64,000 nt of DNA. Source: an uncultured Ardenticatenia bacterium (GTDB lineage: Bacteria; Chloroflexota; Anaerolineae; 4572-78; NAK82). The notes under the pieces are model-generated. The model worked only from the letters and a program-made list of their open reading frames with translations. It searched no databases and had not been told where the DNA came from. Both the position numbers and the translations under genes were made by a program. Location: NCBI GenBank assembly GCA_937127125.1, contig CAKZLO010000033.1, forward strand, positions 1-64,000. The letters are read 5' to 3'. Positions 1 to 64,000 of this stretch are shown piece by piece (within the stretch, counting starts at the first letter, position 1; each line of letters opens with the position of its first letter).

Positions 1-816
1 TTGCTGATTCTGGTGCTATTGTTCATATGGCTGTGTATGGTCACCCTTCCCTCAGCGCTTATCCATGAGCTGTCTGCCAACCTGAACGGGGGTAATGGCA
101 ACCTGAGCTATGCCTACGCCCAGAATGGGGGCAGCGGAAATGGTAGCGCTCCTCGATCCTCGCCGGAGAACACCCGCCCAGAGGGAATCGCAGTGCTATT
201 GCCTTTCATCGAGACGGTCACACCGACGCCGACCCAGACGCCAACGCCGACTGATACTCCGACGGTCACGCCCACACCCACGGGGACGCTTCTGCCGACT
301 TGGACGCCGACACCGACCATTACACCTACGCCTACACGTACACCTTCCCCGACCCCACCGCCGACATCGACACCGCGTCTCAGGCCGCGCGTCACCCGTG
401 CTCCGACAGATACTCCGACCCCGCCGCCGACGCCGACACCGGACGTCGATTACATCATTGCCAGTGTGCGTCAGCTGACCCCATGTGAAAACGAAGGCAA
501 GCATCACATCTTTGTGCACGTGATCGATCAGTTTGGCAATGGCATCGATGGGGTGCCGATTAAGATCTGTTGGGGGCCGGGTGAGAACGACTGTGCCCGC
601 CCGCTCACGGAAACCAAGTCTCGCGGCAAGGGATGGGTGGAGTTCGCCATGTTCAAGGGCACTTACAACGTGCGTGTGGACGGTGCCAAGAGCATGGTCG
701 CCAGCGGTATCACCCCTGACTACCAGCTGGATGAGATGTGCCCTGAGACCGGCAACCCGGTTGCTAACTCACGCTATCACGCTTCATTCGAGGTGATCAT
801 CCAGAAGGTGCGCTGA
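1..816 (+). CDS. Secreted or anchored surface protein with Thr-Pro linker (5' partial)
   Basis: The reading frame is open from the first base (TTG), so the true start probably lies upstream: the protein would otherwise begin directly inside a hydrophobic segment with no basic residues before it. Visible parts in order: a hydrophobic segment (about residues 1-22) that looks like a signal peptide or anchor, a short Gly/Asn/Ser stretch, a long Thr-Pro-rich spacer (about 72-148), and a C-terminal globular domain (about 150-271) starting with [19 protein letters not shown] and containing four cysteines. The Thr-Pro spacer is typical of cell-surface proteins of Chloroflexota. The C-terminal domain resembles the C-terminus of the protein at 44537-46108. 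Function unknown. It converges with queA 16 bp downstream. Confidence 0.75.
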
Positions 817-831
817 GGGTTCGCTTGTCAC

Positions 832-1944
832 CTACAAGATGAGCATAGCGTCTCCGAAGGAATAGAAGCGATATCCCTCGGCGATGGCGATCTGGTAGGC
901 TTTTCGCATCAGCTCATAGCCGGCAAAAGCGCTCACCAACATAAGCAGGCTCGACCGGGGGAGATGGAAGTTGGTTATGAGGGCATCTACCACACGAAAG
1001 CGAAAGCCGGGGTAAATAAACAGGTCGGTAGGGCTCTCAAATGCCACAATTGGCCGCCATGCTACCCCTGGTTGTGTCTGAGGGAGCTCCTGTTCTAGCG
1101 CACTGACACGGCGCAGCGAGCCAGTGATACCCGCAGCACGCAGCGCGGCGGTCTCCAGGGTGCGCACCGCTGTCGTGCCGACTGCGATGACCCGTCCTCC
1201 ACTCAGGCGTGCCTGGTTGATCAGCTGCGCCGTCTCCGCCGACACGCTTGCCCACTCTGAGTGGAGCACATGCTCTGCCACGTTTTCAGCGGTCACCGGT
1301 TTGAAGGTATCCAACCCGATGTGCAGCGTGACGCGAGCAAATAAGATCCCCTGCGCGCGCAGTCTTGTGAGCAGTTCAGGGGTGAAATGAAGACCGGCGG
1401 TAGGTGCGGCTACGGACCCCTCAATGCGGCTGTAAACTGTCTGGTAGCGCTCGGGGTCCGCAAGCGGCACCTGGATGTAAGGTGGCAACGGGGTATGGCC
1501 GATATGCTGCAGGAAAGGATCAATCGGCTTGTCGAACTCCACTACCCGGCGCGGACCGTGCAACTCCTCCACTACCTGTGCTTCCAGGCAGACACCCTCT
1601 CGTCGGATGAGCAAGCGGCTGCCTTTGCGCACCCGTTTGCCACCAACCAGAGCTTCCCAGCGTGAGCCACTCAGCTTTTGCAACAACAGGATCTCCACCT
1701 GCCCACCACTCAGCTTATGCGCGAAAAGGCGCGCCGGGATCACACGGCTGTCGTTGACCACCAACACGTCCCCTGGCTTGATGTAGTGCGGCAGGTCGCG
1801 GAAGATGCAATGCTCTATGCGGCCGCTCTGACGGTGTACCACCATCAGCCGTGCGGCGTCGCGCGGCTCAATGGGAGTCTGTGCAATGCGATCAGGCGGC
1901 AGGTCGTAATCGAAATCGCTGGTCTTCCAGCCCTTGCTGCTCAT
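832..1944 (-). CDS. queA: S-adenosylmethionine:tRNA ribosyltransferase-isomerase QueA
   Basis: QueA transfers and isomerises the ribosyl group of S-adenosylmethionine onto 7-aminomethyl-7-deazaguanine in tRNA, giving epoxyqueuosine in queuosine synthesis; cytosolic. The 370-residue length fits the family (about 340-370). Family motifs are present: DFDYDLPPDRIAQTP near the N-terminus, VNDSRVIPARLF, the GLHFTPELL segment in the middle, TNFHLPRSSLLMLVSAFAG, and the terminal YSFGDAMLIL. The ATG at 1944 gives the expected N-terminus, although no good Shine-Dalgarno sequence precedes it. It is a single-gene unit, convergent with the surface-protein gene and divergent from the sensor kinase. No other queuosine gene is in the window. 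Confidence 0.96.
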   Translation of the reverse strand: MSSKGWKTSDFDYDLPPDRIAQTPIEPRDAARLMVVHRQSGRIEHCIFRDLPHYIKPGDVLVVNDSRVIPARLFAHKLSGGQVEILLLQKLSGSRWEALVGGKRVRKGSRLLIRREGVCLEAQVVEELHGPRRVVEFDKPIDPFLQHIGHTPLPPYIQVPLADPERYQTVYSRIEGSVAAPTAGLHFTPELLTRLRAQGILFARVTLHIGLDTFKPVTAENVAEHVLHSEWASVSAETAQLINQARLSGGRVIAVGTTAVRTLETAALRAAGITGSLRRVSALEQELPQTQPGVAWRPIVAFESPTDLFIYPGFRFRVVDALITNFHLPRSSLLMLVSAFAGYELMRKAYQIAIAEGYRFYSFGDAMLIL

Positions 1945-2073
1945 ACACTTGTGTGGCTTGCCCTCCCTGTGTCCGGGACAACTTTACTATGGAGTGAGCG
2001 GCGGTGTCAATTCGAGAGTACCACTACTACTAAATATGCCCCCTAACGGGCCGCTAAATACTACTGAGAGGTA

Positions 2074-2102
2074 TTTACAACGTGTGCACAGGGTGATATG
2101 AT
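2074..2102 (+). promoter_or_regulatory. Sigma-70 promoter of the sensor kinase; leaderless architecture
   Basis: TTTACA (2074-2079) and TATGAT (2097-2102) are separated by 17 bp, each one mismatch from consensus. The ATG of the kinase at 2109 is 7 nt after the -10 box, where transcription should begin, and no Shine-Dalgarno sequence precedes it, so the mRNA is predicted to be leaderless. Confidence 0.7.
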
Positions 2103-2108
2103 AGAGTC

Positions 2109-5000
2109 ATGAAGGGTGCGCGCGCCAGAACGGGTTGGGCAGCCATGCAGACACCTCGCATAGGGCTGAGCAGCCTGGGGCTGCAGTTCGGTCTGGGTAG
2201 CCGTGTGCTGAGCCCGGCCGGCTACTTGGTGGCCAGGTATTTCCGCTCCTTTATGGCGCTTTTTATTGCGCTCATCCTGTTGTTCTCACTCGTTCCCTAC
2301 TGGCCTTATCCGCTGATCGTTATCCCGCTGGGATTGTATTTAATCTACTTTGTCGTCCGTCAGGTGTTTCTGACGCGTCACGAACGGCACTTCTACCGGC
2401 CTCTGCTTCAGTTTGGGCGCGCCCAGCTGGCCATGCTCGGAGTGTTTTTGCTCTCGCTGATTCTGGCGCGCCAGGGAATCCACAACGAATTGTGGCTGCT
2501 GTACCTCCCCTGCCTGCTGATCATCAGCCGCCATAACCCCACGTGGGTGTATGTGGCCAGCGTGATGGAGGGCTGTGCGCTGATACTGGCGGTAGATGGC
2601 CAGTTCAGCATAACGGAAATAGGAGAAGGCTCCCTTTTGCCCGTCAGCGCGCCCTCGTGGTTGGTAGTGCGTTGTCTGGGCCTCGTATTTATCGCCTTTG
2701 TGATGCACTACCTGATGCGCTCGATCGATGCCCTGGAGTCGATCCTGCGCATTAACGCGGCAGCCGAGCGCTTGATGGGCAGCTGCGACATCGGTGTGCC
2801 ACACTTGGACGCGGAATGCAAGGCAGCATTTCAGGAGTTTATGAGCCAGTTATGGGCGCTGCGTTGCGGGATCGTCTATTATGATAGCAGTGCGCAGCGT
2901 CTGGTCACCCTCAGTGAGTTTCGCAATGCCCGATATGAGCCCGTTGTGGAAGAGCCTGAGTCATCACAACGGTGTGAGTGTTCTATAGAACATCCCATGG
3001 GTGAGGTGGTGCGTTCTCGCCGTCCTCAGGTGTTGCAATCTGAGCATTATCCATTTGGCAGGCTTTGGGGATTCAGCGAACGTTTCAGGGAAGTGGCCAC
3101 GATTAAATGTCCATTGCCACGGGACACTTTCCAGCGTCTGGCAGTGCCGATTCTGGCGGCGGGCACGCAGAGCGCAGAGGTGCTCGGCGTCCTCTACTTC
3201 GATTTTGATCACCAATTTGCGCCACCTGCCTACCAGGTCAACGACTACTTCGAGGGTATCAGTGCGATTGCCAATCGTCTCGTGCCTTTTCTCCATCAGC
3301 AGCGAATGCGACGTGAACTGCAGGGCTTATTGAGCATTAGCGATCATGTCCCTGCCAATTCCGCCTTGGATGTCATTTTGGACTTTACCAAGGATGTGGT
3401 GGTTAACAAGCTGGGGTTCGATTTCTGCCTGATCTCTCTGGTAGACTTGGATCGACGCGTCATCCGGGGGGTTAAGGGGCACAATGTCCCTCAGGGCTGG
3501 ATCGATATGGTGGTGCACTCGCTGGACAGCCATGATATTCAGGCGGACATCGTGCGTTCGGGGAAGCAGGAGGTGCTGAGCGGCTGGGATCCGCGCTTCC
3601 ACCCTGAGATCTGGGAGAAGCATGGTCACGGCAGCATGATTCGCGTGTTCACGCCGATTGTCGGCCTAGGCCCTACTGGAGAGCGGCTGGTGATTGGCAC
3701 GATCGAGGCTGGCTATCGTGATGCCAGCCGTCGTACCATCGAGCCTGAGCAGTGCCACATGCTGGACACACTGGCGCGGCGCATATTTGCACCGATTCGC
3801 CACGCCCAGCTGCTCGAGCGCGCCGAGCGTCGGGTAGAGAGCCTGCGTATGCTGCAAGAGTGGGGCACCGCCTTGGCGCTGGTGCGCCGCCATCAGAAGG
3901 AAGCGATTGATACCGTGGGCAATGCCCTGCGCGAAAGGCTCGGTGCAGACCTAGTCATTCTGTATCGTTACGAGCGTCGTACGCACAAACTGTATTTTCA
4001 GGGGATTTATGGGGAGCTCAAGGGCAACCGCGATGCCCTCAGTCCGCCCTCACCTGATCACGGCATCATTGCCCACATCCTCTCCACGGGTCAGGCTTAC
4101 TACCAGCCAGATGCCGCTTCTGATCCGCTGCTGGTCAGCAGTGCCAACCCCAATGCAGGTCCATATTTCAGGAGTCATCATACCTTTACCCAGCGTCAGA
4201 AGATCGCCTCATTTGCCGGGCTGCCGATGTACGCGGAAGGATGGATCGTTGGAATCCTCTGTGCCAACTATTCTCAACCCCGAACGTTCAGTGAAGAAGA
4301 CAAGCTGGCTCTGGAACTTGCCGCGCGTTTCGGCGCGGTGGCGCTGCACAATGTTGACCTGATCGAACTGGCCGAGGAAGAGATCCGCGATGGGGAACGT
4401 CGCGACCTGGCGCTGCGCCTGCATGACTCGCTGAGCTCTACGCTGCCGGCCATTCGCCATTTCTCTGAAGCGGCACGAGACTACCTGGCACAAGGTAACT
4501 CCCAGAAGGCCACCGAGCTGTTGCTGCGGCTGGAGAAGGCGGTTGTGCAAGCAGGGCACGAGATCGATCTGGTCATCTTCGCCTATCGCGCCGGCCCGCG
4601 CTTCGGAGGTGATCTGCGAGAAGGGTTGAACTGGGTGGCCGAGGAAGCGCGCGAACGCCTTGGCTTGCGCGTTTCTCTCGAAGTGCAGCTGTTAGCCGGT
4701 CAGTCGCTTTCTGTGCCTATCACCGAGACTCTGCTGCGCGTTTGTCGCGAAGGGATTGTGAACGTCGCCAAGCATGCCAACACCCATGACCTCGTCGTGC
4801 AGCTGAAGGGAGAAACCGACAAGGTCTCTGTGAGGCTGACGGATAACGGTCGTGGCTTTGATCCTTGCGAAGTCCGATCTCGATACAGCGGACTAAACAT
4901 GATGCGCGAACAGGTAGAACGGCTGGGTGGTAGGTTGTACGTGTACAGCCAACCCGACAAGGGGACAACCCTGATGGCCGAAATACCTCTGTCGCCCTAG
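2109..5000 (+). CDS. Membrane-bound GAF-domain sensor histidine kinase, NarL family
   Basis: A 963-residue sensor kinase. Residues about 40-205 hold roughly six hydrophobic segments forming a membrane sensor. About 215-750 contain three GAF-like regions (the last ends with PMYAEGWIVGILCAN and FSEEDKLALELAARFGAVAL). The dimerisation/phosphoacceptor segment is of the NarL/DegS type, RRDLALRLHDSLSSTLP, with His772 as the predicted phosphorylation site. The C-terminal ATPase domain shows the N-box CREGIVNVAKHAN, DNGRGFD and a final GGRLYVYSQPDKGTTLMAEI. The start at 2109 fits the promoter (leaderless). An alternative ATG at 2145 also lacks a ribosome site. The response regulator follows 94 bp downstream and is the likely partner. 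The signal sensed is unknown. Confidence 0.93.
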   Translation: MKGARARTGWAAMQTPRIGLSSLGLQFGLGSRVLSPAGYLVARYFRSFMALFIALILLFSLVPYWPYPLIVIPLGLYLIYFVVRQVFLTRHERHFYRPLLQFGRAQLAMLGVFLLSLILARQGIHNELWLLYLPCLLIISRHNPTWVYVASVMEGCALILAVDGQFSITEIGEGSLLPVSAPSWLVVRCLGLVFIAFVMHYLMRSIDALESILRINAAAERLMGSCDIGVPHLDAECKAAFQEFMSQLWALRCGIVYYDSSAQRLVTLSEFRNARYEPVVEEPESSQRCECSIEHPMGEVVRSRRPQVLQSEHYPFGRLWGFSERFREVATIKCPLPRDTFQRLAVPILAAGTQSAEVLGVLYFDFDHQFAPPAYQVNDYFEGISAIANRLVPFLHQQRMRRELQGLLSISDHVPANSALDVILDFTKDVVVNKLGFDFCLISLVDLDRRVIRGVKGHNVPQGWIDMVVHSLDSHDIQADIVRSGKQEVLSGWDPRFHPEIWEKHGHGSMIRVFTPIVGLGPTGERLVIGTIEAGYRDASRRTIEPEQCHMLDTLARRIFAPIRHAQLLERAERRVESLRMLQEWGTALALVRRHQKEAIDTVGNALRERLGADLVILYRYERRTHKLYFQGIYGELKGNRDALSPPSPDHGIIAHILSTGQAYYQPDAASDPLLVSSANPNAGPYFRSHHTFTQRQKIASFAGLPMYAEGWIVGILCANYSQPRTFSEEDKLALELAARFGAVALHNVDLIELAEEEIRDGERRDLALRLHDSLSSTLPAIRHFSEAARDYLAQGNSQKATELLLRLEKAVVQAGHEIDLVIFAYRAGPRFGGDLREGLNWVAEEARERLGLRVSLEVQLLAGQSLSVPITETLLRVCREGIVNVAKHANTHDLVVQLKGETDKVSVRLTDNGRGFDPCEVRSRYSGLNMMREQVERLGGRLYVYSQPDKGTTLMAEIPLSP

Positions 5001-5047
5001 GTCGGCGATGTTCGCGGCATAGCAGGTATCCCATAGGAGGAACGAGG

Positions 5048-5101
5048 ATGTGGGAATCTAATGGGAAACCTTTTTTATTTGGGGAGAAGCAAATATGGTA
5101 G
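5048..5101 (+). CDS. 17-codon leader ORF overlapping the response regulator start
   Basis: ATG at 5048 is preceded by a strong Shine-Dalgarno sequence (ATAGGAGGAACGAGG) and opens a frame reading MWESNGKPFLFGEKQIW, ending with TAG at 5099-5101. The stop overlaps the response regulator start (ATG at 5095), so ribosomes finishing here could reinitiate on the regulator. The regulator also has its own ribosome site (GGGGAG, 8 nt upstream) inside this ORF. The arrangement is seen directly. A function as a translational-coupling leader is inferred, and the peptide need not be functional itself. Confidence 0.5.
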   Translation: MWESNGKPFLFGEKQIW

Positions 5102-5826
5102 ATGAAATCGAACCGCAAATCTTAACGGAAGAGGATGGGCGCATTTCGGTGCTCTTGCTGGATGACCACCAGCTCTCCCTGGATGGGATGTTAGCAATCC
5201 TGGAAGCGCGCGCTGCCGAGTTCTGTGTGGTTGGGGCGGTAAGATCTGTCAAGGAAGCACTACAGATAGTAGCAAATTCCCTTCCCGATGTTGTGGTGCT
5301 CGACTTGAAAGTGTTGTACGAACCGGCGTCTCCAGAAGAGAGGATTGAGGCGGGTCTGGATGCAATTCGGGAGATCCGCCGGCTGAGTCCTTCCACCAAG
5401 GTTGTGGTGGTCAGCGCCTACCGTCAGCCGGAACATATCGCGCAGGCGCTGCAAGCTGGCGCGGTGGGCTATGTGTATAAGGGGCGTTCCAGCGAAGAGG
5501 TGCTGGAAAGTTTACGACGTGCCCACGTCGGCCAGGTTTTCTTCCACCCAGAGATCGCCCAAAAGCTCCTCGAGACGCTGCAGAGACCAGAGTCCTCCGA
5601 AGGGGAAGAACGCGAGAGTGATCCCCTTACTCCACGTGAGCGTGAGGTGCTGCAGCTGATCGCTGAGGGCAAATCCAACCAAGAGATTGCTAATCAGCTG
5701 CAAATCTCTATTGGAACGGTGAAGAAACACGTCACCAACATACTGGACAAAATCCACCTGCGCAGCCGTGTTGAGGCCGCATTGTATTGGCGCACGCAGT
5801 CCCAGATCACTCTGCCTCGCGAGTAG
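5095..5826 (+). CDS. LuxR/NarL-type two-component response regulator
   Basis: A 243-residue DNA-binding regulator. The receiver domain (about residues 16-145) has the acidic pair Asp23-Asp24 (LLLDDHQ), the predicted phosphoacceptor Asp70 (VVVLDLK) and the switch lysine in GYVYKG. The stretch after Asp70 (LYEPASPEERIEAGLDAI) is a few residues longer than in most NarL proteins. The C-terminal LuxR helix-turn-helix (about 178-235) reads LTPREREVLQLIAEGKSNQEIA and then IGTVKKHVTNILDKI. It is almost certainly phosphorylated by the kinase encoded just upstream. Targets are unknown; the small unit at 5949-6197 directly downstream is one candidate. Confidence 0.95.
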   Translation: MVDEIEPQILTEEDGRISVLLLDDHQLSLDGMLAILEARAAEFCVVGAVRSVKEALQIVANSLPDVVVLDLKVLYEPASPEERIEAGLDAIREIRRLSPSTKVVVVSAYRQPEHIAQALQAGAVGYVYKGRSSEEVLESLRRAHVGQVFFHPEIAQKLLETLQRPESSEGEERESDPLTPREREVLQLIAEGKSNQEIANQLQISIGTVKKHVTNILDKIHLRSRVEAALYWRTQSQITLPRE

Positions 5827-5868
5827 CTACACCCTGGTAGTATTCCCCGAAGGTACAGATACCTCTTT

Positions 5869-5895
5869 GGATTGAGCGGAGAGCTCAATCCTTTT
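5869..5895 (+). terminator. Rho-independent terminator after the response regulator
   Basis: GGATTGAGC (5869-5877), loop GGAGA, perfect complement GCTCAATCC (5883-5891), then TTTT. It lies 43 bp after the regulator stop and ends the kinase/regulator transcript. Confidence 0.85.
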
Positions 5896-5923
5896 GCACC
5901 TCTCAGGTTACATCCTAGGTGCG

Positions 5924-5954
5924 TTCCTGGAGTCATAAACTCTTTCTATATAAT
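5924..5954 (+). promoter_or_regulatory. Candidate promoter for a small-protein unit
   Basis: A perfect TATAAT at 5949-5954 lies after the upstream terminator; the best -35 candidate (TTCCTG at 5924-5929, 19 bp away) is poor. A Shine-Dalgarno sequence and ATG follow 20-32 bp downstream. A weak -35 would be compatible with activator dependence. Confidence 0.4.
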
Positions 5955-5986
5955 AAAGGTAAGAACTAATCGTAGGAGGAAGAAAT

Positions 5987-6214
5987 ATGGCAAAAGAGAT
6001 CCTCATAGATCACCTTAGTTGTGTGACTTATTGTCTCAAGAGGAACAAGGTGGGCAAGCGGAAACGGAGGGAGGTCTATTATGGAATGTCCATGGGACCC
6101 CAACTTCCATTGCATACTGATCACCTTCTTGGTCGGGATCATCTTGGGCATCTTGATCGGTGCAAGCATTGTGCGCCATCCAATGTTCTTTCGCTAGGGC
6201 GCGGGCGCACATAG
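5987..6214 (+). CDS. Possible small ORF with strong ribosome site (doubtful)
   Basis: ATG at 5987 is preceded by TAGGAGGAAGAAAT and follows a candidate -10 box, so translation probably starts here. The frame runs 75 codons. Only the first part (MAKEILIDHLSCVTYC, then a Lys/Arg-rich stretch) lies outside the overlapping 38-codon ORF at 6081-6197, which is in another frame and looks more protein-like. The 3' half is therefore probably an out-of-frame shadow, and this frame may act as a leader that brings ribosomes to the second gene. No family is recognised. Confidence 0.3.
   Translation: MAKEILIDHLSCVTYCLKRNKVGKRKRREVYYGMSMGPQLPLHTDHLLGRDHLGHLDRCKHCAPSNVLSLGRGRT
6081..6197 (+). CDS. 38-residue single-pass membrane microprotein
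   Basis: ATG at 6081 is preceded by a strong ribosome site (GGAGGGAGG, 7 nt upstream). The 38-codon product begins MECPWDPNFHC, then a Leu/Ile/Gly-rich hydrophobic helix of about 21 residues (from CILITFLVGIILG to GASIV), and a short basic tail with R-H-P-M-F-F-R. This is the layout of a one-helix membrane microprotein, probably with the tail in the cytosol. It follows the two-component pair and its terminator, so it could be a target or modulator of that system. No homologue is recognised; calling it a gene rests on ribosome site, promoter and hydrophobicity. Confidence 0.5.
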   Translation: MECPWDPNFHCILITFLVGIILGILIGASIVRHPMFFR

Positions 6215-6339
6215 GCAGCAGCGAGGGCGCGACAATGAGCTTTTCCCTGAGCGTCGATCTCCTCGGTACGAGGACAGGTGCCACGACGATCGGTGGTGCC
6301 GCGACCATTCCAGGCGCATGCTCACGGATGGCACAACGC

Positions 6340-7827
6340 TCACAGGCGTGCTATGCTGGAGCTCTGTGTAGCGTTGTCGGCCACCGCGTCGGTCAGCCGC
6401 GCTGCTGCCACCCCGAGTCCCATCGTCACCCAGAACAGGGTGACCAGATGGATGAAGTTGATGTTGAAGAAGAAATGGTCAAAGACTCCGCTGACCAGCG
6501 CTCCGGCGAGCGCCGCGATGCAGGCCAGCAGATACCCCTCACTTTCCTCATTGCGCGGCACACGCCATAGCGCACGGAACGTCACAACAAAATAGACAGA
6601 CACAACCACCAGGAAGAGGAACAAACCTACCAAACCCACCTGTTCCGCAATGAGCAGGTATAGGCTGGATACTCCGATATAGAGGTCTATATCGGGGGTG
6701 CCCGTAAAGCCTACGCCCAGCAGAGGATAGCGGCTGATCAGTATGAGTGCATCCTTGTACTCGCCAAAGCGCATCTGAGTGGCCAGGTCCTCTCCCCGCA
6801 ACCCCTCCCACAGGCGCGTGACATACACCTGGGTCACTGGCAGAACGAGGAACAATATGGCCAGCGCGACCAACACTAGCAGCAGCTTGCGGTAGCGCAT
6901 TATCCCTGCCAACGTGAGCGCCAGCACCAACCCAACCATTGAGCCGCGTGAGAAAGTCAGCAAAAGACAGAGCGCACTGAGGCCTGCACAAGGCGCCAGC
7001 CACACGCGCGGCAACACAGGCCGTGCAGCGAAGAGCTGCACCACTGCCACAGCAGTCACGATAACAAGCAATCCCCCCAGCGCGTTGGGGTCAATGGAGG
7101 TGCCAATAGCACGCATGGGTTGTGTGGGATCGTCCTCTACGTAGCGTAGAATGCCTGCGCCAGCGGGGTAGTTAAACACAGCTAGCTTGGAGAGCAGGCC
7201 CACTGTCCACCCTTCTGGCAGCACATAGAACAGCACACCCAATGTACCGCTGAGGCCGCCGGCCATGACGAACACTCTCATAACGCGGCGTAGCGCACCT
7301 ATGTCGGGCACCTGATACAATACGACGAAGAAGAGTATGACGGCCAGCAGAACCTCAACAAAACGACGCAATACAGTTACGCTGAGAGGCGAATGGGCCA
7401 GACCAGCCACGAAGGTGATCAGCGTCCACAAGAGGAAGGCTAGGATGGGGATGCCCAGCGCGGAAACTTCGAGGCCGTGGCGTGTACGCGTCACCACGCG
7501 CACCAAGGATGTAGCAAACACAGCCAGCAGTGCCAGGTCGATGAACGTCGGACGGAAGCCGATGTCCAGCGGCACAGCGGCATAAGGCAGCAGGCAGATA
7601 AGGGCCACCAGCAATGGCAATCCCCATTGGTACGAGCGCAGCAGCAGTGCTGCAACACTTAGCACGCCCAACAAACCCAGTGCTGGCAGTGCGCCCAGTC
7701 CTCCGATCAACGCGCCCACCGCCACGCCTGTCAGCAACGCCACACCCAGCGCGCTGGCAATGGCCAGGCGGGTGTCACTGGACGCCAGCCATGTGCGCAG
7801 GTGATCGATGGCTGAGTAATGGGTCAT
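6340..7827 (-). CDS. O-antigen ligase/polymerase-like membrane protein (Wzy_C type)
   Basis: A 495-residue polytopic protein with about 12 hydrophobic segments. Residues 290-310 contain LTFSRGSMVGL, typical of the O-antigen ligase/polymerase (WaaL/Wzy_C) superfamily, and the following large extracytoplasmic loop contains the usual R-G-E and YPLLGVGF elements. Such proteins join or polymerise undecaprenyl-linked glycans at the outer face of the membrane. The start at 7827 has a strong ribosome site (AGAGGAAGG). It is the last gene of the nine-gene glycan operon, 84 bp after the preceding gene. The acceptor and glycan are unknown. Confidence 0.88.
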   Translation of the reverse strand: MTHYSAIDHLRTWLASSDTRLAIASALGVALLTGVAVGALIGGLGALPALGLLGVLSVAALLLRSYQWGLPLLVALICLLPYAAVPLDIGFRPTFIDLALLAVFATSLVRVVTRTRHGLEVSALGIPILAFLLWTLITFVAGLAHSPLSVTVLRRFVEVLLAVILFFVVLYQVPDIGALRRVMRVFVMAGGLSGTLGVLFYVLPEGWTVGLLSKLAVFNYPAGAGILRYVEDDPTQPMRAIGTSIDPNALGGLLVIVTAVAVVQLFAARPVLPRVWLAPCAGLSALCLLLTFSRGSMVGLVLALTLAGIMRYRKLLLVLVALAILFLVLPVTQVYVTRLWEGLRGEDLATQMRFGEYKDALILISRYPLLGVGFTGTPDIDLYIGVSSLYLLIAEQVGLVGLFLFLVVVSVYFVVTFRALWRVPRNEESEGYLLACIAALAGALVSGVFDHFFFNINFIHLVTLFWVTMGLGVAAARLTDAVADNATQSSSIARL

Positions 7828-7911
7828 TCCTTCCTCTTACTCGGGCAAAAGCAGCCTGTTGTGTTCAATTACCAACCCATGCCAGATGTAGTCCATGCCC
7901 GCCTCACGGGC

Positions 7912-10509
7912 TCACCGACTTTCCCTGCTCGGGTGAAAACGCCCCCCGACGCGCTGCAATGCAACTTCAACGAAGTCCCTGTCTTGTCCCAGCGGCTGCA
8001 GCCGCCGGCCGGTAGGCAGATCATATAACCCGACGCGCAGCGCATAACACCCATCCGGCATACCGGGCGGGAGATGGAGCCAGTAGGTGTCAATCACCAT
8101 CTCCTCTGGGCTCCACAGGGAGGTCGGATAGTGTCCTCGAAGCGGCATATTATCCTGTTGTGCCACCAGATGACCCTGTGCATCGAGCAGGTGGATGAAG
8201 ACAGTATAGTCATGTGCAATGACGCCAGTGGCTTGCCAGTGCAGCACCACCTGCACCAGACCTTCGTCTGTGGTATGTGCGTCCACGCCGCGCAAGAAGA
8301 TATTGTCCTCAAAGGGCACATTTAGCGCAAGCGCGGGCGCAGGAGGTGGCTGAGTGCGTACCCACAGTTTACCCAAAGTGATACTGTCTGTCGGAATGGC
8401 ACCCCCAGCCATCTGAACATCCAGGCGCTGCCCGGAAGCGCGATGATATAGGCCCACCTCGAAACGGTAGACGCCATCGGGAGCATCCGACGGTAGATCA
8501 AAGGGGTGCAAGTCCTGCACAACCAAGCCGGGCGGCCAGAAATGGCTATGCAGCAAGATGGAACTCCCCAGCGATTTATTGATCTGGGCGATGCGCTGCT
8601 CGCTCGACAGGTTGGACAGATGAATGAAGAGATCGTAATCCCCATCGATCGGACGGACACTTTGCCACCTCAACCAGAGAGAAACACGTTCTCCCGGCTT
8701 TGCCTGCTCCGGGTCGACACGAAACCCTAATAGGAGCAGGTCGTCGCCGAAGCTGGCCCTGAGCGGTTGCACCACCTCTGTGCTTTCGGGCAGGATCCGT
8801 GCACCAGGGTCAAGCGAGTACACATCCGCCACGGCCTCTCCGCTACTGGTGAGAGTCAGCAATGGCTTGCCGACACGCACAGCCTCGGTCAGTGCGGTTG
8901 CTTGTGTCGGAGCCAGCTGAGGCAGCAGGTGAGCCGTCCCCGTGCCATCCGCATGCGGTTCAAGCAGTACCCAGGCAGAGGGAACGCTTCCGTCGCGCGG
9001 CATGATGCAGACGACTGCCGGTTCGTCAGCTTCGGAGAAGCGATGGGCAGCGATTCGGGCAGCTACATCTTCAAACGAGAGGCTGTCCAGGATTGGATAA
9101 CGCGCCTGAAGCAAGAAACGCGTTGCCGGGTTGGTGTAGAAGCGGTTTGGGGTTAGCGTCAGCTGTCCGGTGCGACCGTTCAGGTAGTTGGCCACGACGC
9201 GTGCCTGATTACGCGGCGGGTCAATATTGTTTGCCCAGACGGAGAAGTAATTATATGCACTGCTGATGCCGCCTGCGGCGAGGAGAACAGATGCCGGCAA
9301 CAGCGCCAGCCACGTGTGCTCAGACGCCATGCGCTCCCAGGTGCGGCCGCTGAAACGCTGGATACACCAGCGGGTCAGCGCAGCCAGTCCAACCGCTGAA
9401 ATCAGCTGTAGTGCTGGCCAGGCCAGGATGCCCCGCAGGATGGTGGTGACAGCATCCCAGTCCTGGCGTGAAAGCAACACGGGCAGGAGCCCCACCATCC
9501 ACCAGGCGATGAGCCACCAGGCAGCCGGACGAGGAGACCGGCGTACACAAACCAGGAGGCCGATCAAGAGCCCCAGGCCACTTATGGCATTAAGGCTGGG
9601 CCAGTTTCCTACCCAGCTGCCTGCCCCGAAGTGGATAATCAACAGTCGGGAGAGATTCTCCCCCAGCGTCGCCGGCAAAGCGCTGTCCATAGGCAGGCTG
9701 ACGGCTGCCAGGCGGCTGCTAAAAGCATGCGGGTTGCGCACAAAGTAAAGCAGCAATGGGATGCAGACAGCGAATATGACACTCAGGAGAACTGCCAGCC
9801 CCCACCCCATTTGTCCGCGATGGCTACGCTGCCGTACTAGCCACATGCCAACGAGCAGAAACACCAAAAGCAACACCAGGCGTGCCGCGGTGTAGGTATA
9901 GAGAGTCAGGCCAAGCAGAAAACCAGCCATGCTCCACCAGAACAAGGCTGCTTTGCCAGACGAGGCAAGTGTTGTGCGGTATGCACGCCACAGGCACCAT
10001 ATGCCGGCAAGGAGTATGGGGGGCAAGGCAATGGCGCGCAACGCTTGACGGCTGAAGTATATGTGCCAGTAGCATACCGCCATCCCGGTCGCAGCCAGCA
10101 ATCCAATGTATTTTGGTGGGAACGTCTCTGCTCGTTCTACTCCTCTGGACGCCAGCTGGCGAGCGACAGCGGCCAAGAGGGGAATGGTCAACGTGCCCAT
10201 GACCACTGAGCCGAAGCGCAATGCAAAGGCGGAAATGCCCCAGATGTGCAGAACAACGCCCTGAAAGTACAGGAAAAGTGTTTCGCGGCCGAAGTTGTTC
10301 TGCAGAAACGGGGTCAGCCAGCCCCAGCGCACCAGCTGAAGCGCGTCCAGTCCATCAATGCTTTCGTCCAGGCTGAGCGCTTGCGGCAGGTCGTCTAGCC
10401 GCATGACACGCAATGCAAAGGTCACCCACACCACGAACACCATGAGCCAGAAGGGCAGCCTATCCGAGGCTGTTTTACCAGACTGGTTGGGGACACTACC
10501 TAATTTCAC
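7912..10509 (-). CDS. GT39/PMT-like membrane glycosyltransferase with two C-terminal beta-sandwich modules
   Basis: The start is set at GTG 10509, whose GTGA overlaps the TGA of the previous gene; a longer in-frame extension would add 71 Cys/Arg-rich residues lying in that gene. The product is 865 residues. The N-terminal half is polytopic (about residues 15-420), with the acidic pair LSLDESIDGLDAL in the first outer loop as in PMT/ArnT glycosyltransferases that use polyprenyl-phosphate sugars. After a mixed region come two copies (about 588-695 and 735-835) of the extracellular module shared across this operon, recognisable from DYTVFIHLLD, YPTSLW and GLYDLPTGRRL. Donor and acceptor are unknown. 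Confidence 0.85.
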   Translation of the reverse strand: MKLGSVPNQSGKTASDRLPFWLMVFVVWVTFALRVMRLDDLPQALSLDESIDGLDALQLVRWGWLTPFLQNNFGRETLFLYFQGVVLHIWGISAFALRFGSVVMGTLTIPLLAAVARQLASRGVERAETFPPKYIGLLAATGMAVCYWHIYFSRQALRAIALPPILLAGIWCLWRAYRTTLASSGKAALFWWSMAGFLLGLTLYTYTAARLVLLLVFLLVGMWLVRQRSHRGQMGWGLAVLLSVIFAVCIPLLLYFVRNPHAFSSRLAAVSLPMDSALPATLGENLSRLLIIHFGAGSWVGNWPSLNAISGLGLLIGLLVCVRRSPRPAAWWLIAWWMVGLLPVLLSRQDWDAVTTILRGILAWPALQLISAVGLAALTRWCIQRFSGRTWERMASEHTWLALLPASVLLAAGGISSAYNYFSVWANNIDPPRNQARVVANYLNGRTGQLTLTPNRFYTNPATRFLLQARYPILDSLSFEDVAARIAAHRFSEADEPAVVCIMPRDGSVPSAWVLLEPHADGTGTAHLLPQLAPTQATALTEAVRVGKPLLTLTSSGEAVADVYSLDPGARILPESTEVVQPLRASFGDDLLLLGFRVDPEQAKPGERVSLWLRWQSVRPIDGDYDLFIHLSNLSSEQRIAQINKSLGSSILLHSHFWPPGLVVQDLHPFDLPSDAPDGVYRFEVGLYHRASGQRLDVQMAGGAIPTDSITLGKLWVRTQPPPAPALALNVPFEDNIFLRGVDAHTTDEGLVQVVLHWQATGVIAHDYTVFIHLLDAQGHLVAQQDNMPLRGHYPTSLWSPEEMVIDTYWLHLPPGMPDGCYALRVGLYDLPTGRRLQPLGQDRDFVEVALQRVGGRFHPSRESR

Positions 10510-13500
10510 TTTTGCGTCTCGTTCGTTGTTGTGTTGGGCAGGTGCAGTGTGGTCAATTGGATCGCATCTCTTGGCGACCCCGGCGCGGTTGCACTTGTCA
10601 GAGCCAGACGCTGGCCGCTGGCCGCATCGTAGAGCCCTACCAGGATAGCATATGTTCCCGGAGCAAGGCCAGTCGGCAACGGCACAATCACCTCGTCGCG
10701 AATGATCTCCCCGACATCCCACAGCAAGGTGGGATAGGCACCATCCGCCGGCGGACGATCCATCTGTGTCACGATTTCGGTGCTGCCTGCCCTCGTCAGG
10801 TGAACGAAAGTTGTATAGTCAATGGGGAGCGGGGCATCGCAACGCCAGTAGAGCACCACCTTCGCCGCCTTTGGCTCTACGGATAAATCGTAACCGAGAA
10901 GGGTGACCAGCCCACCCAGCGCGTCCGCACGCAGGTGCGCCGGAGATGGCTGGCTGACGGTCACACCCGGCGGCGCGCTGCCTACCTTGACCGTGCTCAA
11001 GACGACACTGGTGGCATCCAGCACGTTGCCTTCCGCGTCAACCAATTGCAGTGGAAAGATCTGCCCTGCCAACACCTGATACAGTCCGACGTCCAGGCGG
11101 TAGATGCCAGGTGGTGCCTCCGCGTCCACGGGCAGCAGATAGGGATCGGATACAACTTCACCAGCTGCCCAGAGGGCAGTGCTGTAATAATCCCGCGGAA
11201 CACGGTCGCGGCCGCCCCATTGTCGCAGGTCGGCGCCTAGCAGATGGTTAAACACAATGTAGTGACTCTGTATGTCTCGCTCAGCCTGCCAGTAGAGCGT
11301 CACAGGCAATGCGCCGCCTGGCTGCACTCTGCGCTCAGGGAGGTCATAACCCAGCAAAGTGATTTCACCGCCGAAGCGAGCATTCACTACGTGCTGAATA
11401 GGTGGCACAACAAAGTTGCGCTGACGCAAACGCACTTCTAATACTGGATCGCTGATGAAGATCTGATCCCCCTTGCACACCTGCACACGGTAGAGGCCGG
11501 CTGGCCAGCGTGCACCGACTATGAAGGTGAAGATTCTGCCGGTTTGGAGCACAGCTTTCTGTTCAGATCCACCCGGTCCCACCAAGGTCACGGCATAATC
11601 CCCCTCGCTGGTTCGCTGGTCATCCAAGCTGATCTGGATGGTGGCCCGGTAGCGAAAGAGAGGCAATGGGTTGTCCACCCGCCCAGATTGCCAGACGTCA
11701 AATGTGCCGCTGTGTCCATCAGACAGCTGCCAAGCGTGCCTGCCCGTGGCAACCGGCACGTCTGGCAGCGACACAATAGTCAGGCAAGAGCTCGCACTCG
11801 GGGACGGTTCCGGGTGATCGGTCATAGGCGGAGGCAACAGGCGTAGACACAGGCGGTATGAGCCTGCGCGCAAACCCGTCGACACCAGCCATATATTGTC
11901 GCGCACCACGTCACCCGGTTGCCAGGCACGCGTGGGATAACGCCCATCCACTGGATGTCCCAGCCACCGACTGGCGACGGCTCCATTCTCATCCACCAGG
12001 AACAGGTCGGTCAGGAGATCCTCAGACGAATCACCTCTGCTGCGCCACGTAAGGGTCACTGGCAACGCGCCGAATTTGTTCAGTGGATGCACTTCATAAC
12101 CGAGCAGCTCAATTGCCTCGCCGAAGGAGAGATGCACCGGGTTGACCACCTGCTCTGCAGCCTTGGCGGTCGTGCGTACTGGAAGAGGTTCAGGAAAGGC
12201 GGGCAACATCAGCCCGTAAAAATTGATCACATTCATGCCGAGCAGCAAGCTGGCCGCGCCAAGCGGGGCAAGCTGGCGCTTCTGTGTCCTGAACCACGTG
12301 GCCAGACCCTCTGCCAACAACAAACCGATCGACACGGCGGCGGGAAACAGGATGTGCCTTCCCTGCGCTGTCTCTATCACGTTGCCAGTCAGAAAAAAAC
12401 GCAGCAGAGGAAACGGCAACAGTAGAAGTATTTGTAGTATTAACAGTACAGGTGGATACATGGGCGCTGCCTGCACAGCCTTGCCCACTGAAACGCACTC
12501 ACAAACCGGCTCAGGTGTAGCGTAACTGCCCCAGCGGACGGCCCGGCGCAACAGCCCAGCGAGCGCCAGGATAGTCAGACAGGCGGCAGCAAAGCACAGG
12601 GCGATGCCAACCGGATGATCGAGTGGACTGCTCGGCAGCCAGAATGAGACAAACATCTGGATCAGCCAGTCAAGCCAGTTGAGAGGCGCCTGGACCACCC
12701 CGCTCGATCCCGTCAGAACGCCGCCGCTGAGGAAAGCGGCCACTTGCTGCAGACTGGCATCCGCACGTGTGCCAGCCATAAAGGGCTTGAGCAATCCGGC
12801 CCACCACCCCAGCTGATGCACTTCGTTGAAGTGCCACACCACGAAAATGAACCACCACGCAGCCGCGATGACATATGCTGCCGTAAACACAGCGAACCGA
12901 CCCAATGCCACCCCACCGCTTAATCTGCGACGTCGCACTGCCTGGATGAGCAGCGCTACCATCACTAGTGGGAACAATACCACGCTATATTTGGTGGTAA
13001 CCGCCATGCCCAGGCACACGCCTGCCAGAACGTAGAGCCTTACCCGCGCCGGCTGTTGCCAGGCCAGCACCAGACACCACGTGAAGAGAGCAGATAGCAA
13101 GCCGAGTAGGTTATCATCGTTCACAGCAGCCGCGATGAAGGTGAACTGCCCCCCCATCGCTACCAGAGCGGCCGCGCCGACAGCGATTGCTTCGTCATAG
13201 GGTCGTGCTGTGCGCACTACGAGATATATCACCACGATGGTGGCTGCACTGAACACCAGCGAGGCCAGTCTGGCCAGATGCCACGCCAGGACGATGCCCT
13301 GAAACGGGAATGCCTCATCCTCGGTGTGCACCAGGGCGAAGGGTGGCAGTCCATCGGCGATGAGCAGGCGCCGCGGGTCGAGGCTGTTTTGTTTCAGATT
13401 CGGCAGTGCGGCGTAGTCCACCCAACGCAGCGCTATCCCAAGCAGCATGTGGTACAGCATAGGCGAGTCCGACTTGTAGCCGGCCGCTTCGCGTTCTGCA

Positions 13501-13670
13501 TAACTGCGCGGCAGGTGGCCACGCTCGCTGATGAAACGGATCAGCTGCATATGCGCCGCCTCGTCGGGCGCCTCGCCTAGCAGATTCAGCCAGCTAAGGC
13601 CCCCCGTCATCGCAACGAAGACAGCCAGCACAACGACCAAAGTCGGAACACGCCGCGTCAGCGATTTCAT
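10506..13670 (-). CDS. GT39/PMT-like membrane glycosyltransferase with about three beta-sandwich modules
   Basis: 1054 residues; ATG at 13670 overlaps the previous stop by 4 bp. The membrane half (about 1-480) starts with a hydrophobic helix followed by GEAPDEAAHMQLI, carrying the acidic motif of the first outer loop. The outer half carries module copies at about residues 515-610, 765-865 and 920-1020, with LLGYDL, VTLYWQA, FVHLTRAG and VGLYDAASGQRL signatures, plus a more diverged beta-rich stretch at about 640-740. It is predicted to act at the outer face of the cytoplasmic membrane. Its close relative is the next upstream gene (13667-16993); the two look like an ancient tandem duplication. 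Confidence 0.85.
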   Translation of the reverse strand: MKSLTRRVPTLVVVLAVFVAMTGGLSWLNLLGEAPDEAAHMQLIRFISERGHLPRSYAEREAAGYKSDSPMLYHMLLGIALRWVDYAALPNLKQNSLDPRRLLIADGLPPFALVHTEDEAFPFQGIVLAWHLARLASLVFSAATIVVIYLVVRTARPYDEAIAVGAAALVAMGGQFTFIAAAVNDDNLLGLLSALFTWCLVLAWQQPARVRLYVLAGVCLGMAVTTKYSVVLFPLVMVALLIQAVRRRRLSGGVALGRFAVFTAAYVIAAAWWFIFVVWHFNEVHQLGWWAGLLKPFMAGTRADASLQQVAAFLSGGVLTGSSGVVQAPLNWLDWLIQMFVSFWLPSSPLDHPVGIALCFAAACLTILALAGLLRRAVRWGSYATPEPVCECVSVGKAVQAAPMYPPVLLILQILLLLPFPLLRFFLTGNVIETAQGRHILFPAAVSIGLLLAEGLATWFRTQKRQLAPLGAASLLLGMNVINFYGLMLPAFPEPLPVRTTAKAAEQVVNPVHLSFGEAIELLGYEVHPLNKFGALPVTLTWRSRGDSSEDLLTDLFLVDENGAVASRWLGHPVDGRYPTRAWQPGDVVRDNIWLVSTGLRAGSYRLCLRLLPPPMTDHPEPSPSASSCLTIVSLPDVPVATGRHAWQLSDGHSGTFDVWQSGRVDNPLPLFRYRATIQISLDDQRTSEGDYAVTLVGPGGSEQKAVLQTGRIFTFIVGARWPAGLYRVQVCKGDQIFISDPVLEVRLRQRNFVVPPIQHVVNARFGGEITLLGYDLPERRVQPGGALPVTLYWQAERDIQSHYIVFNHLLGADLRQWGGRDRVPRDYYSTALWAAGEVVSDPYLLPVDAEAPPGIYRLDVGLYQVLAGQIFPLQLVDAEGNVLDATSVVLSTVKVGSAPPGVTVSQPSPAHLRADALGGLVTLLGYDLSVEPKAAKVVLYWRCDAPLPIDYTTFVHLTRAGSTEIVTQMDRPPADGAYPTLLWDVGEIIRDEVIVPLPTGLAPGTYAILVGLYDAASGQRLALTSATAPGSPRDAIQLTTLHLPNTTTNETQK

Positions 13671-16600
13671 TTCACCCGCAACCTGACGACAGGGATGGCA
13701 TCATCCGCCAGAGGCGTACCATCCGTCGCCACGGCGGACAGCCGCTGGCCACTTGCTAGATGATACATGCCGACCAGCAGGCGATACGTACCGGGGGGAG
13801 CATCCGACCGGAGGGAGATGACGTAGCGATCGACTATCTGCTGCCCCACTTCCCATTGTGAGGTCGGGTAGCGCCCTCCTTGGGGCTGATTATCCTGCTG
13901 CCCCCATACCAGTCCGTCCGGCCCGAGTAACTGGGTGAAAACGGTGTAATCGTCCCTAGGAGGTCGGATGGCTTGCCAGTAGAGGGTCAAATGGAGTATC
14001 CCGCCGGGCGCCAGTGTCCTATCAGCTGCGGGCCACAGGTCGTAGCCGAGCAGCTGGATCTGGTCGCCCAGCGTCACTCGAAGCGGATGAGAGGGCATGC
14101 CATCCTCAGCCACATCCCTCACGCGCACCTGCCCCAGATACAGGCGATCGGTGGGCGTCTGCAGTGAAGTGTTGGTGAGAGGCAGCCAGGTAAGGGTGCT
14201 GTCCCTCTCGTCGGTTTGGTATGCGTAGAGGCCAAGCTGGATGGTATGCAGACCGGGCAGCGCGTCCAAATACACAGGGAGCTGATAGGTCTCTGAGACG
14301 TATTCACCAGGCGCCCACAACACGTTGGGATAGTGGCCGCCTAGCGACCATTCCAGACGCCCCCCTACGCGCGCCAAGTTGTCCAGCAGGTAGAGGGCGA
14401 TCGTATAGGGTTGGCTCATTGTGCGGCGTGACCGCCAGTGCGCCGTGATGGTGATGCTTTCTCCAGGCCAGCGAGCGGAACGTTCCAACTCATAGCCCAC
14501 CAGCTCCATACATGGTTCCACTGTCTCTTCACCGCAACCAACGATGGTTGCTTCCGGAGATGTTGTCAGAGATGCCAGCGGCTCAAAATTGCGCCAGCGG
14601 GTTGCGACTCGCACGAGCAGCCCTGTGTCCACCTCGCTCGCCGTTTGCAGCATGTATTCACCCGGCTGCACCGCTGCATCCGCGATGAAGCTGTAAGCTA
14701 TGAGCGCCTGGCCCTCCGGACCGCGACACACTGAGTGCAGAGCCACAGGTTGCCATCTCCGCGCCGGCTCCTGGCGGCTTGCCAGCCACACCGAGGGCTG
14801 CTCTCCTGGTGCACTGGCGCCTGCCGGTTGCTGGACAAAGACAGTAAATCCCTGTCGCAATTGGTGCACATCCAGGGTCTCCTGCTGCAGCGCACCCTGC
14901 GCCGTCCAAACCGCGATGCGCGGCCTGGTTGCAATTGCCTGCGCCGGCGGCTTCAGAGAGAGGCGGCTGAGCACCACCGGCTCAGGGTGGGGCAGTCTGG
15001 CATCGATCAGGGTGGCTGCCGACTCCGGCTGGACAGGGAGCATCTCCAGACTCAATGTGTAAATGCTCTCCGGCAGGCAGGGGGACGTAGGCAGAATCAT
15101 CGCATCGCGAATCAGATAACCAGTCTCCCAGGCGCGTACGGGGTAGCGTCCATCCAGCGGGTGGGCATACGTGCAGAGCACCTTTTCCTCTTGGGCATTC
15201 TGCAGGCACAGATGCACCAGGTAATCGCGAGTCTGAGGGGCACTGGCATACCAGTAGAGGGTGACCGGGATGCCTGCTCCCGCCTCAAAAGAAGGGATCT
15301 GCGACCCTGATGGCGACTCCGACGATGAGGGCAAATCATACCCTACGAGCTTCAGGCCGGGTGCAAAGGAAGCTTTGAGCCGATGCCCGATAGCAGCTTC
15401 CTTGGGGTTGATTGTCCGGACGGGTAGATAGGGCAGATAAACCGGTAGAATGATCGCTGGGAGGGCAACCAGGCTCAGTGCCAGCAGAGCGGTTGGCAAC
15501 GAAAAGGCACACAGAGCGCTCCATGCTCGATCCCTTGTTTCTCCTGTGCTAGCTAATGTGCCGGAGCGGTCCAGACACCACCGACGAACCGAGTTCGCCA
15601 TATCACGAGCAACATGGGGCAAGCCACTCAGCCCGTACACCAGCAAACAGGCGAGCGCAGTCAGCGCCGGATAGAGGTGGCGTCCCTGTGCTGTCTCGCG
15701 CGCCGGTCGCGATGTCTGGCGCATAACCATAATGCCCAAGTAAATCAGCACATGCAGCACCAATATGATAATGTCCCAGCGCCAAGTGGAAGGGTGTGAC
15801 AGTCGAGTGTGCCCATTGGCCTCTCTCCCGCTAGCGCGCCCGTGTTTGATTAGCTGCCCGAGCAGGCCGACTGTCGCCAGCAGCGCCCAGACGCCCAGCG
15901 TCGTATAGACCCATGCCGGCGCAAAGACGTGCAGCCAGCCGTAAGTGAGCCAGAATGAGCGAAAAAGCAGGTTTGCCCAATCTCCCCAGCCAAACGCTTG
16001 AGCGGATGCAGCACCCGCTGGCGTCTCAAACAGATGGCTTAAACCGGTGGTCAGCACCGGATCCCCGAGCGGAGCAATTAGTCCGCGTACCCAACCCAGT
16101 TCGGCCACCTGATTGAAGCGCACCAGTAGAAAAGCGAACCACCAGCCAGCCGTCAGCAGGAAGGCGAGCATCATCCACGCCCAGCGGCGCAGCCAGGCCA
16201 GCCAGACATGGCGCCAAGACGGGGAACGCACTGCATCACGCCAGGCAAGCACGATGCATAGCAATGTTGCTTCCGGCAGCAACACCAGGCTGTGGTACTT
16301 GGTGATCGCCGCCAGACCCATGAGGAGACCCAGTAACAGGAAGGCTCGAGGGTGGTGGGCACCTTGCGCGATGCGCACCATCATATAGACGGCGAAAGCG
16401 GCCAGTGGCACGACCAGCGCATCGTCGTTCACCACAGCGCTATGGATAAGGAAACGTGGCAGGAAGGCTACGCATGCAGCTGCCGCGACAGCGAGGCTGC
16501 GACGATGCGGAAACAAGCTCAGCCCGGTAAGATAGGCCGCCACCACCACGGTGGCACCCAGCGGCACCGAGACCAGCCGCGCCAGATGCCACGCCAGCAC

Positions 16601-16993
16601 GGCTCCACGCCATGGGAATAGCTCATCCTCCGTGTGGAAGACGCGATTCGCCCTGAACCCGTCCGTGGGGATAAGACGCTTTGGAGATGCTTGCGTGTCG
16701 GGCAGCCTCGGCAACGCGGTGGTGTCCACATGCTGGGTGAGCAATGCTACCAGTCCGTGGTAGATGGGAGATGCATCGCCCTTAGGGCCGATGGCGTGGC
16801 GTTCTGCAACGGTGAGCGGGGGGCGCCCGTGCTCGGCAATAAAGCGCACCAGTGCAAAGTGGTCGGTCTCGTCAGCTGCCTCGCCCAATGGCAGCAGAGC
16901 ACTGTAAACCGTCGCCAGACCGATGAACAGCCCCAGGATGACCATCAACGGCCAGTGACAACGATATCTCCGCAGTCCCTTTGCACCGTTCAT
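13667..16993 (-). CDS. GT39/PMT-like membrane glycosyltransferase with three beta-sandwich modules
   Basis: 1108 residues, the largest protein of the operon; the 3' end overlaps the next gene by 4 bp (ATGA). Polytopic N-terminal half (about 1-540) with the outer-loop motif GEAADETDHFALVRFI, closely matching the downstream paralogue (GEAPDEAAHMQLIRFI). Three module copies follow at about 548-650, 830-925 and 980-1085, the last with LLGYDLWPA, LTLYWQA, DYTVFTQLLG, RYPTSQW and VGMYHLASGQRL. The separated copies and an intervening beta-rich stretch (about 655-800) suggest a long rod outside the membrane. No good ribosome site precedes the ATG, 23 bp after the previous stop. Confidence 0.85.
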   Translation of the reverse strand: MNGAKGLRRYRCHWPLMVILGLFIGLATVYSALLPLGEAADETDHFALVRFIAEHGRPPLTVAERHAIGPKGDASPIYHGLVALLTQHVDTTALPRLPDTQASPKRLIPTDGFRANRVFHTEDELFPWRGAVLAWHLARLVSVPLGATVVVAAYLTGLSLFPHRRSLAVAAAACVAFLPRFLIHSAVVNDDALVVPLAAFAVYMMVRIAQGAHHPRAFLLLGLLMGLAAITKYHSLVLLPEATLLCIVLAWRDAVRSPSWRHVWLAWLRRWAWMMLAFLLTAGWWFAFLLVRFNQVAELGWVRGLIAPLGDPVLTTGLSHLFETPAGAASAQAFGWGDWANLLFRSFWLTYGWLHVFAPAWVYTTLGVWALLATVGLLGQLIKHGRASGREANGHTRLSHPSTWRWDIIILVLHVLIYLGIMVMRQTSRPARETAQGRHLYPALTALACLLVYGLSGLPHVARDMANSVRRWCLDRSGTLASTGETRDRAWSALCAFSLPTALLALSLVALPAIILPVYLPYLPVRTINPKEAAIGHRLKASFAPGLKLVGYDLPSSSESPSGSQIPSFEAGAGIPVTLYWYASAPQTRDYLVHLCLQNAQEEKVLCTYAHPLDGRYPVRAWETGYLIRDAMILPTSPCLPESIYTLSLEMLPVQPESAATLIDARLPHPEPVVLSRLSLKPPAQAIATRPRIAVWTAQGALQQETLDVHQLRQGFTVFVQQPAGASAPGEQPSVWLASRQEPARRWQPVALHSVCRGPEGQALIAYSFIADAAVQPGEYMLQTASEVDTGLLVRVATRWRNFEPLASLTTSPEATIVGCGEETVEPCMELVGYELERSARWPGESITITAHWRSRRTMSQPYTIALYLLDNLARVGGRLEWSLGGHYPNVLWAPGEYVSETYQLPVYLDALPGLHTIQLGLYAYQTDERDSTLTWLPLTNTSLQTPTDRLYLGQVRVRDVAEDGMPSHPLRVTLGDQIQLLGYDLWPAADRTLAPGGILHLTLYWQAIRPPRDDYTVFTQLLGPDGLVWGQQDNQPQGGRYPTSQWEVGQQIVDRYVISLRSDAPPGTYRLLVGMYHLASGQRLSAVATDGTPLADDAIPVVRLRVK

Positions 16994-17016
16994 CGTGGTG
17001 TCATAGCGTGCCTCGC

Positions 17017-18996
17017 TCAGGGCACGACAACTATCTGACTGAGCGGCACAGCGTCCCCGATGACCTGACCGTCTTCATCCAGCACCATCAGCCTCCTGCC
17101 CGAGGTCGCTTCGTACAACCCAATTAGTACACGGTAGTTTCCCGAGGGTGCCTGCGTATCCACCGGGATGGCGTACTGGTCGAACACGCGCTCACCTGCT
17201 GACCATTGGCTGGTGGGATATGTGCCACGCACCGGCGGATTGTCCCACTGCCCCCACATTCGACCGTCAGGACCGATCAGATGGGTGAAGACAGTGTAAT
17301 CGCCGGCGAGTGGTACCAGGGCATGCCAGACCAGCGTGAGTACCAGCTTCTTGCCGGGCGCCGCCGTTGGCTGAGCCTTGTCGCCCTTGCCGAAGCGGAA
17401 GCCCTCCAGCTGGATGAGCGCCTCAGTGGGGGCGGCCGCCTCAGCGAAACGCGCCGGCTGGGCGATCATTGTTTGGAGAAAACGCTCGGGCGACTCGTAC
17501 AGGCCGATGTGGACTGCGCGGAAGAAGACCGCGTCGAGCCGCGCGCTGTGACGCTCCATCCATGGTTCTATCAGCCGCGATACAGGTGCATCCGCAGCCG
17601 GGATAGGAATCAACCAGGCGCGTGGATGGCGCTCGAACGTGGCCTGCAGAGCATCAAGAGCACCCTGCTCCGTCGTGTTGATGTCATAGGGGATCAAATA
17701 GGTGGGCAGGCGCGCCGCACGCTCGTTGTAGTAGTTGATCTCGGGCAGGGCAGCGGTGTAAATGATCGCGTCCTCCGGGTGTGCTTTGCGCTGAATGTAG
17801 TTCATCACGTCGCGCCACGGTGGGCTCTTGGCAAACGATGGATTGTGATAGTAATTGTTCAGTGCATAGGCCGTATGGCCCAGAAAGAGGACGGCGAGCA
17901 CTGCCACAGGCAAACTCACGCGGGCGCGCCAAGAACTGAGCGCTTGCTCTATACCCACCCCTATTAGCAGCAGAAAGCTAGGGCTGGCCAGCACCAGATA
18001 ACGTTCGTTGAAAATCGCTTTAAACCGCGAGACGAGAAAGACTGTCAGCAACGGAATGAACAGATAAAGGAGTGTCAGGTGCAGTGCGCGACGGTTGCTA
18101 CGCCGTGCAACGATCACGCCCCAAGCCAAGAGGAGCAACGTCGCGCCCGCGTTCAGCCAGGTCAGCGGTGCGATCAGATACTGTCCGCCGCCGAAAGCGA
18201 GCAGTGGGCGCAGGATCGCGGCAATGAGGTCGGGCGAATCAAAGTTGCCGCGGTACCAGGTCAGGAATCTCCAGACGTAGATCAACCATGGGAGATAAGC
18301 AAGGCCTGCCACGAGGCCGGTGACAATGTAGCGCCACGGAATGCGCCGCCTTTGCCAGGCATTCCACAGCACAAACAAAGCCTGAAAGGCGACGATTAGG
18401 AAAAAATAGTAGTGCGTGTAGGCCAGCACAAGGGTGAGCGCACCGTAGAGTGCCCACTCGCGCCAGCGTCCACGCGCCAACGCCTGCCAGAGGGCCAGAG
18501 TAGAGGCTGCTCCCAACCATGTTGCCAGAGAGTACGAGCGTGCATCCTGGGCGAAGTAAATCTGATATGGGCTGATAGCCGTCAGAAGTCCTGCCGCCAC
18601 CGCGGCGCGCCAGCCAAACCAGCGCGCGCACAGCGCCATCAAAATCGCGACCAACACTGTCCCATTGACCAGTGGCAGAAAGCGCAAGGCATACTCACTC
18701 GTGCCCGCAAGGGAAAACCAGTTGTGCATCAGTGGATAGTAGAGTGGCGGATGTGCATGGGTTGTGTAAAACTGAAGCATTTCGGCATACGAGCGGATGC
18801 TGTAGGCCCACGTCGCAGCCTCGTCGCCGCGCAATTCCTGATAGTTCAAGCGATAGGCACGCAGCACAAAGGATAGGAACACAACCGCGACCATAGCCGT
18901 GAGCGCCAGGTATCGGGTGTGATGGGCGCCCAGTCGGTTCGGGGTCTGTTTATGCTCTGAGACTGTTGCGATGTGCTGAGTGCTTGTGAGGTCCAT
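17017..18996 (-). CDS. GT39/PMT-like membrane glycosyltransferase with one beta-sandwich module
   Basis: ATG 18996 (MDLTSTQHIATV) is chosen; an upstream in-frame start at 19077 would overlap the preceding gene by 37 bp and add 27 residues unlike the rest. 659 residues. The membrane domain begins with a helix and RLNYQELRGDEAATWAYSIRSYAEML, the acidic D-E motif of the first outer loop, then HPPLYYPLMHNWF, common in GT39 (PMT_2) proteins. About eleven hydrophobic segments end near residue 400. One module sits at about 525-632 (DYTVFTHLIGPDG, YPTSQWSAGE, GLYEATSGRRL). Confidence 0.86.
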   Translation of the reverse strand: MDLTSTQHIATVSEHKQTPNRLGAHHTRYLALTAMVAVVFLSFVLRAYRLNYQELRGDEAATWAYSIRSYAEMLQFYTTHAHPPLYYPLMHNWFSLAGTSEYALRFLPLVNGTVLVAILMALCARWFGWRAAVAAGLLTAISPYQIYFAQDARSYSLATWLGAASTLALWQALARGRWREWALYGALTLVLAYTHYYFFLIVAFQALFVLWNAWQRRRIPWRYIVTGLVAGLAYLPWLIYVWRFLTWYRGNFDSPDLIAAILRPLLAFGGGQYLIAPLTWLNAGATLLLLAWGVIVARRSNRRALHLTLLYLFIPLLTVFLVSRFKAIFNERYLVLASPSFLLLIGVGIEQALSSWRARVSLPVAVLAVLFLGHTAYALNNYYHNPSFAKSPPWRDVMNYIQRKAHPEDAIIYTAALPEINYYNERAARLPTYLIPYDINTTEQGALDALQATFERHPRAWLIPIPAADAPVSRLIEPWMERHSARLDAVFFRAVHIGLYESPERFLQTMIAQPARFAEAAAPTEALIQLEGFRFGKGDKAQPTAAPGKKLVLTLVWHALVPLAGDYTVFTHLIGPDGRMWGQWDNPPVRGTYPTSQWSAGERVFDQYAIPVDTQAPSGNYRVLIGLYEATSGRRLMVLDEDGQVIGDAVPLSQIVVVP

Positions 18997-19040
18997 TTTT
19001 GTCTTAAGCTGCCAACCCGATGTGGTCCGACATGGCGACG

Positions 19041-21644
19041 TCAGGGCAAGACATGCACCAGAGGGGGCAGCACCCACGCATCCGCTTCCACGTCCTCCCC
19101 ATCAGGTTGATACACTGGTAAGCGCCGACCGCTGCTCAATTCGTACAAACCGATGGCCAGGCGGTAATCACCTGCTGGCAGCCCCTGTCCTGTGCGGTCC
19201 ACCAGTCGGACAGCGCGCACGTCGGTGATCACCTCATCCGGTGACCAAATGGTGGTAGGGTATGTGTTAGCAACCGGTTGTGAGTCGCTCCCTGTCGCAA
19301 GATTGCCCTGCGCATCCAGCAGGTGTACAAACACAGTATAGTCAATCGCAGGAGTGCTGAGTGCCTGCCAGAGCAGGGTCAATGTCAGTTCGCCACCGCT
19401 GCGCGCCGTCAGCGTGTCCGCCACCAGGCCGACCAGCTTAGCGACATCCCCAAAGCGCACATCCAGCCGGGTAGCGCGCTGCCATAAGGCAGCGTCAGGT
19501 GCGGGCAAGGGCACTTTGAGCGGACCGGCCAGCCATGTATCTTGGATACCATCCGCACTGCCGGTCACCGGCAGGCGCTGGTCGCTGGCCGGATCGTAAA
19601 CGGCGATGGCCAGCCAGTAGCGTCCCGGTGGCGGCAGAGTCTGCGCTTGCAAGGTCACGTGATGTTGCGCCGCAACCGTGTCCAGGCCGGGCCGCCAGAA
19701 GGTGGTCGGATAAACCCAGCCGGTGGGGCGGGCATCGCCGTTGCCCCAGGCGCGTCGGTTATCATCCACCAAATGCACCAGCACCTCATACTCGTCGCGC
19801 ATCGGCGCATCCGCTTGCCAGAAACATGTGACCGGCAGCGTTTGTTCGGTGCCGGACAGGTCAATCGTAGTCGGGTAGGTTATCCCTGTCAAACGCATCG
19901 GCCCGAAGGAAACGTGGGCCGGTTGCGCGGGCTGCTGTATGAACAGCGCTGGGTCGACCTCTATGTGGGCAGCCCATGCCACCACGTCGTCATCTATTGT
20001 GCGCAAGGGTGTGGCTTCTGATCTGCTCAACGCAGTGCGGATGAGTTCCAGCCCTTTTTCGCTCAATGGAGGCAGAATGGTCAGGCGCCGGTCGACCAGC
20101 CGTGCCCACATGGTGTCGGTCGGGGTTCTGTCCGGCGCGACGACCACCACTTCGCCTTCGGCAGGCGTCACTTGCAGGACAGCCTCGCGGCTGTAAATGC
20201 CACCCAGGTAATAAAGCAGTGGTGCGTCTTTGAGCCGGGACATAGGTAAATAGACAGTCGCCCCGGCAGAGGTGCGCGCCAGCACAGCGTCGCGGATGCT
20301 CAACGCGCCAATGTCATTGGCGCGCCGCACCGCCGGAGAGTCCGCCCACCGCACGAAGTGCGCCTGCCAAGTGAGTGGCAGGGAGACCAATGCCAGAAGC
20401 GCAATGAAGCGGGATAGCCGGGAGGTCAGTTCCGAGACAGGGCACAGGCGATCCAGCCATCCCGTCAGGTATACCGGTGCCAGCGCGATCAGCATAGCCG
20501 TCGGGACAATCGCTACTAGCATACGCAAAGGATGGGGTGCCTCAATGGTTACCATTGACGGTACTAGGCCAATCAGCCACCACAGCCACACCAGGCGGTG
20601 CAACAGGTGCGCGCTATGCCACAGGGCACCTAGAAACCCCACCGCCAGGAACGGCGCCAGCAAGGGTGTGATACCTGGGTAGTCCGGCAAGCCGCTGGAC
20701 ACTGTCGTGCTACCCAGGCAGCAGAAATATCCCAGCACACGCGGCACGTTCTGCAGGATTTCCATCACCACCTGCGAGGGTTCGTGCACATACTGCCAGA
20801 TCGTGACACTCGCAGCGCGCGTACTAAATTGCCCAGGATGTGTGACGAAGTACCATATCATCGGCAGAGCGGTCAGCAAAGCACTGAACGCCAGCCCGAT
20901 CAGGCCCAGGCAGCGCGCGCGTACGATTTCCCCCCGATCACCGGTGCGAACTCGTAGGATAGCTCGTAGCAGATCTGGCAGGACGGCCACGGCGAGGATG
21001 GGCGGTAGCAAACGCGCCGCGCCATAGGTGTAAGCGCCCAGCCCCAGCATCACACCCGCCAGGACAAACCATTTGCTCTTTCCGCTATGCCATCCCTTCA
21101 GGAAGAACCAGAATAGTGGCACAGAGAGGAACGGTACCAGGATAGGGCGTTGGCCACGCTGACTGACGGCAAGATGCCAGTATGAAACAGCCAGTACCAG
21201 GCTGCCATTCACTGCCAGCCAAAGGCGCAGCCGACGCATGTGCCGGACAAGCGGTGCCGACTCTGGCAGCAAGGAGGGCAAGTCGTACAGAAAGCCAAAG
21301 AGCAGCGCCACGTGGAGCACCCCTATCAACGCTGTCACCACTCGCATGGCGAAGGATGTGGCGCCGAAAATCCAGATGGAGGGGATAAGCAGATAGATGA
21401 AAAGAGACTCGCGGCCGCCGTTGGTGGGAAAGAAAAGCGTATGCCCTCCGCGCTGCATGAGGCGCAAGGCATCCAGGCCGTTATACGCCGGGTCAAACCA
21501 GATACCAGGAGGATGGTCTGTCAAGCCGTAGAAGCGCACCAGCCAGGCAATGCACAGCACTCCCCATACGGCCACCCAACGCCATGGATGTGCGTTGCCG
21601 TAGCGTTGCGCACGTGTTCCTGTACTGTACCTCGCCGGTGACAC
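19041..21644 (-). CDS. GT39/PMT-like membrane protein with two beta-sandwich modules and altered active-site motif
   Basis: GTG start at 21644, with GGAGG 7 nt upstream and 1 bp after the stop of the previous gene. 867 residues: polytopic half (about 20-440), then two modules (about 585-690 with YEVLVHLVDDN and IAVYDPASDQRLPV; about 737-840 with DYTVFVHLLDAQGN, TYPTTIW and GLYELSSGRRL). The N-terminal region aligns with the 7912-10509 protein (DGLDALQLVRWG against NGLDALRLMQRG), but the acidic pair D-E of that paralogue is replaced by D-P (IWFDPAYNG). It may be inactive, or use another partner residue. Confidence 0.83.
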   Translation of the reverse strand: MSPARYSTGTRAQRYGNAHPWRWVAVWGVLCIAWLVRFYGLTDHPPGIWFDPAYNGLDALRLMQRGGHTLFFPTNGGRESLFIYLLIPSIWIFGATSFAMRVVTALIGVLHVALLFGFLYDLPSLLPESAPLVRHMRRLRLWLAVNGSLVLAVSYWHLAVSQRGQRPILVPFLSVPLFWFFLKGWHSGKSKWFVLAGVMLGLGAYTYGAARLLPPILAVAVLPDLLRAILRVRTGDRGEIVRARCLGLIGLAFSALLTALPMIWYFVTHPGQFSTRAASVTIWQYVHEPSQVVMEILQNVPRVLGYFCCLGSTTVSSGLPDYPGITPLLAPFLAVGFLGALWHSAHLLHRLVWLWWLIGLVPSMVTIEAPHPLRMLVAIVPTAMLIALAPVYLTGWLDRLCPVSELTSRLSRFIALLALVSLPLTWQAHFVRWADSPAVRRANDIGALSIRDAVLARTSAGATVYLPMSRLKDAPLLYYLGGIYSREAVLQVTPAEGEVVVVAPDRTPTDTMWARLVDRRLTILPPLSEKGLELIRTALSRSEATPLRTIDDDVVAWAAHIEVDPALFIQQPAQPAHVSFGPMRLTGITYPTTIDLSGTEQTLPVTCFWQADAPMRDEYEVLVHLVDDNRRAWGNGDARPTGWVYPTTFWRPGLDTVAAQHHVTLQAQTLPPPGRYWLAIAVYDPASDQRLPVTGSADGIQDTWLAGPLKVPLPAPDAALWQRATRLDVRFGDVAKLVGLVADTLTARSGGELTLTLLWQALSTPAIDYTVFVHLLDAQGNLATGSDSQPVANTYPTTIWSPDEVITDVRAVRLVDRTGQGLPAGDYRLAIGLYELSSGRRLPVYQPDGEDVEADAWVLPPLVHVLP

Positions 21645-21645
21645 C

Positions 21646-24003
21646 CTAATGCCTCCGCAGCCGAGACAACAGCCCTGTTCCTGTGAGCGCCAGCAAGCTC
21701 AGCACGCTGATGATAGCTCCTGCCGTAAAGCTGAACGGGCGAAACTCCATTGCGACCCGATGCCGACCGGCCGGCACCACCACGCCGCGCAGGACATAAT
21801 CGACAGGCATGATATCCACGGGTTGACCGTCCAGATAAGCCTGCCAGCCCGGATAATAGATTTCGCTCACCACCAGCAGCCCGTCAGCAGGAGTAACCAC
21901 GTCCAGTGTGATGCTTCCCGGGGTACGCTTTTGCAGGGTGACCTCGCCGGCCTGTCCGCCTTCGGGTGGATGCAGTGCGAGTGCGCTGCCGGGCGGCACC
22001 AACGCCACCTGCATCGGATCGAAGGTCACTTCGTCCAAACGCGCCAGTGCCTCCTCATCAGCAATCTCTTCCACGTGGTAAACCAGCCAGGCGCGCGGTG
22101 CAGGTGACTTCAACCGATGCACATAGGTGGTGTCTTTGCCGGCCGGTTCCTGATAGATGATTTGCGAGGGGGCATACAACTCCTGACGCCAGGTGATCAC
22201 ATAATGCACGTTCAGCAGCTGCCATACACGTTCCATACGGAGCGTTCGGTACAAGGCGTCATAACGTGCCAGGCGTAACGGGCTGGCACCCCATGTATCT
22301 TCTATTTCGTATGGCACCCCATAATTCTCGTAGAGGCGGTACTCGTTGTACACGCGAAACACCTCGCCAGGCCGCGCGTCGGTGCGGATTGCCTGCACGG
22401 GGGGTGGAGTGCTCGTCTGCGCCTCAGGTAATGCCGGGTGCAGGTTGGTCTGCCAATTTGCCGTGAAGAGGTCCAGCACCACCAGCGCTCCCAAGCCGAT
22501 CCGGCCCCATGCTGCGTGAACAGGTTGCGGCGCGGCGCACGTGCGCAACAATCCCCATACCAGGCTGAGCAGAATGGTCAGCCAGACGCTCTGCGCTAGG
22601 AGCTTTCGGAAGGGATGCTCATCCTGCCAGCCGGTGGCATTGTGTCCGATGAAGAACAAGAACACCAGAGCAATGCTTCCCATTAGCAGCCAGCGCACGG
22701 TGAGATCAAACCGTGTGCGGTGTGGCTCTCCCTGCTCCTCGCGCTGCAGGTAGCGGCTGAAGCCATAACCGGCCAGCGCGGCCAATGCCAGGCTGAACAG
22801 AAAGGCAAGGCGTTCCTGGCCGCGGAACAGGCCGAATCCGGGGATGAACAAATAGAATGGCGCGTACAGGAAGGTTTCACCGCCGAAGGAAAGGAACAAC
22901 GCCCCCACCGCCAGGACACCCCAGAAGATCACCTCGCGTCGTTGGCGATCTGCGCTCAGGGCGACCCACCCGGCGAACAAGAGCGGTAGGATACCCACAT
23001 AGAGCGGCGAATAGTAGCTCACCGAACCGGGCAACAGCAGCTGCAGCAGGTCGTAAAGCGGGAAGCCGCCAGCCATCTTATCGTAACTGCCAGCCGAACG
23101 CACCGACAGGCGCATATATTCCCACGCTGGCATCCATGCCACTGCGGCCAGCCCTAATCCTGCTGCTACTATAAACGCCCATGCCACGCCGACGCGCAGC
23201 ATGCCCCTACGACGAGATCTCTCGTCACGGGTGCCGCCTGAGTAGGCGATTGCGATGAAGGCTAGGTAGCAGGTGAAGGTGTAGCCAACCAGCATAGCAC
23301 TCTGTGGGTGACCGGCCAGCAAGGCAAGCCCCCACGCAGCGCCGGCCCACGCCAGAAACTGCCAGCGCAGTGTGCTGCGCAACGTAGGCTGGTCGGCCGT
23401 GCGATCAACTAGGGCTATGTCACTAAGGTACAACATGAGCGGCAGCCAGATGTCAGTCTCCAGCACTGCCAGCTGCTGACTCGGGTAGCCTGTAAGGTAT
23501 CCGCCAAAGGTGAAGATTAGCGCACTCAGCAGCGCTGCATCGCGGCGGCCAGTCAATCGGCGCATCAGCAGGTAGGTGAACATCCCCGCCAGCCAGAAAT
23601 GGGCGATCGCTTCCATCTCGAGTGCGAAGAGAGGAAAATTGGGCATACCCGCCAACACCAGAGTGAGCAGACTCGGCGGGTAGAGCACAGCACTTTGCAC
23701 ATCCGCCCAGAAGGGGGCGCCAGCGTAGGTGTAGGGATTCCAAAGGGGCAGACGTCCGGCAGCCAGTTCGCGTGCCTCCAAGGTGGCAAAGGCCCAAAAT
23801 TGCTTGGCAAAGTCGCCGGGTGGAAAGCTGGCACGGTCGGCCAGATTGGGGGTCAGGATACGCCAGAAGAAAAGCAGCACCAGGGCAGCTAGAACCAGTG
23901 CGCTGACACCGTCGCGCCACGACCAGCGTTCCTCAAAATTGCCACCGTGGCGCGTCTGCGCCTTTTCCACGGTACGAGATGCATCAGTTGAGAGATTCAC
24001 CAT
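21646..24003 (-). CDS. YfhO-like polytopic membrane protein
   Basis: 785 residues with about 12 hydrophobic segments and a beta-rich C-terminal outer domain before a last helix. Features match the YfhO family: PGDFAKQFWAFATLEARELAAGRLPLWNPY near the N-terminus and GLLVVSEIYYPGWQAYLDGQ followed by GRHRVAMEFRP before the last helix. Known YfhO-type proteins take part in glycosylation of cell-wall or lipid glycans; the reaction here is unknown. It is the only large glycosyltransferase-like member of the operon without the shared beta-sandwich module. ATG 24003 lies in ATGGTGA, overlapping the previous stop. Confidence 0.87.
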   Translation of the reverse strand: MVNLSTDASRTVEKAQTRHGGNFEERWSWRDGVSALVLAALVLLFFWRILTPNLADRASFPPGDFAKQFWAFATLEARELAAGRLPLWNPYTYAGAPFWADVQSAVLYPPSLLTLVLAGMPNFPLFALEMEAIAHFWLAGMFTYLLMRRLTGRRDAALLSALIFTFGGYLTGYPSQQLAVLETDIWLPLMLYLSDIALVDRTADQPTLRSTLRWQFLAWAGAAWGLALLAGHPQSAMLVGYTFTCYLAFIAIAYSGGTRDERSRRRGMLRVGVAWAFIVAAGLGLAAVAWMPAWEYMRLSVRSAGSYDKMAGGFPLYDLLQLLLPGSVSYYSPLYVGILPLLFAGWVALSADRQRREVIFWGVLAVGALFLSFGGETFLYAPFYLFIPGFGLFRGQERLAFLFSLALAALAGYGFSRYLQREEQGEPHRTRFDLTVRWLLMGSIALVFLFFIGHNATGWQDEHPFRKLLAQSVWLTILLSLVWGLLRTCAAPQPVHAAWGRIGLGALVVLDLFTANWQTNLHPALPEAQTSTPPPVQAIRTDARPGEVFRVYNEYRLYENYGVPYEIEDTWGASPLRLARYDALYRTLRMERVWQLLNVHYVITWRQELYAPSQIIYQEPAGKDTTYVHRLKSPAPRAWLVYHVEEIADEEALARLDEVTFDPMQVALVPPGSALALHPPEGGQAGEVTLQKRTPGSITLDVVTPADGLLVVSEIYYPGWQAYLDGQPVDIMPVDYVLRGVVVPAGRHRVAMEFRPFSFTAGAIISVLSLLALTGTGLLSRLRRH

Positions 24004-26789
24004 AGGCGCACCGTGCCCAGATCAATGAAATCACCACCCGCCGAAACCGGCAGCCGTTGGCCGCTCGACGCGTCGTACATACCGGCGATCACGCGGTACG
24101 ATCCAGGAGGCAGATCGGTCGGCAGACGCAGGCGGTAGGGATCGCTCAGAAACTCACCGCGCAGCCATGTGCTGGTCGGGGCACGCCCCGCGAGCGGTTG
24201 TAGGTCTTGCTGTGCCACCACACGCCAATCCATATTCAGCAGCTGGACGAAAACAGTGTAGTTGCTGTCTACCTCGGCCAAAGATTGCCAGTGTAACGTC
24301 ACGCCCAGCTCGTCGCCAAGCCGAGGTTCCCGGCTTGTCAGCTCATACCCCACCAGTCGGAAGGCAGGTGGATTGCTCAGCACGACATCGGCCGTTTCGG
24401 CGACACGTGGCGGCTCGAAGCGGCGTGCGCGCTGCTGGACAGTAATTGGCGACAGGGAGACGCGCTCCCCGAGACTCTCGCCATAGCTCAGCAACGCGAT
24501 GTGCAATGTGAGTCGTGTGGCAGCGAGGCGTGGACTGGTGCTCAGACGATAAATCATCCGGCGCACCTGTCCTGGTTGCCATCCCGTGGGGTCGCCCACC
24601 AGTTCGGCAAGTGAACGTGTGGTTTCGTATCGATCGGGATCTGCGCCGCCGTCCAATGTTAGCTGCATCGTTATGTCCGTCAGACGAGATGTGTCGGCAC
24701 CGGCAGCCAGCTGCCAGTACAGCTGCATCCATACATCTTCGCCCGGCTGTAGTTCGGTCGGCAGCGCATACCCCACCAGGGTCAAGGCGCTCATCTCCCT
24801 GCGGATGGGATTGGGCAGCTGCAGAGAACGCAACGGCACGATAGCGCGCGCTGGAGCCACATCCAGTGCTGCAATGGGCTGCGGCGTCCCCAATTGCTGG
24901 CCACTCCTCGGCTCATATACAACCAGCTGCACTTGATAACGCCCCGGCGGAGCGTCTACAGGGAGCCACAGCGCGCGCCGGTCGACGACGAGCTGATCAG
25001 GTTGCCAGGTGGATGTTGCACCCGCGACGGCCAGAGGCGGCCAGTCTGCTTGAGCATAGCGCTCTCCTCGGAGGTCGGTCAGACGCAATGAAACCTGATA
25101 ATCGTGGGCGAGGTGGGCGGTAGCGCGCCATGTCAGCGCGAATGGGGCCACATCACCGGCTGCTATCTGCTGTGCCGGCACCGCCGCGCGCAATAACTCC
25201 AGCCCTCTCCCCGGCGATTCCTCGAATACGGTGTGGGCAGGTCGCTCGGCCATTGTGGAGGCCGTTGTAGTGGCATAGAGCGCCAGGCGTTGGCGTCCCA
25301 ACCAGCTCTGCCAGACGGGATAGGCGTTGGATGCCAACCATCCTTCCAGGACACTGTCGATGGGGACGCCATAGGGGGTATACCATATGCGACGATGTTG
25401 TGTTGCAATCTCGGCCAGCCGCTGCACCGCTTTGTCCGCCGGAGGCGGCGGGGTGTTAAAGTCCACATAAACGGGAAGATCCCCCTTATAATAATAGTTG
25501 AAGACCATTTCACTGCCGTCGCCGGTGATGATGATGGCGTCGTCGGGTGAGGCATAGTCCTCGATCATATGCGCAATGGTGCGCCAGTCCGGCTTGGCAT
25601 AGGCCGGATCGAAATAATGGTGGTAGAGTACCCAGCCACTGATGCTGAGCAGCCCCAGAAGCAGCAATGCCCCCACTGAGACGGCGAGGAAACGAGCCCA
25701 TCTGAATGACGCCCGCCCAAAGATACTGTGCACACCATGGCTCACGCCCAGCACACCCATTGCCACGACCAACAGATGAGCGACCTGCACCGGGATCAGG
25801 TAGCGTTCCAGATAGACCGGCGTGCGCAGCTCGCCGTAGAGCCAGGCGACCAGGTTGGGCATCAGCGTATAGACTGCCAGGAATGCCAACGTATAGCGGC
25901 CACGCCAATTGTGCCAGCTGCGCCAACCGGCATACACCAAGCCGCACCAGAACAGCACTGCAAATGCCAGACTGAGCCAAAATGACGTCGGCGGCGGCAC
26001 CAGCTCTCCCACGCTATACGCCACGATGCCGCGCAGGTATGTTTCCCACAGAGCTGGTTGGGGGATCCAGTTGTAGTACTCCTTGAGCGCGCCCAGACCA
26101 AAGTAGAGCCACAAACCGAACAACCCCAGTGTGATGAGCATCAGGCCGCCCCAGCGCAGATAAAACCGCCACTGGCGGAACATCCCCGTCGGTCGAAGCA
26201 GTCGACTCACCACCAAAAAGAGCCCCTGCACGCCGATCAGGATCAGGGCATGGTAATGGGTCAGGAGCGCCCACGCGGTGCCCAGCACGTAGAGCAATTG
26301 CCAGCGCCACTGCCATCGGCCCTGCCACAGCACCACAAAGCTCCACATGCTCACAAGTCCGGCCGCTGTGAGCATAGTATAGTTGCGAGCATCCTGAGAG
26401 TGCCAGATCTGATAGGGTGCTACTGCAATTAACAGCGCTGCGATGAGGCCCAAGCGCACACTGCCGAGCGCTCTTCCCAGCCGCATCATCAGTGGCACGC
26501 TCAGCACGCCACACAGCAGGGAGAGGAAACGCATTGCATATTCACTGTTGTCAAGCAGTGCACTCCAGTACAGAGTCAGGAAGTGATATAGCGGTGGCAC
26601 CACGCGCGTCGTCTGGAGTGTGTGCCACAATTGTGGCGGGGTAAGCGCAGCGTAGTGGAGTGTCCAGCCTTCGTCGATCCAGTAGCTTTGGGCGTCCAGG
26701 CGGTAAGCACGGAGCACGAAGGCCAGCAATGTGATGAGCAGCGTGGCCATCGCGGCAAAGTGGTATCGAAAGGTATGTTCACGGTTCAT
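23997..26789 (-). CDS. GT39/PMT-like membrane glycosyltransferase with three beta-sandwich modules
   Basis: 930 residues; ATGA overlap with the previous gene at 26786-26789. The first outer loop has SYWIDEGWTLHYA, a typical PMT_2 acidic motif, followed by PPLYHFLTLYWS; about eleven hydrophobic segments to residue 400. The outer part carries module-like regions at about 536-628, 670-770 (diverged, with YWQLAAGADTS) and 813-907 (LVGYELTSREP, VTLHWQSL, YTVFVQLLNMDW, AGMYDASSGQRLPVS). Predicted to transfer a sugar from a polyprenyl phosphate at the outer face of the membrane. Confidence 0.86.
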   Translation of the reverse strand: MNREHTFRYHFAAMATLLITLLAFVLRAYRLDAQSYWIDEGWTLHYAALTPPQLWHTLQTTRVVPPLYHFLTLYWSALLDNSEYAMRFLSLLCGVLSVPLMMRLGRALGSVRLGLIAALLIAVAPYQIWHSQDARNYTMLTAAGLVSMWSFVVLWQGRWQWRWQLLYVLGTAWALLTHYHALILIGVQGLFLVVSRLLRPTGMFRQWRFYLRWGGLMLITLGLFGLWLYFGLGALKEYYNWIPQPALWETYLRGIVAYSVGELVPPPTSFWLSLAFAVLFWCGLVYAGWRSWHNWRGRYTLAFLAVYTLMPNLVAWLYGELRTPVYLERYLIPVQVAHLLVVAMGVLGVSHGVHSIFGRASFRWARFLAVSVGALLLLGLLSISGWVLYHHYFDPAYAKPDWRTIAHMIEDYASPDDAIIITGDGSEMVFNYYYKGDLPVYVDFNTPPPPADKAVQRLAEIATQHRRIWYTPYGVPIDSVLEGWLASNAYPVWQSWLGRQRLALYATTTASTMAERPAHTVFEESPGRGLELLRAAVPAQQIAAGDVAPFALTWRATAHLAHDYQVSLRLTDLRGERYAQADWPPLAVAGATSTWQPDQLVVDRRALWLPVDAPPGRYQVQLVVYEPRSGQQLGTPQPIAALDVAPARAIVPLRSLQLPNPIRREMSALTLVGYALPTELQPGEDVWMQLYWQLAAGADTSRLTDITMQLTLDGGADPDRYETTRSLAELVGDPTGWQPGQVRRMIYRLSTSPRLAATRLTLHIALLSYGESLGERVSLSPITVQQRARRFEPPRVAETADVVLSNPPAFRLVGYELTSREPRLGDELGVTLHWQSLAEVDSNYTVFVQLLNMDWRVVAQQDLQPLAGRAPTSTWLRGEFLSDPYRLRLPTDLPPGSYRVIAGMYDASSGQRLPVSAGGDFIDLGTVRLW

Positions 26790-29134
26790 CGAGCGATTGC
26801 CTCAACCAGGACGTTTCCTAATGCGATCACATCTTTGTCTGTGTCGGCGAGTCTCAACCGCTCTCCGCTGACCGGGTTGACCACACCGACTATGAGGCGG
26901 TAGCTGTCCGCCGCCGTAGCAGGCGGCAAAACGAGTGCCCGACGATCGTGTATCACTTCATCCACTTTCCACGTGGTGGTGGGAACGTATCCTCCCACTG
27001 GCGGCCCATCATACTGTGCCACGGGAAGGCCATCTCTGCCCAGCAGCTGCACGAAGATGTTATAATCGGCATCCGGGGGCTTCAGAGCACGCCAGTGCAT
27101 TTCTATGGGCATCGCTTCACCGGCCACAACGGAGACCGGTACGCGCACCGCATCCAGCTGGAACATACCTCCCAAGGCAAGCTGTACCGTGATGGTCAAC
27201 GGGGGAGTCGCGGTCGCATAACGCACCAGGCGTGCGTCCTCGATCCATTCGTCGCTCGCCTTGAATGTATGGCGCGCCAGCCACCATTCCACCGGGTTAT
27301 CTGCGGCGGCCGGCGGGCAGCCGACGGTGACCAGCCAGACGTTGCGTCCCGCCACTGCTTGCTGCAACAGTGGCATAGCGGTCTCCGCCAGGGGTGTGCT
27401 CTGGCGCGCCATGCCGATCAACGGGATGCGCGCTTTGAAGCGGTTCATCGCCATGTGGTAATGATAGGGTGCCACGGTAATGATGGACTCATCAGGGTGT
27501 GCCTGCGCTGCGGCCTGTTCCAGTGCTGCCACGTACGATGGAACTTGCCTTCCGCCAAACTGCCGATCGGTCACGTAATAGCGACTCAACAATCCCAGTG
27601 GGATGAGCAATGTGGCAATGCTGGCGATCACCAAGCTGCTCCGCGACCAACGTCCCAGCCAGGCACTTACCATATACCCTGCTGCGATGACCAGCAACAG
27701 CAGGCTCAATCCCAGCGCACGTCTGTCCAATCCCCATGGTTGCCACCAGGCTATATCCGAGTTTTCCAGTGACCATGCGCGCAGCTGCCCCAGTGGTTGT
27801 GCGTAACGGAAGTCCACCAGGGCTGCTGTACGTTCTAGGAAAAACTCCCCGCCGAACCTGGCTTGTAGCTCGCTCAGATAGACCCATGGGTTGATCGCCA
27901 CGCCCAGCAGCTGAATAGCTAGCGAGAGGGCTGCCAACACACCCAGGAGTATAGTCACGATCAGATTGCGCTGACATGCGCGCTCGACGAGTGGCGCCAG
28001 GCAAATGCTCAACAGAGGCACCAGCGGGACCAGGAAACGTGATCCCCAGCTTAGACCTTCACCCGAGCTCCACGTGGCGAAGAGGAGCAAGGTGATTCCA
28101 CTGATGCCTGCCACCAGCAGCACAGCCCCCCGATGCCGTGGCCACAGCCAGATCATCCCAGGCAAGCTGAGAAGCAGCACAGGCGAATAGACGAACAACC
28201 CGCGTAATGGGCTGAACAGCAGCTTGTATAGCCCTGTCAGAATGTCGGGCGAAAAGATGGTGAGATCGTAGCCTGTCTGCAGCGGATCACCACTGCGCAA
28301 TACGTTGTAGATGAGCAACAACACCACAGGAGGCATCATGCCACCCAAGAAGTGCAACAGCGGCAGCAGACGGTGGAACGACCTTTGCACCTGTCCCGTG
28401 AGACGATCGTGAGCGAGCGCACCATCTCGCACAGCTATACCGATCAAGTACAGTGCCCAGACAGGCGCCACAAAAAGGTTATTGACGCGTGTGGTCACGG
28501 CCAGCCCTGCCAAGAAGCCGGCTGATCTCGCTGACCAGATCTCCCTCCCGCTGCGTACCCGCAGCACCAGGAGGGTTGTGCCGAGCAGCAGGAGGCCGCT
28601 CAGGGGTTCGCTGAACAGGTACTTGCTGTACACCCAAGCAATGGTCGCGGTGCCAAAGACGCCGGCAGTGATGAGCGCTACCTTGCGATCAAATGCAAGC
28701 CACCGAACGGTCGTGAACACCAGGCCCCCTGTGCCGGCAGTGACCAGTGCATTGATCAGCGAGGCAGTCTGGAGCATTCCAATGCCAGGGGTGAGCAGGC
28801 CCAAGCCGTACAGCGGTGCCATCACCAGAGAGAACAGCGGCCCCTTTTTTGAGTAAACGTGTCCGTCGATGCCGAAAAAGCCCTGTGCCTCGCGCTGAGA
28901 AGTTGTCCACTGCGTCCAGGCGATCTGATCGGTATGCAGCTGGCCGAATTTGACCAGGTTCTCGGTCACAGCGAACATTGAGACCTCATCCACCGAGTGA
29001 AATCCACCCCGGTAGGAGAGCATGTATAAGGCGAAGAGGCAGAGGCTGAGGCCGAAGGCCAAAACGAGGTCACGACCGGCAGAGCCTTCTGATCGCGTAG
29101 CTGCCGGATGTGCATCAAAATGGGATACGCTCAT
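26786..29134 (-). CDS. GT39/PMT-like membrane glycosyltransferase, first gene of the glycan operon
   Basis: 782 residues. The first outer loop has GGFHSVDEVSMFAVTENLV with the D-E motif, then SKKGPLFSLVMAPLYGLG, typical of a PMT_2 subgroup. About twelve hydrophobic segments run to residue 540. One C-terminal module at about 655-757 (DYNIFVQLLGRDG, YVPTTTW, VGVVNPVSGERL). The ATG at 29134 lies 8 nt after a consensus -10 box and has no ribosome site, so translation probably starts on a leaderless mRNA. All eight following genes are packed with overlaps or short gaps and are probably co-transcribed from here. Confidence 0.85.
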   Translation of the reverse strand: MSVSHFDAHPAATRSEGSAGRDLVLAFGLSLCLFALYMLSYRGGFHSVDEVSMFAVTENLVKFGQLHTDQIAWTQWTTSQREAQGFFGIDGHVYSKKGPLFSLVMAPLYGLGLLTPGIGMLQTASLINALVTAGTGGLVFTTVRWLAFDRKVALITAGVFGTATIAWVYSKYLFSEPLSGLLLLGTTLLVLRVRSGREIWSARSAGFLAGLAVTTRVNNLFVAPVWALYLIGIAVRDGALAHDRLTGQVQRSFHRLLPLLHFLGGMMPPVVLLLIYNVLRSGDPLQTGYDLTIFSPDILTGLYKLLFSPLRGLFVYSPVLLLSLPGMIWLWPRHRGAVLLVAGISGITLLLFATWSSGEGLSWGSRFLVPLVPLLSICLAPLVERACQRNLIVTILLGVLAALSLAIQLLGVAINPWVYLSELQARFGGEFFLERTAALVDFRYAQPLGQLRAWSLENSDIAWWQPWGLDRRALGLSLLLLVIAAGYMVSAWLGRWSRSSLVIASIATLLIPLGLLSRYYVTDRQFGGRQVPSYVAALEQAAAQAHPDESIITVAPYHYHMAMNRFKARIPLIGMARQSTPLAETAMPLLQQAVAGRNVWLVTVGCPPAAADNPVEWWLARHTFKASDEWIEDARLVRYATATPPLTITVQLALGGMFQLDAVRVPVSVVAGEAMPIEMHWRALKPPDADYNIFVQLLGRDGLPVAQYDGPPVGGYVPTTTWKVDEVIHDRRALVLPPATAADSYRLIVGVVNPVSGERLRLADTDKDVIALGNVLVEAIAR

Positions 29135-29142
29135 CTTGGGGC

Positions 29143-29171
29143 ATCATACTGAGGAGACTGTGTTTTGTCAA
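29143..29171 (-). promoter_or_regulatory. Sigma-70 promoter of the nine-gene glycan operon; leaderless
   Basis: On the minus strand TTGACA (29171-29166), 17 bp, TATGAT (29148-29143). Eight nt separate the -10 box from the ATG at 29134, so the transcript is expected to start at or within two nt of the start codon. This is the same design as the sensor-kinase promoter at 2074-2102. Confidence 0.8.
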
Positions 29172-29250
29172 AGCATTTGGACGAGAACTTTTCAAAGTCC
29201 TAACGGGAGGTGAATTAAGAAAAAGGGAAGCAGGGGTACATTGGCAGTTT

Positions 29251-29281
29251 CCACCGCTACACACCAGAAACATAGCGGTGG
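29251..29281 (-). repeat. Perfect 9-bp inverted repeat between NYN gene and glycan operon
   Basis: CCACCGCTA (29251-29259) and TAGCGGTGG (29273-29281) flank a 13-nt loop. It lies about 90 bp after the end of the NYN gene and about 80 bp upstream of the glycan-operon promoter. No T run follows on either strand, so it may be a factor-dependent terminator or a protein-binding site. Confidence 0.4.
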
Positions 29282-29372
29282 GGAGGATCGCAGGCCGGTC
29301 AGCATCTTGTTAGGCGAATGCGATGCGCTGTGCCTGATTCTAGAGCGCAGCGCGCTGTTGTTCCGATGGAGA

Positions 29373-29996
29373 CTAGCGCCAAGAATCAGGTCGCCGTAGC
29401 ACGTATCCGTCGGGCTTAATCACCTCATCAGGAAAGATACTCTTTGACAGGACATTACGGCCTATGTAAATGTAGGCGTCAGCTTCTCGCTTGAGAGCAC
29501 TGGAAGTCCTGCGTGGCGGGAAGGCCACCACGACACGTTTCCGGGGGAACAGGTTCCGTATAGAATGCAACAGACCAACCAGGTCGCTGTCTCCGGATAC
29601 GAGAAATGCTACGTCGAAGGAGTCCTTGAAGGCATCTGTCATCAATTCGACTGCGATGTTGACATCGGTCATCTTCTCGTGGTGGGTCTCATATTGGTGT
29701 CCGCACGAGTGGCAGGTGACAGTATCGGAGATGAAATGACCATAGAAGATCTTGAGGTCAGTGAGAGTACCCAACGCTTCCAGATACACTTGTTGGCGTC
29801 TACGCTTATCGTCAGGTCGTTTCACAATCGAAGTGAAGTATTTGACACACACGAGCACCTGCGAAGGTTTGAGCAGATGCTGAATCATCCTTTGGAGATT
29901 AAGCCAATAGAACCGTTTCCACCCTTTTTCGCGCAGGCCATAATAGAGATTATATCCGTCGATGTAGGCGACGACTCGTTCCATGGGGTTGTCCAT
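29373..29996 (-). CDS. NYN-domain (LabA/DUF88-like) PIN-fold protein, probable RNase
   Basis: 207 residues. NYN domains are PIN-like nuclease folds that bind a metal through conserved aspartates and are thought to cut RNA. Visible: VVAYIDGYNLYYGL (Asp13, Asn16), the KMTDVNIAVELMTDAF segment with the second Asp, and FLVSGDSDLVGLL with two more. A CHSCGHQYETHH element (about residue 97) just before the second Asp looks like a zinc knuckle, as in some LabA relatives. The start is the ATG at 29996; Met5 (29984) is a possible alternative. It is a single-gene unit with an unusual hairpin-rich leader and consensus promoter. Substrate unknown. Confidence 0.9.
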   Translation of the reverse strand: MDNPMERVVAYIDGYNLYYGLREKGWKRFYWLNLQRMIQHLLKPSQVLVCVKYFTSIVKRPDDKRRRQQVYLEALGTLTDLKIFYGHFISDTVTCHSCGHQYETHHEKMTDVNIAVELMTDAFKDSFDVAFLVSGDSDLVGLLHSIRNLFPRKRVVVAFPPRRTSSALKREADAYIYIGRNVLSKSIFPDEVIKPDGYVLRRPDSWR

Positions 29997-30011
29997 CTTT
30001 CTTAAAAAAGG

Positions 30012-30059
30012 GACAACCCGCCTTGCGGCGGGTGTCAGGCCGGAGATGCTATCTCCGGC
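30012..30059 (-). promoter_or_regulatory. Two tandem hairpins in the NYN leader, second terminator-like
   Basis: In minus-strand order the predicted 5' UTR contains GCCGGAGAT-AGC-ATCTCCGGC (30059-30039), then GACA-CCCGCC, loop GCAA, GGCGGG-T-TGTC (30036-30012, one bulge), followed by CCCTTTTTT (30011-30003). The second hairpin with its U tract resembles an intrinsic terminator only about 7 nt before the start codon, suggesting transcription attenuation or RNA-level autoregulation of the nuclease. Confidence 0.55.
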
Positions 30060-30071
30060 GGGGCCACCACT

Positions 30072-30099
30072 ATTATATCACATCCCCTATCTCTGTCAA
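30072..30099 (-). promoter_or_regulatory. Consensus sigma-70 promoter of the NYN gene
   Basis: Minus-strand TTGACA (30099-30094), 16 bp, TATAAT (30077-30072), both perfect. The predicted start near 30065 gives a leader of about 70 nt holding both hairpins. Confidence 0.85.
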
Positions 30100-30369
30100 G
30101 GGGCGAAACCTTGGGTGGTTATTACCCACCTGTCTAGCCCGTCTGGAAAAGGAGTGATGGGCTACGAGCATCGGGGTGGTTGCAGTGACGAAAAGGACGT
30201 GGATACCTGCTGACAAGACGCAGAGATCCTCGCGACTGAAAGCAGCAGACGGGACATGCAAATTGGATTGTGCGTAGTGGTGGCAGTTGACACGAACTAA
30301 ACGGGTTGTGGAAGCAACATCTTGTGGTAGAGGGTGATGCGGTGGCTTGCTCCCCTGACAAAGATGGCA

Positions 30370-30398
30370 TTGCCTCTCGCAGCAGTTTATCCTATAAT
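30370..30398 (+). promoter_or_regulatory. Promoter of the 30441 gene
   Basis: TTGCCT (30370-30375), 17 bp, perfect TATAAT (30393-30398). Transcription should begin near 30405, which rules out the in-frame start at 30306 and supports the ATG at 30441. The stretch 30100-30369 between the two divergent promoters shows nothing else that I can support. Confidence 0.65.
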
Positions 30399-30440
30399 GT
30401 GAATCAATCCATATATTGTGGCAGCTGGAAACATCCGGCA

Positions 30441-31163
30441 ATGTGGAATAATCTAGATGCCTGGCGGGAGATCCTGGCGCGTGTGCTGGAGGGCTTCGTC
30501 GTACAGTACGATGTGATGCCCAGCTGGCTGATCAATCCAGACACTAACCGTCGCCTCAAGTTGGACATGGTCTATCCTGAAATCGGCCTCGCCATTCGCT
30601 TCCGAGGTTTACAGGCAGGACGCCCCCGACGTTTGAGCTTGGAGGAAGAATACCAACAGCAGCAACGCGAACAAGCGCGCACCCAGCTGTGTCAGCAACA
30701 TGGCATCCGATTAGTGCAGATCGATGTGTGGGTCGGCGAGCCGGCGTCCATAATCCAGGAGTTGCGCGCCGCCCTCAGCGATGCCACCCGGCGCATCGCT
30801 CAGAGCTACAGTGCACATCAACGCAAGGCTGCTCTGATCGAGCGCATCAGCGCAGCGCGCAGCCGGCTCGAAGAGATCAGCCGTCGTGTGCGCCGTCCGC
30901 AGGAATTGCAGGTGTATGCAGAGTTGTGGCACGACCGCCAATTCATTGCTGGCGCAGCAACGCAGGAAGATCAGCCTGTCGAGCACATTGAGTATCAGTA
31001 CACGACGGGCATGGCAGTGCACCATGCTGACTTTGGCAACGGCTACGTCGTGAGCGTTCGAGAGGACGTCGCTGGCCGCTTGGTGACAGTGATGTTCGAG
31101 GATGGCATACAGCGCACGTTTGCGGTCCACTTAGTGGCCAAGAAGATGTGCCCGCGCCCTTAA
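30441..31163 (+). CDS. Uncharacterised protein with PD-(D/E)XK-like N-half and PcrA-tail-like C-terminus
   Basis: 240 residues from ATG 30441 (MWNNLDAWREILARVLEGF). The N-half (about 20-110) has LKLDMVYPEIGLAIRFRG followed by a basic helix and C-x-x-H-G-I-R-L-V-Q-I. This resembles restriction-endonuclease-fold proteins (D, then E-x-K on the next strand), but the expected E-x-K is AIRF, so catalysis is doubtful. The middle is helical (about 115-170). The C-terminus (about 187-235, VHHADFGNGYVVSV and VTVMFEDGIQRTFAV) resembles the Tudor-like tail of PcrA/UvrD helicases, which contacts RNA polymerase. Both assignments are by eye. It converges with the 31215 gene and is divergent from the NYN gene. 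Confidence 0.7.
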   Translation: MWNNLDAWREILARVLEGFVVQYDVMPSWLINPDTNRRLKLDMVYPEIGLAIRFRGLQAGRPRRLSLEEEYQQQQREQARTQLCQQHGIRLVQIDVWVGEPASIIQELRAALSDATRRIAQSYSAHQRKAALIERISAARSRLEEISRRVRRPQELQVYAELWHDRQFIAGAATQEDQPVEHIEYQYTTGMAVHHADFGNGYVVSVREDVAGRLVTVMFEDGIQRTFAVHLVAKKMCPRP

Positions 31164-31214
31164 GTTGCCCTATATATAATCCCGAACGAGGCTGGCGCTG
31201 CCCTGATGGCAGAT

Positions 31215-32063
31215 CTATCGCTGGGCAGCGCGTGAACGGTATACCTCGTCCATTGCGAGGCTCAATTCCTGCAGTTGGTGCACCTGCTCGCTGATCTCTG
31301 CCCGCAGCTCCTCATCACGGCCACGTTCTGTCGCTTGCAAATCGATCGCCTGCAGCTGGGCATAAATAGTACCCAGCATGGCCAGCGTGCTCTCCAGCTG
31401 CAATCTGGCCTTCTCCATGGTATCTCGCAACTGGACCAGCTGGCTCCATTGCCGTTCTGTGTCGGCGATGGTCTTTTCCAATGTGGCACGTACGGCAGGA
31501 TTGTTCTCTTGGGCCAGCCGCCGCTTGAAGTCCCCTATGGCCTGTGGTACTGCCTCCATATCTTGTTGGATGACGCGATCCAATTCATAGGCATCAAGCT
31601 TGGACGCCAGGCGATAGATTGCCTCAATCCACTCATCCACCGGTTCAACGGCGCGTGCCAGGCGCTCGCGCAGGATGCCGACGCGAGCGTTTAATACGGC
31701 CTGAGTCAGCAGATCGCGGTAGCCGAGCGCTTTGTCCATCTGAGTGCGCAATTTGGGCGAGCGCAACCGTCCCGGATTGCAGCTCTCTCGCAGCACGGCG
31801 GCCACTGCACGCGCGTTATCCTGCTCGTCCGTCAGACTGCTGACGAAAAGAGCCAGCCAAGCTATGATGCCTGCTCCCAATACGATCCACATCGGCAACC
31901 ACGAAAATATCTCCAGCCACGCCGCCAGCCCTAGGCCGGCTGTGCTGATCAATATCAAAGCAATCACCACAGCGCTCTCCCAACGCATCACCGCGTTGAG
32001 CAAGATGGCACGCCGGGCCCGTCGCTTTAAATCTGTTTTGAAATCCTGGCTGGTGTTATCCAT
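31215..32063 (-). CDS. Two-TM coiled-coil protein of the PspA/SBP/vWA cluster
   Basis: ATG 32063 (MDNTSQDFKTDLKRRARR) is preferred over a TTG start 33 bp upstream. 282 residues: a basic N-terminus, two adjacent membrane helices (about 32-50 and 57-76) with a very short outer loop, then about 200 residues of charged helix likely to form a cytoplasmic coiled coil (KTIADTERQWSQLVQLRDTMEKARLQLE is part). Last gene of the minus-strand cluster, 67 bp after the SBP-vWA gene. It has no recognised family; topology suggests a membrane-anchored helical partner of PspA or of the vWA protein. A 9-bp inverted repeat (31195-31203 / 31223-31231) sits at its 3' end without a T tract. Confidence 0.8.
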   Translation of the reverse strand: MDNTSQDFKTDLKRRARRAILLNAVMRWESAVVIALILISTAGLGLAAWLEIFSWLPMWIVLGAGIIAWLALFVSSLTDEQDNARAVAAVLRESCNPGRLRSPKLRTQMDKALGYRDLLTQAVLNARVGILRERLARAVEPVDEWIEAIYRLASKLDAYELDRVIQQDMEAVPQAIGDFKRRLAQENNPAVRATLEKTIADTERQWSQLVQLRDTMEKARLQLESTLAMLGTIYAQLQAIDLQATERGRDEELRAEISEQVHQLQELSLAMDEVYRSRAAQR

Positions 32064-32130
32064 ATCTGCTGCCGTTACGCGCACAGGCTGCCACAACGTG
32101 AGCTGGCAATAGCTAGGGGACGGCGACGGG

Positions 32131-33849
32131 CTAGAAGTAGGTGGCCATAAGCTTGTACAGCTTGCGGATTGTCTCGAGATCGCCTACGCGCACTATGCCA
32201 CCGCTCGCCTCGGCGATGCGTTGGAGCGTTTCCATGTCAGCATCTTCACCATAGGCAATGCAGAAGATCACGATCGGCACGCCTCGAGAATTGCCGCGTC
32301 GAATCCCATCCTCCAGCTCGCTGAGCGACAGCCAGGAGTTGTTCTCCTTGCCGTCGGTCATAACTACTAAGGCGTTGATGCGTTCGCGATCGCCCAACCG
32401 CTGCAGCTGCTGGTAAGCTTCCCACACGGCATCCAGCAGAGCCGTGTTGCCATTCGCCTCCAGCTCACCGATCGCGGTGAGCAGGCGGGAGCGATTGTCA
32501 CGAATCTTGTTCAGCTCCTCCACCTGATAGACCCACGAGGAGAAGGCCACCAGACCCACCCGTTCCTCTTCGCCCTTGATCTGGTCGAGGAATGTCACCA
32601 AGGCTTCCTTCACGCGCGCCAGCTTTTCACCCTCCATGCTGCCCGACGTGTCGACAACGAGATAAACATTGGCATGGCGCTTGGTGAGCCACCACACGTC
32701 GCGCACAATTTCCACCACGGAAGGCGATGGTATCTGCAGCGTGGTCTGTGGCTGGCTGGGCTCCACACCGTTCGCCGGGTTGATCGGCGACGTGGCCGTG
32801 TTGATCGCAATGGCCAGGTTAGCAGGGCGATAGCCCGCCTTCAACACAACCTGCTGGGTCGCTTCGGATGTCAGGTGACTGCGCAAGGCTTGGTAGATCT
32901 CCCGATGTATGGGCAACAGGTTGGGCGTCTCAATGAGAGCCAGCGGGTGGTCCTCCCATAAAGTGCCTTCTGCCGGGTAGACCGCCACCAAGCGGGCGGG
33001 GCGCTGTGGCTGTCGGTTGAAGTAGACAACGAGTTGCTCCTGCACCACAAAAGCGTCCAGATAGTGTTTGCCCTCTTGCAGAGCACGTTGGATAACTGTC
33101 CACTCTCCCTCGCCGTAGAAGCGCACTGTCTTCTGGATGGCGCTCACGTAACGCACCACCGACTCGCTGCGTGCCAGGTCTGGCGTGAGGTCGCGCGTGA
33201 TCCCGGCAGCGGCGTAGAATTGCGCCAGCGTTGCCAATAGCCCGCTGGCCGAGCTGGTAGAAGGATGACTCCAACGGAAGGAAGAGTCGCGTTGCGCCCG
33301 TTCCAGAATGTCTTTCCAGCTAATCGGCCTGTCCGGCCAGCCCAGCGAGCGCGCTGTATCCTCCCACATAGCAATCACCACCGGGCTGATCGCCCAGCGC
33401 GTCACCCCCGAGGTCAGTGTGCGTGGGACACCCAGCGAATCCTGCACCGCCGCTTGTTCGGCATAACGTCGATCCAGAATATCCAGCCAGAGTGACGAAT
33501 CGGGCAGGATGGCGTGGACCTCTCCTGCCAGTGCTGCGTCTACCATGCTTTCGGCATCCATCTCCAGCAGCTGGATGCGCGTCGGCCGTCCGTCGCTCGT
33601 GGTGTGACCGGCGGCGTGAAATTGATTCACAATCTCTTCAACCAGGGCCCATTTTTCAGGGGAAACGGCCAGACGCAACGCGTCACCGCTATAGGGTAGT
33701 GGGGTCGGCTCAACCTGAGCTGCATCGGGCAGCAACGTAGCAAGAACGGACCAGCAGGAGGCACAGGCAGCAAAGAAGATCCCGCTTGCCACCAGAGCGG
33801 AAACCAACGCGCGTCCAGGGCTGACATTTTTTCGACGTGCCGGACTCAT
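32131..33849 (-). CDS. Solute-binding-like domain fused to a von Willebrand factor A domain
   Basis: 572 residues. The N-terminal hydrophobic segment (about 14-40) contains FFAAC (Cys29), a possible lipobox; it is otherwise an anchor. Residues about 55-360 form a periplasmic-binding-protein-like domain (LRLAVSPEKWALVEEIVNQF, SWKDILERAQR, VYPAEGTLWEDHPLALI). Residues about 390-570 are a vWA domain with a complete MIDAS: DTSGS at about 398-402, a Thr within NTALLDAV, and VMTDGKEN. It probably faces outward. The binding domain is visibly related to the protein encoded upstream (E-x-W near the start, F-x-x-x-G-H, G-R-x-I/T-R, M-D-x-x-x-M). Function unknown; the fusion of a ligand-binding and an adhesion-type metal domain suggests a surface sensor or assembly factor. 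Confidence 0.88.
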   Translation of the reverse strand: MSPARRKNVSPGRALVSALVASGIFFAACASCWSVLATLLPDAAQVEPTPLPYSGDALRLAVSPEKWALVEEIVNQFHAAGHTTSDGRPTRIQLLEMDAESMVDAALAGEVHAILPDSSLWLDILDRRYAEQAAVQDSLGVPRTLTSGVTRWAISPVVIAMWEDTARSLGWPDRPISWKDILERAQRDSSFRWSHPSTSSASGLLATLAQFYAAAGITRDLTPDLARSESVVRYVSAIQKTVRFYGEGEWTVIQRALQEGKHYLDAFVVQEQLVVYFNRQPQRPARLVAVYPAEGTLWEDHPLALIETPNLLPIHREIYQALRSHLTSEATQQVVLKAGYRPANLAIAINTATSPINPANGVEPSQPQTTLQIPSPSVVEIVRDVWWLTKRHANVYLVVDTSGSMEGEKLARVKEALVTFLDQIKGEEERVGLVAFSSWVYQVEELNKIRDNRSRLLTAIGELEANGNTALLDAVWEAYQQLQRLGDRERINALVVMTDGKENNSWLSLSELEDGIRRGNSRGVPIVIFCIAYGEDADMETLQRIAEASGGIVRVGDLETIRKLYKLMATYF

Positions 33850-33991
33850 TTGCCTGTCCTTTGATGAGATCAGCTATATGCCAGGTTTTCCAGTGTTCAC
33901 CACACTTATCTGGGAGCACCGAAGCAACCACCCGGAGCCTTTACTACTCCTTGCGCTTATCGGAGAACATGGTGTGCTCTGCATCGTGCGC

Positions 33992-35191
33992 TCAGCGTGC
34001 TATGTTGAGGTCGAACCAACGCAACAGTGCCAGCAACACGTCGCGATCCGGGTTGCGCATCGCCGTGGAACGCTCGACCACGGGTGTCACTCCATTCTCA
34101 CTCCAGGCCACGAAGGGACTGTCCGGCTGTTCCACCGAGATCTGCCCAAGCACAGGTCGCAGGCCGAATTTCACCGCTTCTGTCTGCATTGGGGGCGAAA
34201 GCAGATATTTCTCGAATTCCAGCGCAGCATTCTTTTCGGCCGCGCTTGTCTCCGGGCCAATCCACACGGAGAAGGGGAAGTCGAACCAGGTGACATACTT
34301 GGGATACAGGATGCGCAGCGGTTCCCATCGGTTCATGCTGCCTGCCATGTTGATAAGCAGATCGCTTTCCAACAGTTGTCCCCCGTCGCCGGCCGAGTAA
34401 CCGAACAGTGCCAGATTCTCGCCCGGATAAGCGCCCAAACTCGCATAGTCACTTACCGAGCCCATCAGCTCCTTGAGCCATTTCTGGAACTCAGGCTGTG
34501 TGATGTCTTCCACGCTGATGTTGGGTCGGTCATAGTACTCTCCCGCTGCGCTGACCATAGCAGCCAGCCCGCCGATGTTCTTGCGAGGGTGGGGCACGAT
34601 CAGTTTGAAATAGCCCCATTCTCCTTTGCCGCCGATATCTCTCCAGCCGCCAGGGGCGATCGCTGCATCATGGATGGTACGCCAGTTGATCTCACCGAAG
34701 GTTTTCTCCAGCACATCCGCCCGGCTCTTGTAAATGCCCCATGCGAACAGCGAGATGACGATCGGTCGGGCGCGATATTCCCCGTCAGTGAGGAAGACGT
34801 CACGTCCCAGCTTGGTCTTAAAGGTGGCGTTCACCAACTCCACCAGGTAGCGGCTGTCAGGGATCCACGCAGTGGGGAAGGGATCCATCTCCTCGCGTTC
34901 GTAACGTCCCATGGCGGCCAGGCCGTCCATGCCGATGACGGACACACGGATGGTGCGTCCTTCCAGCTGGTGTCCCTCTGTATTGAACTTCTTGGCAGCT
35001 TCGCTGACCCAAGGCTCCACCGACAGAGCAGCCGCGATGGTTACCTGAATGGGTTCGCTGCTCTGACGGGTGGGCACCAGGGGGCTGCCAGAAGGCGTAG
35101 CGCGCCACAGCAGCACATACGTCACCCCGACCAGGATGGCGATCAGAGCGATGCCAACAATGACAAGAAAGATGGTGCGTGTTCGGCTCAT
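33992..35191 (-). CDS. Extracellular solute-binding-like protein of the PspA cluster
   Basis: 399 residues. An N-terminal hydrophobic helix (about 7-29) follows a basic MSRTRT; there is no lipobox cysteine, so it is an uncleaved anchor or signal peptide. The rest looks like a type 2 periplasmic binding protein (VTIAAALSVEPWVSEAAKKF, GRTIRVSVIGMDGLAAMG, AWIPDSRYLVEL, AFGYS-type hinge near GENLALFGYSAGDGG). There is no ABC permease or ATPase gene nearby, so it is unlikely to serve transport; its homology to the N-half of the downstream SBP-vWA fusion suggests both bind related ligands or each other. It lies 52 bp after pspA. Confidence 0.85.
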   Translation of the reverse strand: MSRTRTIFLVIVGIALIAILVGVTYVLLWRATPSGSPLVPTRQSSEPIQVTIAAALSVEPWVSEAAKKFNTEGHQLEGRTIRVSVIGMDGLAAMGRYEREEMDPFPTAWIPDSRYLVELVNATFKTKLGRDVFLTDGEYRARPIVISLFAWGIYKSRADVLEKTFGEINWRTIHDAAIAPGGWRDIGGKGEWGYFKLIVPHPRKNIGGLAAMVSAAGEYYDRPNISVEDITQPEFQKWLKELMGSVSDYASLGAYPGENLALFGYSAGDGGQLLESDLLINMAGSMNRWEPLRILYPKYVTWFDFPFSVWIGPETSAAEKNAALEFEKYLLSPPMQTEAVKFGLRPVLGQISVEQPDSPFVAWSENGVTPVVERSTAMRNPDRDVLLALLRWFDLNIAR

Positions 35192-35243
35192 AGTCCTATG
35201 GGAGTCTCGTGGGCCGCTCCCGGGGCCCGTCTATGCGCCGCGA

Positions 35244-35924
35244 CTATTCGGCTAGTCCCAGACGACGCTTGCGCTCGGCCAGCTGCTGCTCCAGGCGATC
35301 CTTGCCAAGCACCTCGTCCATCTGCACCTCCAGACGAGCTGCCTTGACTTCCATTTCGGCGTCGGCGCGATCCAATCGGGCGCGAATCTGTTCGGTGACA
35401 CGAGCAATGTCGGCGTCTCCTAGGCCTTGCAGGTCATCCAGGGAGCGGATGCTCTTGGCAGCAATCTCTTTGCTGCGTGCCAGCTCCATAAGGGCCACTA
35501 CCTGCTCACGTTCCTGCTTGACCATATTGAGCTTCGCTTCCAACTTGACGCGGGCAGCAGCCAGCTTGTCCGCCTCCGCTTGTTGCTTGTCCAATTGTTC
35601 CTTGTAATCCTGCGCCAGCTCTACCTTCGAGTTGTATTGTGCCTGTGCCGCTGTTGCCAGGTCTTCCTTGCCCAGCTTGAGCAGGCGGTCAATATCGGCG
35701 TCAAGCTGTTCTGCCTCGGCCTGGAGCATCTCGTACTTGCGTTGCAGTGTCTTGAGCTGGCCGCGCACCGTCACCAGGGCATCTTCTAGTTCGTCCAGAT
35801 TGTTCTGGGCCTGTCGAATGTACTCATCAAAAACTGCCACCGAGTTCGCCTTGAGAGCGTTATCCACCAGAGCATGCAGGCTGGCGGAGATGAGAGTCTG
35901 TACCTTGCTGAGCAGTGAGGCCAT
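35244..35924 (-). CDS. pspA: PspA/IM30 (Vipp1) family membrane-stress protein
   Basis: 226 residues, the usual length of PspA. The predicted amphipathic N-terminal helix (MASLLSKVQTLISASLHALVD) binds stressed membranes; the rest is an almost unbroken coiled coil (for example LEDALVTVRGQLKTLQRKYE) that in this family assembles into ESCRT-III-like rings or rods. The start has a strong ribosome site (AAAGGAGGAG). It heads the minus-strand cluster with two binding-protein-like genes and a two-TM coiled-coil gene, implying a joint role at the membrane or cell surface. There is no pspF/pspB/pspC-like gene nearby. Confidence 0.93.
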   Translation of the reverse strand: MASLLSKVQTLISASLHALVDNALKANSVAVFDEYIRQAQNNLDELEDALVTVRGQLKTLQRKYEMLQAEAEQLDADIDRLLKLGKEDLATAAQAQYNSKVELAQDYKEQLDKQQAEADKLAAARVKLEAKLNMVKQEREQVVALMELARSKEIAAKSIRSLDDLQGLGDADIARVTEQIRARLDRADAEMEVKAARLEVQMDEVLGKDRLEQQLAERKRRLGLAE

Positions 35925-35977
35925 GATTTTTCTCCTCCTTTATGGGCTGTTGAACTGCTTTGCCAAAGGTAATGCTC

Positions 35978-36006
35978 ATCTTACCATGTACCGAGAAAAA
36001 AGCCAA
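35978..36006 (-). promoter_or_regulatory. Candidate promoter of the pspA cluster
   Basis: Minus strand TTGGCT (36006-36001), 17 bp, TAAGAT (35983-35978). Both boxes deviate from consensus. It lies back-to-back with the consensus promoter of the S1 gene (36036-36063). Confidence 0.4.
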
Positions 36007-36035
36007 TTGTCTGGAAAAGGGTGGGATATCTCAGA

Positions 36036-36063
36036 TTGACAGCTTGTCAGTAGGGTGTATAAT
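36036..36063 (+). promoter_or_regulatory. Consensus promoter of the S1-like gene
   Basis: TTGACA (36036-36041), 16 bp, TATAAT (36058-36063), both perfect. A ribosome site AAAGGGGAG follows at 36076-36084. Confidence 0.88.
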
Positions 36064-36092
36064 CCTTGATTATCTAAAGGGGAGTGGAATGT

Positions 36093-37247
36093 ATGAGCAG
36101 CGACAATATCCCGCCCGCCTCCAATGATACCCAACCCAATCCCCCCACAATGGAAGACCTTCTCTCTCAGCAGGCATTTGCTTTCCAGGAACCTAAGCGC
36201 GGTGAGATTCGCACCGGCACAGTCGTCTGGATCGGGCCAAATGAGATTGTGGTGGACATTGGGGTCAAGCGCGAGGGTATCGTAAACTCGCGCGATCTGG
36301 AACGTCTGAGAGCAGAAGGTATCGAGACCATCCAGATTGGCATGGAGGTTCCTGTCTATATTGTCAAGCCGGAGGATCAGGACGGCAACATAATTGTCTC
36401 GATCTATCTGGCACGTCGCGAGCTCGCGTGGCAAAAGGCGAAGGAATATCAGGAAACTGGCGCCATTTATAAAAGCAAAGTGACCGGGCATAACAAAGGG
36501 GGATTGGTGGTCCCCTTCGAAGGTGTGCCTGGTTTTGTCCCTGCTTCCCAGGTAGTTGGGTTCCCACGCGACGTTGCGGAGGAAGAAAGAGAGAGATGGC
36601 TGGCTGAGCAGATCGACCGTGACATCGTCGTGCGCGTCATCGAGGTTGATCGCAAGCGCAAAAGACTGGTGATGTCAGAGCAAGCTGCCCAGCGAGCATG
36701 GCAAGATCAACAGCGCAAAGAGTTTATCGAGAGCTTGGCGGTCGGCCAAGTGCTGCATGGGGTGGTGCGCAGCCTGACCAATTTCGGCGCTTTTGTGGAT
36801 TTGGGCGGTGTAGATGGATTGCTCCACCTTTCCGAACTGAGCTGGCAACCTGTTAAGCATCCCAGCCAGGTTGTTCGTGTGGGTGATGAGGTGGATGTCC
36901 GAATCATTCATCTTGACAAAGAGCAGGGCAAAATTGGCTTGAGCTTGCGCCAGACACAACCGGATCCGTGGAGCATCATCGAGTCCAGCTATGTCGTGGG
37001 TCAGCGAGTGCGGGGAACTGTCACCAATCTAGCGGAATTCGGTGCCTTTGTGCGGCTGGAGATCGGGGTCGAGGCGTTGGCACACCTGTCCGAGCTCTCG
37101 GACACCGAGATCCATCATCCCAGCGAGGCCGTTGTGCCGGGCAAAACCTATCTTTTCGAGATCATCCGCATTGATCCGGAACGTCGGCGCATCGGCTTGA
37201 GTTTGCGCCGCGTTCCGGCAGGCGAGCGCGAGCTGGCAGCCAGCTGA
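36093..37247 (+). CDS. rpsA: 30S ribosomal protein S1-like protein with four S1 domains
   Basis: 384 residues from ATG 36093, placed 8 nt after AAAGGGGAG; a GTG at 36084 overlaps the ribosome site and is less likely. S1 is an RNA-binding protein that helps the 30S subunit bind mRNA. Four S1 (OB-fold) repeats lie at about residues 30-105, 115-190, 205-280 and 292-368; the third (GVVRSLTNFGAFVDLGGVDG) and fourth (GTVTNLAEFGAFVRLEIGVEA) are canonical, the first two diverged, as usual for ribosome-binding repeats. The four-domain form is common outside Proteobacteria. Monocistronic, with consensus promoter and terminator. Confidence 0.9.
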   Translation: MSSDNIPPASNDTQPNPPTMEDLLSQQAFAFQEPKRGEIRTGTVVWIGPNEIVVDIGVKREGIVNSRDLERLRAEGIETIQIGMEVPVYIVKPEDQDGNIIVSIYLARRELAWQKAKEYQETGAIYKSKVTGHNKGGLVVPFEGVPGFVPASQVVGFPRDVAEEERERWLAEQIDRDIVVRVIEVDRKRKRLVMSEQAAQRAWQDQQRKEFIESLAVGQVLHGVVRSLTNFGAFVDLGGVDGLLHLSELSWQPVKHPSQVVRVGDEVDVRIIHLDKEQGKIGLSLRQTQPDPWSIIESSYVVGQRVRGTVTNLAEFGAFVRLEIGVEALAHLSELSDTEIHHPSEAVVPGKTYLFEIIRIDPERRRIGLSLRRVPAGERELAAS

Positions 37248-37274
37248 GGGGCGCGGATAGGGCATAGAAGTGCG

Positions 37275-37303
37275 AGCCAGGCAAATTTCGTGCCTGGCTT
37301 TTT
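37275..37303 (+). terminator. Rho-independent terminator after the S1-like gene
   Basis: AGCCAGGCA (37275-37283), 7-nt loop, TGCCTGGCT (37291-37299), then a T run. The stem is identical to the hairpin in the sigma-factor leader (47711-47743). Confidence 0.92.
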
Positions 37304-37640
37304 CATCTATGCTCAATGTGACACTCCAAAGAGGTTGGTCTGCAAGCCGAGCCAATAGCATGTCTTGTAACTTGTTCTCTAACAATAGTGTTACCGCCGG
37401 GAACAAATCCGGGAATAGGAACGTCGCCTCCCATGAACGAGGCCAACCAGCGGAGCAGACAGCCCATAAGGGGAGCAAGGGCAAAGCTTCGTTCCGGGTG
37501 ATTTGCTCTCTGAAATAATTCGCGTCTTTCTAGGGAATTTCGTATAATCGAAATGTAGGAGAAGTTCAGCAGGGGCTAGGTTAGCCTGGCGCCATTGTAT
37601 CGCCGATCGGCCACTGGTGCCCCACAAGAGGAGGGAAAAA
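37304..37640 (+). other. Intergenic leader of the FHA gene with candidate promoter
   Basis: About 340 bp without a convincing gene. A perfect TATAAT lies at 37543-37548; the best -35 (TTCGCG at 37519-37524, 18 bp away) is weak. The predicted leader of about 90 nt ends with the ribosome site GAGGAGGG before ATG 37641. I see no RNA gene in the rest. Confidence 0.45.
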
Positions 37641-39506
37641 ATGAGTGCTCATGTCCCGCTCTCACCGATGGTGTATCTCACCATCCGGCGCGGCAAGCGT
37701 GCTGGCCAGACCTTCTCAGCACCTGGTCCTGCCGTCACGATAGGTCGTGTATCCGACAATAGCATCGTCATAGATGATCCCCAGGTATCGCGCCATCACG
37801 CCAGCATCACGTTTGAAGGTGGGCAATGGGTGCTGCGCGATTTGGGGAGCACCAACGGCACCACGTTGAATGGACAGCTGGTCACCGCGCCGACAGTCGT
37901 GCATGAGGGTGATATGATCGGTCTGGGTGAAGTGTTGGTGAGTGTCCAGCTGGTGGGGGCGGCAGCTGCCGAGGCGACCGCGGCAGGGGTGCGCCCGCCA
38001 ACAGTCAGACCGGCACCGGTGGCTGCTCAGCCTGTCGCTGCAGGTGGCGAGCACTCCTGGTTGTGGCCGATAGTCATCTTCGTGCTTGCGGTTGGCGCGC
38101 TGGCCGTCACCGCCGTTCTGGCTTTCTTGCTGCTTCGCCGGCCGGCAGTTCCGCCGCAGGTGGCCATTGTTTCGCCCCCGAACGGCACCGTGGTCAATTT
38201 GGGCAGAGAGGTGGATGTGCAGGTAGTGGCGCAGGATGCGCAGGGGGTCACCCGCATTGACCTGTGGGTGGACAATGCGCTGTACACCTCCCAAAGCTCC
38301 CCAGACTCGCGCGGACAAGCTTCCTTCGCTGTCGTGCATCGCTGGACTCCCAACACGCCCGGTTCTCATGCCCTGTTGGCCAAGGCGTACAACGTCAACG
38401 GTCAGGAATCGCTCTCGCCGATTGTGCTGGTGACGGTGGCGCAGCCGACTGGCGCGATCTCCGAGCTACCTTCTCCTCAGGCGACAACAGGAGGGGTGGT
38501 TCCCCCGGCTGAGACACCGACTTTGCCTCCTGTGCCGACCAACACACCTGCGGCACCCACCCCGACGCCGCCGCCCACTCCCACCACTTGTGTGGACGAT
38601 GCCGCCTTTGTGGCAGATGTGACGGTGCCTGACGGTACCGTGGTCGTGCCGGGACAGCGCATTGATAAGGTGTGGCGGTTGCGCAACATCGGTTCATGTA
38701 CATGGGGGCCTGGCTATGCTGCCGTCTTTGTGTCTGGCAGCCAGATGTCCGCTCCGCCTATGGTTAGCTTGCCGAACACGCCCCCGGGAGGCGTTGTGGA
38801 TGTAGGGGTGACAATGTTTGCCCCTGCTGCGCCGGGCTCATATGCAGGCTATTGGCAACTGCGCAATGCGGCTGGTGTGCTGTTCGGGCGGCGCTTCTTG
38901 GTGCAGGTGGTGGTACCATCGCCGGTGACGCCGACCCCGATACCCACGCCCACTGCCCAAGCGTCGATCTCCTTTGTGGCTGACCGCACCGAGCTGGCAC
39001 CGGGCGAGTGCGCCACATTGCGCTGGGATGTGGAAAACGTCGCAGCCGTCTACCTGAACGACAGCGGTGTGGTGGGGCACGGCAGTCAGTCGGTCTGCCC
39101 TACCTCGACTACGACCTATGTGCTCCGTGTGCAATTGCGCGATGGCGGCACCACAGAGCGCAGCATCACCATCACGGTTAATCTGCCAGCTGTGCCCAAG
39201 CCCAGCCAGATTGGGCCACCGGATGGCTCCGTCTTCGACTATTACCCGCGCGTCGCCGACTTCTATTGGACGGGGGTGAGCTATCCGGGCGGAGTGACCT
39301 ACACGATCGAAATTCAATATGGCACCCCGGACGGCAGCGACTGGCAGCCGTGGCAGAAAGTGGAAGGGCTGACCGAAACCCACTATCGTATGGACGGCTT
39401 TGTCGGTGCCTACAATATGGGGCGCTGGCGCGTGTGGGCGGTTTCCAACGTCACCGGGCAGCGCAGCGAGCGCACAGGTTGGTGGAAGTTCCACTTCACC
39501 ATGTAA
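37641..39506 (+). CDS. FHA-domain membrane protein with extracellular Ig-like and NBR1-type domains
   Basis: ATG 37641 follows GAGGAGGG; a GTG 24 bp upstream lacks a ribosome site. 621 residues. FHA domain at about 10-95 (VTIGRVSDNSIVIDDPQVSRHHASI, then DLGSTNGTTLNG), which binds phosphothreonine peptides in the cytosol; one membrane helix at about 140-165 (VIFVLAVGALAVTAVLAFLLL); then outside an Ig-like domain (about 172-270), a Thr-Pro linker, an NBR1-like Ig domain (about 320-425, RLRNIGSCTWGPGY), another Ig-like repeat (about 440-515, ISFVADRTELAPGECATLRW) and a C-terminal beta domain. It could relay a phosphorylation signal between cytosol and surface; no Ser/Thr kinase gene is in the window. 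Confidence 0.88.
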   Translation: MSAHVPLSPMVYLTIRRGKRAGQTFSAPGPAVTIGRVSDNSIVIDDPQVSRHHASITFEGGQWVLRDLGSTNGTTLNGQLVTAPTVVHEGDMIGLGEVLVSVQLVGAAAAEATAAGVRPPTVRPAPVAAQPVAAGGEHSWLWPIVIFVLAVGALAVTAVLAFLLLRRPAVPPQVAIVSPPNGTVVNLGREVDVQVVAQDAQGVTRIDLWVDNALYTSQSSPDSRGQASFAVVHRWTPNTPGSHALLAKAYNVNGQESLSPIVLVTVAQPTGAISELPSPQATTGGVVPPAETPTLPPVPTNTPAAPTPTPPPTPTTCVDDAAFVADVTVPDGTVVVPGQRIDKVWRLRNIGSCTWGPGYAAVFVSGSQMSAPPMVSLPNTPPGGVVDVGVTMFAPAAPGSYAGYWQLRNAAGVLFGRRFLVQVVVPSPVTPTPIPTPTAQASISFVADRTELAPGECATLRWDVENVAAVYLNDSGVVGHGSQSVCPTSTTTYVLRVQLRDGGTTERSITITVNLPAVPKPSQIGPPDGSVFDYYPRVADFYWTGVSYPGGVTYTIEIQYGTPDGSDWQPWQKVEGLTETHYRMDGFVGAYNMGRWRVWAVSNVTGQRSERTGWWKFHFTM

Positions 39507-39550
39507 ACGGGTAGTCGTAACGCCCGTAGTGGCGATGGGCAACGCTACGC

Positions 39551-39570
39551 GCTATGGGGGTCCCCATAGC
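39551..39570. repeat. 20-bp near-perfect palindrome between convergent genes
   Basis: GCTATGGGG-GT-CCCCATAGC. It lies 44 bp after the FHA gene stop and abuts the stop of the DUF1028 gene; without a T tract it could be a factor-dependent bidirectional terminator. Confidence 0.4.
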
Positions 39571-40446
39571 TCACAGGAATTTGTTGCGCAGATACTCCAG
39601 CGCTACCTTGTCGATCATGCGCTCGTGCCAGCGATCTTCCAGGTTTTCCATGTTATAGAGGTCTAGCAGTGCCTGCCGTGTAGCGTCATCAAACTGGCCG
39701 GTGACCTGAATGTGCTGCTGGCCGGCATTGCGCAGGATTGTCTGCAGCTCGCGGCAGATGGACTCGCTTAGCTCCATCAGATCCTCGGGCGCGGACTGGC
39801 TGTAGAGGTGGTGGAGCGCTAACAATCGCTGCAGCTCGGCGATGGGTTGCGGGTGGTCGTCTACGCGCAGGTCGACGTAGCGATCCGTGCGCGCGGCATA
39901 GCCACCTGCGGTCCGTAGCACCACCACCGCCGCCGACTGCTGACCACGTCGGTCGCCGCCCGCGGCCTGTCCGGCTGCCAATGCAGCTACCAAGCGGTTG
40001 GCCAGCGGGCCGTTGGTCGTCTCGAAGGTGTGTGCCATCGCCTCCACGGTGTCCCGGCTGACGAGGATATTGCCTGCACAGGCATAGCCCTCACCGACGA
40101 TGTGACCGGCCCAAGCGTAACACTTGGCGCCGGTGAAAGCGGCAGCACGGCCGGCAGCATCTACCATCAGCACCTGGCGCTGGTCGGCGTCGCTGTCTAT
40201 GGACACCATATGGTTCAATGCCTCGGGAGCAGTCCAACCGTTGGCCAGCAGGCGCAGACCTTCAATGCCATAGGCAGCGTTCAGAGCTGCCTGGGTGGCA
40301 ATGGCTCCGACGCCTGCCCTAGCCCATGGCACCAGGCTGCCGACGGCCAGAAACTTGGACTGCACCGCAACGCCCAAATCGCCGTTGCGCGCGTCGCGTG
40401 CCACGATCGAGAAAGTGGAAAGTCGCAGAGTTCGGCTGGCAGACAT
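39571..40446 (-). CDS. DUF1028 Ntn-hydrolase-like protein with C-terminal peptidoglycan-binding-like domain
   Basis: 291 residues. The DUF1028 family belongs to the N-terminal-nucleophile hydrolase superfamily. Its signature STFSIVARDARNGDLGVAVQ starts near residue 10, followed by SKFLAVGSLVPWARAGVGAIATQA and GEGYACAGNIL. The Ser/Thr at residues 10-11 is the natural candidate nucleophile. The C-terminal 90 residues (DDHPQPIAELQRLLALHHLY and GQFDDATRQALLDL) look like the small putative peptidoglycan-binding domain often attached to this family. It lies 45 bp after the permease gene and is the last gene of the peptide-transporter operon, so it may act on an imported peptide, amide or cell-wall fragment. 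No signal peptide: cytosolic. Confidence 0.9.
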   Translation of the reverse strand: MSASRTLRLSTFSIVARDARNGDLGVAVQSKFLAVGSLVPWARAGVGAIATQAALNAAYGIEGLRLLANGWTAPEALNHMVSIDSDADQRQVLMVDAAGRAAAFTGAKCYAWAGHIVGEGYACAGNILVSRDTVEAMAHTFETTNGPLANRLVAALAAGQAAGGDRRGQQSAAVVVLRTAGGYAARTDRYVDLRVDDHPQPIAELQRLLALHHLYSQSAPEDLMELSESICRELQTILRNAGQQHIQVTGQFDDATRQALLDLYNMENLEDRWHERMIDKVALEYLRNKFL

Positions 40447-40491
40447 GGCCTTTCTCCTTGGAAGAAGAGTTTTATCAGGTTAAAGAAAGAT

Positions 40492-41418
40492 TCACGACTG
40501 TCGTAGTCGCGGGTCCATCGCATCCCGCACGCCGTCGCCCAAAAAGTTGAGCGCCAGCACCACCAGGAAGATCATCAGGCCGGGCAGGATGGAGATGTGA
40601 GGGGCATTGCGAATCTGCTGGCGTCCTGCGCTGAGCATCACGCCCCATTCGGCCGTGGGTGGCTGAGCGCCCAGACCCAGGAAGCTCAATCCTGCTGCGG
40701 CCATGATCATCCAGCCAACGTCAAGGGTGGCGGCTACAATCAGGGGGGCCAGACTGTTGGAAAAGATGTGATACACGATGATGCGCAAGTCGCTGGCCCC
40801 GATCACGCGCGCCGCCTGGACGAACTCCTGATTGCGCAGTGCGAGGACGCTGCCCCGCACAATGCGGGCATAGTAGGGAATGCCTACGATACTCACGGCT
40901 AGCATTGCATTGCTCAGGCCGGGTCCCAGCGAGGCAACCACTGCAATGGCCAGCAGCAACGACGGAAATGCCATCAAGATATCGATCAGCCGCATAATCA
41001 CGCTGTCCACCCGGCCGCCGAAGTATCCGGCCACCAGCCCCACAACGACTCCGGCTGACATGGCGACCAGCACGGCCATGAACCCCACCAGAAGGGACAC
41101 GCGACCACCCCACATCAGACGGCTGAGCATGTCCCGCCCCAGTTCGTCGGTGCCGAGCAGATGGCCCGGGCTGCCAGGGGGTAACAGGCGATTGGGCAGG
41201 TTGGTCACGTTTGGGTCCATGGGAGCAATGAGCGGCGCCAACAACGACACAATGATCATAAACAAGAGGAAGCTCGCACCTGCCACGGCAGCTCGATCAC
41301 GCCACAGACGGCGCAGAGCATCATACGTGAGGCTGTGCGGACGTTCTCTCCGGCCCAGCTCGACAGAACGAGCCGGTGCCGGTCTCTTGCCGGGACGAAG
41401 TTCGATCTCACGTTCCAT
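40492..41418 (-). CDS. Oligopeptide/dipeptide ABC transporter permease (DppC type)
   Basis: 308 residues from ATG 41418, overlapping the preceding permease gene by 11 bp; a TTG 18 bp further upstream is an alternative. Six membrane helices; the N-terminal segment and DPNVTNLPNRLLPPGSPGHLLGTDELGRDMLSR before helix 2 are diagnostic for DppC/OppC. The coupling (EAA-like) loop reads ARVIGASDLRIIVYHIF. It ends with LNFLGDGVRDAMDPRLR, as in the family. It pairs with the DppB-type permease. No ATPase gene follows. Confidence 0.94.
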   Translation of the reverse strand: MEREIELRPGKRPAPARSVELGRRERPHSLTYDALRRLWRDRAAVAGASFLLFMIIVSLLAPLIAPMDPNVTNLPNRLLPPGSPGHLLGTDELGRDMLSRLMWGGRVSLLVGFMAVLVAMSAGVVVGLVAGYFGGRVDSVIMRLIDILMAFPSLLLAIAVVASLGPGLSNAMLAVSIVGIPYYARIVRGSVLALRNQEFVQAARVIGASDLRIIVYHIFSNSLAPLIVAATLDVGWMIMAAAGLSFLGLGAQPPTAEWGVMLSAGRQQIRNAPHISILPGLMIFLVVLALNFLGDGVRDAMDPRLRQS

Positions 41419-42364
41419 AGTGGATGCGCGGGTCAATGTAAGCGTAAGCTAAATCGGTAATCAGGTTCACCAGTACATAGGAGGAAGCTACCATCAGGAT
41501 GCCGCCCTGCACGATGGGAAAATCGCGTGCCAGAATGCCTGTCACCATGGCAAGCCCGATCCCGGGGTAGGAGAAGACCACCTCGACCAGGATGTCGCCA
41601 CCTAGTAGATACCCTGCCTGTAGCCCGATGACAGTTACCACGGGGATGAGCGCGTTGCGCACCCCGTGGCGCGAGATCACCAGGCGTTCACGCAACCCTT
41701 TGGCGCGCGCCGTGCGTATATAATCCTGACGAATCACCTCCAGCATGCTGGAACGCGTCATGCGGGCAATGATCGCTGTAGGCGCCGTGGCAAGAGTTAG
41801 AGAAGGCAGGATCAGGTGCAATAGCAGGTCCAGAGTGCCTGTCTGCCCGGGGGACTGGATTCCCGAAACAGGCAGGATGCCCAGCATCAACCCAAACACA
41901 ATTTGCAGGATGATACCTAACCAGAACACAGGCGTGGAGAATCCCACCAATACCAGCACCATTGCAATGCGATCACCCAGCGAATACTGGCGTATCGCCG
42001 AGATGATCCCCGCTGGTACGCCGACCAAGCAGGCGATGCTGAGTGCCAACACCATCAGGTAGGCAGAATTTTGAAAGCGACCTGCCATGTAGGGCAAGAC
42101 TTCGCGCTTGAGCTGAATGGAGCGTCCCCAGTCGCCACGCACGACACCCCCCAGCCAGCGCAAGTACTGCACATATAGCGGCTGGTCCAATCCCATATCA
42201 CGCCGCAGCTGCTTCACAGCTTCCTCGCTGGCCCGGGTGCCCAGCATAATCTTGGCCGGATCGCCTGGAGCCAGCTGCATGATCAGGAATACCAGCAGTG
42301 TCACACCGATCAGGACCGGTATCAGGCTCAATACACGCTGGACAACATAACGCGTCATACCCAT
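41408..42364 (-). CDS. Oligopeptide/dipeptide ABC transporter permease (DppB type)
   Basis: 318 residues, usual for DppB. N-terminal RYVVQRVLSLIPVLIGVTLLVF, the extended outer loop with GDPAKIMLGTRASEEAVKQL, and the cytoplasmic coupling loop RTARAKGLRERLVISRHGVRN followed by ALIPVVTVIGLQ are all as in the family; it ends AYAYIDPRIHYGT. Met3 (42358) is an alternative start. Separated from the binding-protein gene by 90 bp holding a perfect 13-bp hairpin. Confidence 0.94.
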   Translation of the reverse strand: MGMTRYVVQRVLSLIPVLIGVTLLVFLIMQLAPGDPAKIMLGTRASEEAVKQLRRDMGLDQPLYVQYLRWLGGVVRGDWGRSIQLKREVLPYMAGRFQNSAYLMVLALSIACLVGVPAGIISAIRQYSLGDRIAMVLVLVGFSTPVFWLGIILQIVFGLMLGILPVSGIQSPGQTGTLDLLLHLILPSLTLATAPTAIIARMTRSSMLEVIRQDYIRTARAKGLRERLVISRHGVRNALIPVVTVIGLQAGYLLGGDILVEVVFSYPGIGLAMVTGILARDFPIVQGGILMVASSYVLVNLITDLAYAYIDPRIHYGT

Positions 42365-42386
42365 CCACTCATACGATTACATCGTG

Positions 42387-42423
42387 GCTGCGGGTCACGC
42401 GCTACTAACACGTGACCCGCAGC
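42387..42423 (-). repeat. Intercistronic stem-loop between binding-protein and permease genes
   Basis: GCTGCGGGTCACG (42387-42399) and CGTGACCCGCAGC (42411-42423), a perfect 13-bp stem with an 11-nt loop and no T tract. This kind of hairpin commonly stabilises the upstream binding-protein mRNA relative to the permease part. Confidence 0.75.
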
Positions 42424-42454
42424 AAACGTCTTCGGGAGCGGGAATGTCAGGCGA

Positions 42455-44056
42455 CTATTGTTCTATCCACACATCGGCAAAGCGGAATGGCCCGGTGGGA
42501 TGCAGCTTGAAATTCTGGATGCGCTTATCCATCACCACGATTTGCGTTTCGTGGTCAATCACGATCCAGGGAGCATCCGCGACGATCAGCTTCTGAGCCT
42601 GTTGATAGATCTCGGTGCGCTTGGCACGGTCGAGGGTGGCACGTCCCTGACGCAACAGCTCATCCACCTGATCGTTCTTGTAGTACCCACAGTTGAACCC
42701 GTTCAGTGGCCACTGGTCACCGCTGAGCAGGATGTAGAGGTGGTTGTCCGGGTCGCCGTTGTCGCCGATCCATGAGAGGGCCATCAAATCCCACTCGGGG
42801 TTCGCTTCCGGCGGCACCATGATCTGCTCCAGGTAGGCCCCCCACTCGAACGTCTTGATCTGGCAGTCCACACCCACAGCTTTGAGGTCGGCCTGGATGG
42901 CAGTGGACATCAGCACAGGCTGCTGCATGCCGGAGCCTGATTCAGGTGTCCAGAAGATACACGAGAAGCCATCGGGATAGCCCGCTTCGGCCAGCAATTG
43001 TTTGGCCTTCTCCGGGTTGTAGTCATAGCGCTGCACATCTTCGGTGTAACTCCAGACCACAGGCGGCAGAGGATTGATCGCCAACACGCCGGTGCCTTTG
43101 AGCACGTTCTCCACAATGGCCTGCTTGTTCACGGCGTAGTTGAGCGCCTGACGCACACGCACATCCTTAAACGGGGTCTTCATAGTGTTCAGATAGACCC
43201 ACCAGGTGTGCATACCGGTCTGCTCGACCACCTTGAGGTTGGGATCGTTCCGGAGGCGCCCCAGGTCGTCTGGCGGGATGTTCACCATAAAGTTGATGCC
43301 CCCTGCCAGCAGCTCGGTCAGACGGGCCTGATCCTCGATGATGGGGCGGAAGATCAACCTGTCCACATAGGCCGGCTTGCCCCAATAATCGGGATTCTTC
43401 TCCAGCACGATTTCGACCCCAGGTGTCCAGCTGACGAAGCGATAGGGGCCGGTGCCCACCGGGTGGATGGAGATATCCCGCCCATACTTCTTGATGGCCT
43501 CTGGGCTCACCATGAAGGCGGGATGCATCGCCAGATGGCTGATAAAAGGCGCCAAAACGTACTTGAGTGTGATCTTGACCGTATAGTCATCCACCACGTC
43601 CACCTGCTTGACAGCACCCCAAGTGAACTCGGCGTAGGCAAACTCACCCGTATCGTGATAGGGGTGATTCGAGTCAATCTGGCGCTCCAGATTGAACTTG
43701 ACCGCCTCGGCGTTGAAGTCGGTGCCGTCGTGGAATTTGACCCCCTTGCGCAGGTAGAGTGTGTACTCCAAGCCGTCTTCAGAGATTTCCCACGATTCCG
43801 CCAGTCCAGGTTCCACCTCGGTGCTCTCGTCCTTGAAGCGCAGCAGGCCATCGTACAGATTATATGCCGCGCGGATCGTGTTATAGTCGGTCACCTGAGG
43901 GGCATCCAGAGTCACAGGTTCTGCCTGGAGACCAACGATGATCGTGCCCCCCTCTTTTGGCTCCTGAGCATATGCCGGTGTGACCATTGGCATGCCGACA
44001 AGGGCTATGCAGAGCACCAACATCAGTATGGTGAAAGAAGTTCTCTTCGCAAACAT
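42455..44056 (-). CDS. Peptide ABC transporter substrate-binding protein (SBP family 5)
   Basis: 533 residues. Signal peptide (about 1-30, ending PAYAQ) with a basic MFAKR start; no lipobox Cys, so probably released or held by other means. The mature part has the family 5 (DppA/OppA) signatures GGTIIVGLQAEPVTLDAP, PGLAESWEISEDGLEYTLYL, KGVKFHDGTDFNAEAVKFNL and VRVRQALNYAVNKQAI. It binds peptides, nickel chelates or oligosaccharides in relatives; the ligand here is unknown. Strong ribosome site (CAGGAGGAAGC) and a consensus promoter with a palindromic operator-like element upstream. First gene of the operon binding protein - two permeases - DUF1028. Confidence 0.94.
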   Translation of the reverse strand: MFAKRTSFTILMLVLCIALVGMPMVTPAYAQEPKEGGTIIVGLQAEPVTLDAPQVTDYNTIRAAYNLYDGLLRFKDESTEVEPGLAESWEISEDGLEYTLYLRKGVKFHDGTDFNAEAVKFNLERQIDSNHPYHDTGEFAYAEFTWGAVKQVDVVDDYTVKITLKYVLAPFISHLAMHPAFMVSPEAIKKYGRDISIHPVGTGPYRFVSWTPGVEIVLEKNPDYWGKPAYVDRLIFRPIIEDQARLTELLAGGINFMVNIPPDDLGRLRNDPNLKVVEQTGMHTWWVYLNTMKTPFKDVRVRQALNYAVNKQAIVENVLKGTGVLAINPLPPVVWSYTEDVQRYDYNPEKAKQLLAEAGYPDGFSCIFWTPESGSGMQQPVLMSTAIQADLKAVGVDCQIKTFEWGAYLEQIMVPPEANPEWDLMALSWIGDNGDPDNHLYILLSGDQWPLNGFNCGYYKNDQVDELLRQGRATLDRAKRTEIYQQAQKLIVADAPWIVIDHETQIVVMDKRIQNFKLHPTGPFRFADVWIEQ

Positions 44057-44190
44057 AGCTTCCTCCTGAGCAATTGTTGTTGCACCGCAAAAACAACCCA
44101 GTTATACGCTATCGAAAAGGTGAGATTGCTGCTGTGCCGTTTATCACCTCCTTCTTGCTGAATCTCAGGCGGTCAATTCCACCTCGTTGT

Positions 44191-44213
44191 GTTGGGTGAC
44201 CGGGTCACCCAAC
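44191..44213. promoter_or_regulatory. Perfect 11-bp palindrome, probable operator of the peptide-transporter operon
   Basis: GTTGGGTGACC-G-GGTCACCCAAC, 23 bp, a perfect dyad. It lies just downstream of the -10 box (about +15 to +37 of the transcript), the usual place for a roadblock-type repressor site; as RNA it could also form a hairpin. No regulator gene is adjacent. Confidence 0.6.
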
Positions 44214-44234
44214 CGCAGCGCTTGCTTTTGGCTG

Positions 44235-44263
44235 AGTATACTATTGCAGTACTCCAATGTCAA
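44235..44263 (-). promoter_or_regulatory. Promoter of the peptide-transporter operon
   Basis: Minus-strand TTGACA (44263-44258), 17 bp, TATACT (44240-44235). Predicted start near 44228; leader about 170 nt. Confidence 0.85.
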
Positions 44264-44536
44264 TAGATTTTTTAACAAGGGCTGTTAAAAGATCCTCCGC
44301 GTCATTTCTTTGGTCTGTTCTTGCCTCAAATTATTGGTGGTGCTCTGGGGGATGGGTTTCTATAGCGCCCTGCTCTGACTCAGACAGATAAGGAGAACCT
44401 GGAGCAACCTGTTACGTGTCCCTGTCTGCGTATGACTAGCGGCTTGCCGACCGCTTTGCTTGTGCACGACTGATGAGCTCACCCGACGTGGTCGGTAGCT
44501 CTCATGCAGTTGAGAAAGTGATACACAGAGGGGAGC
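44264..44536. other. Intergenic region without recognised gene
   Basis: Between the peptide-transporter promoter and the end of the surface-protein gene. An imperfect stem (ACCGAC / GTCGGGT flanked by AGCT) lies at about 44486-44515 just after the surface-protein stop and may help end its transcript; no T run. Nothing else seen. Confidence 0.3.
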
Positions 44537-46108
44537 TCATCGTGCCTGGAAGACCACCCAATAGGAGTAGTGCCCTTGACATAGCAGTCCGCTACAGTGA
44601 TCAACGTCGGGGCAGTAGCCGGCCTCGACCAGCCATTCCTTGGGGATCTCCCAAGTGTTGGTGCTGAGCAGGGGTGTTTGCTCGCTGGTCACTGGCGTGC
44701 CGGTTGGGTTCTCGATCACCTTCAGACGGGTGCCACTGTTGTAGAGCACGATCTCAGCCGTCTTGATTCCATAACTGAAGAACGGCTCATTCTTGTCGCC
44801 GGAGGTGACGCGGAAGTTGTTTACTGGCGGATCACCGATTACTGGCCCGAAGAGCGGGTTACCCGCGCCGTCAACGACTGAGAGAAAGATATGGTGGTTG
44901 CCCGCACAGCCGCCATTCTCTTGAATACTCAGCATGCGCACAGTTGCCAGACGGAAATCACTCGCGACTGGCGGTGGGGATGGTGTCGGGTCGGGCGAAG
45001 GGGAAGCGGTTGGCTCAGGCATAGGTGTCGGCTCCGGTGTGGGCGGTGGTGATTGGGCGATTACGGGCAAGAAGAGGCTGTAGCTCCCTGTGCTATCTCC
45101 ATCCGTGACGCGCACCTGTCCCTCCACCCACACGCTGGGCAATGCCGGGATGGTCGGATCGCCGTTTGGCCTGCGCTGCTGCCACGCGCGCACACGCAAG
45201 GTATATGTAGCGTTGGCTTGCAACTGCAGTGTGATGTCCTCCGCCGCCCCACCCGGCTGATTGACCCGCTGGAGTGTCTGCCAGTCCCCGTCGTTCGCGC
45301 GCAGCTGTACGTCGTAGCCCCACAGTGACCAGTAATCCGCGTCGGGCAGCGTGGCGTTCCAGCTCACCCACAGCGTGCCCGGGGGTGCTTCGGTGGGCAT
45401 GTTGAGTGTGACCACGGGGGCCTTCTCGAAGCGGAAGCTGTCCAGGTAGCCTGTGTTGAGATACTGCACACCCACATTGGCTCCGCGGTTGTCTATTTCA
45501 ATGAAGAGGGTTGCCCGATTCGCCTGGGCAGTCACGGCCAGCGCCGGGCTAAGCCACTCGTTATCGCGACCATCCCAATCGCCCCAGATCACACTGGCCG
45601 CTGACGGATCAGCTCCACCGGTAGGATCAACACCAATGCGTTTGTAAATCTTGGTGTGATCAACTTCCCCGCCGGGTCCTTTCCAAAAGGTGACCATCTT
45701 GCCACCGAAGGCGTAGTCCATGCCGCTCTCGACCGTCACCGTCTGCGAGAAAACAAAAGAAAAGGGATACTGCGAGGCGAAAGCCTGCGCCTTATCTCCT
45801 TCTAGGTGATAGTTTAGGTAGGATACTCCATAGACAGCCTGAAGAAACCGGCCAAAGGTATCACTATCCATGAAGTGCAGCCGGTCGGCACCGCTCTGCA
45901 CGCGCACCGTCCAGTTGCGTCCTTGCATTTCTGGATAGCCTCGCCATTCCTGCGCCACGCCATTTTCATAGTAGCGGTCAAAGAGCTCAAAGCCCCCGTT
46001 GAGAGACAGGTTGACCGCCCATGCCGCCAGCGGCCACACCGACAGGGCGACGAGCGCGAACACTGCGGACAGTAGCACGCAAATGAGCCAATATGGATGG
46101 GTGCGCAT
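44537..46108 (-). CDS. Secreted multi-domain surface protein with Pro-rich linker
   Basis: ATG 46108 (MRTHPYWLICVLL) follows GGAGG and opens a clean signal peptide; an upstream in-frame start adds 23 charged residues and no ribosome site. 523 residues: signal peptide (about 1-31), a jelly-roll-like domain starting NLSLNGGFELFD (about 32-215, resembling carbohydrate-binding or DUF-type beta sandwiches), a fibronectin III-like domain (about 220-340, with YTLRVRAWQQR), a Pro/Thr/Ser linker (about 360-390), and a C-terminal domain (about 395-523) starting RLATVRMLSIQENGGCAGNH. The last domain resembles that of the protein at 1-816. Function unknown; likely a cell-surface protein. Confidence 0.82.
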   Translation of the reverse strand: MRTHPYWLICVLLSAVFALVALSVWPLAAWAVNLSLNGGFELFDRYYENGVAQEWRGYPEMQGRNWTVRVQSGADRLHFMDSDTFGRFLQAVYGVSYLNYHLEGDKAQAFASQYPFSFVFSQTVTVESGMDYAFGGKMVTFWKGPGGEVDHTKIYKRIGVDPTGGADPSAASVIWGDWDGRDNEWLSPALAVTAQANRATLFIEIDNRGANVGVQYLNTGYLDSFRFEKAPVVTLNMPTEAPPGTLWVSWNATLPDADYWSLWGYDVQLRANDGDWQTLQRVNQPGGAAEDITLQLQANATYTLRVRAWQQRRPNGDPTIPALPSVWVEGQVRVTDGDSTGSYSLFLPVIAQSPPPTPEPTPMPEPTASPSPDPTPSPPPVASDFRLATVRMLSIQENGGCAGNHHIFLSVVDGAGNPLFGPVIGDPPVNNFRVTSGDKNEPFFSYGIKTAEIVLYNSGTRLKVIENPTGTPVTSEQTPLLSTNTWEIPKEWLVEAGYCPDVDHCSGLLCQGHYSYWVVFQAR

Positions 46109-46417
46109 GGTGCAAGCCTCCGGGATAGACCGCACACGGAGCGCGAGATGTCGGTTTCTCGCCTTCCATCTTAGCACCCGAATATTCCTCCACCAATGGG
46201 GGAAACACCGAAATCGGTCTCCCCAGCAGTACAGGGTAGCTTATGCGTGTTAGCCGTGAGCGTTATTCAGGTCTTGAGCGGTGGGCTGGCGACAGTTTAA
46301 AAGCAGTGGATGGATCGCCGCTGACAACGCTGATCTAGCCGCTGAGGCCTAAGCTGACAGGCCTGGCTCTTCGTAATCGCTGAAGGCACTTCTCACGCGA
46401 TGTATGGCGATACTGGC
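46109..46417. other. Intergenic region with weak candidate promoter
   Basis: On the minus strand TTGGTG (46196-46191), 17 bp, TAAGAT (46173-46168) could drive the surface-protein gene; both boxes are imperfect but resemble the pspA promoter. No gene or RNA recognised in the remainder up to the sigma-factor terminator. Confidence 0.3.
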
Positions 46418-46457
46418 GAAAAAAATAACGCCCGCGCTTGGGATCTTACGCGGGCGT
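46418..46457 (-). terminator. Rho-independent terminator of the sigma-factor gene
   Basis: Minus strand CGCCCGCG (46456-46449), 12-nt loop, CGCGGGCG (46436-46429), then TTATTTTTTT. Confidence 0.9.
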
Positions 46458-46470
46458 GGCGGTGTGGTGC

Positions 46471-47670
46471 TCAACTCAGATAGTCGCGCAGCTGGCGACT
46501 GCGGCGCGGATGGCGCAACTTGCGCAACGCTTGCCCTTCAATCTGGCGGATGCGCTCGCGCGTGAGGCCAAACTTCTTGCCAACCTCTTCCAGTGTGTAG
46601 CTGCGACCGTTCTGAAGACCAAAGCGCAGGCGCAGGATGCGCGCCTCACGCGGCGTCAACGTGGCCAAGACCTCCTCGATCTTCTCTTGAAGCATATGAT
46701 GATGTGCCACTTCCGGCGGCGTGGGTGCGTCGACATCTTCGATGAAATTGCCCAGCTCGCTATCCTCTTCTTCACCCACCGGTCGCTCGAGGCTGACCGG
46801 GTGGCGGCTTACTCGCAGCATCCAGCGCACCTTGGCAGGCTCGAGTTCCATCTCGGCGGCCAGCTCTTCCGGAGTGGGCTTGCGCCCCCATACCTGCTCA
46901 AGCTGGCGTGAAACCTGATGCAATTTGCGCAGACGGTCGCTCATATGCACTGGCACGCGGATGGTACGCCCTTGATCGGCCAGCGCACGTGTGATGGCCT
47001 GGCGAATCCACCAAGTGGCATAGGTGCTGAATTTATAGCCGCGCCGGTAGTCAAACTTTCCCACTGCCTTCATAAGGCCCAAGTTGCCCTCCTGAATCAA
47101 ATCAGAGAAGGGGACTCCTTGGCCCATGTACTTCTTGGCAATGCTCACTACCAGGCGTGTGTTAGCGCGAATCAGATGATCACGTGCCTGTTGACCCTGC
47201 GCAACCTCGCGGCGCAGACGCGCCGTCTCTTCCTCGGTGTATCCACCTTTAGCGAGCAGGCGCTGTGCACGACGACCGCGCTCAAGGCGTTTGGCCAGAG
47301 CGGTCTCTTCCTCAGGTGTTAACAATGGCACCCGCGCCATTTCCTTGAGATAGAGGCTGATCGTGTCGTCAGCCGCGATGCCGTCCAAATCGAAGGGCTC
47401 CATTTCCAAGGAGACCTCCATTGGCTCATCCGGCGCAGCGCTCATCTGGCGCAGCTCCCGCTCTTCTTCCGCCTCTTCCAAATCGCTGTAAACTTCAATT
47501 CCCATTTCGTGCAATTTTATAAACAGCTCCTCTAGCTGGTCGAGGTTCTCCTCGGGCTCTTGAAAAACGCTAAGCAGGTCATCGGTGGTGAGGTATTCCT
47601 GCCTCATCCCCTTGCGGATTAAAATTTCTAGTTGTTGTTCGACGCCAGTCTTTGTCGTTCCTTCCGTCAT
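46471..47670 (-). CDS. rpoD: RNA polymerase sigma-70 factor, primary (RpoD/SigA) type
   Basis: 399 residues from ATG 47670; an in-frame GTG 12 bp upstream is possible. A short region 1.1-like N-terminus (about 1-95, acidic), region 1.2 ([21 protein letters not shown]), regions 2.1-2.4 ([24 protein letters not shown], then [20 protein letters not shown] with the -10-reading residues), region 3 ([21 protein letters not shown]) and region 4.2 ([21 protein letters not shown]) binding the -35 box. Regions 2.4 and 4.2 match group 1/2 factors, consistent with the TTGACA/TATAAT promoters seen throughout. Whether it is the only primary factor cannot be told here; Chloroflexota often have several. Own consensus promoter, structured leader and terminator. 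Confidence 0.95.
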
Positions 47671-47710
47671 ATCCCTACACACCCCGACACTTATGCGTTA
47701 TGGTAAACAG

Positions 47711-47743
47711 AGCCAGGCATGGTCGTAGCGCCGTTGCCTGGCT
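47711..47743 (-). promoter_or_regulatory. Hairpin in the sigma-factor leader
   Basis: AGCCAGGCA (47711-47719) and TGCCTGGCT (47735-47743) with a 15-nt loop, inside the about 140-nt 5' UTR. On the minus strand only CTGTTT follows; on the plus strand TCTGGTTTTTT follows, so as a terminator it would stop plus-strand transcription toward the carbohydrate locus. Confidence 0.5.
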
Positions 47744-47817
47744 TCTGGTTTTTTCTGTGATTTACCCACTGATATTGATACTTATAGAAACATATAACAT
47801 AACATTAATACTCAACC

Positions 47818-47846
47818 ATTATAACACAGAAAAGTCTTCATGTCAA
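47818..47846 (-). promoter_or_regulatory. Consensus promoter of the sigma-factor gene
   Basis: Minus-strand TTGACA (47846-47841), 17 bp, TATAAT (47823-47818), both perfect. Predicted start near 47811. Confidence 0.9.
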
Positions 47847-47948
47847 CCCCTTTTGCCGCAAAATGTTAAAAAATCGCAATTACCTAAATTATCGGACAAG
47901 TTGTGGGAGTTGGACAGGACTTTTGTCAACGGCCTCACCACCACGAGA

Positions 47949-47977
47949 TTGACTTACGCCTATGCAGCTGCTATAAT
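47949..47977 (+). promoter_or_regulatory. Promoter of the carbohydrate locus or of a leader RNA
   Basis: TTGACT (47949-47954), 17 bp, TATAAT (47972-47977). Predicted start near 47984, 135 nt before the first gene and about 100 nt before a strong terminator hairpin. Confidence 0.85.
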
Positions 47978-48053
47978 TTTGCTTACTTCGAGATCAAACG
48001 GTCTAGTTGCAGAGTCGCTAGGTGGCAGGGTAGCCCTATTTTAGGGAAGAAGC

Positions 48054-48089
48054 ACGGGCGCGTGCCACCGGCACGCGCCCGTTTCGTTT
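48054..48089 (+). terminator. Terminator/attenuator hairpin in the carbohydrate-locus leader
   Basis: ACGGGCGCGTGCC (48054-48066), loop ACC, GGCACGCGCCCGT (48070-48082), a perfect 13-bp GC-rich stem followed by TTTCGTTT. It lies between the promoter and the first gene. GGTGGCA at 48021-48027 is complementary to TGCCACC at 48063-48069, which would open the 5' arm: a possible antiterminator. Alternatively it ends a small RNA of about 100 nt. Confidence 0.75.
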
Positions 48090-48118
48090 ACATCAACAAT
48101 TATCGGGAGAGACATGGC

Positions 48119-49324
48119 ATGGAACCAAACAAAGCACGTGCACTTGTGGAAAGGGCGTTGGCAGAGGGAAATGGGATTCTCCGCTTGAAACCGGCATGGG
48201 TAGCGCGCGACTTTCTGCCCCCCGGTCGTCGCCTCGGTCTCAAAGAGGAAGAATACGACGTAGGCGAACGCGGGTACATCTGCGAGCGATGGCTGGCTTC
48301 GGTGACTAAAGCAGATAACCGCATCGGCCCACCGGATGAAGGACTGAGCTATCTGGCGTTGGACAGCGGTGAGCAGATTACCTTGAAAGAAGCTGTGGAC
48401 GTGGCGGGGGCAGAGATTATGGGTGCCGAGTATGCGCGCACTCATAAAGGATTGGGACGGCTCGCCAAGATTTACGACTTCGCCGCGCGCATCCCCTATC
48501 ACATCCACCAAAGGAAGGAAGATGTGGCACCGCTGGGACGCAATCCCAAAGAAGAGGCCTACTACTTCCCGGAAGGGTTGGACATGGGCCCGCACCCGGA
48601 GACCTTCTTCGGTGTGCATCCCTACATTGTCGAACAAAAGAAGATGGACATACTGTTGCCTTACCTGGTGGAATGGAAGGATGACCTGATCCTGCGTCAC
48701 TCGCGCGCCTATCTGTTGGTGCCAGGTGAAGGATTCCATCTGCCTTCGGGAGTGCTTCATGCTCCCGGCACAGCAGTGACCATCGAACTGCAAGAGGACT
48801 CGGATGTCTTTGCCATGCTCCAGGCGAAAGTAGCCGGGAAGATCATCTCCAAAGATTTACTGTTTAAGGATGTCCCCCCAGACAAGCGCGATCGTCTGGG
48901 CGAGCGAGCCGTCTTAGAGCAAATTGACTGGGAAATCAGCGGCGACCCCTACTTCTACGAGAATCGGCACACCGCTCCGGTCTTGATTAAGGAAACACAG
49001 CAGGAAGGGGGTGAGGAGTACTGGATCTATTACAACACTACCAAATTCAGCGGTAAGAAGCTGGTAGTGAAGCCGGGCAAGAGCTTCATCAGCGTGGACA
49101 AGGGCGTGTACAACATCTTGGTGTGGCAGGGCGAGGGACGCTACGACGGTCATCCCATCAAGGCGCGAGACTTCGATCGGGATGAGTTGCTCGTCTCCTA
49201 CGCCAAAGCCACCACACCTATCAAGGTGGAGAATACCGGACGTGAAGACCTGGTCATCATCAAGTTCTTCGGGCCAGACATCAACCTGGATGTGCCAATG
49301 ATCCCGCGTTATCCGGCATCCTGA
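48119..49324 (+). CDS. Cupin-type protein resembling class I phosphomannose isomerase
   Basis: ATG 48119 is chosen because GGGAGA lies 8 nt upstream and the longer open frame crosses the promoter and terminator hairpin. 401 residues. A first cupin region (about 125-245) shows HIHQRKEDVAPLGRNPKEEAYYF (metal-type His-x-His and Glu), FGVHPYIVEQ, and GEGFHLPSGVLHAPGTAVTIELQ, closely resembling the P-x-G-x-x-H-A and E-x-Q segments of mannose-6-phosphate isomerases. A second beta-rich half (about 285-401) contains GKKLVVKPGKSFISVDKGVY. Likely a zinc sugar isomerase or sugar-binding cupin; the substrate is unknown. First gene of the plus-strand carbohydrate locus. Confidence 0.8.
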   Translation: MEPNKARALVERALAEGNGILRLKPAWVARDFLPPGRRLGLKEEEYDVGERGYICERWLASVTKADNRIGPPDEGLSYLALDSGEQITLKEAVDVAGAEIMGAEYARTHKGLGRLAKIYDFAARIPYHIHQRKEDVAPLGRNPKEEAYYFPEGLDMGPHPETFFGVHPYIVEQKKMDILLPYLVEWKDDLILRHSRAYLLVPGEGFHLPSGVLHAPGTAVTIELQEDSDVFAMLQAKVAGKIISKDLLFKDVPPDKRDRLGERAVLEQIDWEISGDPYFYENRHTAPVLIKETQQEGGEEYWIYYNTTKFSGKKLVVKPGKSFISVDKGVYNILVWQGEGRYDGHPIKARDFDRDELLVSYAKATTPIKVENTGREDLVIIKFFGPDINLDVPMIPRYPAS

Positions 49325-49386
49325 GTGTGACGCTTACAAACATATCGCTTTCAATGACCTAGACATGAAGAAAAAGGAGGTTCCCA

Positions 49387-50289
49387 ATGGGCAAGAAGAA
49401 GATCTCGATTGGTGCATGGGCTTACATCTGGGGAGGGTATCAGGAGGCGCCAATTCCCCTGCCCACCGTGCTCAAAACGCTCAAGGAGCTGAAGTTTGAC
49501 GGTGTCGAACTGGCAGCGTTTCCTCCGCACCTCGATCCGGCGGAGTACAACACGCGCGCCAAGCGATTAGAAATCAAGAAGATGCTGGATGACCACGGAC
49601 TGGCCGTCAGCGGCCTAGCAGCCAACTTCGGTGCCGTCCCGCCTGCTCTGGTTAGCCCCACCCAATACATCGAAGTGGTGATGACCAATCTGGACATCTG
49701 CCACGATCTGAATATCCCCAAGTTGCGCGTGGACACGATCAGTCCGCCCACCGAAATTCCTGGAGGCATGGACTACGAGACGTGTTTCTGGCGCGTGGCG
49801 CAGGTCTTCCATCGTGCCGCCGAAGTGTGTGCGCGCGAGGGGATCAAGCTGGTCTGGGAGTTCGAGCCCGGTTTCCTCTTCAACAAACCGAGCGAAGTGG
49901 TGCGCATGGTCTATGCAGTCGACCACCCCAACTTCAGCGTGCTGTTCGATTCGTGCCACGCCTACATGTGTGCCGTGGTCGGCGCGCGCCAGATGGGCGA
50001 GAAGGAGACACTACCCGGCGGCGTGGTGCAATTCGCCCACATGCTGACGGGCAAGATCGGCCACGTGCACTTCATCGACTCGGACGGCACCCTGCACGAC
50101 AATGAGACCAGCACGCATGCACCTTTCGGACAGGGTGTGCTCAACTTCGACGAGATCGTCAAGGCGCTGCTGGAGGCCGGTTACACCGACGAATGGTGGC
50201 CAATTGACCTGTGCTTCTGGCCCAAGGCACTGGATGCAACGGCAGGCGCCAAGGCGTTTATGGACAATCTGGCAGCCAAGTATGCATAG
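49387..50289 (+). CDS. Sugar phosphate isomerase/epimerase-like TIM barrel
   Basis: 300 residues, AP-endonuclease-2-like (xylose-isomerase-like) barrel. Predicted metal ligands: Glu in LVWEFEPGF, Asp-x-x-His in LFDSCHAYM, His in GHVHFIDSDG, and a late acidic residue. Members of this superfamily isomerise or epimerise free or phosphorylated sugars, inosose or ketoses. Strong ribosome site (AAGGAGG). It lies 62 bp after the cupin gene and 30 bp before the dehydrogenase gene, so it is probably in one operon with them. Confidence 0.9.
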   Translation: MGKKKISIGAWAYIWGGYQEAPIPLPTVLKTLKELKFDGVELAAFPPHLDPAEYNTRAKRLEIKKMLDDHGLAVSGLAANFGAVPPALVSPTQYIEVVMTNLDICHDLNIPKLRVDTISPPTEIPGGMDYETCFWRVAQVFHRAAEVCAREGIKLVWEFEPGFLFNKPSEVVRMVYAVDHPNFSVLFDSCHAYMCAVVGARQMGEKETLPGGVVQFAHMLTGKIGHVHFIDSDGTLHDNETSTHAPFGQGVLNFDEIVKALLEAGYTDEWWPIDLCFWPKALDATAGAKAFMDNLAAKYA

Positions 50290-50319
50290 AAGATTATCGG
50301 GAAGCAGGAGAGACAACCT

Positions 50320-51396
50320 ATGGCTGAGAAAATGAAGGCGCAGGTATTCTACGAAGCAGAAAAAATGGAGCTGGAGGAGATCCCCATTCCCAAGGTCACC
50401 GATGTGGACGTTCTGGTGCGGGTGAAGAACTGTGGGATCTGTGGCTCCGACATCTCCTATTACTACGGCCTGAGCCCGCTGGGTACTCCAGATGGCAAGG
50501 GGCCGCTGGTGTTAGGGCACGAATTCACCGGTGAGGTGGTCGAGGTTGGAGCAGTTGCCAAGTCGATGAATCTGTTCAAGCCGGGCGACCGTGTGGTGGT
50601 GAACCCGGTGCAGAACTGCAACGCGTGCTATGCCTGTGCGGATGGCCGCACCAACCTGTGCACCAACCTGTATGTGCCGGGGGTGTCTGCGAATGGTGGT
50701 TTCGCTGAGTACTGCCTGTCGCGTTACACTGGCCTCTTCAAACTGCCCGATAATGTCAGCTATGCCGCCGGTGCCTTTACCGAACCGCTCGCCTGCGCCG
50801 TGTACGGCATGAAGAAGCTGGCCATCGAGCCGGGACAGTTTGTCGCCATTTTCGGGCCTGGGCCGATGGGTCTGATGATGGTCCAGATGGCCAAAGCGAT
50901 GGGCGCCGGCAAGGTGGCACTGATTGGGACGCGCGACTACCGGCTGGAAGATGGCAAAAAGATGGGCGCCGATTACATTTTCAACACGAAGGATGAGAAG
51001 TCGCCCTACTATGTGAAGAACCTGAAGGAAGCGATTGCCGACCTGACACACGGTGCCCTGGCGGATCGGGCCATCGTGCCCACCAGCGCCAACGAGGCAT
51101 TTGAGCAGGCAATTGACATCACCGGCAACGCAGCCATCCTGGTGCACTTCGGCCTCCCCAACACGGACGATGTCATCCATGTGCCTGCCCTGGCCACGCA
51201 CACGATGGACAAGGAGATTCGCTTCTCTTGGCTGGCACCGCTTTCCTGGCCGACGGCGATCCGAATGATCTCCGAGGGCATGGTTAACCTAGAGGGATTG
51301 GTGAGCAGCACGGTGCCGTTGAGTGACACGGGGAAGGCGATTCGCATGCTGCGCGAGCGGGCCAACGATCCTGTCAAGGTGCAGGTAACCCCATAG
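50320..51396 (+). CDS. Zinc-dependent alcohol/polyol dehydrogenase (MDR family)
   Basis: 358 residues. Catalytic zinc site: Cys41 (GICGSD), His67-Glu68 (GHEFTGEVVEVG). Structural zinc site: Cys100, Cys103, Cys106, Cys114. NAD(P) fold: AIFGPGPMGLMMVQMAKAMGA. This is the layout of sorbitol/threonine dehydrogenase-type enzymes, which oxidise a secondary hydroxyl of a polyol or sugar. Neighbouring epimerases suggest it produces or uses a ketose intermediate. Ends with a perfect 11-bp intercistronic hairpin. Confidence 0.93.
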   Translation: MAEKMKAQVFYEAEKMELEEIPIPKVTDVDVLVRVKNCGICGSDISYYYGLSPLGTPDGKGPLVLGHEFTGEVVEVGAVAKSMNLFKPGDRVVVNPVQNCNACYACADGRTNLCTNLYVPGVSANGGFAEYCLSRYTGLFKLPDNVSYAAGAFTEPLACAVYGMKKLAIEPGQFVAIFGPGPMGLMMVQMAKAMGAGKVALIGTRDYRLEDGKKMGADYIFNTKDEKSPYYVKNLKEAIADLTHGALADRAIVPTSANEAFEQAIDITGNAAILVHFGLPNTDDVIHVPALATHTMDKEIRFSWLAPLSWPTAIRMISEGMVNLEGLVSSTVPLSDTGKAIRMLRERANDPVKVQVTP

Positions 51397-51406
51397 AAAA
51401 CTACTT

Positions 51407-51436
51407 GTGCGGCGCACAGGATTTCGTGCGCCGCAC
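51407..51436 (+). repeat. Intercistronic hairpin after the dehydrogenase gene
   Basis: GTGCGGCGCAC (51407-51417), 8-nt loop, GTGCGCCGCAC (51426-51436); no T tract, so more likely mRNA stabilising or pausing than terminating. Confidence 0.7.
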
Positions 51437-51479
51437 CCATCTATAGAAAAAACTATTCTCAGCAAGCGAGAGGTGTCCT

Positions 51480-52331
51480 ATGGCTATTCAATTTGGCATC
51501 AACACATTTACGTTTGTCTCGCCTTTTACTACGAAAGATCTGGTGTTGCTCGACAAGGCCAAGCAGATGGGCTTTGACCTGGTTGAGATCCCCATTGAAG
51601 GCATGTCCGATCTCGACTACGAGGAGGCAGCCCGTGCATTCAAACGTGTCGGCCTGGCAGTGAGCACGTGCGCGGCAATGGGCCCCGATCGCGACCCTAC
51701 GCATGAGGACCCGGCCATCCAACAAGGTGGCATTGATTACCTGAAACACATGGTGGACGCCACGGCGAAGATGGGTGGCACGATCTGTGGTGGCCCGATC
51801 TATGCCTCCGTCGGACGCACATGGCAGGCTACTCCCGAGCAGCGCAAGAAGGACCTGGAACGTTGTGCGCGCAACCTCAAGATCGTGGCCGATTACGCTC
51901 GCAGCAAAGGGGTGGTCTTTGCCATCGAGCCGCTCAACCGCTTCGAAACCAGCTTCATCAACCTGGCCGAGCAGGCGGTGGAATTGGTGGAGATGATCGA
52001 CAGTCCGGCAATGCGCATCATGCTGGACACCTTCCATATGAATATCGAAGAAAAGCATCTGGGCAAGGCAATCGAGAAGGCAGCTCCCTACCTGGTGCAC
52101 ATCCACGCCAACGAGAATGATCGCGGTACCCCGGGCAGCGGGCACGTCCCATGGGCCGACGTTGCCGCAGCGCTGAAGAAGATCAACTACAGTGGCGCGA
52201 TGGTGGTTGAGTCGTTCAGCAGCGAGAACAAGACCATCGCGCGTGCCGCGGCCATCTGGCGGCCGCCGGCGCCCAGCCAGGATGAGCTGGCTTCCGAAGG
52301 GCTCAAGTTCCTGAAGCAGCTGATGGCATAG
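51480..52331 (+). CDS. Ketose 3-epimerase-like protein (D-tagatose/D-psicose 3-epimerase family)
   Basis: 283 residues, matching the family. The typical segments are in order: GINTFTFVSPFT at the start, GFDLVEIPIE, GGPIYASVGR, EPLNRFETSFINLAEQAV (catalytic Glu), MLDTFHMNIEE (Asp and His), HIHANENDRGTPGSGHV and VVESFS (second catalytic Glu). Together they form the Mn-dependent active site that inverts C3 of free ketoses. Of the three barrels in this locus it is the one whose subfamily is clearest. Followed by a terminator-like hairpin. Confidence 0.92.
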   Translation: MAIQFGINTFTFVSPFTTKDLVLLDKAKQMGFDLVEIPIEGMSDLDYEEAARAFKRVGLAVSTCAAMGPDRDPTHEDPAIQQGGIDYLKHMVDATAKMGGTICGGPIYASVGRTWQATPEQRKKDLERCARNLKIVADYARSKGVVFAIEPLNRFETSFINLAEQAVELVEMIDSPAMRIMLDTFHMNIEEKHLGKAIEKAAPYLVHIHANENDRGTPGSGHVPWADVAAALKKINYSGAMVVESFSSENKTIARAAAIWRPPAPSQDELASEGLKFLKQLMA

Positions 52332-52345
52332 TAGAAGTGGATGGG

Positions 52346-52377
52346 AAGGGGCAGCGTGACGTTGCTGCCCCTTATTA
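52346..52377 (+). terminator. Probable terminator after the ketose epimerase gene
   Basis: AAGGGGCAGC (52346-52355), 8-nt loop, GCTGCCCCTT (52364-52373), then ATTACTT. The T tract is weak, so termination may be partial. Confidence 0.6.
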
Positions 52378-52498
52378 CTTGGACGGAATGGTGGCCTGTT
52401 GCCTTGTCCAAACGGTGGTCAGGCTGTCACTCCAGCAATAAACTTCCGGTCTGGCACACACGAGGCGCGCTAGCCACTTGTGTTGTAGGGGGATTGAC

Positions 52499-53725
52499 AT
52501 GGCCGGCAAAACAATCGCAGTGTTAGCGACGCTGGACACCAAGGGACGTGAGGCACAATACGTGCGGGAACAGATTGAGGCACTGGGCCACCGTGCGCTG
52601 GTCATTGACACCGGCGTGGTGGGTGCGCCCATGTGCCGGGCAGACATCACCCGGGAGGAAGTCGCTGCGGCAGGAGGGACACCCCTCGTGCAGCTGCTGG
52701 AAAACCCCTTGCGGGAGGTTGCTGCGCCTGTTATGGCAGAAGGCGCCACGCGCATTGTGACGCGCCTGGCCGCTGAGGGTAAGATCCACGGAATCATTTC
52801 CATGGGCGGCACGCAGGGCACCACCTTGAGCACGGCGGTGATGCGTGCGCTGCCCTATGGCTTCCCTAAGGTGATGGTCTCCACAATGGCATCCGGCAAT
52901 GTCGCTCCGTGGGTGGACATTCGTGATATTACCATGATGTTCTCGGTGACCGACATCATGGGGCTTAACCCCATTATGCGCAAGATCTTGGCCAACGCTG
53001 CCGGCGCGGTATGCGGTATGGCCGATGTGAAGGTGCAAATTGAGCGCGGCGACAAACCCCTTGTGGGCATCACCACGGTGGGTATTACCACCAAGGGTGC
53101 GATGAAGGCAGCGGAGGTGCTGGAGCAGGCGGGGTATGAGACGATCATCTTCCATGCCATCGGCCCGGGCGGGCGAGCTATGGAACAGATGATGCGCGAA
53201 GGTATCATTGGTGCAGTGCTCGACTACTCCATCATTGAGGTGTCGAATGAGATGTTCCACGCTTTGCTGGCCGGCGGCGCGGAACGGCTGACAACAGCAG
53301 GCCAGCTTGGACTGCCGCAAGTGGTATGTCCGGGTGCGGTGGAGGTCTTGGTGTTCAACGAGCCTGAGACGGTGCCTCCGCCATTCAACACTCGCACCCT
53401 GATTCGACACAGCCCCAAGATCACCGATGTGCGACTGAATAAAGAAGAGATGGCTGAAGTCGGGCGTGAGGTGGCACGTCGGTTACAGCACACACACGAT
53501 GAAGCGATTTTCATGATCCCAACAGGCGGATACGACAGCTATGCGGTGCCCGGTCAGGGCTTCTACGATCCCGAGGCCGACGCTGCGTTCGTGCACGAAT
53601 TGAAGGCGGGCTTGCCACCCAACTTTCGCGTCATCGAACGCGAGACACACATCGAAGACCCCACCTTTGCCAGCGAGGCAGCGCAATTGCTGATCTCTCT
53701 GATCGAGCGACGTCAAAACAGATAG
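52499..53725 (+). CDS. UPF0261 / Tm-1-like ATP-binding domain protein
   Basis: ATG 52499 (MAGKTIAVLATLDTKGREAQ) follows AGGGGGA; an earlier in-frame ATG lacks this. 408 residues, the full UPF0261 length. Conserved: VLATLDTKG at the start, DTGVVGAP, GGTQGTT, STMASGNVAPWVDIRDITMMF, and FHAIGPGGRAMEQM. In plants the tomato Tm-1 protein carries this domain at its N-terminus, followed by a TIM barrel; here the TIM barrel is the next gene. The bacterial function is unknown; location indicates a role in carbohydrate metabolism. Confidence 0.92.
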   Translation: MAGKTIAVLATLDTKGREAQYVREQIEALGHRALVIDTGVVGAPMCRADITREEVAAAGGTPLVQLLENPLREVAAPVMAEGATRIVTRLAAEGKIHGIISMGGTQGTTLSTAVMRALPYGFPKVMVSTMASGNVAPWVDIRDITMMFSVTDIMGLNPIMRKILANAAGAVCGMADVKVQIERGDKPLVGITTVGITTKGAMKAAEVLEQAGYETIIFHAIGPGGRAMEQMMREGIIGAVLDYSIIEVSNEMFHALLAGGAERLTTAGQLGLPQVVCPGAVEVLVFNEPETVPPPFNTRTLIRHSPKITDVRLNKEEMAEVGREVARRLQHTHDEAIFMIPTGGYDSYAVPGQGFYDPEADAAFVHELKAGLPPNFRVIERETHIEDPTFASEAAQLLISLIERRQNR

Positions 53726-53892
53726 ATGCTGTGTGAACCTTCGGAGAAGGCGCTCCTTAGCAGAGACGCAAGAGCACAGAGGACGTGCTAGCTGGAGTGT
53801 TTTACTGGGTGCCTGGGGATCTGCCGTGAGGGGTGATCGGCAGTTATGCAGGTCACAACAGGCAGAGCTTGAGTGACTACATGGAGGGAGAA

Positions 53893-54750
53893 ATGGCGAA
53901 GCGATACACACGCCAGGAGTTTCTGGATCGGCTGTGGTCCGAGATCAAGCGCGGCCGACCGCTGGTGATGACCGGTGCCGGCAATGGCATCGCCGCCAAG
54001 TTCATTGAGCGAGGGGGTGTTGACATTCTCGGCGTATACAACACGGGCTATTTCCGCATGCAGGGCTACGGATCGTTGGCGGGTATGTTACCTATGGCGG
54101 ACGCCAACGAGATGGTTTATCAGATCGGCCGGCGTGAAGTCTTGCCGCAGGTGAAGGAAGTGCCCGTCGTGGCAGGGGTCAACGGTGTGGACGTTTTGCG
54201 CGATATGCGCCTTTTTCTGGAAGACATACGCCGTATTGGCTTTTCAGGGGTGCATAACTTCCCCACTGTTGCCTGGTTTGACGGTGAATTTCGCAAGACT
54301 TTGGAAGCTACCGGGCTAGGCTACCAGCATGAGATTGACATGCTCAATATCGCGCACGAGCTGGACATGCTCACCGTGGGTTACGCTTTTAATGAAGAGG
54401 ACACGGTACGTCTCATCAAGGGAGCAGATCCGGATATCTATATTTTCCATGCCGGCATCACGCGAGGTGGTTCCACCGGCTATGCGGGAGGTAGCTCGTT
54501 GGAAGACATGGCCCGTCGCACGCAGGCAATGTATGAAATTGCTAAGAAGCTGAAGCCGGATATCATCTTACTGGCACATGGCGCCGCCTTGGTGAACCCA
54601 GAGGATGCCCAGTATCTGCTTGATCATACCGACTGCCACGGCGTGCAACTGGGATCGAGCATCGAACGTATGGCTATCGAGGTGCCATTGCAGGAGCGGG
54701 CGGCTGCATTCAAGGCAACCCACTTTCCTGAACAGGGCAGACGGTGGTGA
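53893..54750 (+). CDS. Phosphoenolpyruvate-hydrolase-like TIM barrel (Tm-1 C-terminal type)
   Basis: ATG 53893 (MAKRYTRQEF) follows GGAGGGAG; an in-frame extension upstream has no ribosome site. 285 residues. Recognised by RPLVMTGAGNGIAAKFIERGG, DILGVYNTGYFRMQGYGSLA, LPMADANEMV and HNFPTVAWFDG; this TIM-barrel family is annotated as PEP-hydrolase-like and forms the C-terminal half of plant and fungal Tm-1-like proteins. It follows the UPF0261 gene by 167 bp and is separated by 3 bp from the formyltransferase gene. True substrate unknown. Confidence 0.9.
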   Translation: MAKRYTRQEFLDRLWSEIKRGRPLVMTGAGNGIAAKFIERGGVDILGVYNTGYFRMQGYGSLAGMLPMADANEMVYQIGRREVLPQVKEVPVVAGVNGVDVLRDMRLFLEDIRRIGFSGVHNFPTVAWFDGEFRKTLEATGLGYQHEIDMLNIAHELDMLTVGYAFNEEDTVRLIKGADPDIYIFHAGITRGGSTGYAGGSSLEDMARRTQAMYEIAKKLKPDIILLAHGAALVNPEDAQYLLDHTDCHGVQLGSSIERMAIEVPLQERAAAFKATHFPEQGRRW

Positions 54751-54753
54751 CTC

Positions 54754-55701
54754 TTGGCACTACAGGTGGTATTCTTCGGTAATTCGAGCTCCAGCTACAG
54801 CAACTGGTATTTTCAGGCCTTTGTTGAGGCACCATGTCGGCTGGTGGGCGTGGTAGATGCGCCACCAGCTGCGCGTGGCCTGTCCACCGCCCTATCGACG
54901 GAGAGCAGTGCCAGCTTCATCGCCCATGCCCGCGCGCTTGCCATTCCTACGTTTGAGCCCCAGACCCCTAACCAGCCAGCGTTTGTGGCAGCGGTGCGTG
55001 CACTGCAGCCTGACATATTCGTCGCGGCCGGCTATATGGGCATCTTTCGCGAGGAGATTCTGGCGGTGCCGCGCGTGCTGGCAGTCAATTTTCATGCCTC
55101 GCTGTTGCCAGCTTATCGCGGTAAACATCCCGTCTTCTGGGCGCTGCGCAACGGCGAGCGCTGGACGGGTCTGACCGTGCACGTGATAGATCGAGGAGTG
55201 GACACAGGTGACATTCTCTATCAAGTGCGGGTGCGCACGCGGCGCGACGACACGGTTGCCACGGTATATGCTCGCGTCTTCGAACGCACGGCGTGGATAC
55301 CTCGGCAGCTGATCCTGGATGTGGAAAACAACACATTGCGACGACGTCCTCAGCCTCAGGCAGGTGCCACTTACTATTCCTCGGTGCGGGAAGAGGATTT
55401 CATACTCGACTGGCATCTGCCGGCAGCCCAGCTGGGCCGTATGATTCGCATCTCGCCCGGTCGATGCTTTGCCAATGTGCGTGGCAGGCGTGTTTTCTTT
55501 TGGGATGGCCGGGCGATTGCCGATACCAGCAATGCAGTGCCAGGCAGCTTGCTGCATGTAGGCCGCGGTGCCGGCACCATCAAGACGGGCGAGGGGGCAT
55601 TGCGTGTGCAAAAAGTGAGTGTGGTGGAAACGGACAAGGTGATACCCTTTGCCCGGTTGTGTCGCCAGTGGGACATTCAGCCAACACAGCAGCTGGTTTG
55701 A
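54754..55701 (+). CDS. Formyltransferase-family protein (Fmt/ArnA-like fold)
   Basis: 315 residues from TTG 54754, 3 bp after the previous stop; a GTG at 54766 is an alternative. The N-terminal domain (about 1-190) has the catalytic set of 10-formyl-THF-dependent formyltransferases: Asn and His in NFHASLLPAYRGKHP, and Asp in HVIDRGVDTGDIL. The C-terminal domain (about 205-300, LDWHLPAAQLGRMIRISPG) matches the OB-like C-terminus of Fmt. It is not the initiator-tRNA enzyme by context (no def, no priA, inside a carbohydrate locus). It may formylate an amino sugar or act on a one-carbon unit released by the neighbouring enzymes. Confidence 0.85.
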   Translation: MALQVVFFGNSSSSYSNWYFQAFVEAPCRLVGVVDAPPAARGLSTALSTESSASFIAHARALAIPTFEPQTPNQPAFVAAVRALQPDIFVAAGYMGIFREEILAVPRVLAVNFHASLLPAYRGKHPVFWALRNGERWTGLTVHVIDRGVDTGDILYQVRVRTRRDDTVATVYARVFERTAWIPRQLILDVENNTLRRRPQPQAGATYYSSVREEDFILDWHLPAAQLGRMIRISPGRCFANVRGRRVFFWDGRAIADTSNAVPGSLLHVGRGAGTIKTGEGALRVQKVSVVETDKVIPFARLCRQWDIQPTQQLV

Positions 55702-55864
55702 CTTGACCGAGGTATGCCAACAGGTTATCATGTTAGCATAATCATAGCGCAATGGTTTATCACACCAGCCGGAGATAAGCTCTATGCTTTTGAGCTGGGT
55801 CATATTCTGTAAGCGGGGACTTGGATAATCCCTTATAGCAAATGCGGGCCGGTGGGATGTGGAT

Positions 55865-55892
55865 TTGCCATTGTGCCGTACTGTGGTATAAT
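55865..55892 (+). promoter_or_regulatory. Promoter of the aldolase-like gene
   Basis: TTGCCA (55865-55870), 16 bp, perfect TATAAT (55887-55892), 31 bp before the GTG start. It indicates an internal transcription start within the locus. Confidence 0.7.
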
Positions 55893-55922
55893 TTTGTAGG
55901 ATAAATTGCTCGGAGTCCCTTA

Positions 55923-56822
55923 GTGGCGCTTGTGCCATTCAATGAATTAATGGTAGCTGCCGAGGAAGGCCAGTATGCGGTCGGCTACTTTGAGAGCTGG
56001 AATCTGGAATCCTTGTTGGCAACTGCCGATGCCGCGGAGGCAACACGCTCACCGGTCATCTTGGGTTTCAGCGGTATCTACTTGCCTCATCCTCGGCGGC
56101 AGGTACGAGAGCCACTCAGCGTTTACGCGGCTATGGGACTTGCGGTCTGTCGCAATCTCACGGTGCCATGCTGTTTGCTCTTCAACGAATCTCCTGTGCT
56201 TGATTGGGTGTTGGAAGCTATAGACTTGGGTTTCAACTTGGTGATGTTTGCAGATGAGAAGTTGGATCCAGAAAGGCTCGCGGACACGGTGGCTCGGGTG
56301 GTTGAGAGAGCCCATGCACGTGGAGTGGCGGTAGAGGCCGAGATGAACGCTCTGCCAGGTATCCACCATGAGTTGAGGGCGACTGATGTCGCACCGCTGG
56401 ATGATCCACACGCGGCGCGCGCTTTTGTTGAGCGCACCGGTGTGGATGCTCTGGCCGTGAACGTAGGACAAGTGCACGTGCATGGCCGTAATCAGGTGCG
56501 TCTCAACCTGGAGCGGCTGGCGGAGCTGCGTCGTGCGGTGCCGGTGCCGTTGGTGCTCCATGGCGCTACATCGATCTATCCACCCGATCTCGCTGAAGCT
56601 GTCCGCCTGGGTGTCCGCAAGATTAATGTGGGCAGCATCCTGAAACGCACCTATCTCGAGACGTTGCGGGATGCAAGCAACCGTGTCGGCAGCGCTTACA
56701 ATCCTTATGATGTGATCGGTTCCGGTTTTCCCGAGGATGTGTTAGCCCAAGCGCGAGTGGCTGTGCAGGAACGTATTGCTGAAATGATGTATCTGTTCGG
56801 CAGTGCCGGCAAGGCAGCGTGA
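55923..56822 (+). CDS. Class II fructose/tagatose-bisphosphate aldolase-like protein lacking the HLDHG motif
   Basis: 299 residues from GTG 55923 (CGGAG upstream). Overall aligned with class II aldolases: SPVILGFSGIYL, VAVEAEMNALPG, VDALAVNVGQVHVHG, LVLHGATSIYP and VRKINVGSILKRTY. Where class II aldolases have HLDHG (first zinc His and catalytic Asp), this protein has LLFNES (residues 85-90), so zinc coordination is incomplete and the proton donor is missing. The later His positions remain. It may have another reaction or be a non-catalytic relative. Own promoter; it precedes the sugar transporter genes. Confidence 0.85.
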   Translation: MALVPFNELMVAAEEGQYAVGYFESWNLESLLATADAAEATRSPVILGFSGIYLPHPRRQVREPLSVYAAMGLAVCRNLTVPCCLLFNESPVLDWVLEAIDLGFNLVMFADEKLDPERLADTVARVVERAHARGVAVEAEMNALPGIHHELRATDVAPLDDPHAARAFVERTGVDALAVNVGQVHVHGRNQVRLNLERLAELRRAVPVPLVLHGATSIYPPDLAEAVRLGVRKINVGSILKRTYLETLRDASNRVGSAYNPYDVIGSGFPEDVLAQARVAVQERIAEMMYLFGSAGKAA

Positions 56823-57065
56823 TAGGGATCTCGGGTAGTCGGCGTGCGTGCGACCTTGCCGTATAAGGTGTGTTGAGCAAGGGGACGCTGCCGTGGTTCT
56901 GTAATTGGAGGAGCATGTTCTAGATCTGCGACTGAGATGGCGTGACCACTTTGAAAGGGGGTGATCTGCAGGAAGAAACGAGGGAGTGAATTTCCGTTAA
57001 GTGGTCCAATGGTATACGACGAAGTTGCCTATTAATCAATAGTAGAACCAAGGAGGGAAAGGAAA

Positions 57066-58415
57066 ATGTCCAAGAAGTTGCATGTCCTGGTTGTATTGGC
57101 CCTATTGGTTGGACTGGTGGGTGCCTTTGCCCAGCCAGCGGCAGCGCAGCAGCCGGTCAAGGAACTGACCATCCTCTGGGCCGAGTGGGACCCGGCGACC
57201 TACCTGGCCGAATTGATGAAGGACTACGAGAAGGAAGCTGGCGTCAAGGTCACGGTCAAGCAGGAGCCGTGGGGTTCGTTCCTGGATGTCGTCTCCAAGG
57301 AATGGGCCGCCAAGGGTACCGCTTTTGACCTGGTGGTAGGCGACAGCCAGTGGCTGGGTCAAGCCGCCTCGGAAGGCCACTATGTCGAGCTGACCGATTT
57401 CCTGACCGAGACCGGTCTGAAGGACACGGTGACCGAGGCAACGCTGAAGTACTATGCTGAGTATCCTACCGGCTCGGGTCGCTACTGGGCCTTCCCCACC
57501 GAGGGTGATGCCAATGGTATGGCCTATCGCAAGGATCTGTTTGAGGATCCCGATGAGATGGCCGCCTTCAAGGAGAAATACGGCTACGACCTGGGTGTGC
57601 CCAAGACCTGGGCCGAGTTGATGGACATCGCCAAGTTCTTCACCCGCCCGGATGAGAACCTGTATGGCGTGGCAATCTACACGCAGAAGGACTACGATGC
57701 CATCACCATGGGCTTCCAGAACGTAATGTGGGGCTTCGGCGGTGAATGGGCCGATGAGAACAACGATCCTCGCGGTGCCATCAACAATGAGGGCGCAGTG
57801 CAGGCGCTCGAGTTCTACCGCGAGCTGTGGACCTGCTGTGCTCCTCCCGGCAGCAGCAACATCTTCTTCCCCGAGGTGAACAACTACTTCATCAGCGGTC
57901 AGGTGGCGATGGGCATGAACTACTTCGCTTTCTTCCCCGCGCTGGCCAACCCTGCCACCAACCCGTACGCGGAGAGCACAGGCTACTTCGCCATGCCGGC
58001 CGGTCCCACTGGCGAGCGCTTTGCAGCGCTGGGAGGCCAGGGCATGAGCATCAACGCCTACCTGCCTCCGGAGCGCATCGAGGCGGCTAAGGGGTTGATC
58101 AAGTGGTTCGGGCGCGAGGATGTGCAGGCCAAGTGGGCCCAGCTGGGCGGTTACACCTGCAATAAGAAGGTGCTGGCCTCGCCTGAGTTCCTCGAAGTAG
58201 CTCCGTTCAACGCCGCCTTCGCCGAGTCGATGGAGATGGTCAAGGACTTCTGGAACGTACCAGTGTACGCCCAGCTGCTTGAGGTAGCGCAGCGCGAGCT
58301 GCATACCTATGTCGTGGGCGGCGAGGGTACAGCCAAGGAGACACTAGACCGCATCGCTGAGGAGCATTACAAGATCCTGAGCGCGGCCGGCTTGATCAAG
58401 GAGGCAACCCAGTAA
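57066..58415 (+). CDS. Sugar ABC transporter substrate-binding protein (CUT1 type)
   Basis: 449 residues. Signal peptide (about 1-27, MSKKLHVLVVLALLVGLVGAF, ending AAAQQ); no lipobox. The mature protein starts ELTILWAEWDPATYLAEL and continues as family 1 sugar-binding protein (EAGVKVTVKQEPWGSFLDVV, GTAFDLVVGDSQWLGQAA, NGMAYRKDLFEDP, GVPKTWAELMDIAKFF, AALGGQGMSINAYLPPE). Strong ribosome site AAGGAGGGAAAGG. It feeds the two permeases downstream; a 10-bp hairpin follows. No clear promoter was found in the 243 bp upstream, so it may be transcribed from the promoter at 55865. Confidence 0.95.
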   Translation: MSKKLHVLVVLALLVGLVGAFAQPAAAQQPVKELTILWAEWDPATYLAELMKDYEKEAGVKVTVKQEPWGSFLDVVSKEWAAKGTAFDLVVGDSQWLGQAASEGHYVELTDFLTETGLKDTVTEATLKYYAEYPTGSGRYWAFPTEGDANGMAYRKDLFEDPDEMAAFKEKYGYDLGVPKTWAELMDIAKFFTRPDENLYGVAIYTQKDYDAITMGFQNVMWGFGGEWADENNDPRGAINNEGAVQALEFYRELWTCCAPPGSSNIFFPEVNNYFISGQVAMGMNYFAFFPALANPATNPYAESTGYFAMPAGPTGERFAALGGQGMSINAYLPPERIEAAKGLIKWFGREDVQAKWAQLGGYTCNKKVLASPEFLEVAPFNAAFAESMEMVKDFWNVPVYAQLLEVAQRELHTYVVGGEGTAKETLDRIAEEHYKILSAAGLIKEATQ

Positions 58416-58459
58416 GGGATCGCTCCTGATCGCCTGAAGGCGTCTGGTTATGTACCGAC

Positions 58460-58487
58460 GGGGAGGCAGTGGTAGTGCTGCCTCCCC
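58460..58487 (+). repeat. Intercistronic hairpin after the sugar-binding protein gene
   Basis: GGGGAGGCAG (58460-58469), 8-nt loop, CTGCCTCCCC (58478-58487), no T tract. Same position as the hairpin at 42387-42423 in the peptide transporter, between binding-protein and permease genes. Confidence 0.75.
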
Positions 58488-58517
58488 ACTATCATTCTGT
58501 TCGGAAGAGGTAGTGTT

Positions 58518-59447
58518 ATGACAGCAACCACGTTGCAAGCGGAGAAGGTGGCCCAGCGGCACCACGTACGCCGTATCAGCGATAAGACTATCCAGACGGC
58601 ATTTATCTTGCCGACAATGGTGCTACTGATTCTGTGGAACATCTTCCCGCTGTTTTATAGCCTTTACTTGAGTTTCACTGAGTATTCGGTCATTGCGGGG
58701 GCCCCACCTAAGTGGATAGGCTTCGAGAACTACCGCAATATCCTGAGCAGCCCGTTGATCTGGAAATACTTTGCCCTGACCGGCCGGTTTGCACTGCTTT
58801 CTGTGGGGCTGCAGACGATTATCGGCTTTGCCATGGCTATGATTGTGCGTGCCAAGTTCCGCGGCAGTGGCTTTATCACCACGCTGATTCTTATCCCGAT
58901 GATGCTTTCACCGGTCGTGGTGGGCAAGTTCTGGGCTATGATCTACAATCCCACATTCGGGCCGCTCAACTACCTTTTGGGGATGCCACCACCCAGGGGG
59001 CCCGACTGGCTGGCGAACCCCCAGTTCGCGCTCTGGGCAGTTGTGCTTGTGGATGTCTGGATGTGGAGCCCCTTTGTGATGTTGCTCTGTCTCTCCGGCT
59101 TGAAGGCAATTCCGGAGTATCTGTACGAGGCAGCTGCGATCGACCGTGCCAGCGCATGGTTTCAGTTCTGGCGCATTACACTGCCTCAGGTAGCACCGCT
59201 GCTGATGATCGCTATCCTGTTCCGCACCATCGAAGCCTTCAAGCAATTCGACGTGGTGATGGGTCTGACGGGAGGTGGCCCAGGCGATGCTACCGAGCTG
59301 GTGGCGGTCAACCTGTATCGCATTGCCTTTCTGGGGCGCTTCGATACAGGCATTGCGAGCGCTTTCGCGTACATCGTTCTTATCATTATCATTTCGATCA
59401 GCAACCTATATATCCGGTATCTGAACCAGCTGCGTGGGGAGGCGTAG
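58518..59447 (+). CDS. Sugar ABC transporter permease (MalF/UgpA type)
   Basis: 309 residues, six membrane helices. N-terminal TAFILPTMVLLILWNIFPLF-like segment (IQTAFILPTMVLLILWNIF) followed by LYLSFTEYSV; coupling loop EYLYEAAAIDRASAWFQFW followed by RITLPQVAPLL contacts the ATPase. First permease of a CUT1 pair, 103 bp after the binding-protein gene. Confidence 0.95.
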   Translation: MTATTLQAEKVAQRHHVRRISDKTIQTAFILPTMVLLILWNIFPLFYSLYLSFTEYSVIAGAPPKWIGFENYRNILSSPLIWKYFALTGRFALLSVGLQTIIGFAMAMIVRAKFRGSGFITTLILIPMMLSPVVVGKFWAMIYNPTFGPLNYLLGMPPPRGPDWLANPQFALWAVVLVDVWMWSPFVMLLCLSGLKAIPEYLYEAAAIDRASAWFQFWRITLPQVAPLLMIAILFRTIEAFKQFDVVMGLTGGGPGDATELVAVNLYRIAFLGRFDTGIASAFAYIVLIIIISISNLYIRYLNQLRGEA

Positions 59448-59450
59448 TAT

Positions 59451-60563
59451 ATGGCAAAGTTTGAAGAGGTCGGCCCGCGCTCGCCGATCACCGAGAGCAC
59501 CCGTGTAGACTTGGTGCATCCGCGTGCTCGTCTGGGGGTAACGATTCGCGCTATCGTTGCCATTGTGATCGTGGCGATCATGCTTTTCCCGGTGATCTGG
59601 TTGTCGCTTACTACGATTAAGACGCGACCTGATTCGGTAGCTGTGCCACCTAAGTTCATCCCGTATTTTCCCGACGGGTTCCTCAGCGATTGGTGTATGG
59701 TGCCACAGCTCAACAAGGATGGCACACCTAAGCTGGATAAGGAGGGGCAGCCTGTCTTGAAGGAAAGACCCATCTGCTTCGACGTGACGCTGGAGGGCAT
59801 TGTGGGGCTCTTCTTTGAGCGCCGCACGCTGACACCCGCGCAGATGAAGCAGTACATGGATGATCCCAACTTAGATTGGGCGGACCGCATTCTCCTCAAA
59901 CGCGGGCTGCTTATCACCGGACCCGGCGAGTTTGTCAACCGCTTCCGCAACTCTCTCATTATTGCTGGTACTTCGACTGTGTTGGCGGTGACGTTTGGCC
60001 TGCTGGCCGCCTACGCCTTCAGCCGCTGGGACATCAGTGGCAAGAAGGACTTCCTGTTCTTCATCCTGAGCACGCGCATGCTGCCACCGGTCGTAGTGAC
60101 CATCCCTATCTTTCTGATGTACCGCCAGCTGGGCATCTACGACACGCACATTGGCATGATCCTGCTCTACACTGTGTTCAATCTGTCGCTCTCGGTGTGG
60201 TTGCTGAAGGGTTTCCTCGACGAGATCCCTAGGGAGTACGAAGAAGCGGCGTTGGTGGATGGCTACAGCCGACTGCAGGCGTTTCGCAAGGTGGTGTTGC
60301 CCCAGGCGGCGACGGGCATTGCAGCGACCACCGTGTTCTGCCTGATCTTTGCCTGGAATGAATATGCCTTCTCCCTGATGTTGACGTCGGACATCGCGCG
60401 TACCGCGCCGCCCTCGATCGCCAGCACCCAGGGCGCAGGTGGCTTCGAGTGGGCCATTATTGCCACCGCTTCGATGCTCTTCCTGATCCCTGTGGTAGTC
60501 ATCACCTTCGCGTTGCGCCAGCACTTGTTGCGCGGCGTCACTTTTGGCGCGATCCGGCAGTAA
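59451..60563 (+). CDS. Sugar ABC transporter permease (MalG type) with an insertion after the first helix
   Basis: 370 residues, about 80 longer than typical MalG proteins. Helix 1 at about 28-50 (IRAIVAIVIVAIMLFPVIWL), then the usual TTIKTRPDSVAVPPKFIP, then an extra segment (about 70-140) with charged and Cys residues (NKDGTPKLDKEGQPVLKERP and MKQYMDDPNLDWADR) before the common NRFRNSLIIAGTSTVLAV. Coupling loop EIPREYEEAALVDGYSRLQ. The insertion is expected outside the membrane, where it could contact the binding protein. It starts 3 bp after the MalF-type gene with a ribosome site GGGGAGG. Confidence 0.93.
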   Translation: MAKFEEVGPRSPITESTRVDLVHPRARLGVTIRAIVAIVIVAIMLFPVIWLSLTTIKTRPDSVAVPPKFIPYFPDGFLSDWCMVPQLNKDGTPKLDKEGQPVLKERPICFDVTLEGIVGLFFERRTLTPAQMKQYMDDPNLDWADRILLKRGLLITGPGEFVNRFRNSLIIAGTSTVLAVTFGLLAAYAFSRWDISGKKDFLFFILSTRMLPPVVVTIPIFLMYRQLGIYDTHIGMILLYTVFNLSLSVWLLKGFLDEIPREYEEAALVDGYSRLQAFRKVVLPQAATGIAATTVFCLIFAWNEYAFSLMLTSDIARTAPPSIASTQGAGGFEWAIIATASMLFLIPVVVITFALRQHLLRGVTFGAIRQ

Positions 60564-60575
60564 TGAGGACGAAAG

Positions 60576-61670
60576 ATGGCAACTATCGAATTGCGTCAAG
60601 TAGAAAAGAAGTTCGGTCAGCTCCATGCTGTCAAGCCGATGGACCTCACCATCCACAGTGGTGAGTTCGTGGTGTTGCTAGGACCATCCGGCTGCGGCAA
60701 GACAACTACATTACGTATGATTTCAGGTTTGGAAGCGGTCACAGGGGGCCATATCTATCTGGACGGGCGTGATGTTACCTGGTTACACCCCAGTGAGCGT
60801 GATATTGCCTTTGTCTTCCAGTTCTTCGCGCTGTATCCCCATATGACCGTGTTGGATAATATTCGCTTCCCGTTGCAGGCGCAGCGCGTCCCGCGTGACG
60901 AGGCGGAGAAACGGGTGTCTGAAATCGTGAAAATGCTTCAGATCGAGCACCTGTTGCATTTGCGCCCCGGCTCGTTGAGCGGTGGGGACCGGCAACGCGT
61001 GGCGCTGGCGCGTGCATTGGTGCGCCGCCCTGCAGCCTTCCTGATGGACGAGCCGCTGGGGGCGCTGGATGCTGACCTGCGCGAGTCGATGCGTGCTGAG
61101 ATCAAACGACTGCACATCGCCAACAATGCCACTACCGTCTATGTGACGCACGACCAGCTAGAGGCGATGGCACTGGGCGATCGGATTGTGGTGATGTCCG
61201 CCGCCGAAATCCAACAGGTGGGCAATCCGGCTGAAGTGTACTACAAGCCAGCCAACCTGTTTGTGGCGCGTTTCATCGGCAGTCCTGGCATGAACCTGAT
61301 CAGCGGCCGCTATGCGGATGGCGTTGTGTATCTGCCGGGTGACAACCGCTACACGGTGCCGGAAAGCTGGCGTGCACCGCTGGCACAGGCCCTCAAGGAC
61401 GGCGAGGTGATCATTGGCTTCCGGCCGGAATCGGCACGCATCACCGAAGACGGCGCACTGGCGGCACGGGTGTACGCCAGCGATATGCATGGAGCTTTCA
61501 ACATGATCCACCTGGCGCTGGGGGAGGAATCCAACATTGTCAACGTGCGGGTGGATCGGTGGATCACCTATGCGCTGGACACCCCGGTGCGCTTTGACAT
61601 CGACCCGGAGGGGGTGCGTTTCTTCGATCCGCGCAGTGAGAAAGCGCTGAGACGAGGTGGAGCACAATGA
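60576..61670 (+). CDS. Sugar ABC transporter ATP-binding protein (MalK/UgpC type), first of two
   Basis: 364 residues. Walker A LLGPSGCGKTTTLR, Q-loop FVFQFFALYPHMTV (Phe-Phe where most relatives have Asn-Tyr), signature LSGGDRQRVALARALV, Walker B FLMDEPLGALDADLRE, H-loop YVTHDQLEAMALGDR. The C-terminal regulatory part (about 240-364) is an OB-fold as in MalK (NRYTVPESWRAPLAQ, GFRPESARI). It probably forms a heterodimer with the next gene, with which it overlaps by 4 bp (ATGA). Confidence 0.95.
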   Translation: MATIELRQVEKKFGQLHAVKPMDLTIHSGEFVVLLGPSGCGKTTTLRMISGLEAVTGGHIYLDGRDVTWLHPSERDIAFVFQFFALYPHMTVLDNIRFPLQAQRVPRDEAEKRVSEIVKMLQIEHLLHLRPGSLSGGDRQRVALARALVRRPAAFLMDEPLGALDADLRESMRAEIKRLHIANNATTVYVTHDQLEAMALGDRIVVMSAAEIQQVGNPAEVYYKPANLFVARFIGSPGMNLISGRYADGVVYLPGDNRYTVPESWRAPLAQALKDGEVIIGFRPESARITEDGALAARVYASDMHGAFNMIHLALGEESNIVNVRVDRWITYALDTPVRFDIDPEGVRFFDPRSEKALRRGGAQ

Positions 61671-62728
61671 GCCACGTGGAGTTACAGCATATTACAAAGC
61701 GTTTCAAGACCGTCACGGCGTTGCGCGACGTGTCGTTTGACATACAAGATGGCGAGTTCTTCGTATTGTTAGGGCCAACAGGTGCCGGCAAGACCACGAC
61801 TTTGCGCGTCGTCGCCGGCCTGGAACGGCAGACACAAGGGCACGTTCTCTTCGATGGCGAGGTGGTGGACGACCTGCCACCCCCCGACCGCGACATCGCT
61901 TTTGTGTTTCAGCAATACTCGCTGTACCCGAATATGTCGGTGTATGACAACTTGGCCTTCCCGTTGCGCGCGCCGATGCGGCGCATGTCCGAGGATGAGA
62001 TCCGCCGGCGTGTGTACCAGGCTGCCGAAATCCTGCGCATCACCCATCTCCTGGAGCGCAGGACGTCCCATCTGTCCGGTGGTGAGATGCAGCGTGTCTC
62101 ATTAGGGCGTGCCATCGTGCGTCAGCCGCGCATCTTCTTGATGGATGAACCCCTTTCCAACCTGGATGCCAAGCTGCGTGAGGCGCTCCGTGTGGAACTG
62201 AAGCACATCCAGAAAACCCAAGGTAGCACCACCCTGTTCGTCACTCACGACCAGATCGAGGCCCTCACTATGGCTGACCGCATTGCAGTGTTGAATAAGG
62301 GGCGCATCACTCAGATCGGCAGCCCCACTGATATTTATGACCGGCCGGCGACGATCTTCGTGGCGCAGCTGGTGGGTGTGCCGCGCATCAATCTGGTGGA
62401 TGCACGGTGTGATGATGGGACGATCAGCATCATAGACAGCACGGTGCGCCTGCCGAAGCCGGTGAGCGGCGAGCTGCCAGCGCGTTTCAAGTTGGGAGTG
62501 CGTCCGGAGCATGTGCAGCTGCATCCTCAGGGTGAGTACGTCGGAGAGCTGCTTCTGATCGAGCCGCTGGGGGTCGAATCGATCCTGCACATCAAGGTGG
62601 GCAAGCAGAGTTTGGTGTGTACGGTGCCGGGTATGACGCATCACAAGCTGGGCGAGGCGTTGCGCTTCAACTTGGTGCGTGAACGGTTGCATTTCTTCCG
62701 CGAAGACGGTGTGCGCATACAGGTTTAG
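61667..62728 (+). CDS. Sugar ABC transporter ATP-binding protein (MalK/UgpC type), second of two
   Basis: 353 residues. Walker A LLGPTGAGKTTTLR, Q-loop FVFQQYSLYPNMSV, signature LSGGEMQRVSLGRAIV, Walker B FLMDEPLSNLDAKLRE, H-loop FVTHDQIEALTMADR, then an OB-fold tail with LGVRPEHVQLHPQGEY. Translationally coupled to the first ATPase gene. Most CUT1 systems use one MalK homodimer; an adjacent pair of diverged MalK genes implies an obligate heterodimer or alternative partners for the same permeases. Confidence 0.95.
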   Translation: MSHVELQHITKRFKTVTALRDVSFDIQDGEFFVLLGPTGAGKTTTLRVVAGLERQTQGHVLFDGEVVDDLPPPDRDIAFVFQQYSLYPNMSVYDNLAFPLRAPMRRMSEDEIRRRVYQAAEILRITHLLERRTSHLSGGEMQRVSLGRAIVRQPRIFLMDEPLSNLDAKLREALRVELKHIQKTQGSTTLFVTHDQIEALTMADRIAVLNKGRITQIGSPTDIYDRPATIFVAQLVGVPRINLVDARCDDGTISIIDSTVRLPKPVSGELPARFKLGVRPEHVQLHPQGEYVGELLLIEPLGVESILHIKVGKQSLVCTVPGMTHHKLGEALRFNLVRERLHFFREDGVRIQV

Positions 62729-62768
62729 TCTCTCACCAGTTATTTAGACACAAGGAGGTATCGCATCA

Positions 62769-63770
62769 ATGGGACGACCAGTCACACTCTTCACCGGTCA
62801 ATGGGCTGACCTGTCTCTGGAAGTGCTGGCGCAAAAAGCCAGCGCTTGGGGCTTCGACGGCCTGGAGCTCGCCTGCTGGGGTGACCATTTCGAAGTAGAC
62901 AAAGCACTCAGCCAGGATGGGTACGTCCAGAGCCGTTGGGACATCCTCAACAAGTATAACCTGAAATGCTTCGCCATTAGTAGCCATCTGGTGGGGCAGT
63001 GCATCTGTGACCCCATCGACAAGCGGCACCAGCGCATCCTGCCGGCGCGCCTGTGGGGCGAGGGTGATCCAGACAAGGTGCGCGAGCGCTGCATCCAGGA
63101 AATGAAGGACACGGCCAAAGCGGCTAAGCTCTTTGGGGTCAACATTGTCAACGGTTTCACCGGCAGCAGTGTGTGGGGCAAGTTCTATTTCTTCCCGCCT
63201 ACTTCCCAAGCTGACATCGACGAAGGCTACAAGGAATTCGCTGCCCTCTGGCTGCCCATTTTGGACGAGTTCCAGAAACAGGGTGTGCGCTTCGGGCTGG
63301 AGGTGCACCCGACGGAGATCGCCTATGATATCTACACCGCACGGCGTGCGCTGGAGGCAGTTAACTGGCATCCCGCCTTCTGCTTCAACTTTGACCCCAG
63401 CCACTTCGTACATCAGTTCATCAATCCAGTGTTCTTCCTGGAGGAGTTTCCCGACCGCATCATCCATATGCACGTGAAAGACTCCCGCGTGCAGCTGAAC
63501 GGACGCAACAGCATTCTCTCCTCCCACCTGGACTTTGGTGATCCACGACGCGGATGGGACTTTGTCTCACCAGGCCGCGGTGATGTTAAGTGGGATCCGA
63601 TCATCCGCACGCTTAACCGCATCGGCTATCAGGGGCCATTGTCCATCGAATGGGAAGACACCGGCATGGACCGCGAGTGGGGAGCTCCTGAGGCGCTGGC
63701 GATGATTCGCAAGCAGGACTTCGCCGCGTCCGCCGTGGCGTTCGATGCCGCCTTCGCGGCCCAGAAGTGA
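62769..63770 (+). CDS. Sugar phosphate isomerase/epimerase-like TIM barrel (long form)
   Basis: 333 residues, longer than the other two barrels in the locus. Predicted metal ligands: Glu in [13 protein letters not shown], Asp and His in [11 protein letters not shown], His in [11 protein letters not shown], Glu in [11 protein letters not shown]. Conserved [33 protein letters not shown] at the start. Relatives are commonly coupled to Gfo/Idh/MocA dehydrogenases, as here (15 bp gap). Ribosome site ACAAGGAGG. Confidence 0.92.
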
Positions 63771-63784
63771 AAGGAGTATCCACA

Positions 63785-64000
63785 ATGGCCAAAGAGTCCT
63801 TCACCGCACAGGCAACCGTCACAGCAGTGGGTGAGATCCCGCACATCGGTGTCGGCATGCTAGGCTATGCTTTCATGGGCAAGGCGCACAGCAATGCCTT
63901 CAAGAAAATCCCTTACATTATGTATCCGCCGCCTGCCATTCCCGATCTGGTGGCGATTTGCGGTCGTAACGAAGCAGCCACTGCTGAGGCTGCGCGCCGC
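63785..64000 (+). CDS. Gfo/Idh/MocA family oxidoreductase (3' end cut by window)
   Basis: ATG 63785 follows AAAGGAG and the frame stays open to the last base (72 codons). After a short N-terminal extension the Rossmann start reads HIGVGMLGYAFMGKAHSNAF, then PDLVAICGRNEAATAEAARR, typical of Gfo/Idh/MocA NAD(P)-dependent sugar or inositol dehydrogenases. With the upstream barrel it probably forms an oxidation/isomerisation pair. Confidence 0.88.
   Translation, partial: MAKESFTAQATVTAVGEIPHIGVGMLGYAFMGKAHSNAFKKIPYIMYPPPAIPDLVAICGRNEAATAEAARR

Follow-up and report, generated by a model that had tools for sequence, protein, structure and literature searches.

A repeated beta-sandwich module on the GT-C membrane transferases of a nine-gene Chloroflexota operon

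A nine-gene operon of membrane proteins

The stretch of DNA analysed here (the window, 64,000 nucleotides) carries nine minus-strand genes at 6340-29134 that are tightly packed or overlapping, and their coordinates bear out the first-pass annotation, which had described them as one tightly coupled operon. All positions given below are on the minus strand. Four of the genes, g3 (10506..13670), g4 (13667..16993), g5 (17017..18996, in a reading frame that stays open to 19077) and g8 (23997..26789), encode GT-C transferases with Pfam PMT_2 matches above cut-off (6.7e-11, 3.6e-10, 6.5e-10 and 1e-7, respectively), with g3 a paralogue of g4 and g8 a paralogue of g5. The product of g6 (19041..21644) is a PMT_2-like GT-C transferase that scores 26.0 bits against a cut-off of 26.1, while its paralogue g2 (7912..10509) encodes a GT-C-like protein with no Pfam PMT_2 match. 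The start of g2 had been placed at 10722 but is most likely the GTG at 10509, which overlaps the stop of g3; the g2 ortholog in genome G256 is 862 aa long. The last of the transferase-like genes, g9 (26786..29134), encodes an LA_3751/3752-like GT-C putative glycosyltransferase, with a match to NF047440 (1.6e-16) that is below the family cut-off and a weak PMT match. The other two genes encode a Wzy_C O-antigen ligase/polymerase-like membrane protein (g1, 6340..7827; Pfam Wzy_C 8e-14) and a YfhO-family membrane protein (g7, 21646..24003; YfhO 1.2e-15). The main ORFs of the window include neither a polyprenyl-sugar synthase nor a flippase, and for these ORFs the earlier statement to that effect is true.

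In the full-length AlphaFold2 model of g5 (pLDDT 87, pTM 0.82) the enzyme has a GT-C fold, matching OST (Z 29) and ArnT (Z 26), and its GT-C part also matches AftD (Z 20) and EmbB/EmbC (Z 14-18). A catalytic-type aspartate in the first extracytoplasmic loop of g5 (D58) is nearly invariant, and a D or DE motif is visible in g2-g6, g8 and g9.

Copies of the module in the operon

A hidden Markov model built from a seed of 11 clear copies and searched against the operon proteins finds 15 copies of a module at the C-termini of seven of the nine (from g9 to g1: 1, 3, 0, 2, 1, 3, 3, 2 and 0). This reproduces exactly the earlier reading of about 15 copies, one to three on each of seven genes, together with its gene-by-gene list. 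The YfhO-family and Wzy_C-like proteins (g7 and g1) have zero module score with this model. With the exception of the middle copy of g8, the copies score between 48 and 173 bits with the seed model. Single, terminal modules are present in g9 (26795..27190, 141 bits) and g5 (17020..17439, 167 bits), and two copies each in g6 (19506..19919, 145 bits; terminal copy 19044..19466, 159 bits) and g2 (8356..8763, 149 bits; terminal copy 7945..8328, 151 bits). In both g3 and g4 a divergent inner copy (11751..12143, 58 bits, and 14960..15385, 48 bits) is followed by a second (10980..11387, 157 bits, and 14117..14530, 141 bits) and by a terminal copy (10536..10937, 144 bits, and 13670..14083, 173 bits), that of g4 being the copy modelled below. 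The three copies of g8 lie at 24837..25223 (80 bits), 24423..24812 (the weakest, with 13 bits in the seed model and 89.5 bits in a 15-row profile) and 24000..24386 (terminal, 152 bits). Linkers between head-to-tail copies are short, mostly 10-30 residues. Four residues, L11, W36, L52 and W77 in the numbering of the g4 terminal copy, are invariant in 15/15 copies. A good part of the conserved motif (W36, PPGxY, VGLY) may represent the core of the fold.

Fold and relationship to named families

The first-pass annotation had proposed that the membrane transferases bear a beta-sandwich outside the cell and suggested predicting the structure of a single copy. AlphaFold2 predicts the terminal copy of g4 as a confident beta-sandwich (pLDDT 95.5), and in the full-length g5 model the module is located after the extracytoplasmic domain, at the extracytoplasmic end of the protein; both models support the proposal. 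The size originally given, about 100 residues, was too small: an additional strand past 'RLPV' (strand 130-137 of the model) extends the full module to about 125-140 aa.

By sequence, the module matches no curated model in Pfam-A or NCBIfam. The best Pfam match is to MalQ_N (0.004-0.02, under its cut-off), none of the 15 copies matches Pfam Wzt_C (PF14524) at E<=1, and a sequence search of the PDB returned nothing significant, with RbmA reaching an E of only 0.02. Plasmid and phage collections gave no match, a viral structure library gave only weak sandwich matches, and no paper describing the module was found in the open-licence literature.

Structure and profile comparisons are more informative. 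The best solved structures for the modelled copy include the carbohydrate-binding domain (CBD) of Wzt (Foldseek 1.6e-5, Z 10.4) and residues 156-271 of RbmA (Z 10.5). Across the models, the Wzt CBD aligns over 116-120 residues with Z 10.4-10.8 and an rmsd of 2.8-2.9, the upper Z coming from full-length g5. Many non-glycan beta-sandwiches, including NPC2, Spo0M and GH2 sandwich domains (Z 9-10), score as high or almost as high, and hence the fold by itself is no proof of sugar binding. Profile comparison with hhalign gives 81.8% (P 1e-5) for the modules against Wzt_C, and 90% and 89.6% when terminal and inner copies are compared separately, whereas the beta-sandwich control family CARDB reaches 0.3-1.2%, column-shuffled profiles <=0.6% and reversed profiles 0.6%. 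BsuPI was unusable as a further comparison family, with one match only in 41 genomes. These profile values support a remote kinship of the module to Wzt_C. The first-pass annotation had named a match to an existing carbohydrate-binding family of known function as an outcome that would refute its view. This applies by half: the module is similar to a known glycan-binding family without reaching the score of a member.

Wzt_C and RbmA are the closest folds, with a profile similarity to Wzt_C of 82-90%, but their settings differ from that of the module. The Wzt CBD, which binds the O-antigen cap (PMC9445017), is cytoplasmic and attached to an ABC ATPase; its known sugar contacts include Trp362 and His350. 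In contrast, the module lies outside the membrane, has its own PTxW loop and is carried by GT-C proteins, kinases, hydrolases and lipoprotein-like proteins rather than by ABC ATPases. RbmA of Vibrio cholerae, reported to bind the polysaccharide VPS via FnIII-2 (PMC5605196), is a secreted biofilm matrix protein.

Distribution and conservation

Across the genome there are about 73 module copies in about 48 proteins, of which some 58 copies on some 41 proteins lie outside the operon, many of them encoded by single genes and one being a kinase. Such repeated tails had been called unusual, a description that is not supported, given the number of bearing proteins and the C-terminal carbohydrate-binding modules (CBMs) already published for GT-C enzymes. 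Public genomes were scanned with three close copies as the query, since the 15-row alignment was too diverse. In the phylum Chloroflexota the module is common yet patchy. Most carriers are GT-C-like and fall into several groups, (g2,g6), (g3,g4), (g5,g8), g9 and DUF2079. The module is also present on kinases, DUF1616 proteins and lipoprotein-like proteins, and one PASTA Ser/Thr kinase, in which it forms the outermost, terminal domain, is conserved across the order. In other phyla it occurs on GH101-like hydrolases that are secreted and on lipoprotein-like proteins. An unnamed domain present in about 73 copies in a single genome, carried by some 45 transferase-like membrane proteins and by a kinase of wall-sensing type, offers a handle on the surface glycans of Chloroflexota, about which little is known, and a curated model of the family would make it possible to re-annotate many PMT_2-type membrane proteins.

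A genome of the same genus has the genes in the same order with the same number of modules on each, and so does a sister genus as far as its contig extends. In conservation the modules are roughly on a level with the transmembrane and catalytic parts, and they retain a gene- and position-specific identity across genera.

Possible functions of the module

The modules are probably acceptor-glycan-binding units on extracytoplasmic GT-C glycosyltransferases that would assemble or decorate a glycan of the cell surface. Binding of the growing glycan had been among the functions first suggested and is the best supported of them, through the structural matches to the Wzt CBD and RbmA, the apparent kinship to Wzt_C and the precedents of EmbC and GT136, although the fold is not glycan-specific. 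We infer glycan binding, the identity of the glycan and the order of action of the enzymes, whereas the module copies, the beta-sandwich and GT-C folds, the position of the module at the extracytoplasmic end, the remote kinship to Wzt_C and the conservation between genera are computational results. The EmbC and AftD arabinosyltransferases of mycobacteria have extracytoplasmic C-terminal CBMs that bind the acceptor (PMC3044687), and the C-terminal Ig-like CBM (503-652) of the GT136 enzyme ORF12 from Citrobacter youngae O1 binds O-polysaccharide (PMC11127046). Like these, the module-bearing operon enzymes continue past the GT-C part into a beta-sandwich at the extracytoplasmic C-terminus, and ORF12 resembles them in layout (about 650 aa of GT-C enzyme, ending in a periplasmic Ig-like acceptor-binding domain of about 150 aa). 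However, subdomain II of EmbC is a lectin-like CBM, whereas the g5 module matches the Wzt CBD instead, and, unlike in EmbC/AftD, the carriers here span several PMT_2/DUF2079-like groups. ORF12 also differs in that a single module sits on a single enzyme, whose synthase and flippase are encoded next to it, in contrast to the one to three modules on many enzymes, and no adjacent partner genes, of the Chloroflexota operon.

In the mechanism proposed, the GT-C enzymes, with the YfhO-like and Wzy_C-like proteins, would build or decorate a surface glycan from polyprenyl-linked sugars, and the Wzt_C-like/FnIII-like modules outside the membrane would grip the acceptor and so concentrate it around the active site, in the manner of the CBMs of EmbC, AftD and GT136. 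Of the copies, the terminal one is the most conserved and would probably be the main binding unit, and the inner ones diverged, gene-specific accessory units. Binding, even if real, need not be essential, because GT136 stayed active without its CBM in the conditions that were assayed (PMC11127046). If glycan binding holds, the module would link the reader of the O-antigen transporter cap (Wzt_C) with extracytoplasmic transferases and provide dozens of gene-specific glycan binders ready to assay. A bolder and improbable extension is that the operon works as an assembly line, with every GT-C enzyme recognising the product of the step before through a module set of its own, so that these gene-specific sets order sugar addition outside the cell, while the same family serves the PASTA kinase as a ligand domain reporting the state of the glycan.

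The modules could alternatively be docking units that hold the operon enzymes in one extracytoplasmic complex, in line with the scaffold suggested at first. FnIII/Ig-like folds often mediate protein contacts, and a single module type shared by seven of the nine genes in a conserved operon, with order and counts kept between genera, would suit such a role. It is nevertheless unlikely given the many carriers elsewhere in the genome, the kinase among them, the secreted hydrolases and lipoprotein-like carriers of other phyla that have no operon partners, and the polysaccharide binders among the nearest structural matches. The conserved PASTA kinase would suit another reading. PASTA domains are known wall-binding sensors, and with DUF1616 and lipoprotein-like proteins among the carriers, the modules might attach to a common polymer of the wall, either peptidoglycan or a secondary cell-wall polysaccharide, and keep many membrane proteins close to it; the acceptor of each enzyme would then not be their ligand. 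This is quite unlikely, as sugar-transferring enzymes make up most of the carriers, each having as many as three diverged copies, and gene- and position-specific module sequences suggest differing ligands and not a single one.

The suggestion that the modules act as a ruler, or as passive spacers whose copy number sets chain length or distance from the membrane, is very improbable. Short linkers between head-to-tail copies and a copy number that varies among genes would fit it, but it is weakened by per-gene counts that are identical between genera and by conservation on a par with the catalytic part. Copies from the same protein are, moreover, almost never mutual nearest relatives (0/238 and 1/75), which also disfavours a recent tandem duplication of the modules.

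Operon layout and module copies

Nine minus-strand genes, transcribed from g9 to g1, take up positions 6340-29134 and are closely spaced, with overlaps of 4 bases each at g9/g8, g4/g3 and g3/g2 and of 7 bases at g8/g7. The GTG at 10509 appears to be the best choice of start for g2, because the ORF as listed would start at 10722, far inside g3, and the ortholog in G256, a genome of the same genus, has 862 aa. An HMM built from 11 clear copies of the repeated beta-sandwich module, run on the operon proteins, found 15 copies in seven GT-C/PMT_2-like proteins (1, 3, 0, 2, 1, 3, 3 and 2 from g9 to g2) and no match in the YfhO protein (g7) or the Wzy_C protein (g1). The genes, per-gene counts and motifs described in the first-pass annotation are thereby borne out; its module length of roughly 100 residues was too short, the full module spanning about 125-140. 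L, W, L and W are invariant across the 15-copy alignment. In g3 (11400-11750) and g4 (14540-14960), about 120-140 residues between copies 1 and 2 are without a module match and are possibly a further beta domain.

Fold and kinship to Wzt_C

The module family is new, uncatalogued, strongly expanded and remotely related to Wzt_C, and its carriers are enzymes of a known architectural kind. AlphaFold2, from a 15-row alignment, models the module as a beta sandwich (pLDDT 95.5, pTM 0.87), for which the top structure matches (Foldseek, VIA-align) are Wzt C-terminal carbohydrate-binding domains and RbmA at Z of about 10.5, followed closely by NPC2, Spo0M and GH2 sandwich domains. The RbmA residues covered (156-271) are taken to be its FnIII-2 domain, which binds VPS according to PMC5605196. 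Since many sandwiches reach Z 9-10, sequence profiles were compared. With hhalign, the profile of 74 copies from the own genome and that of 16 Chloroflexota Wzt_C sequences matched at 81.8% over 90 columns (P 1.1e-5, a value that applies to a single comparison and not to a database search); terminal copies alone gave 90.0% and inner copies 89.6%, against 0.3-1.2% for CARDB, at most 0.6% for 20 column shuffles and 0.6% for the reversed control. The Pfam Wzt_C model matched none of the 15 copies, and the profiles point to remote kinship, not membership.

Conservation

All nine genes are present in G256 with order kept and module counts identical, and in G260, from another genus of the same family, order and counts are the same up to the contig edge. 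Three modules are retained in g4 relatives down to 37% identity; in another genome, G255, the last g6 module is shortened, through either a frameshift or assembly. Modules and membrane parts are about equally conserved, at 61-80% versus 65-80% identity in G256 orthologs and 43-68% versus 33-65% in those of G260. In the four G260 proteins that were tested, every module has its best own-genome match at the same position of the same gene. In G260 (L212:7095-11691), divergence of the catalytic parts at g5 and g6 greatly exceeds that of their neighbours: identity there is only 31-33%, against 52-55% for the g5 module and the last module of g6, as if catalytic specificity had changed beneath a conserved module.

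Terminal copies were nearest to other proteins' terminal copies in 132 of 136 cases, the 238-copy set leaning to conserved terminal copies because of the way loci were found; in the own-genome set, which has no such lean, the agreement was reached by 9 of 2000 label shuffles. Copies from the same protein were never mutual nearest relatives among the 238, and once among 75 in the own genome.

Distribution and other contexts

A profile search of the own genome (3.73 Mb, 85 contigs, 95% complete) found 73 module copies; a count in predicted ORFs gave 59 copies in 41 proteins beyond the operon, nearly all of which carry the module at the extreme C-terminus together with 6-15 hydrophobic segments (by Kyte-Doolittle only); PMT_2 matches occur in 46 places. 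The module is present in 65 of 151 Chloroflexota genomes, per-genome counts being lower bounds in many genomes of the phylum (at least 27 candidates), and absent from 12 of 12 sampled genomes of f2 and f5, two families of the class to which the window belongs. A public-genome scan returned 63 loci, nearly all from Chloroflexota, the others belonging to three Nanohalarchaeota MAGs, one Acidobacteria, one Chthonomonadales and one unclassified bacterium; in the phylum containing Acidobacteria, 22 of 99 genomes have 1-3 copies apiece. The operon-external copies and these scans show a Chloroflexota expansion with sparse relatives outside the phylum.

The other contexts are all envelope or glycan contexts. 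In a PASTA Ser/Thr kinase of the own genome (L062:1983-3869, contig C4) the module is the outermost domain; it is kept in 11 of 12 loci examined, the own genome among them, and the layout, conserved across the order, suggests a glycan-sensing kinase. The Nanohalarchaeota copies (L167, L170, L174), borne by DUF1616 membrane proteins, may reflect transfer from Chloroflexota or a binning error. In two Armatimonadota-like MAGs the module forms, on weak matches (34-41 bits), the N-terminal domain of secreted GH101-like hydrolases; the secreted proteins with module-like domains in such MAGs (L184, L185, L194) are two GH101-like hydrolases and one protein with a Tat-type N-terminus. Carriers in the Acidobacteria-containing phylum are proteins of about 300 aa whose N-terminus holds a hydrophobic segment with a Cys close by, probably lipoproteins, in which a strict lipobox pattern was unmatched.

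A lone 169-aa module gene with no clear signal sequence (L057:2939-3445, own genome, contig C34), possibly a gene remnant, is followed closely by the gene of a 993-aa DUF2298/PMT_2 membrane protein.

Carrier enzymes and proposed role

A full-length model of g5, from a 14-row alignment centred on it (pLDDT 87, pTM 0.82), matches OST (Z 29), PMT (Z 27), ArnT (Z 26) and AftD (Z 20) in its membrane part, and residues 516-659 again match the Wzt domain (Z 10.8). D58, a catalytic-type Asp, is nearly invariant in that alignment. The C-terminus of ArnT-like GT-C enzymes is outside, which places the module outside; the domain order of the PASTA kinase (kinase, one TM, two PASTA, module) leads to the same placement independently. 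The transferases of the operon form four groups, (g2, g6), (g3, g4), (g5, g8) and g9, some sharing weaker similarity with one another, and a DUF2079 protein elsewhere is a further carrier, so a single module type serves several catalytic lineages.

Acceptor-glycan binding is the most likely reading of the module, though binding, glycan identity and step order are points that we infer. The modules would grip the acceptor glycan beside the extracytoplasmic GT-C active site, with a polyprenyl-phosphate sugar as the presumed donor. The nearest published functional precedents are EmbC, whose C-terminal domain binds acceptor and in which Trp mutations impair LAM extension (PMC3044687), and GT136 ORF12, of matching size and layout, whose C-terminal Ig-like CBM binds O-polysaccharide, though activity in the assays used did not require it (PMC11127046). 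The first-pass annotation had seen no polyprenyl-sugar synthase or flippase in the window, and indeed none was found among the window's main ORFs; the own genome has one GtrA-type protein, and a GT2 gene adjoins another module-bearing transferase.

Elsewhere in the window, a large GAF/HATPase sensor kinase and a LuxR-type response regulator (2109-5826) are convergent to the operon's downstream end, and a sugar-catabolism-like region (49387-63770) contains three xylose-isomerase-like TIM barrels, UPF0261, a PEP hydrolase-like protein, a class II aldolase and an ABC importer.
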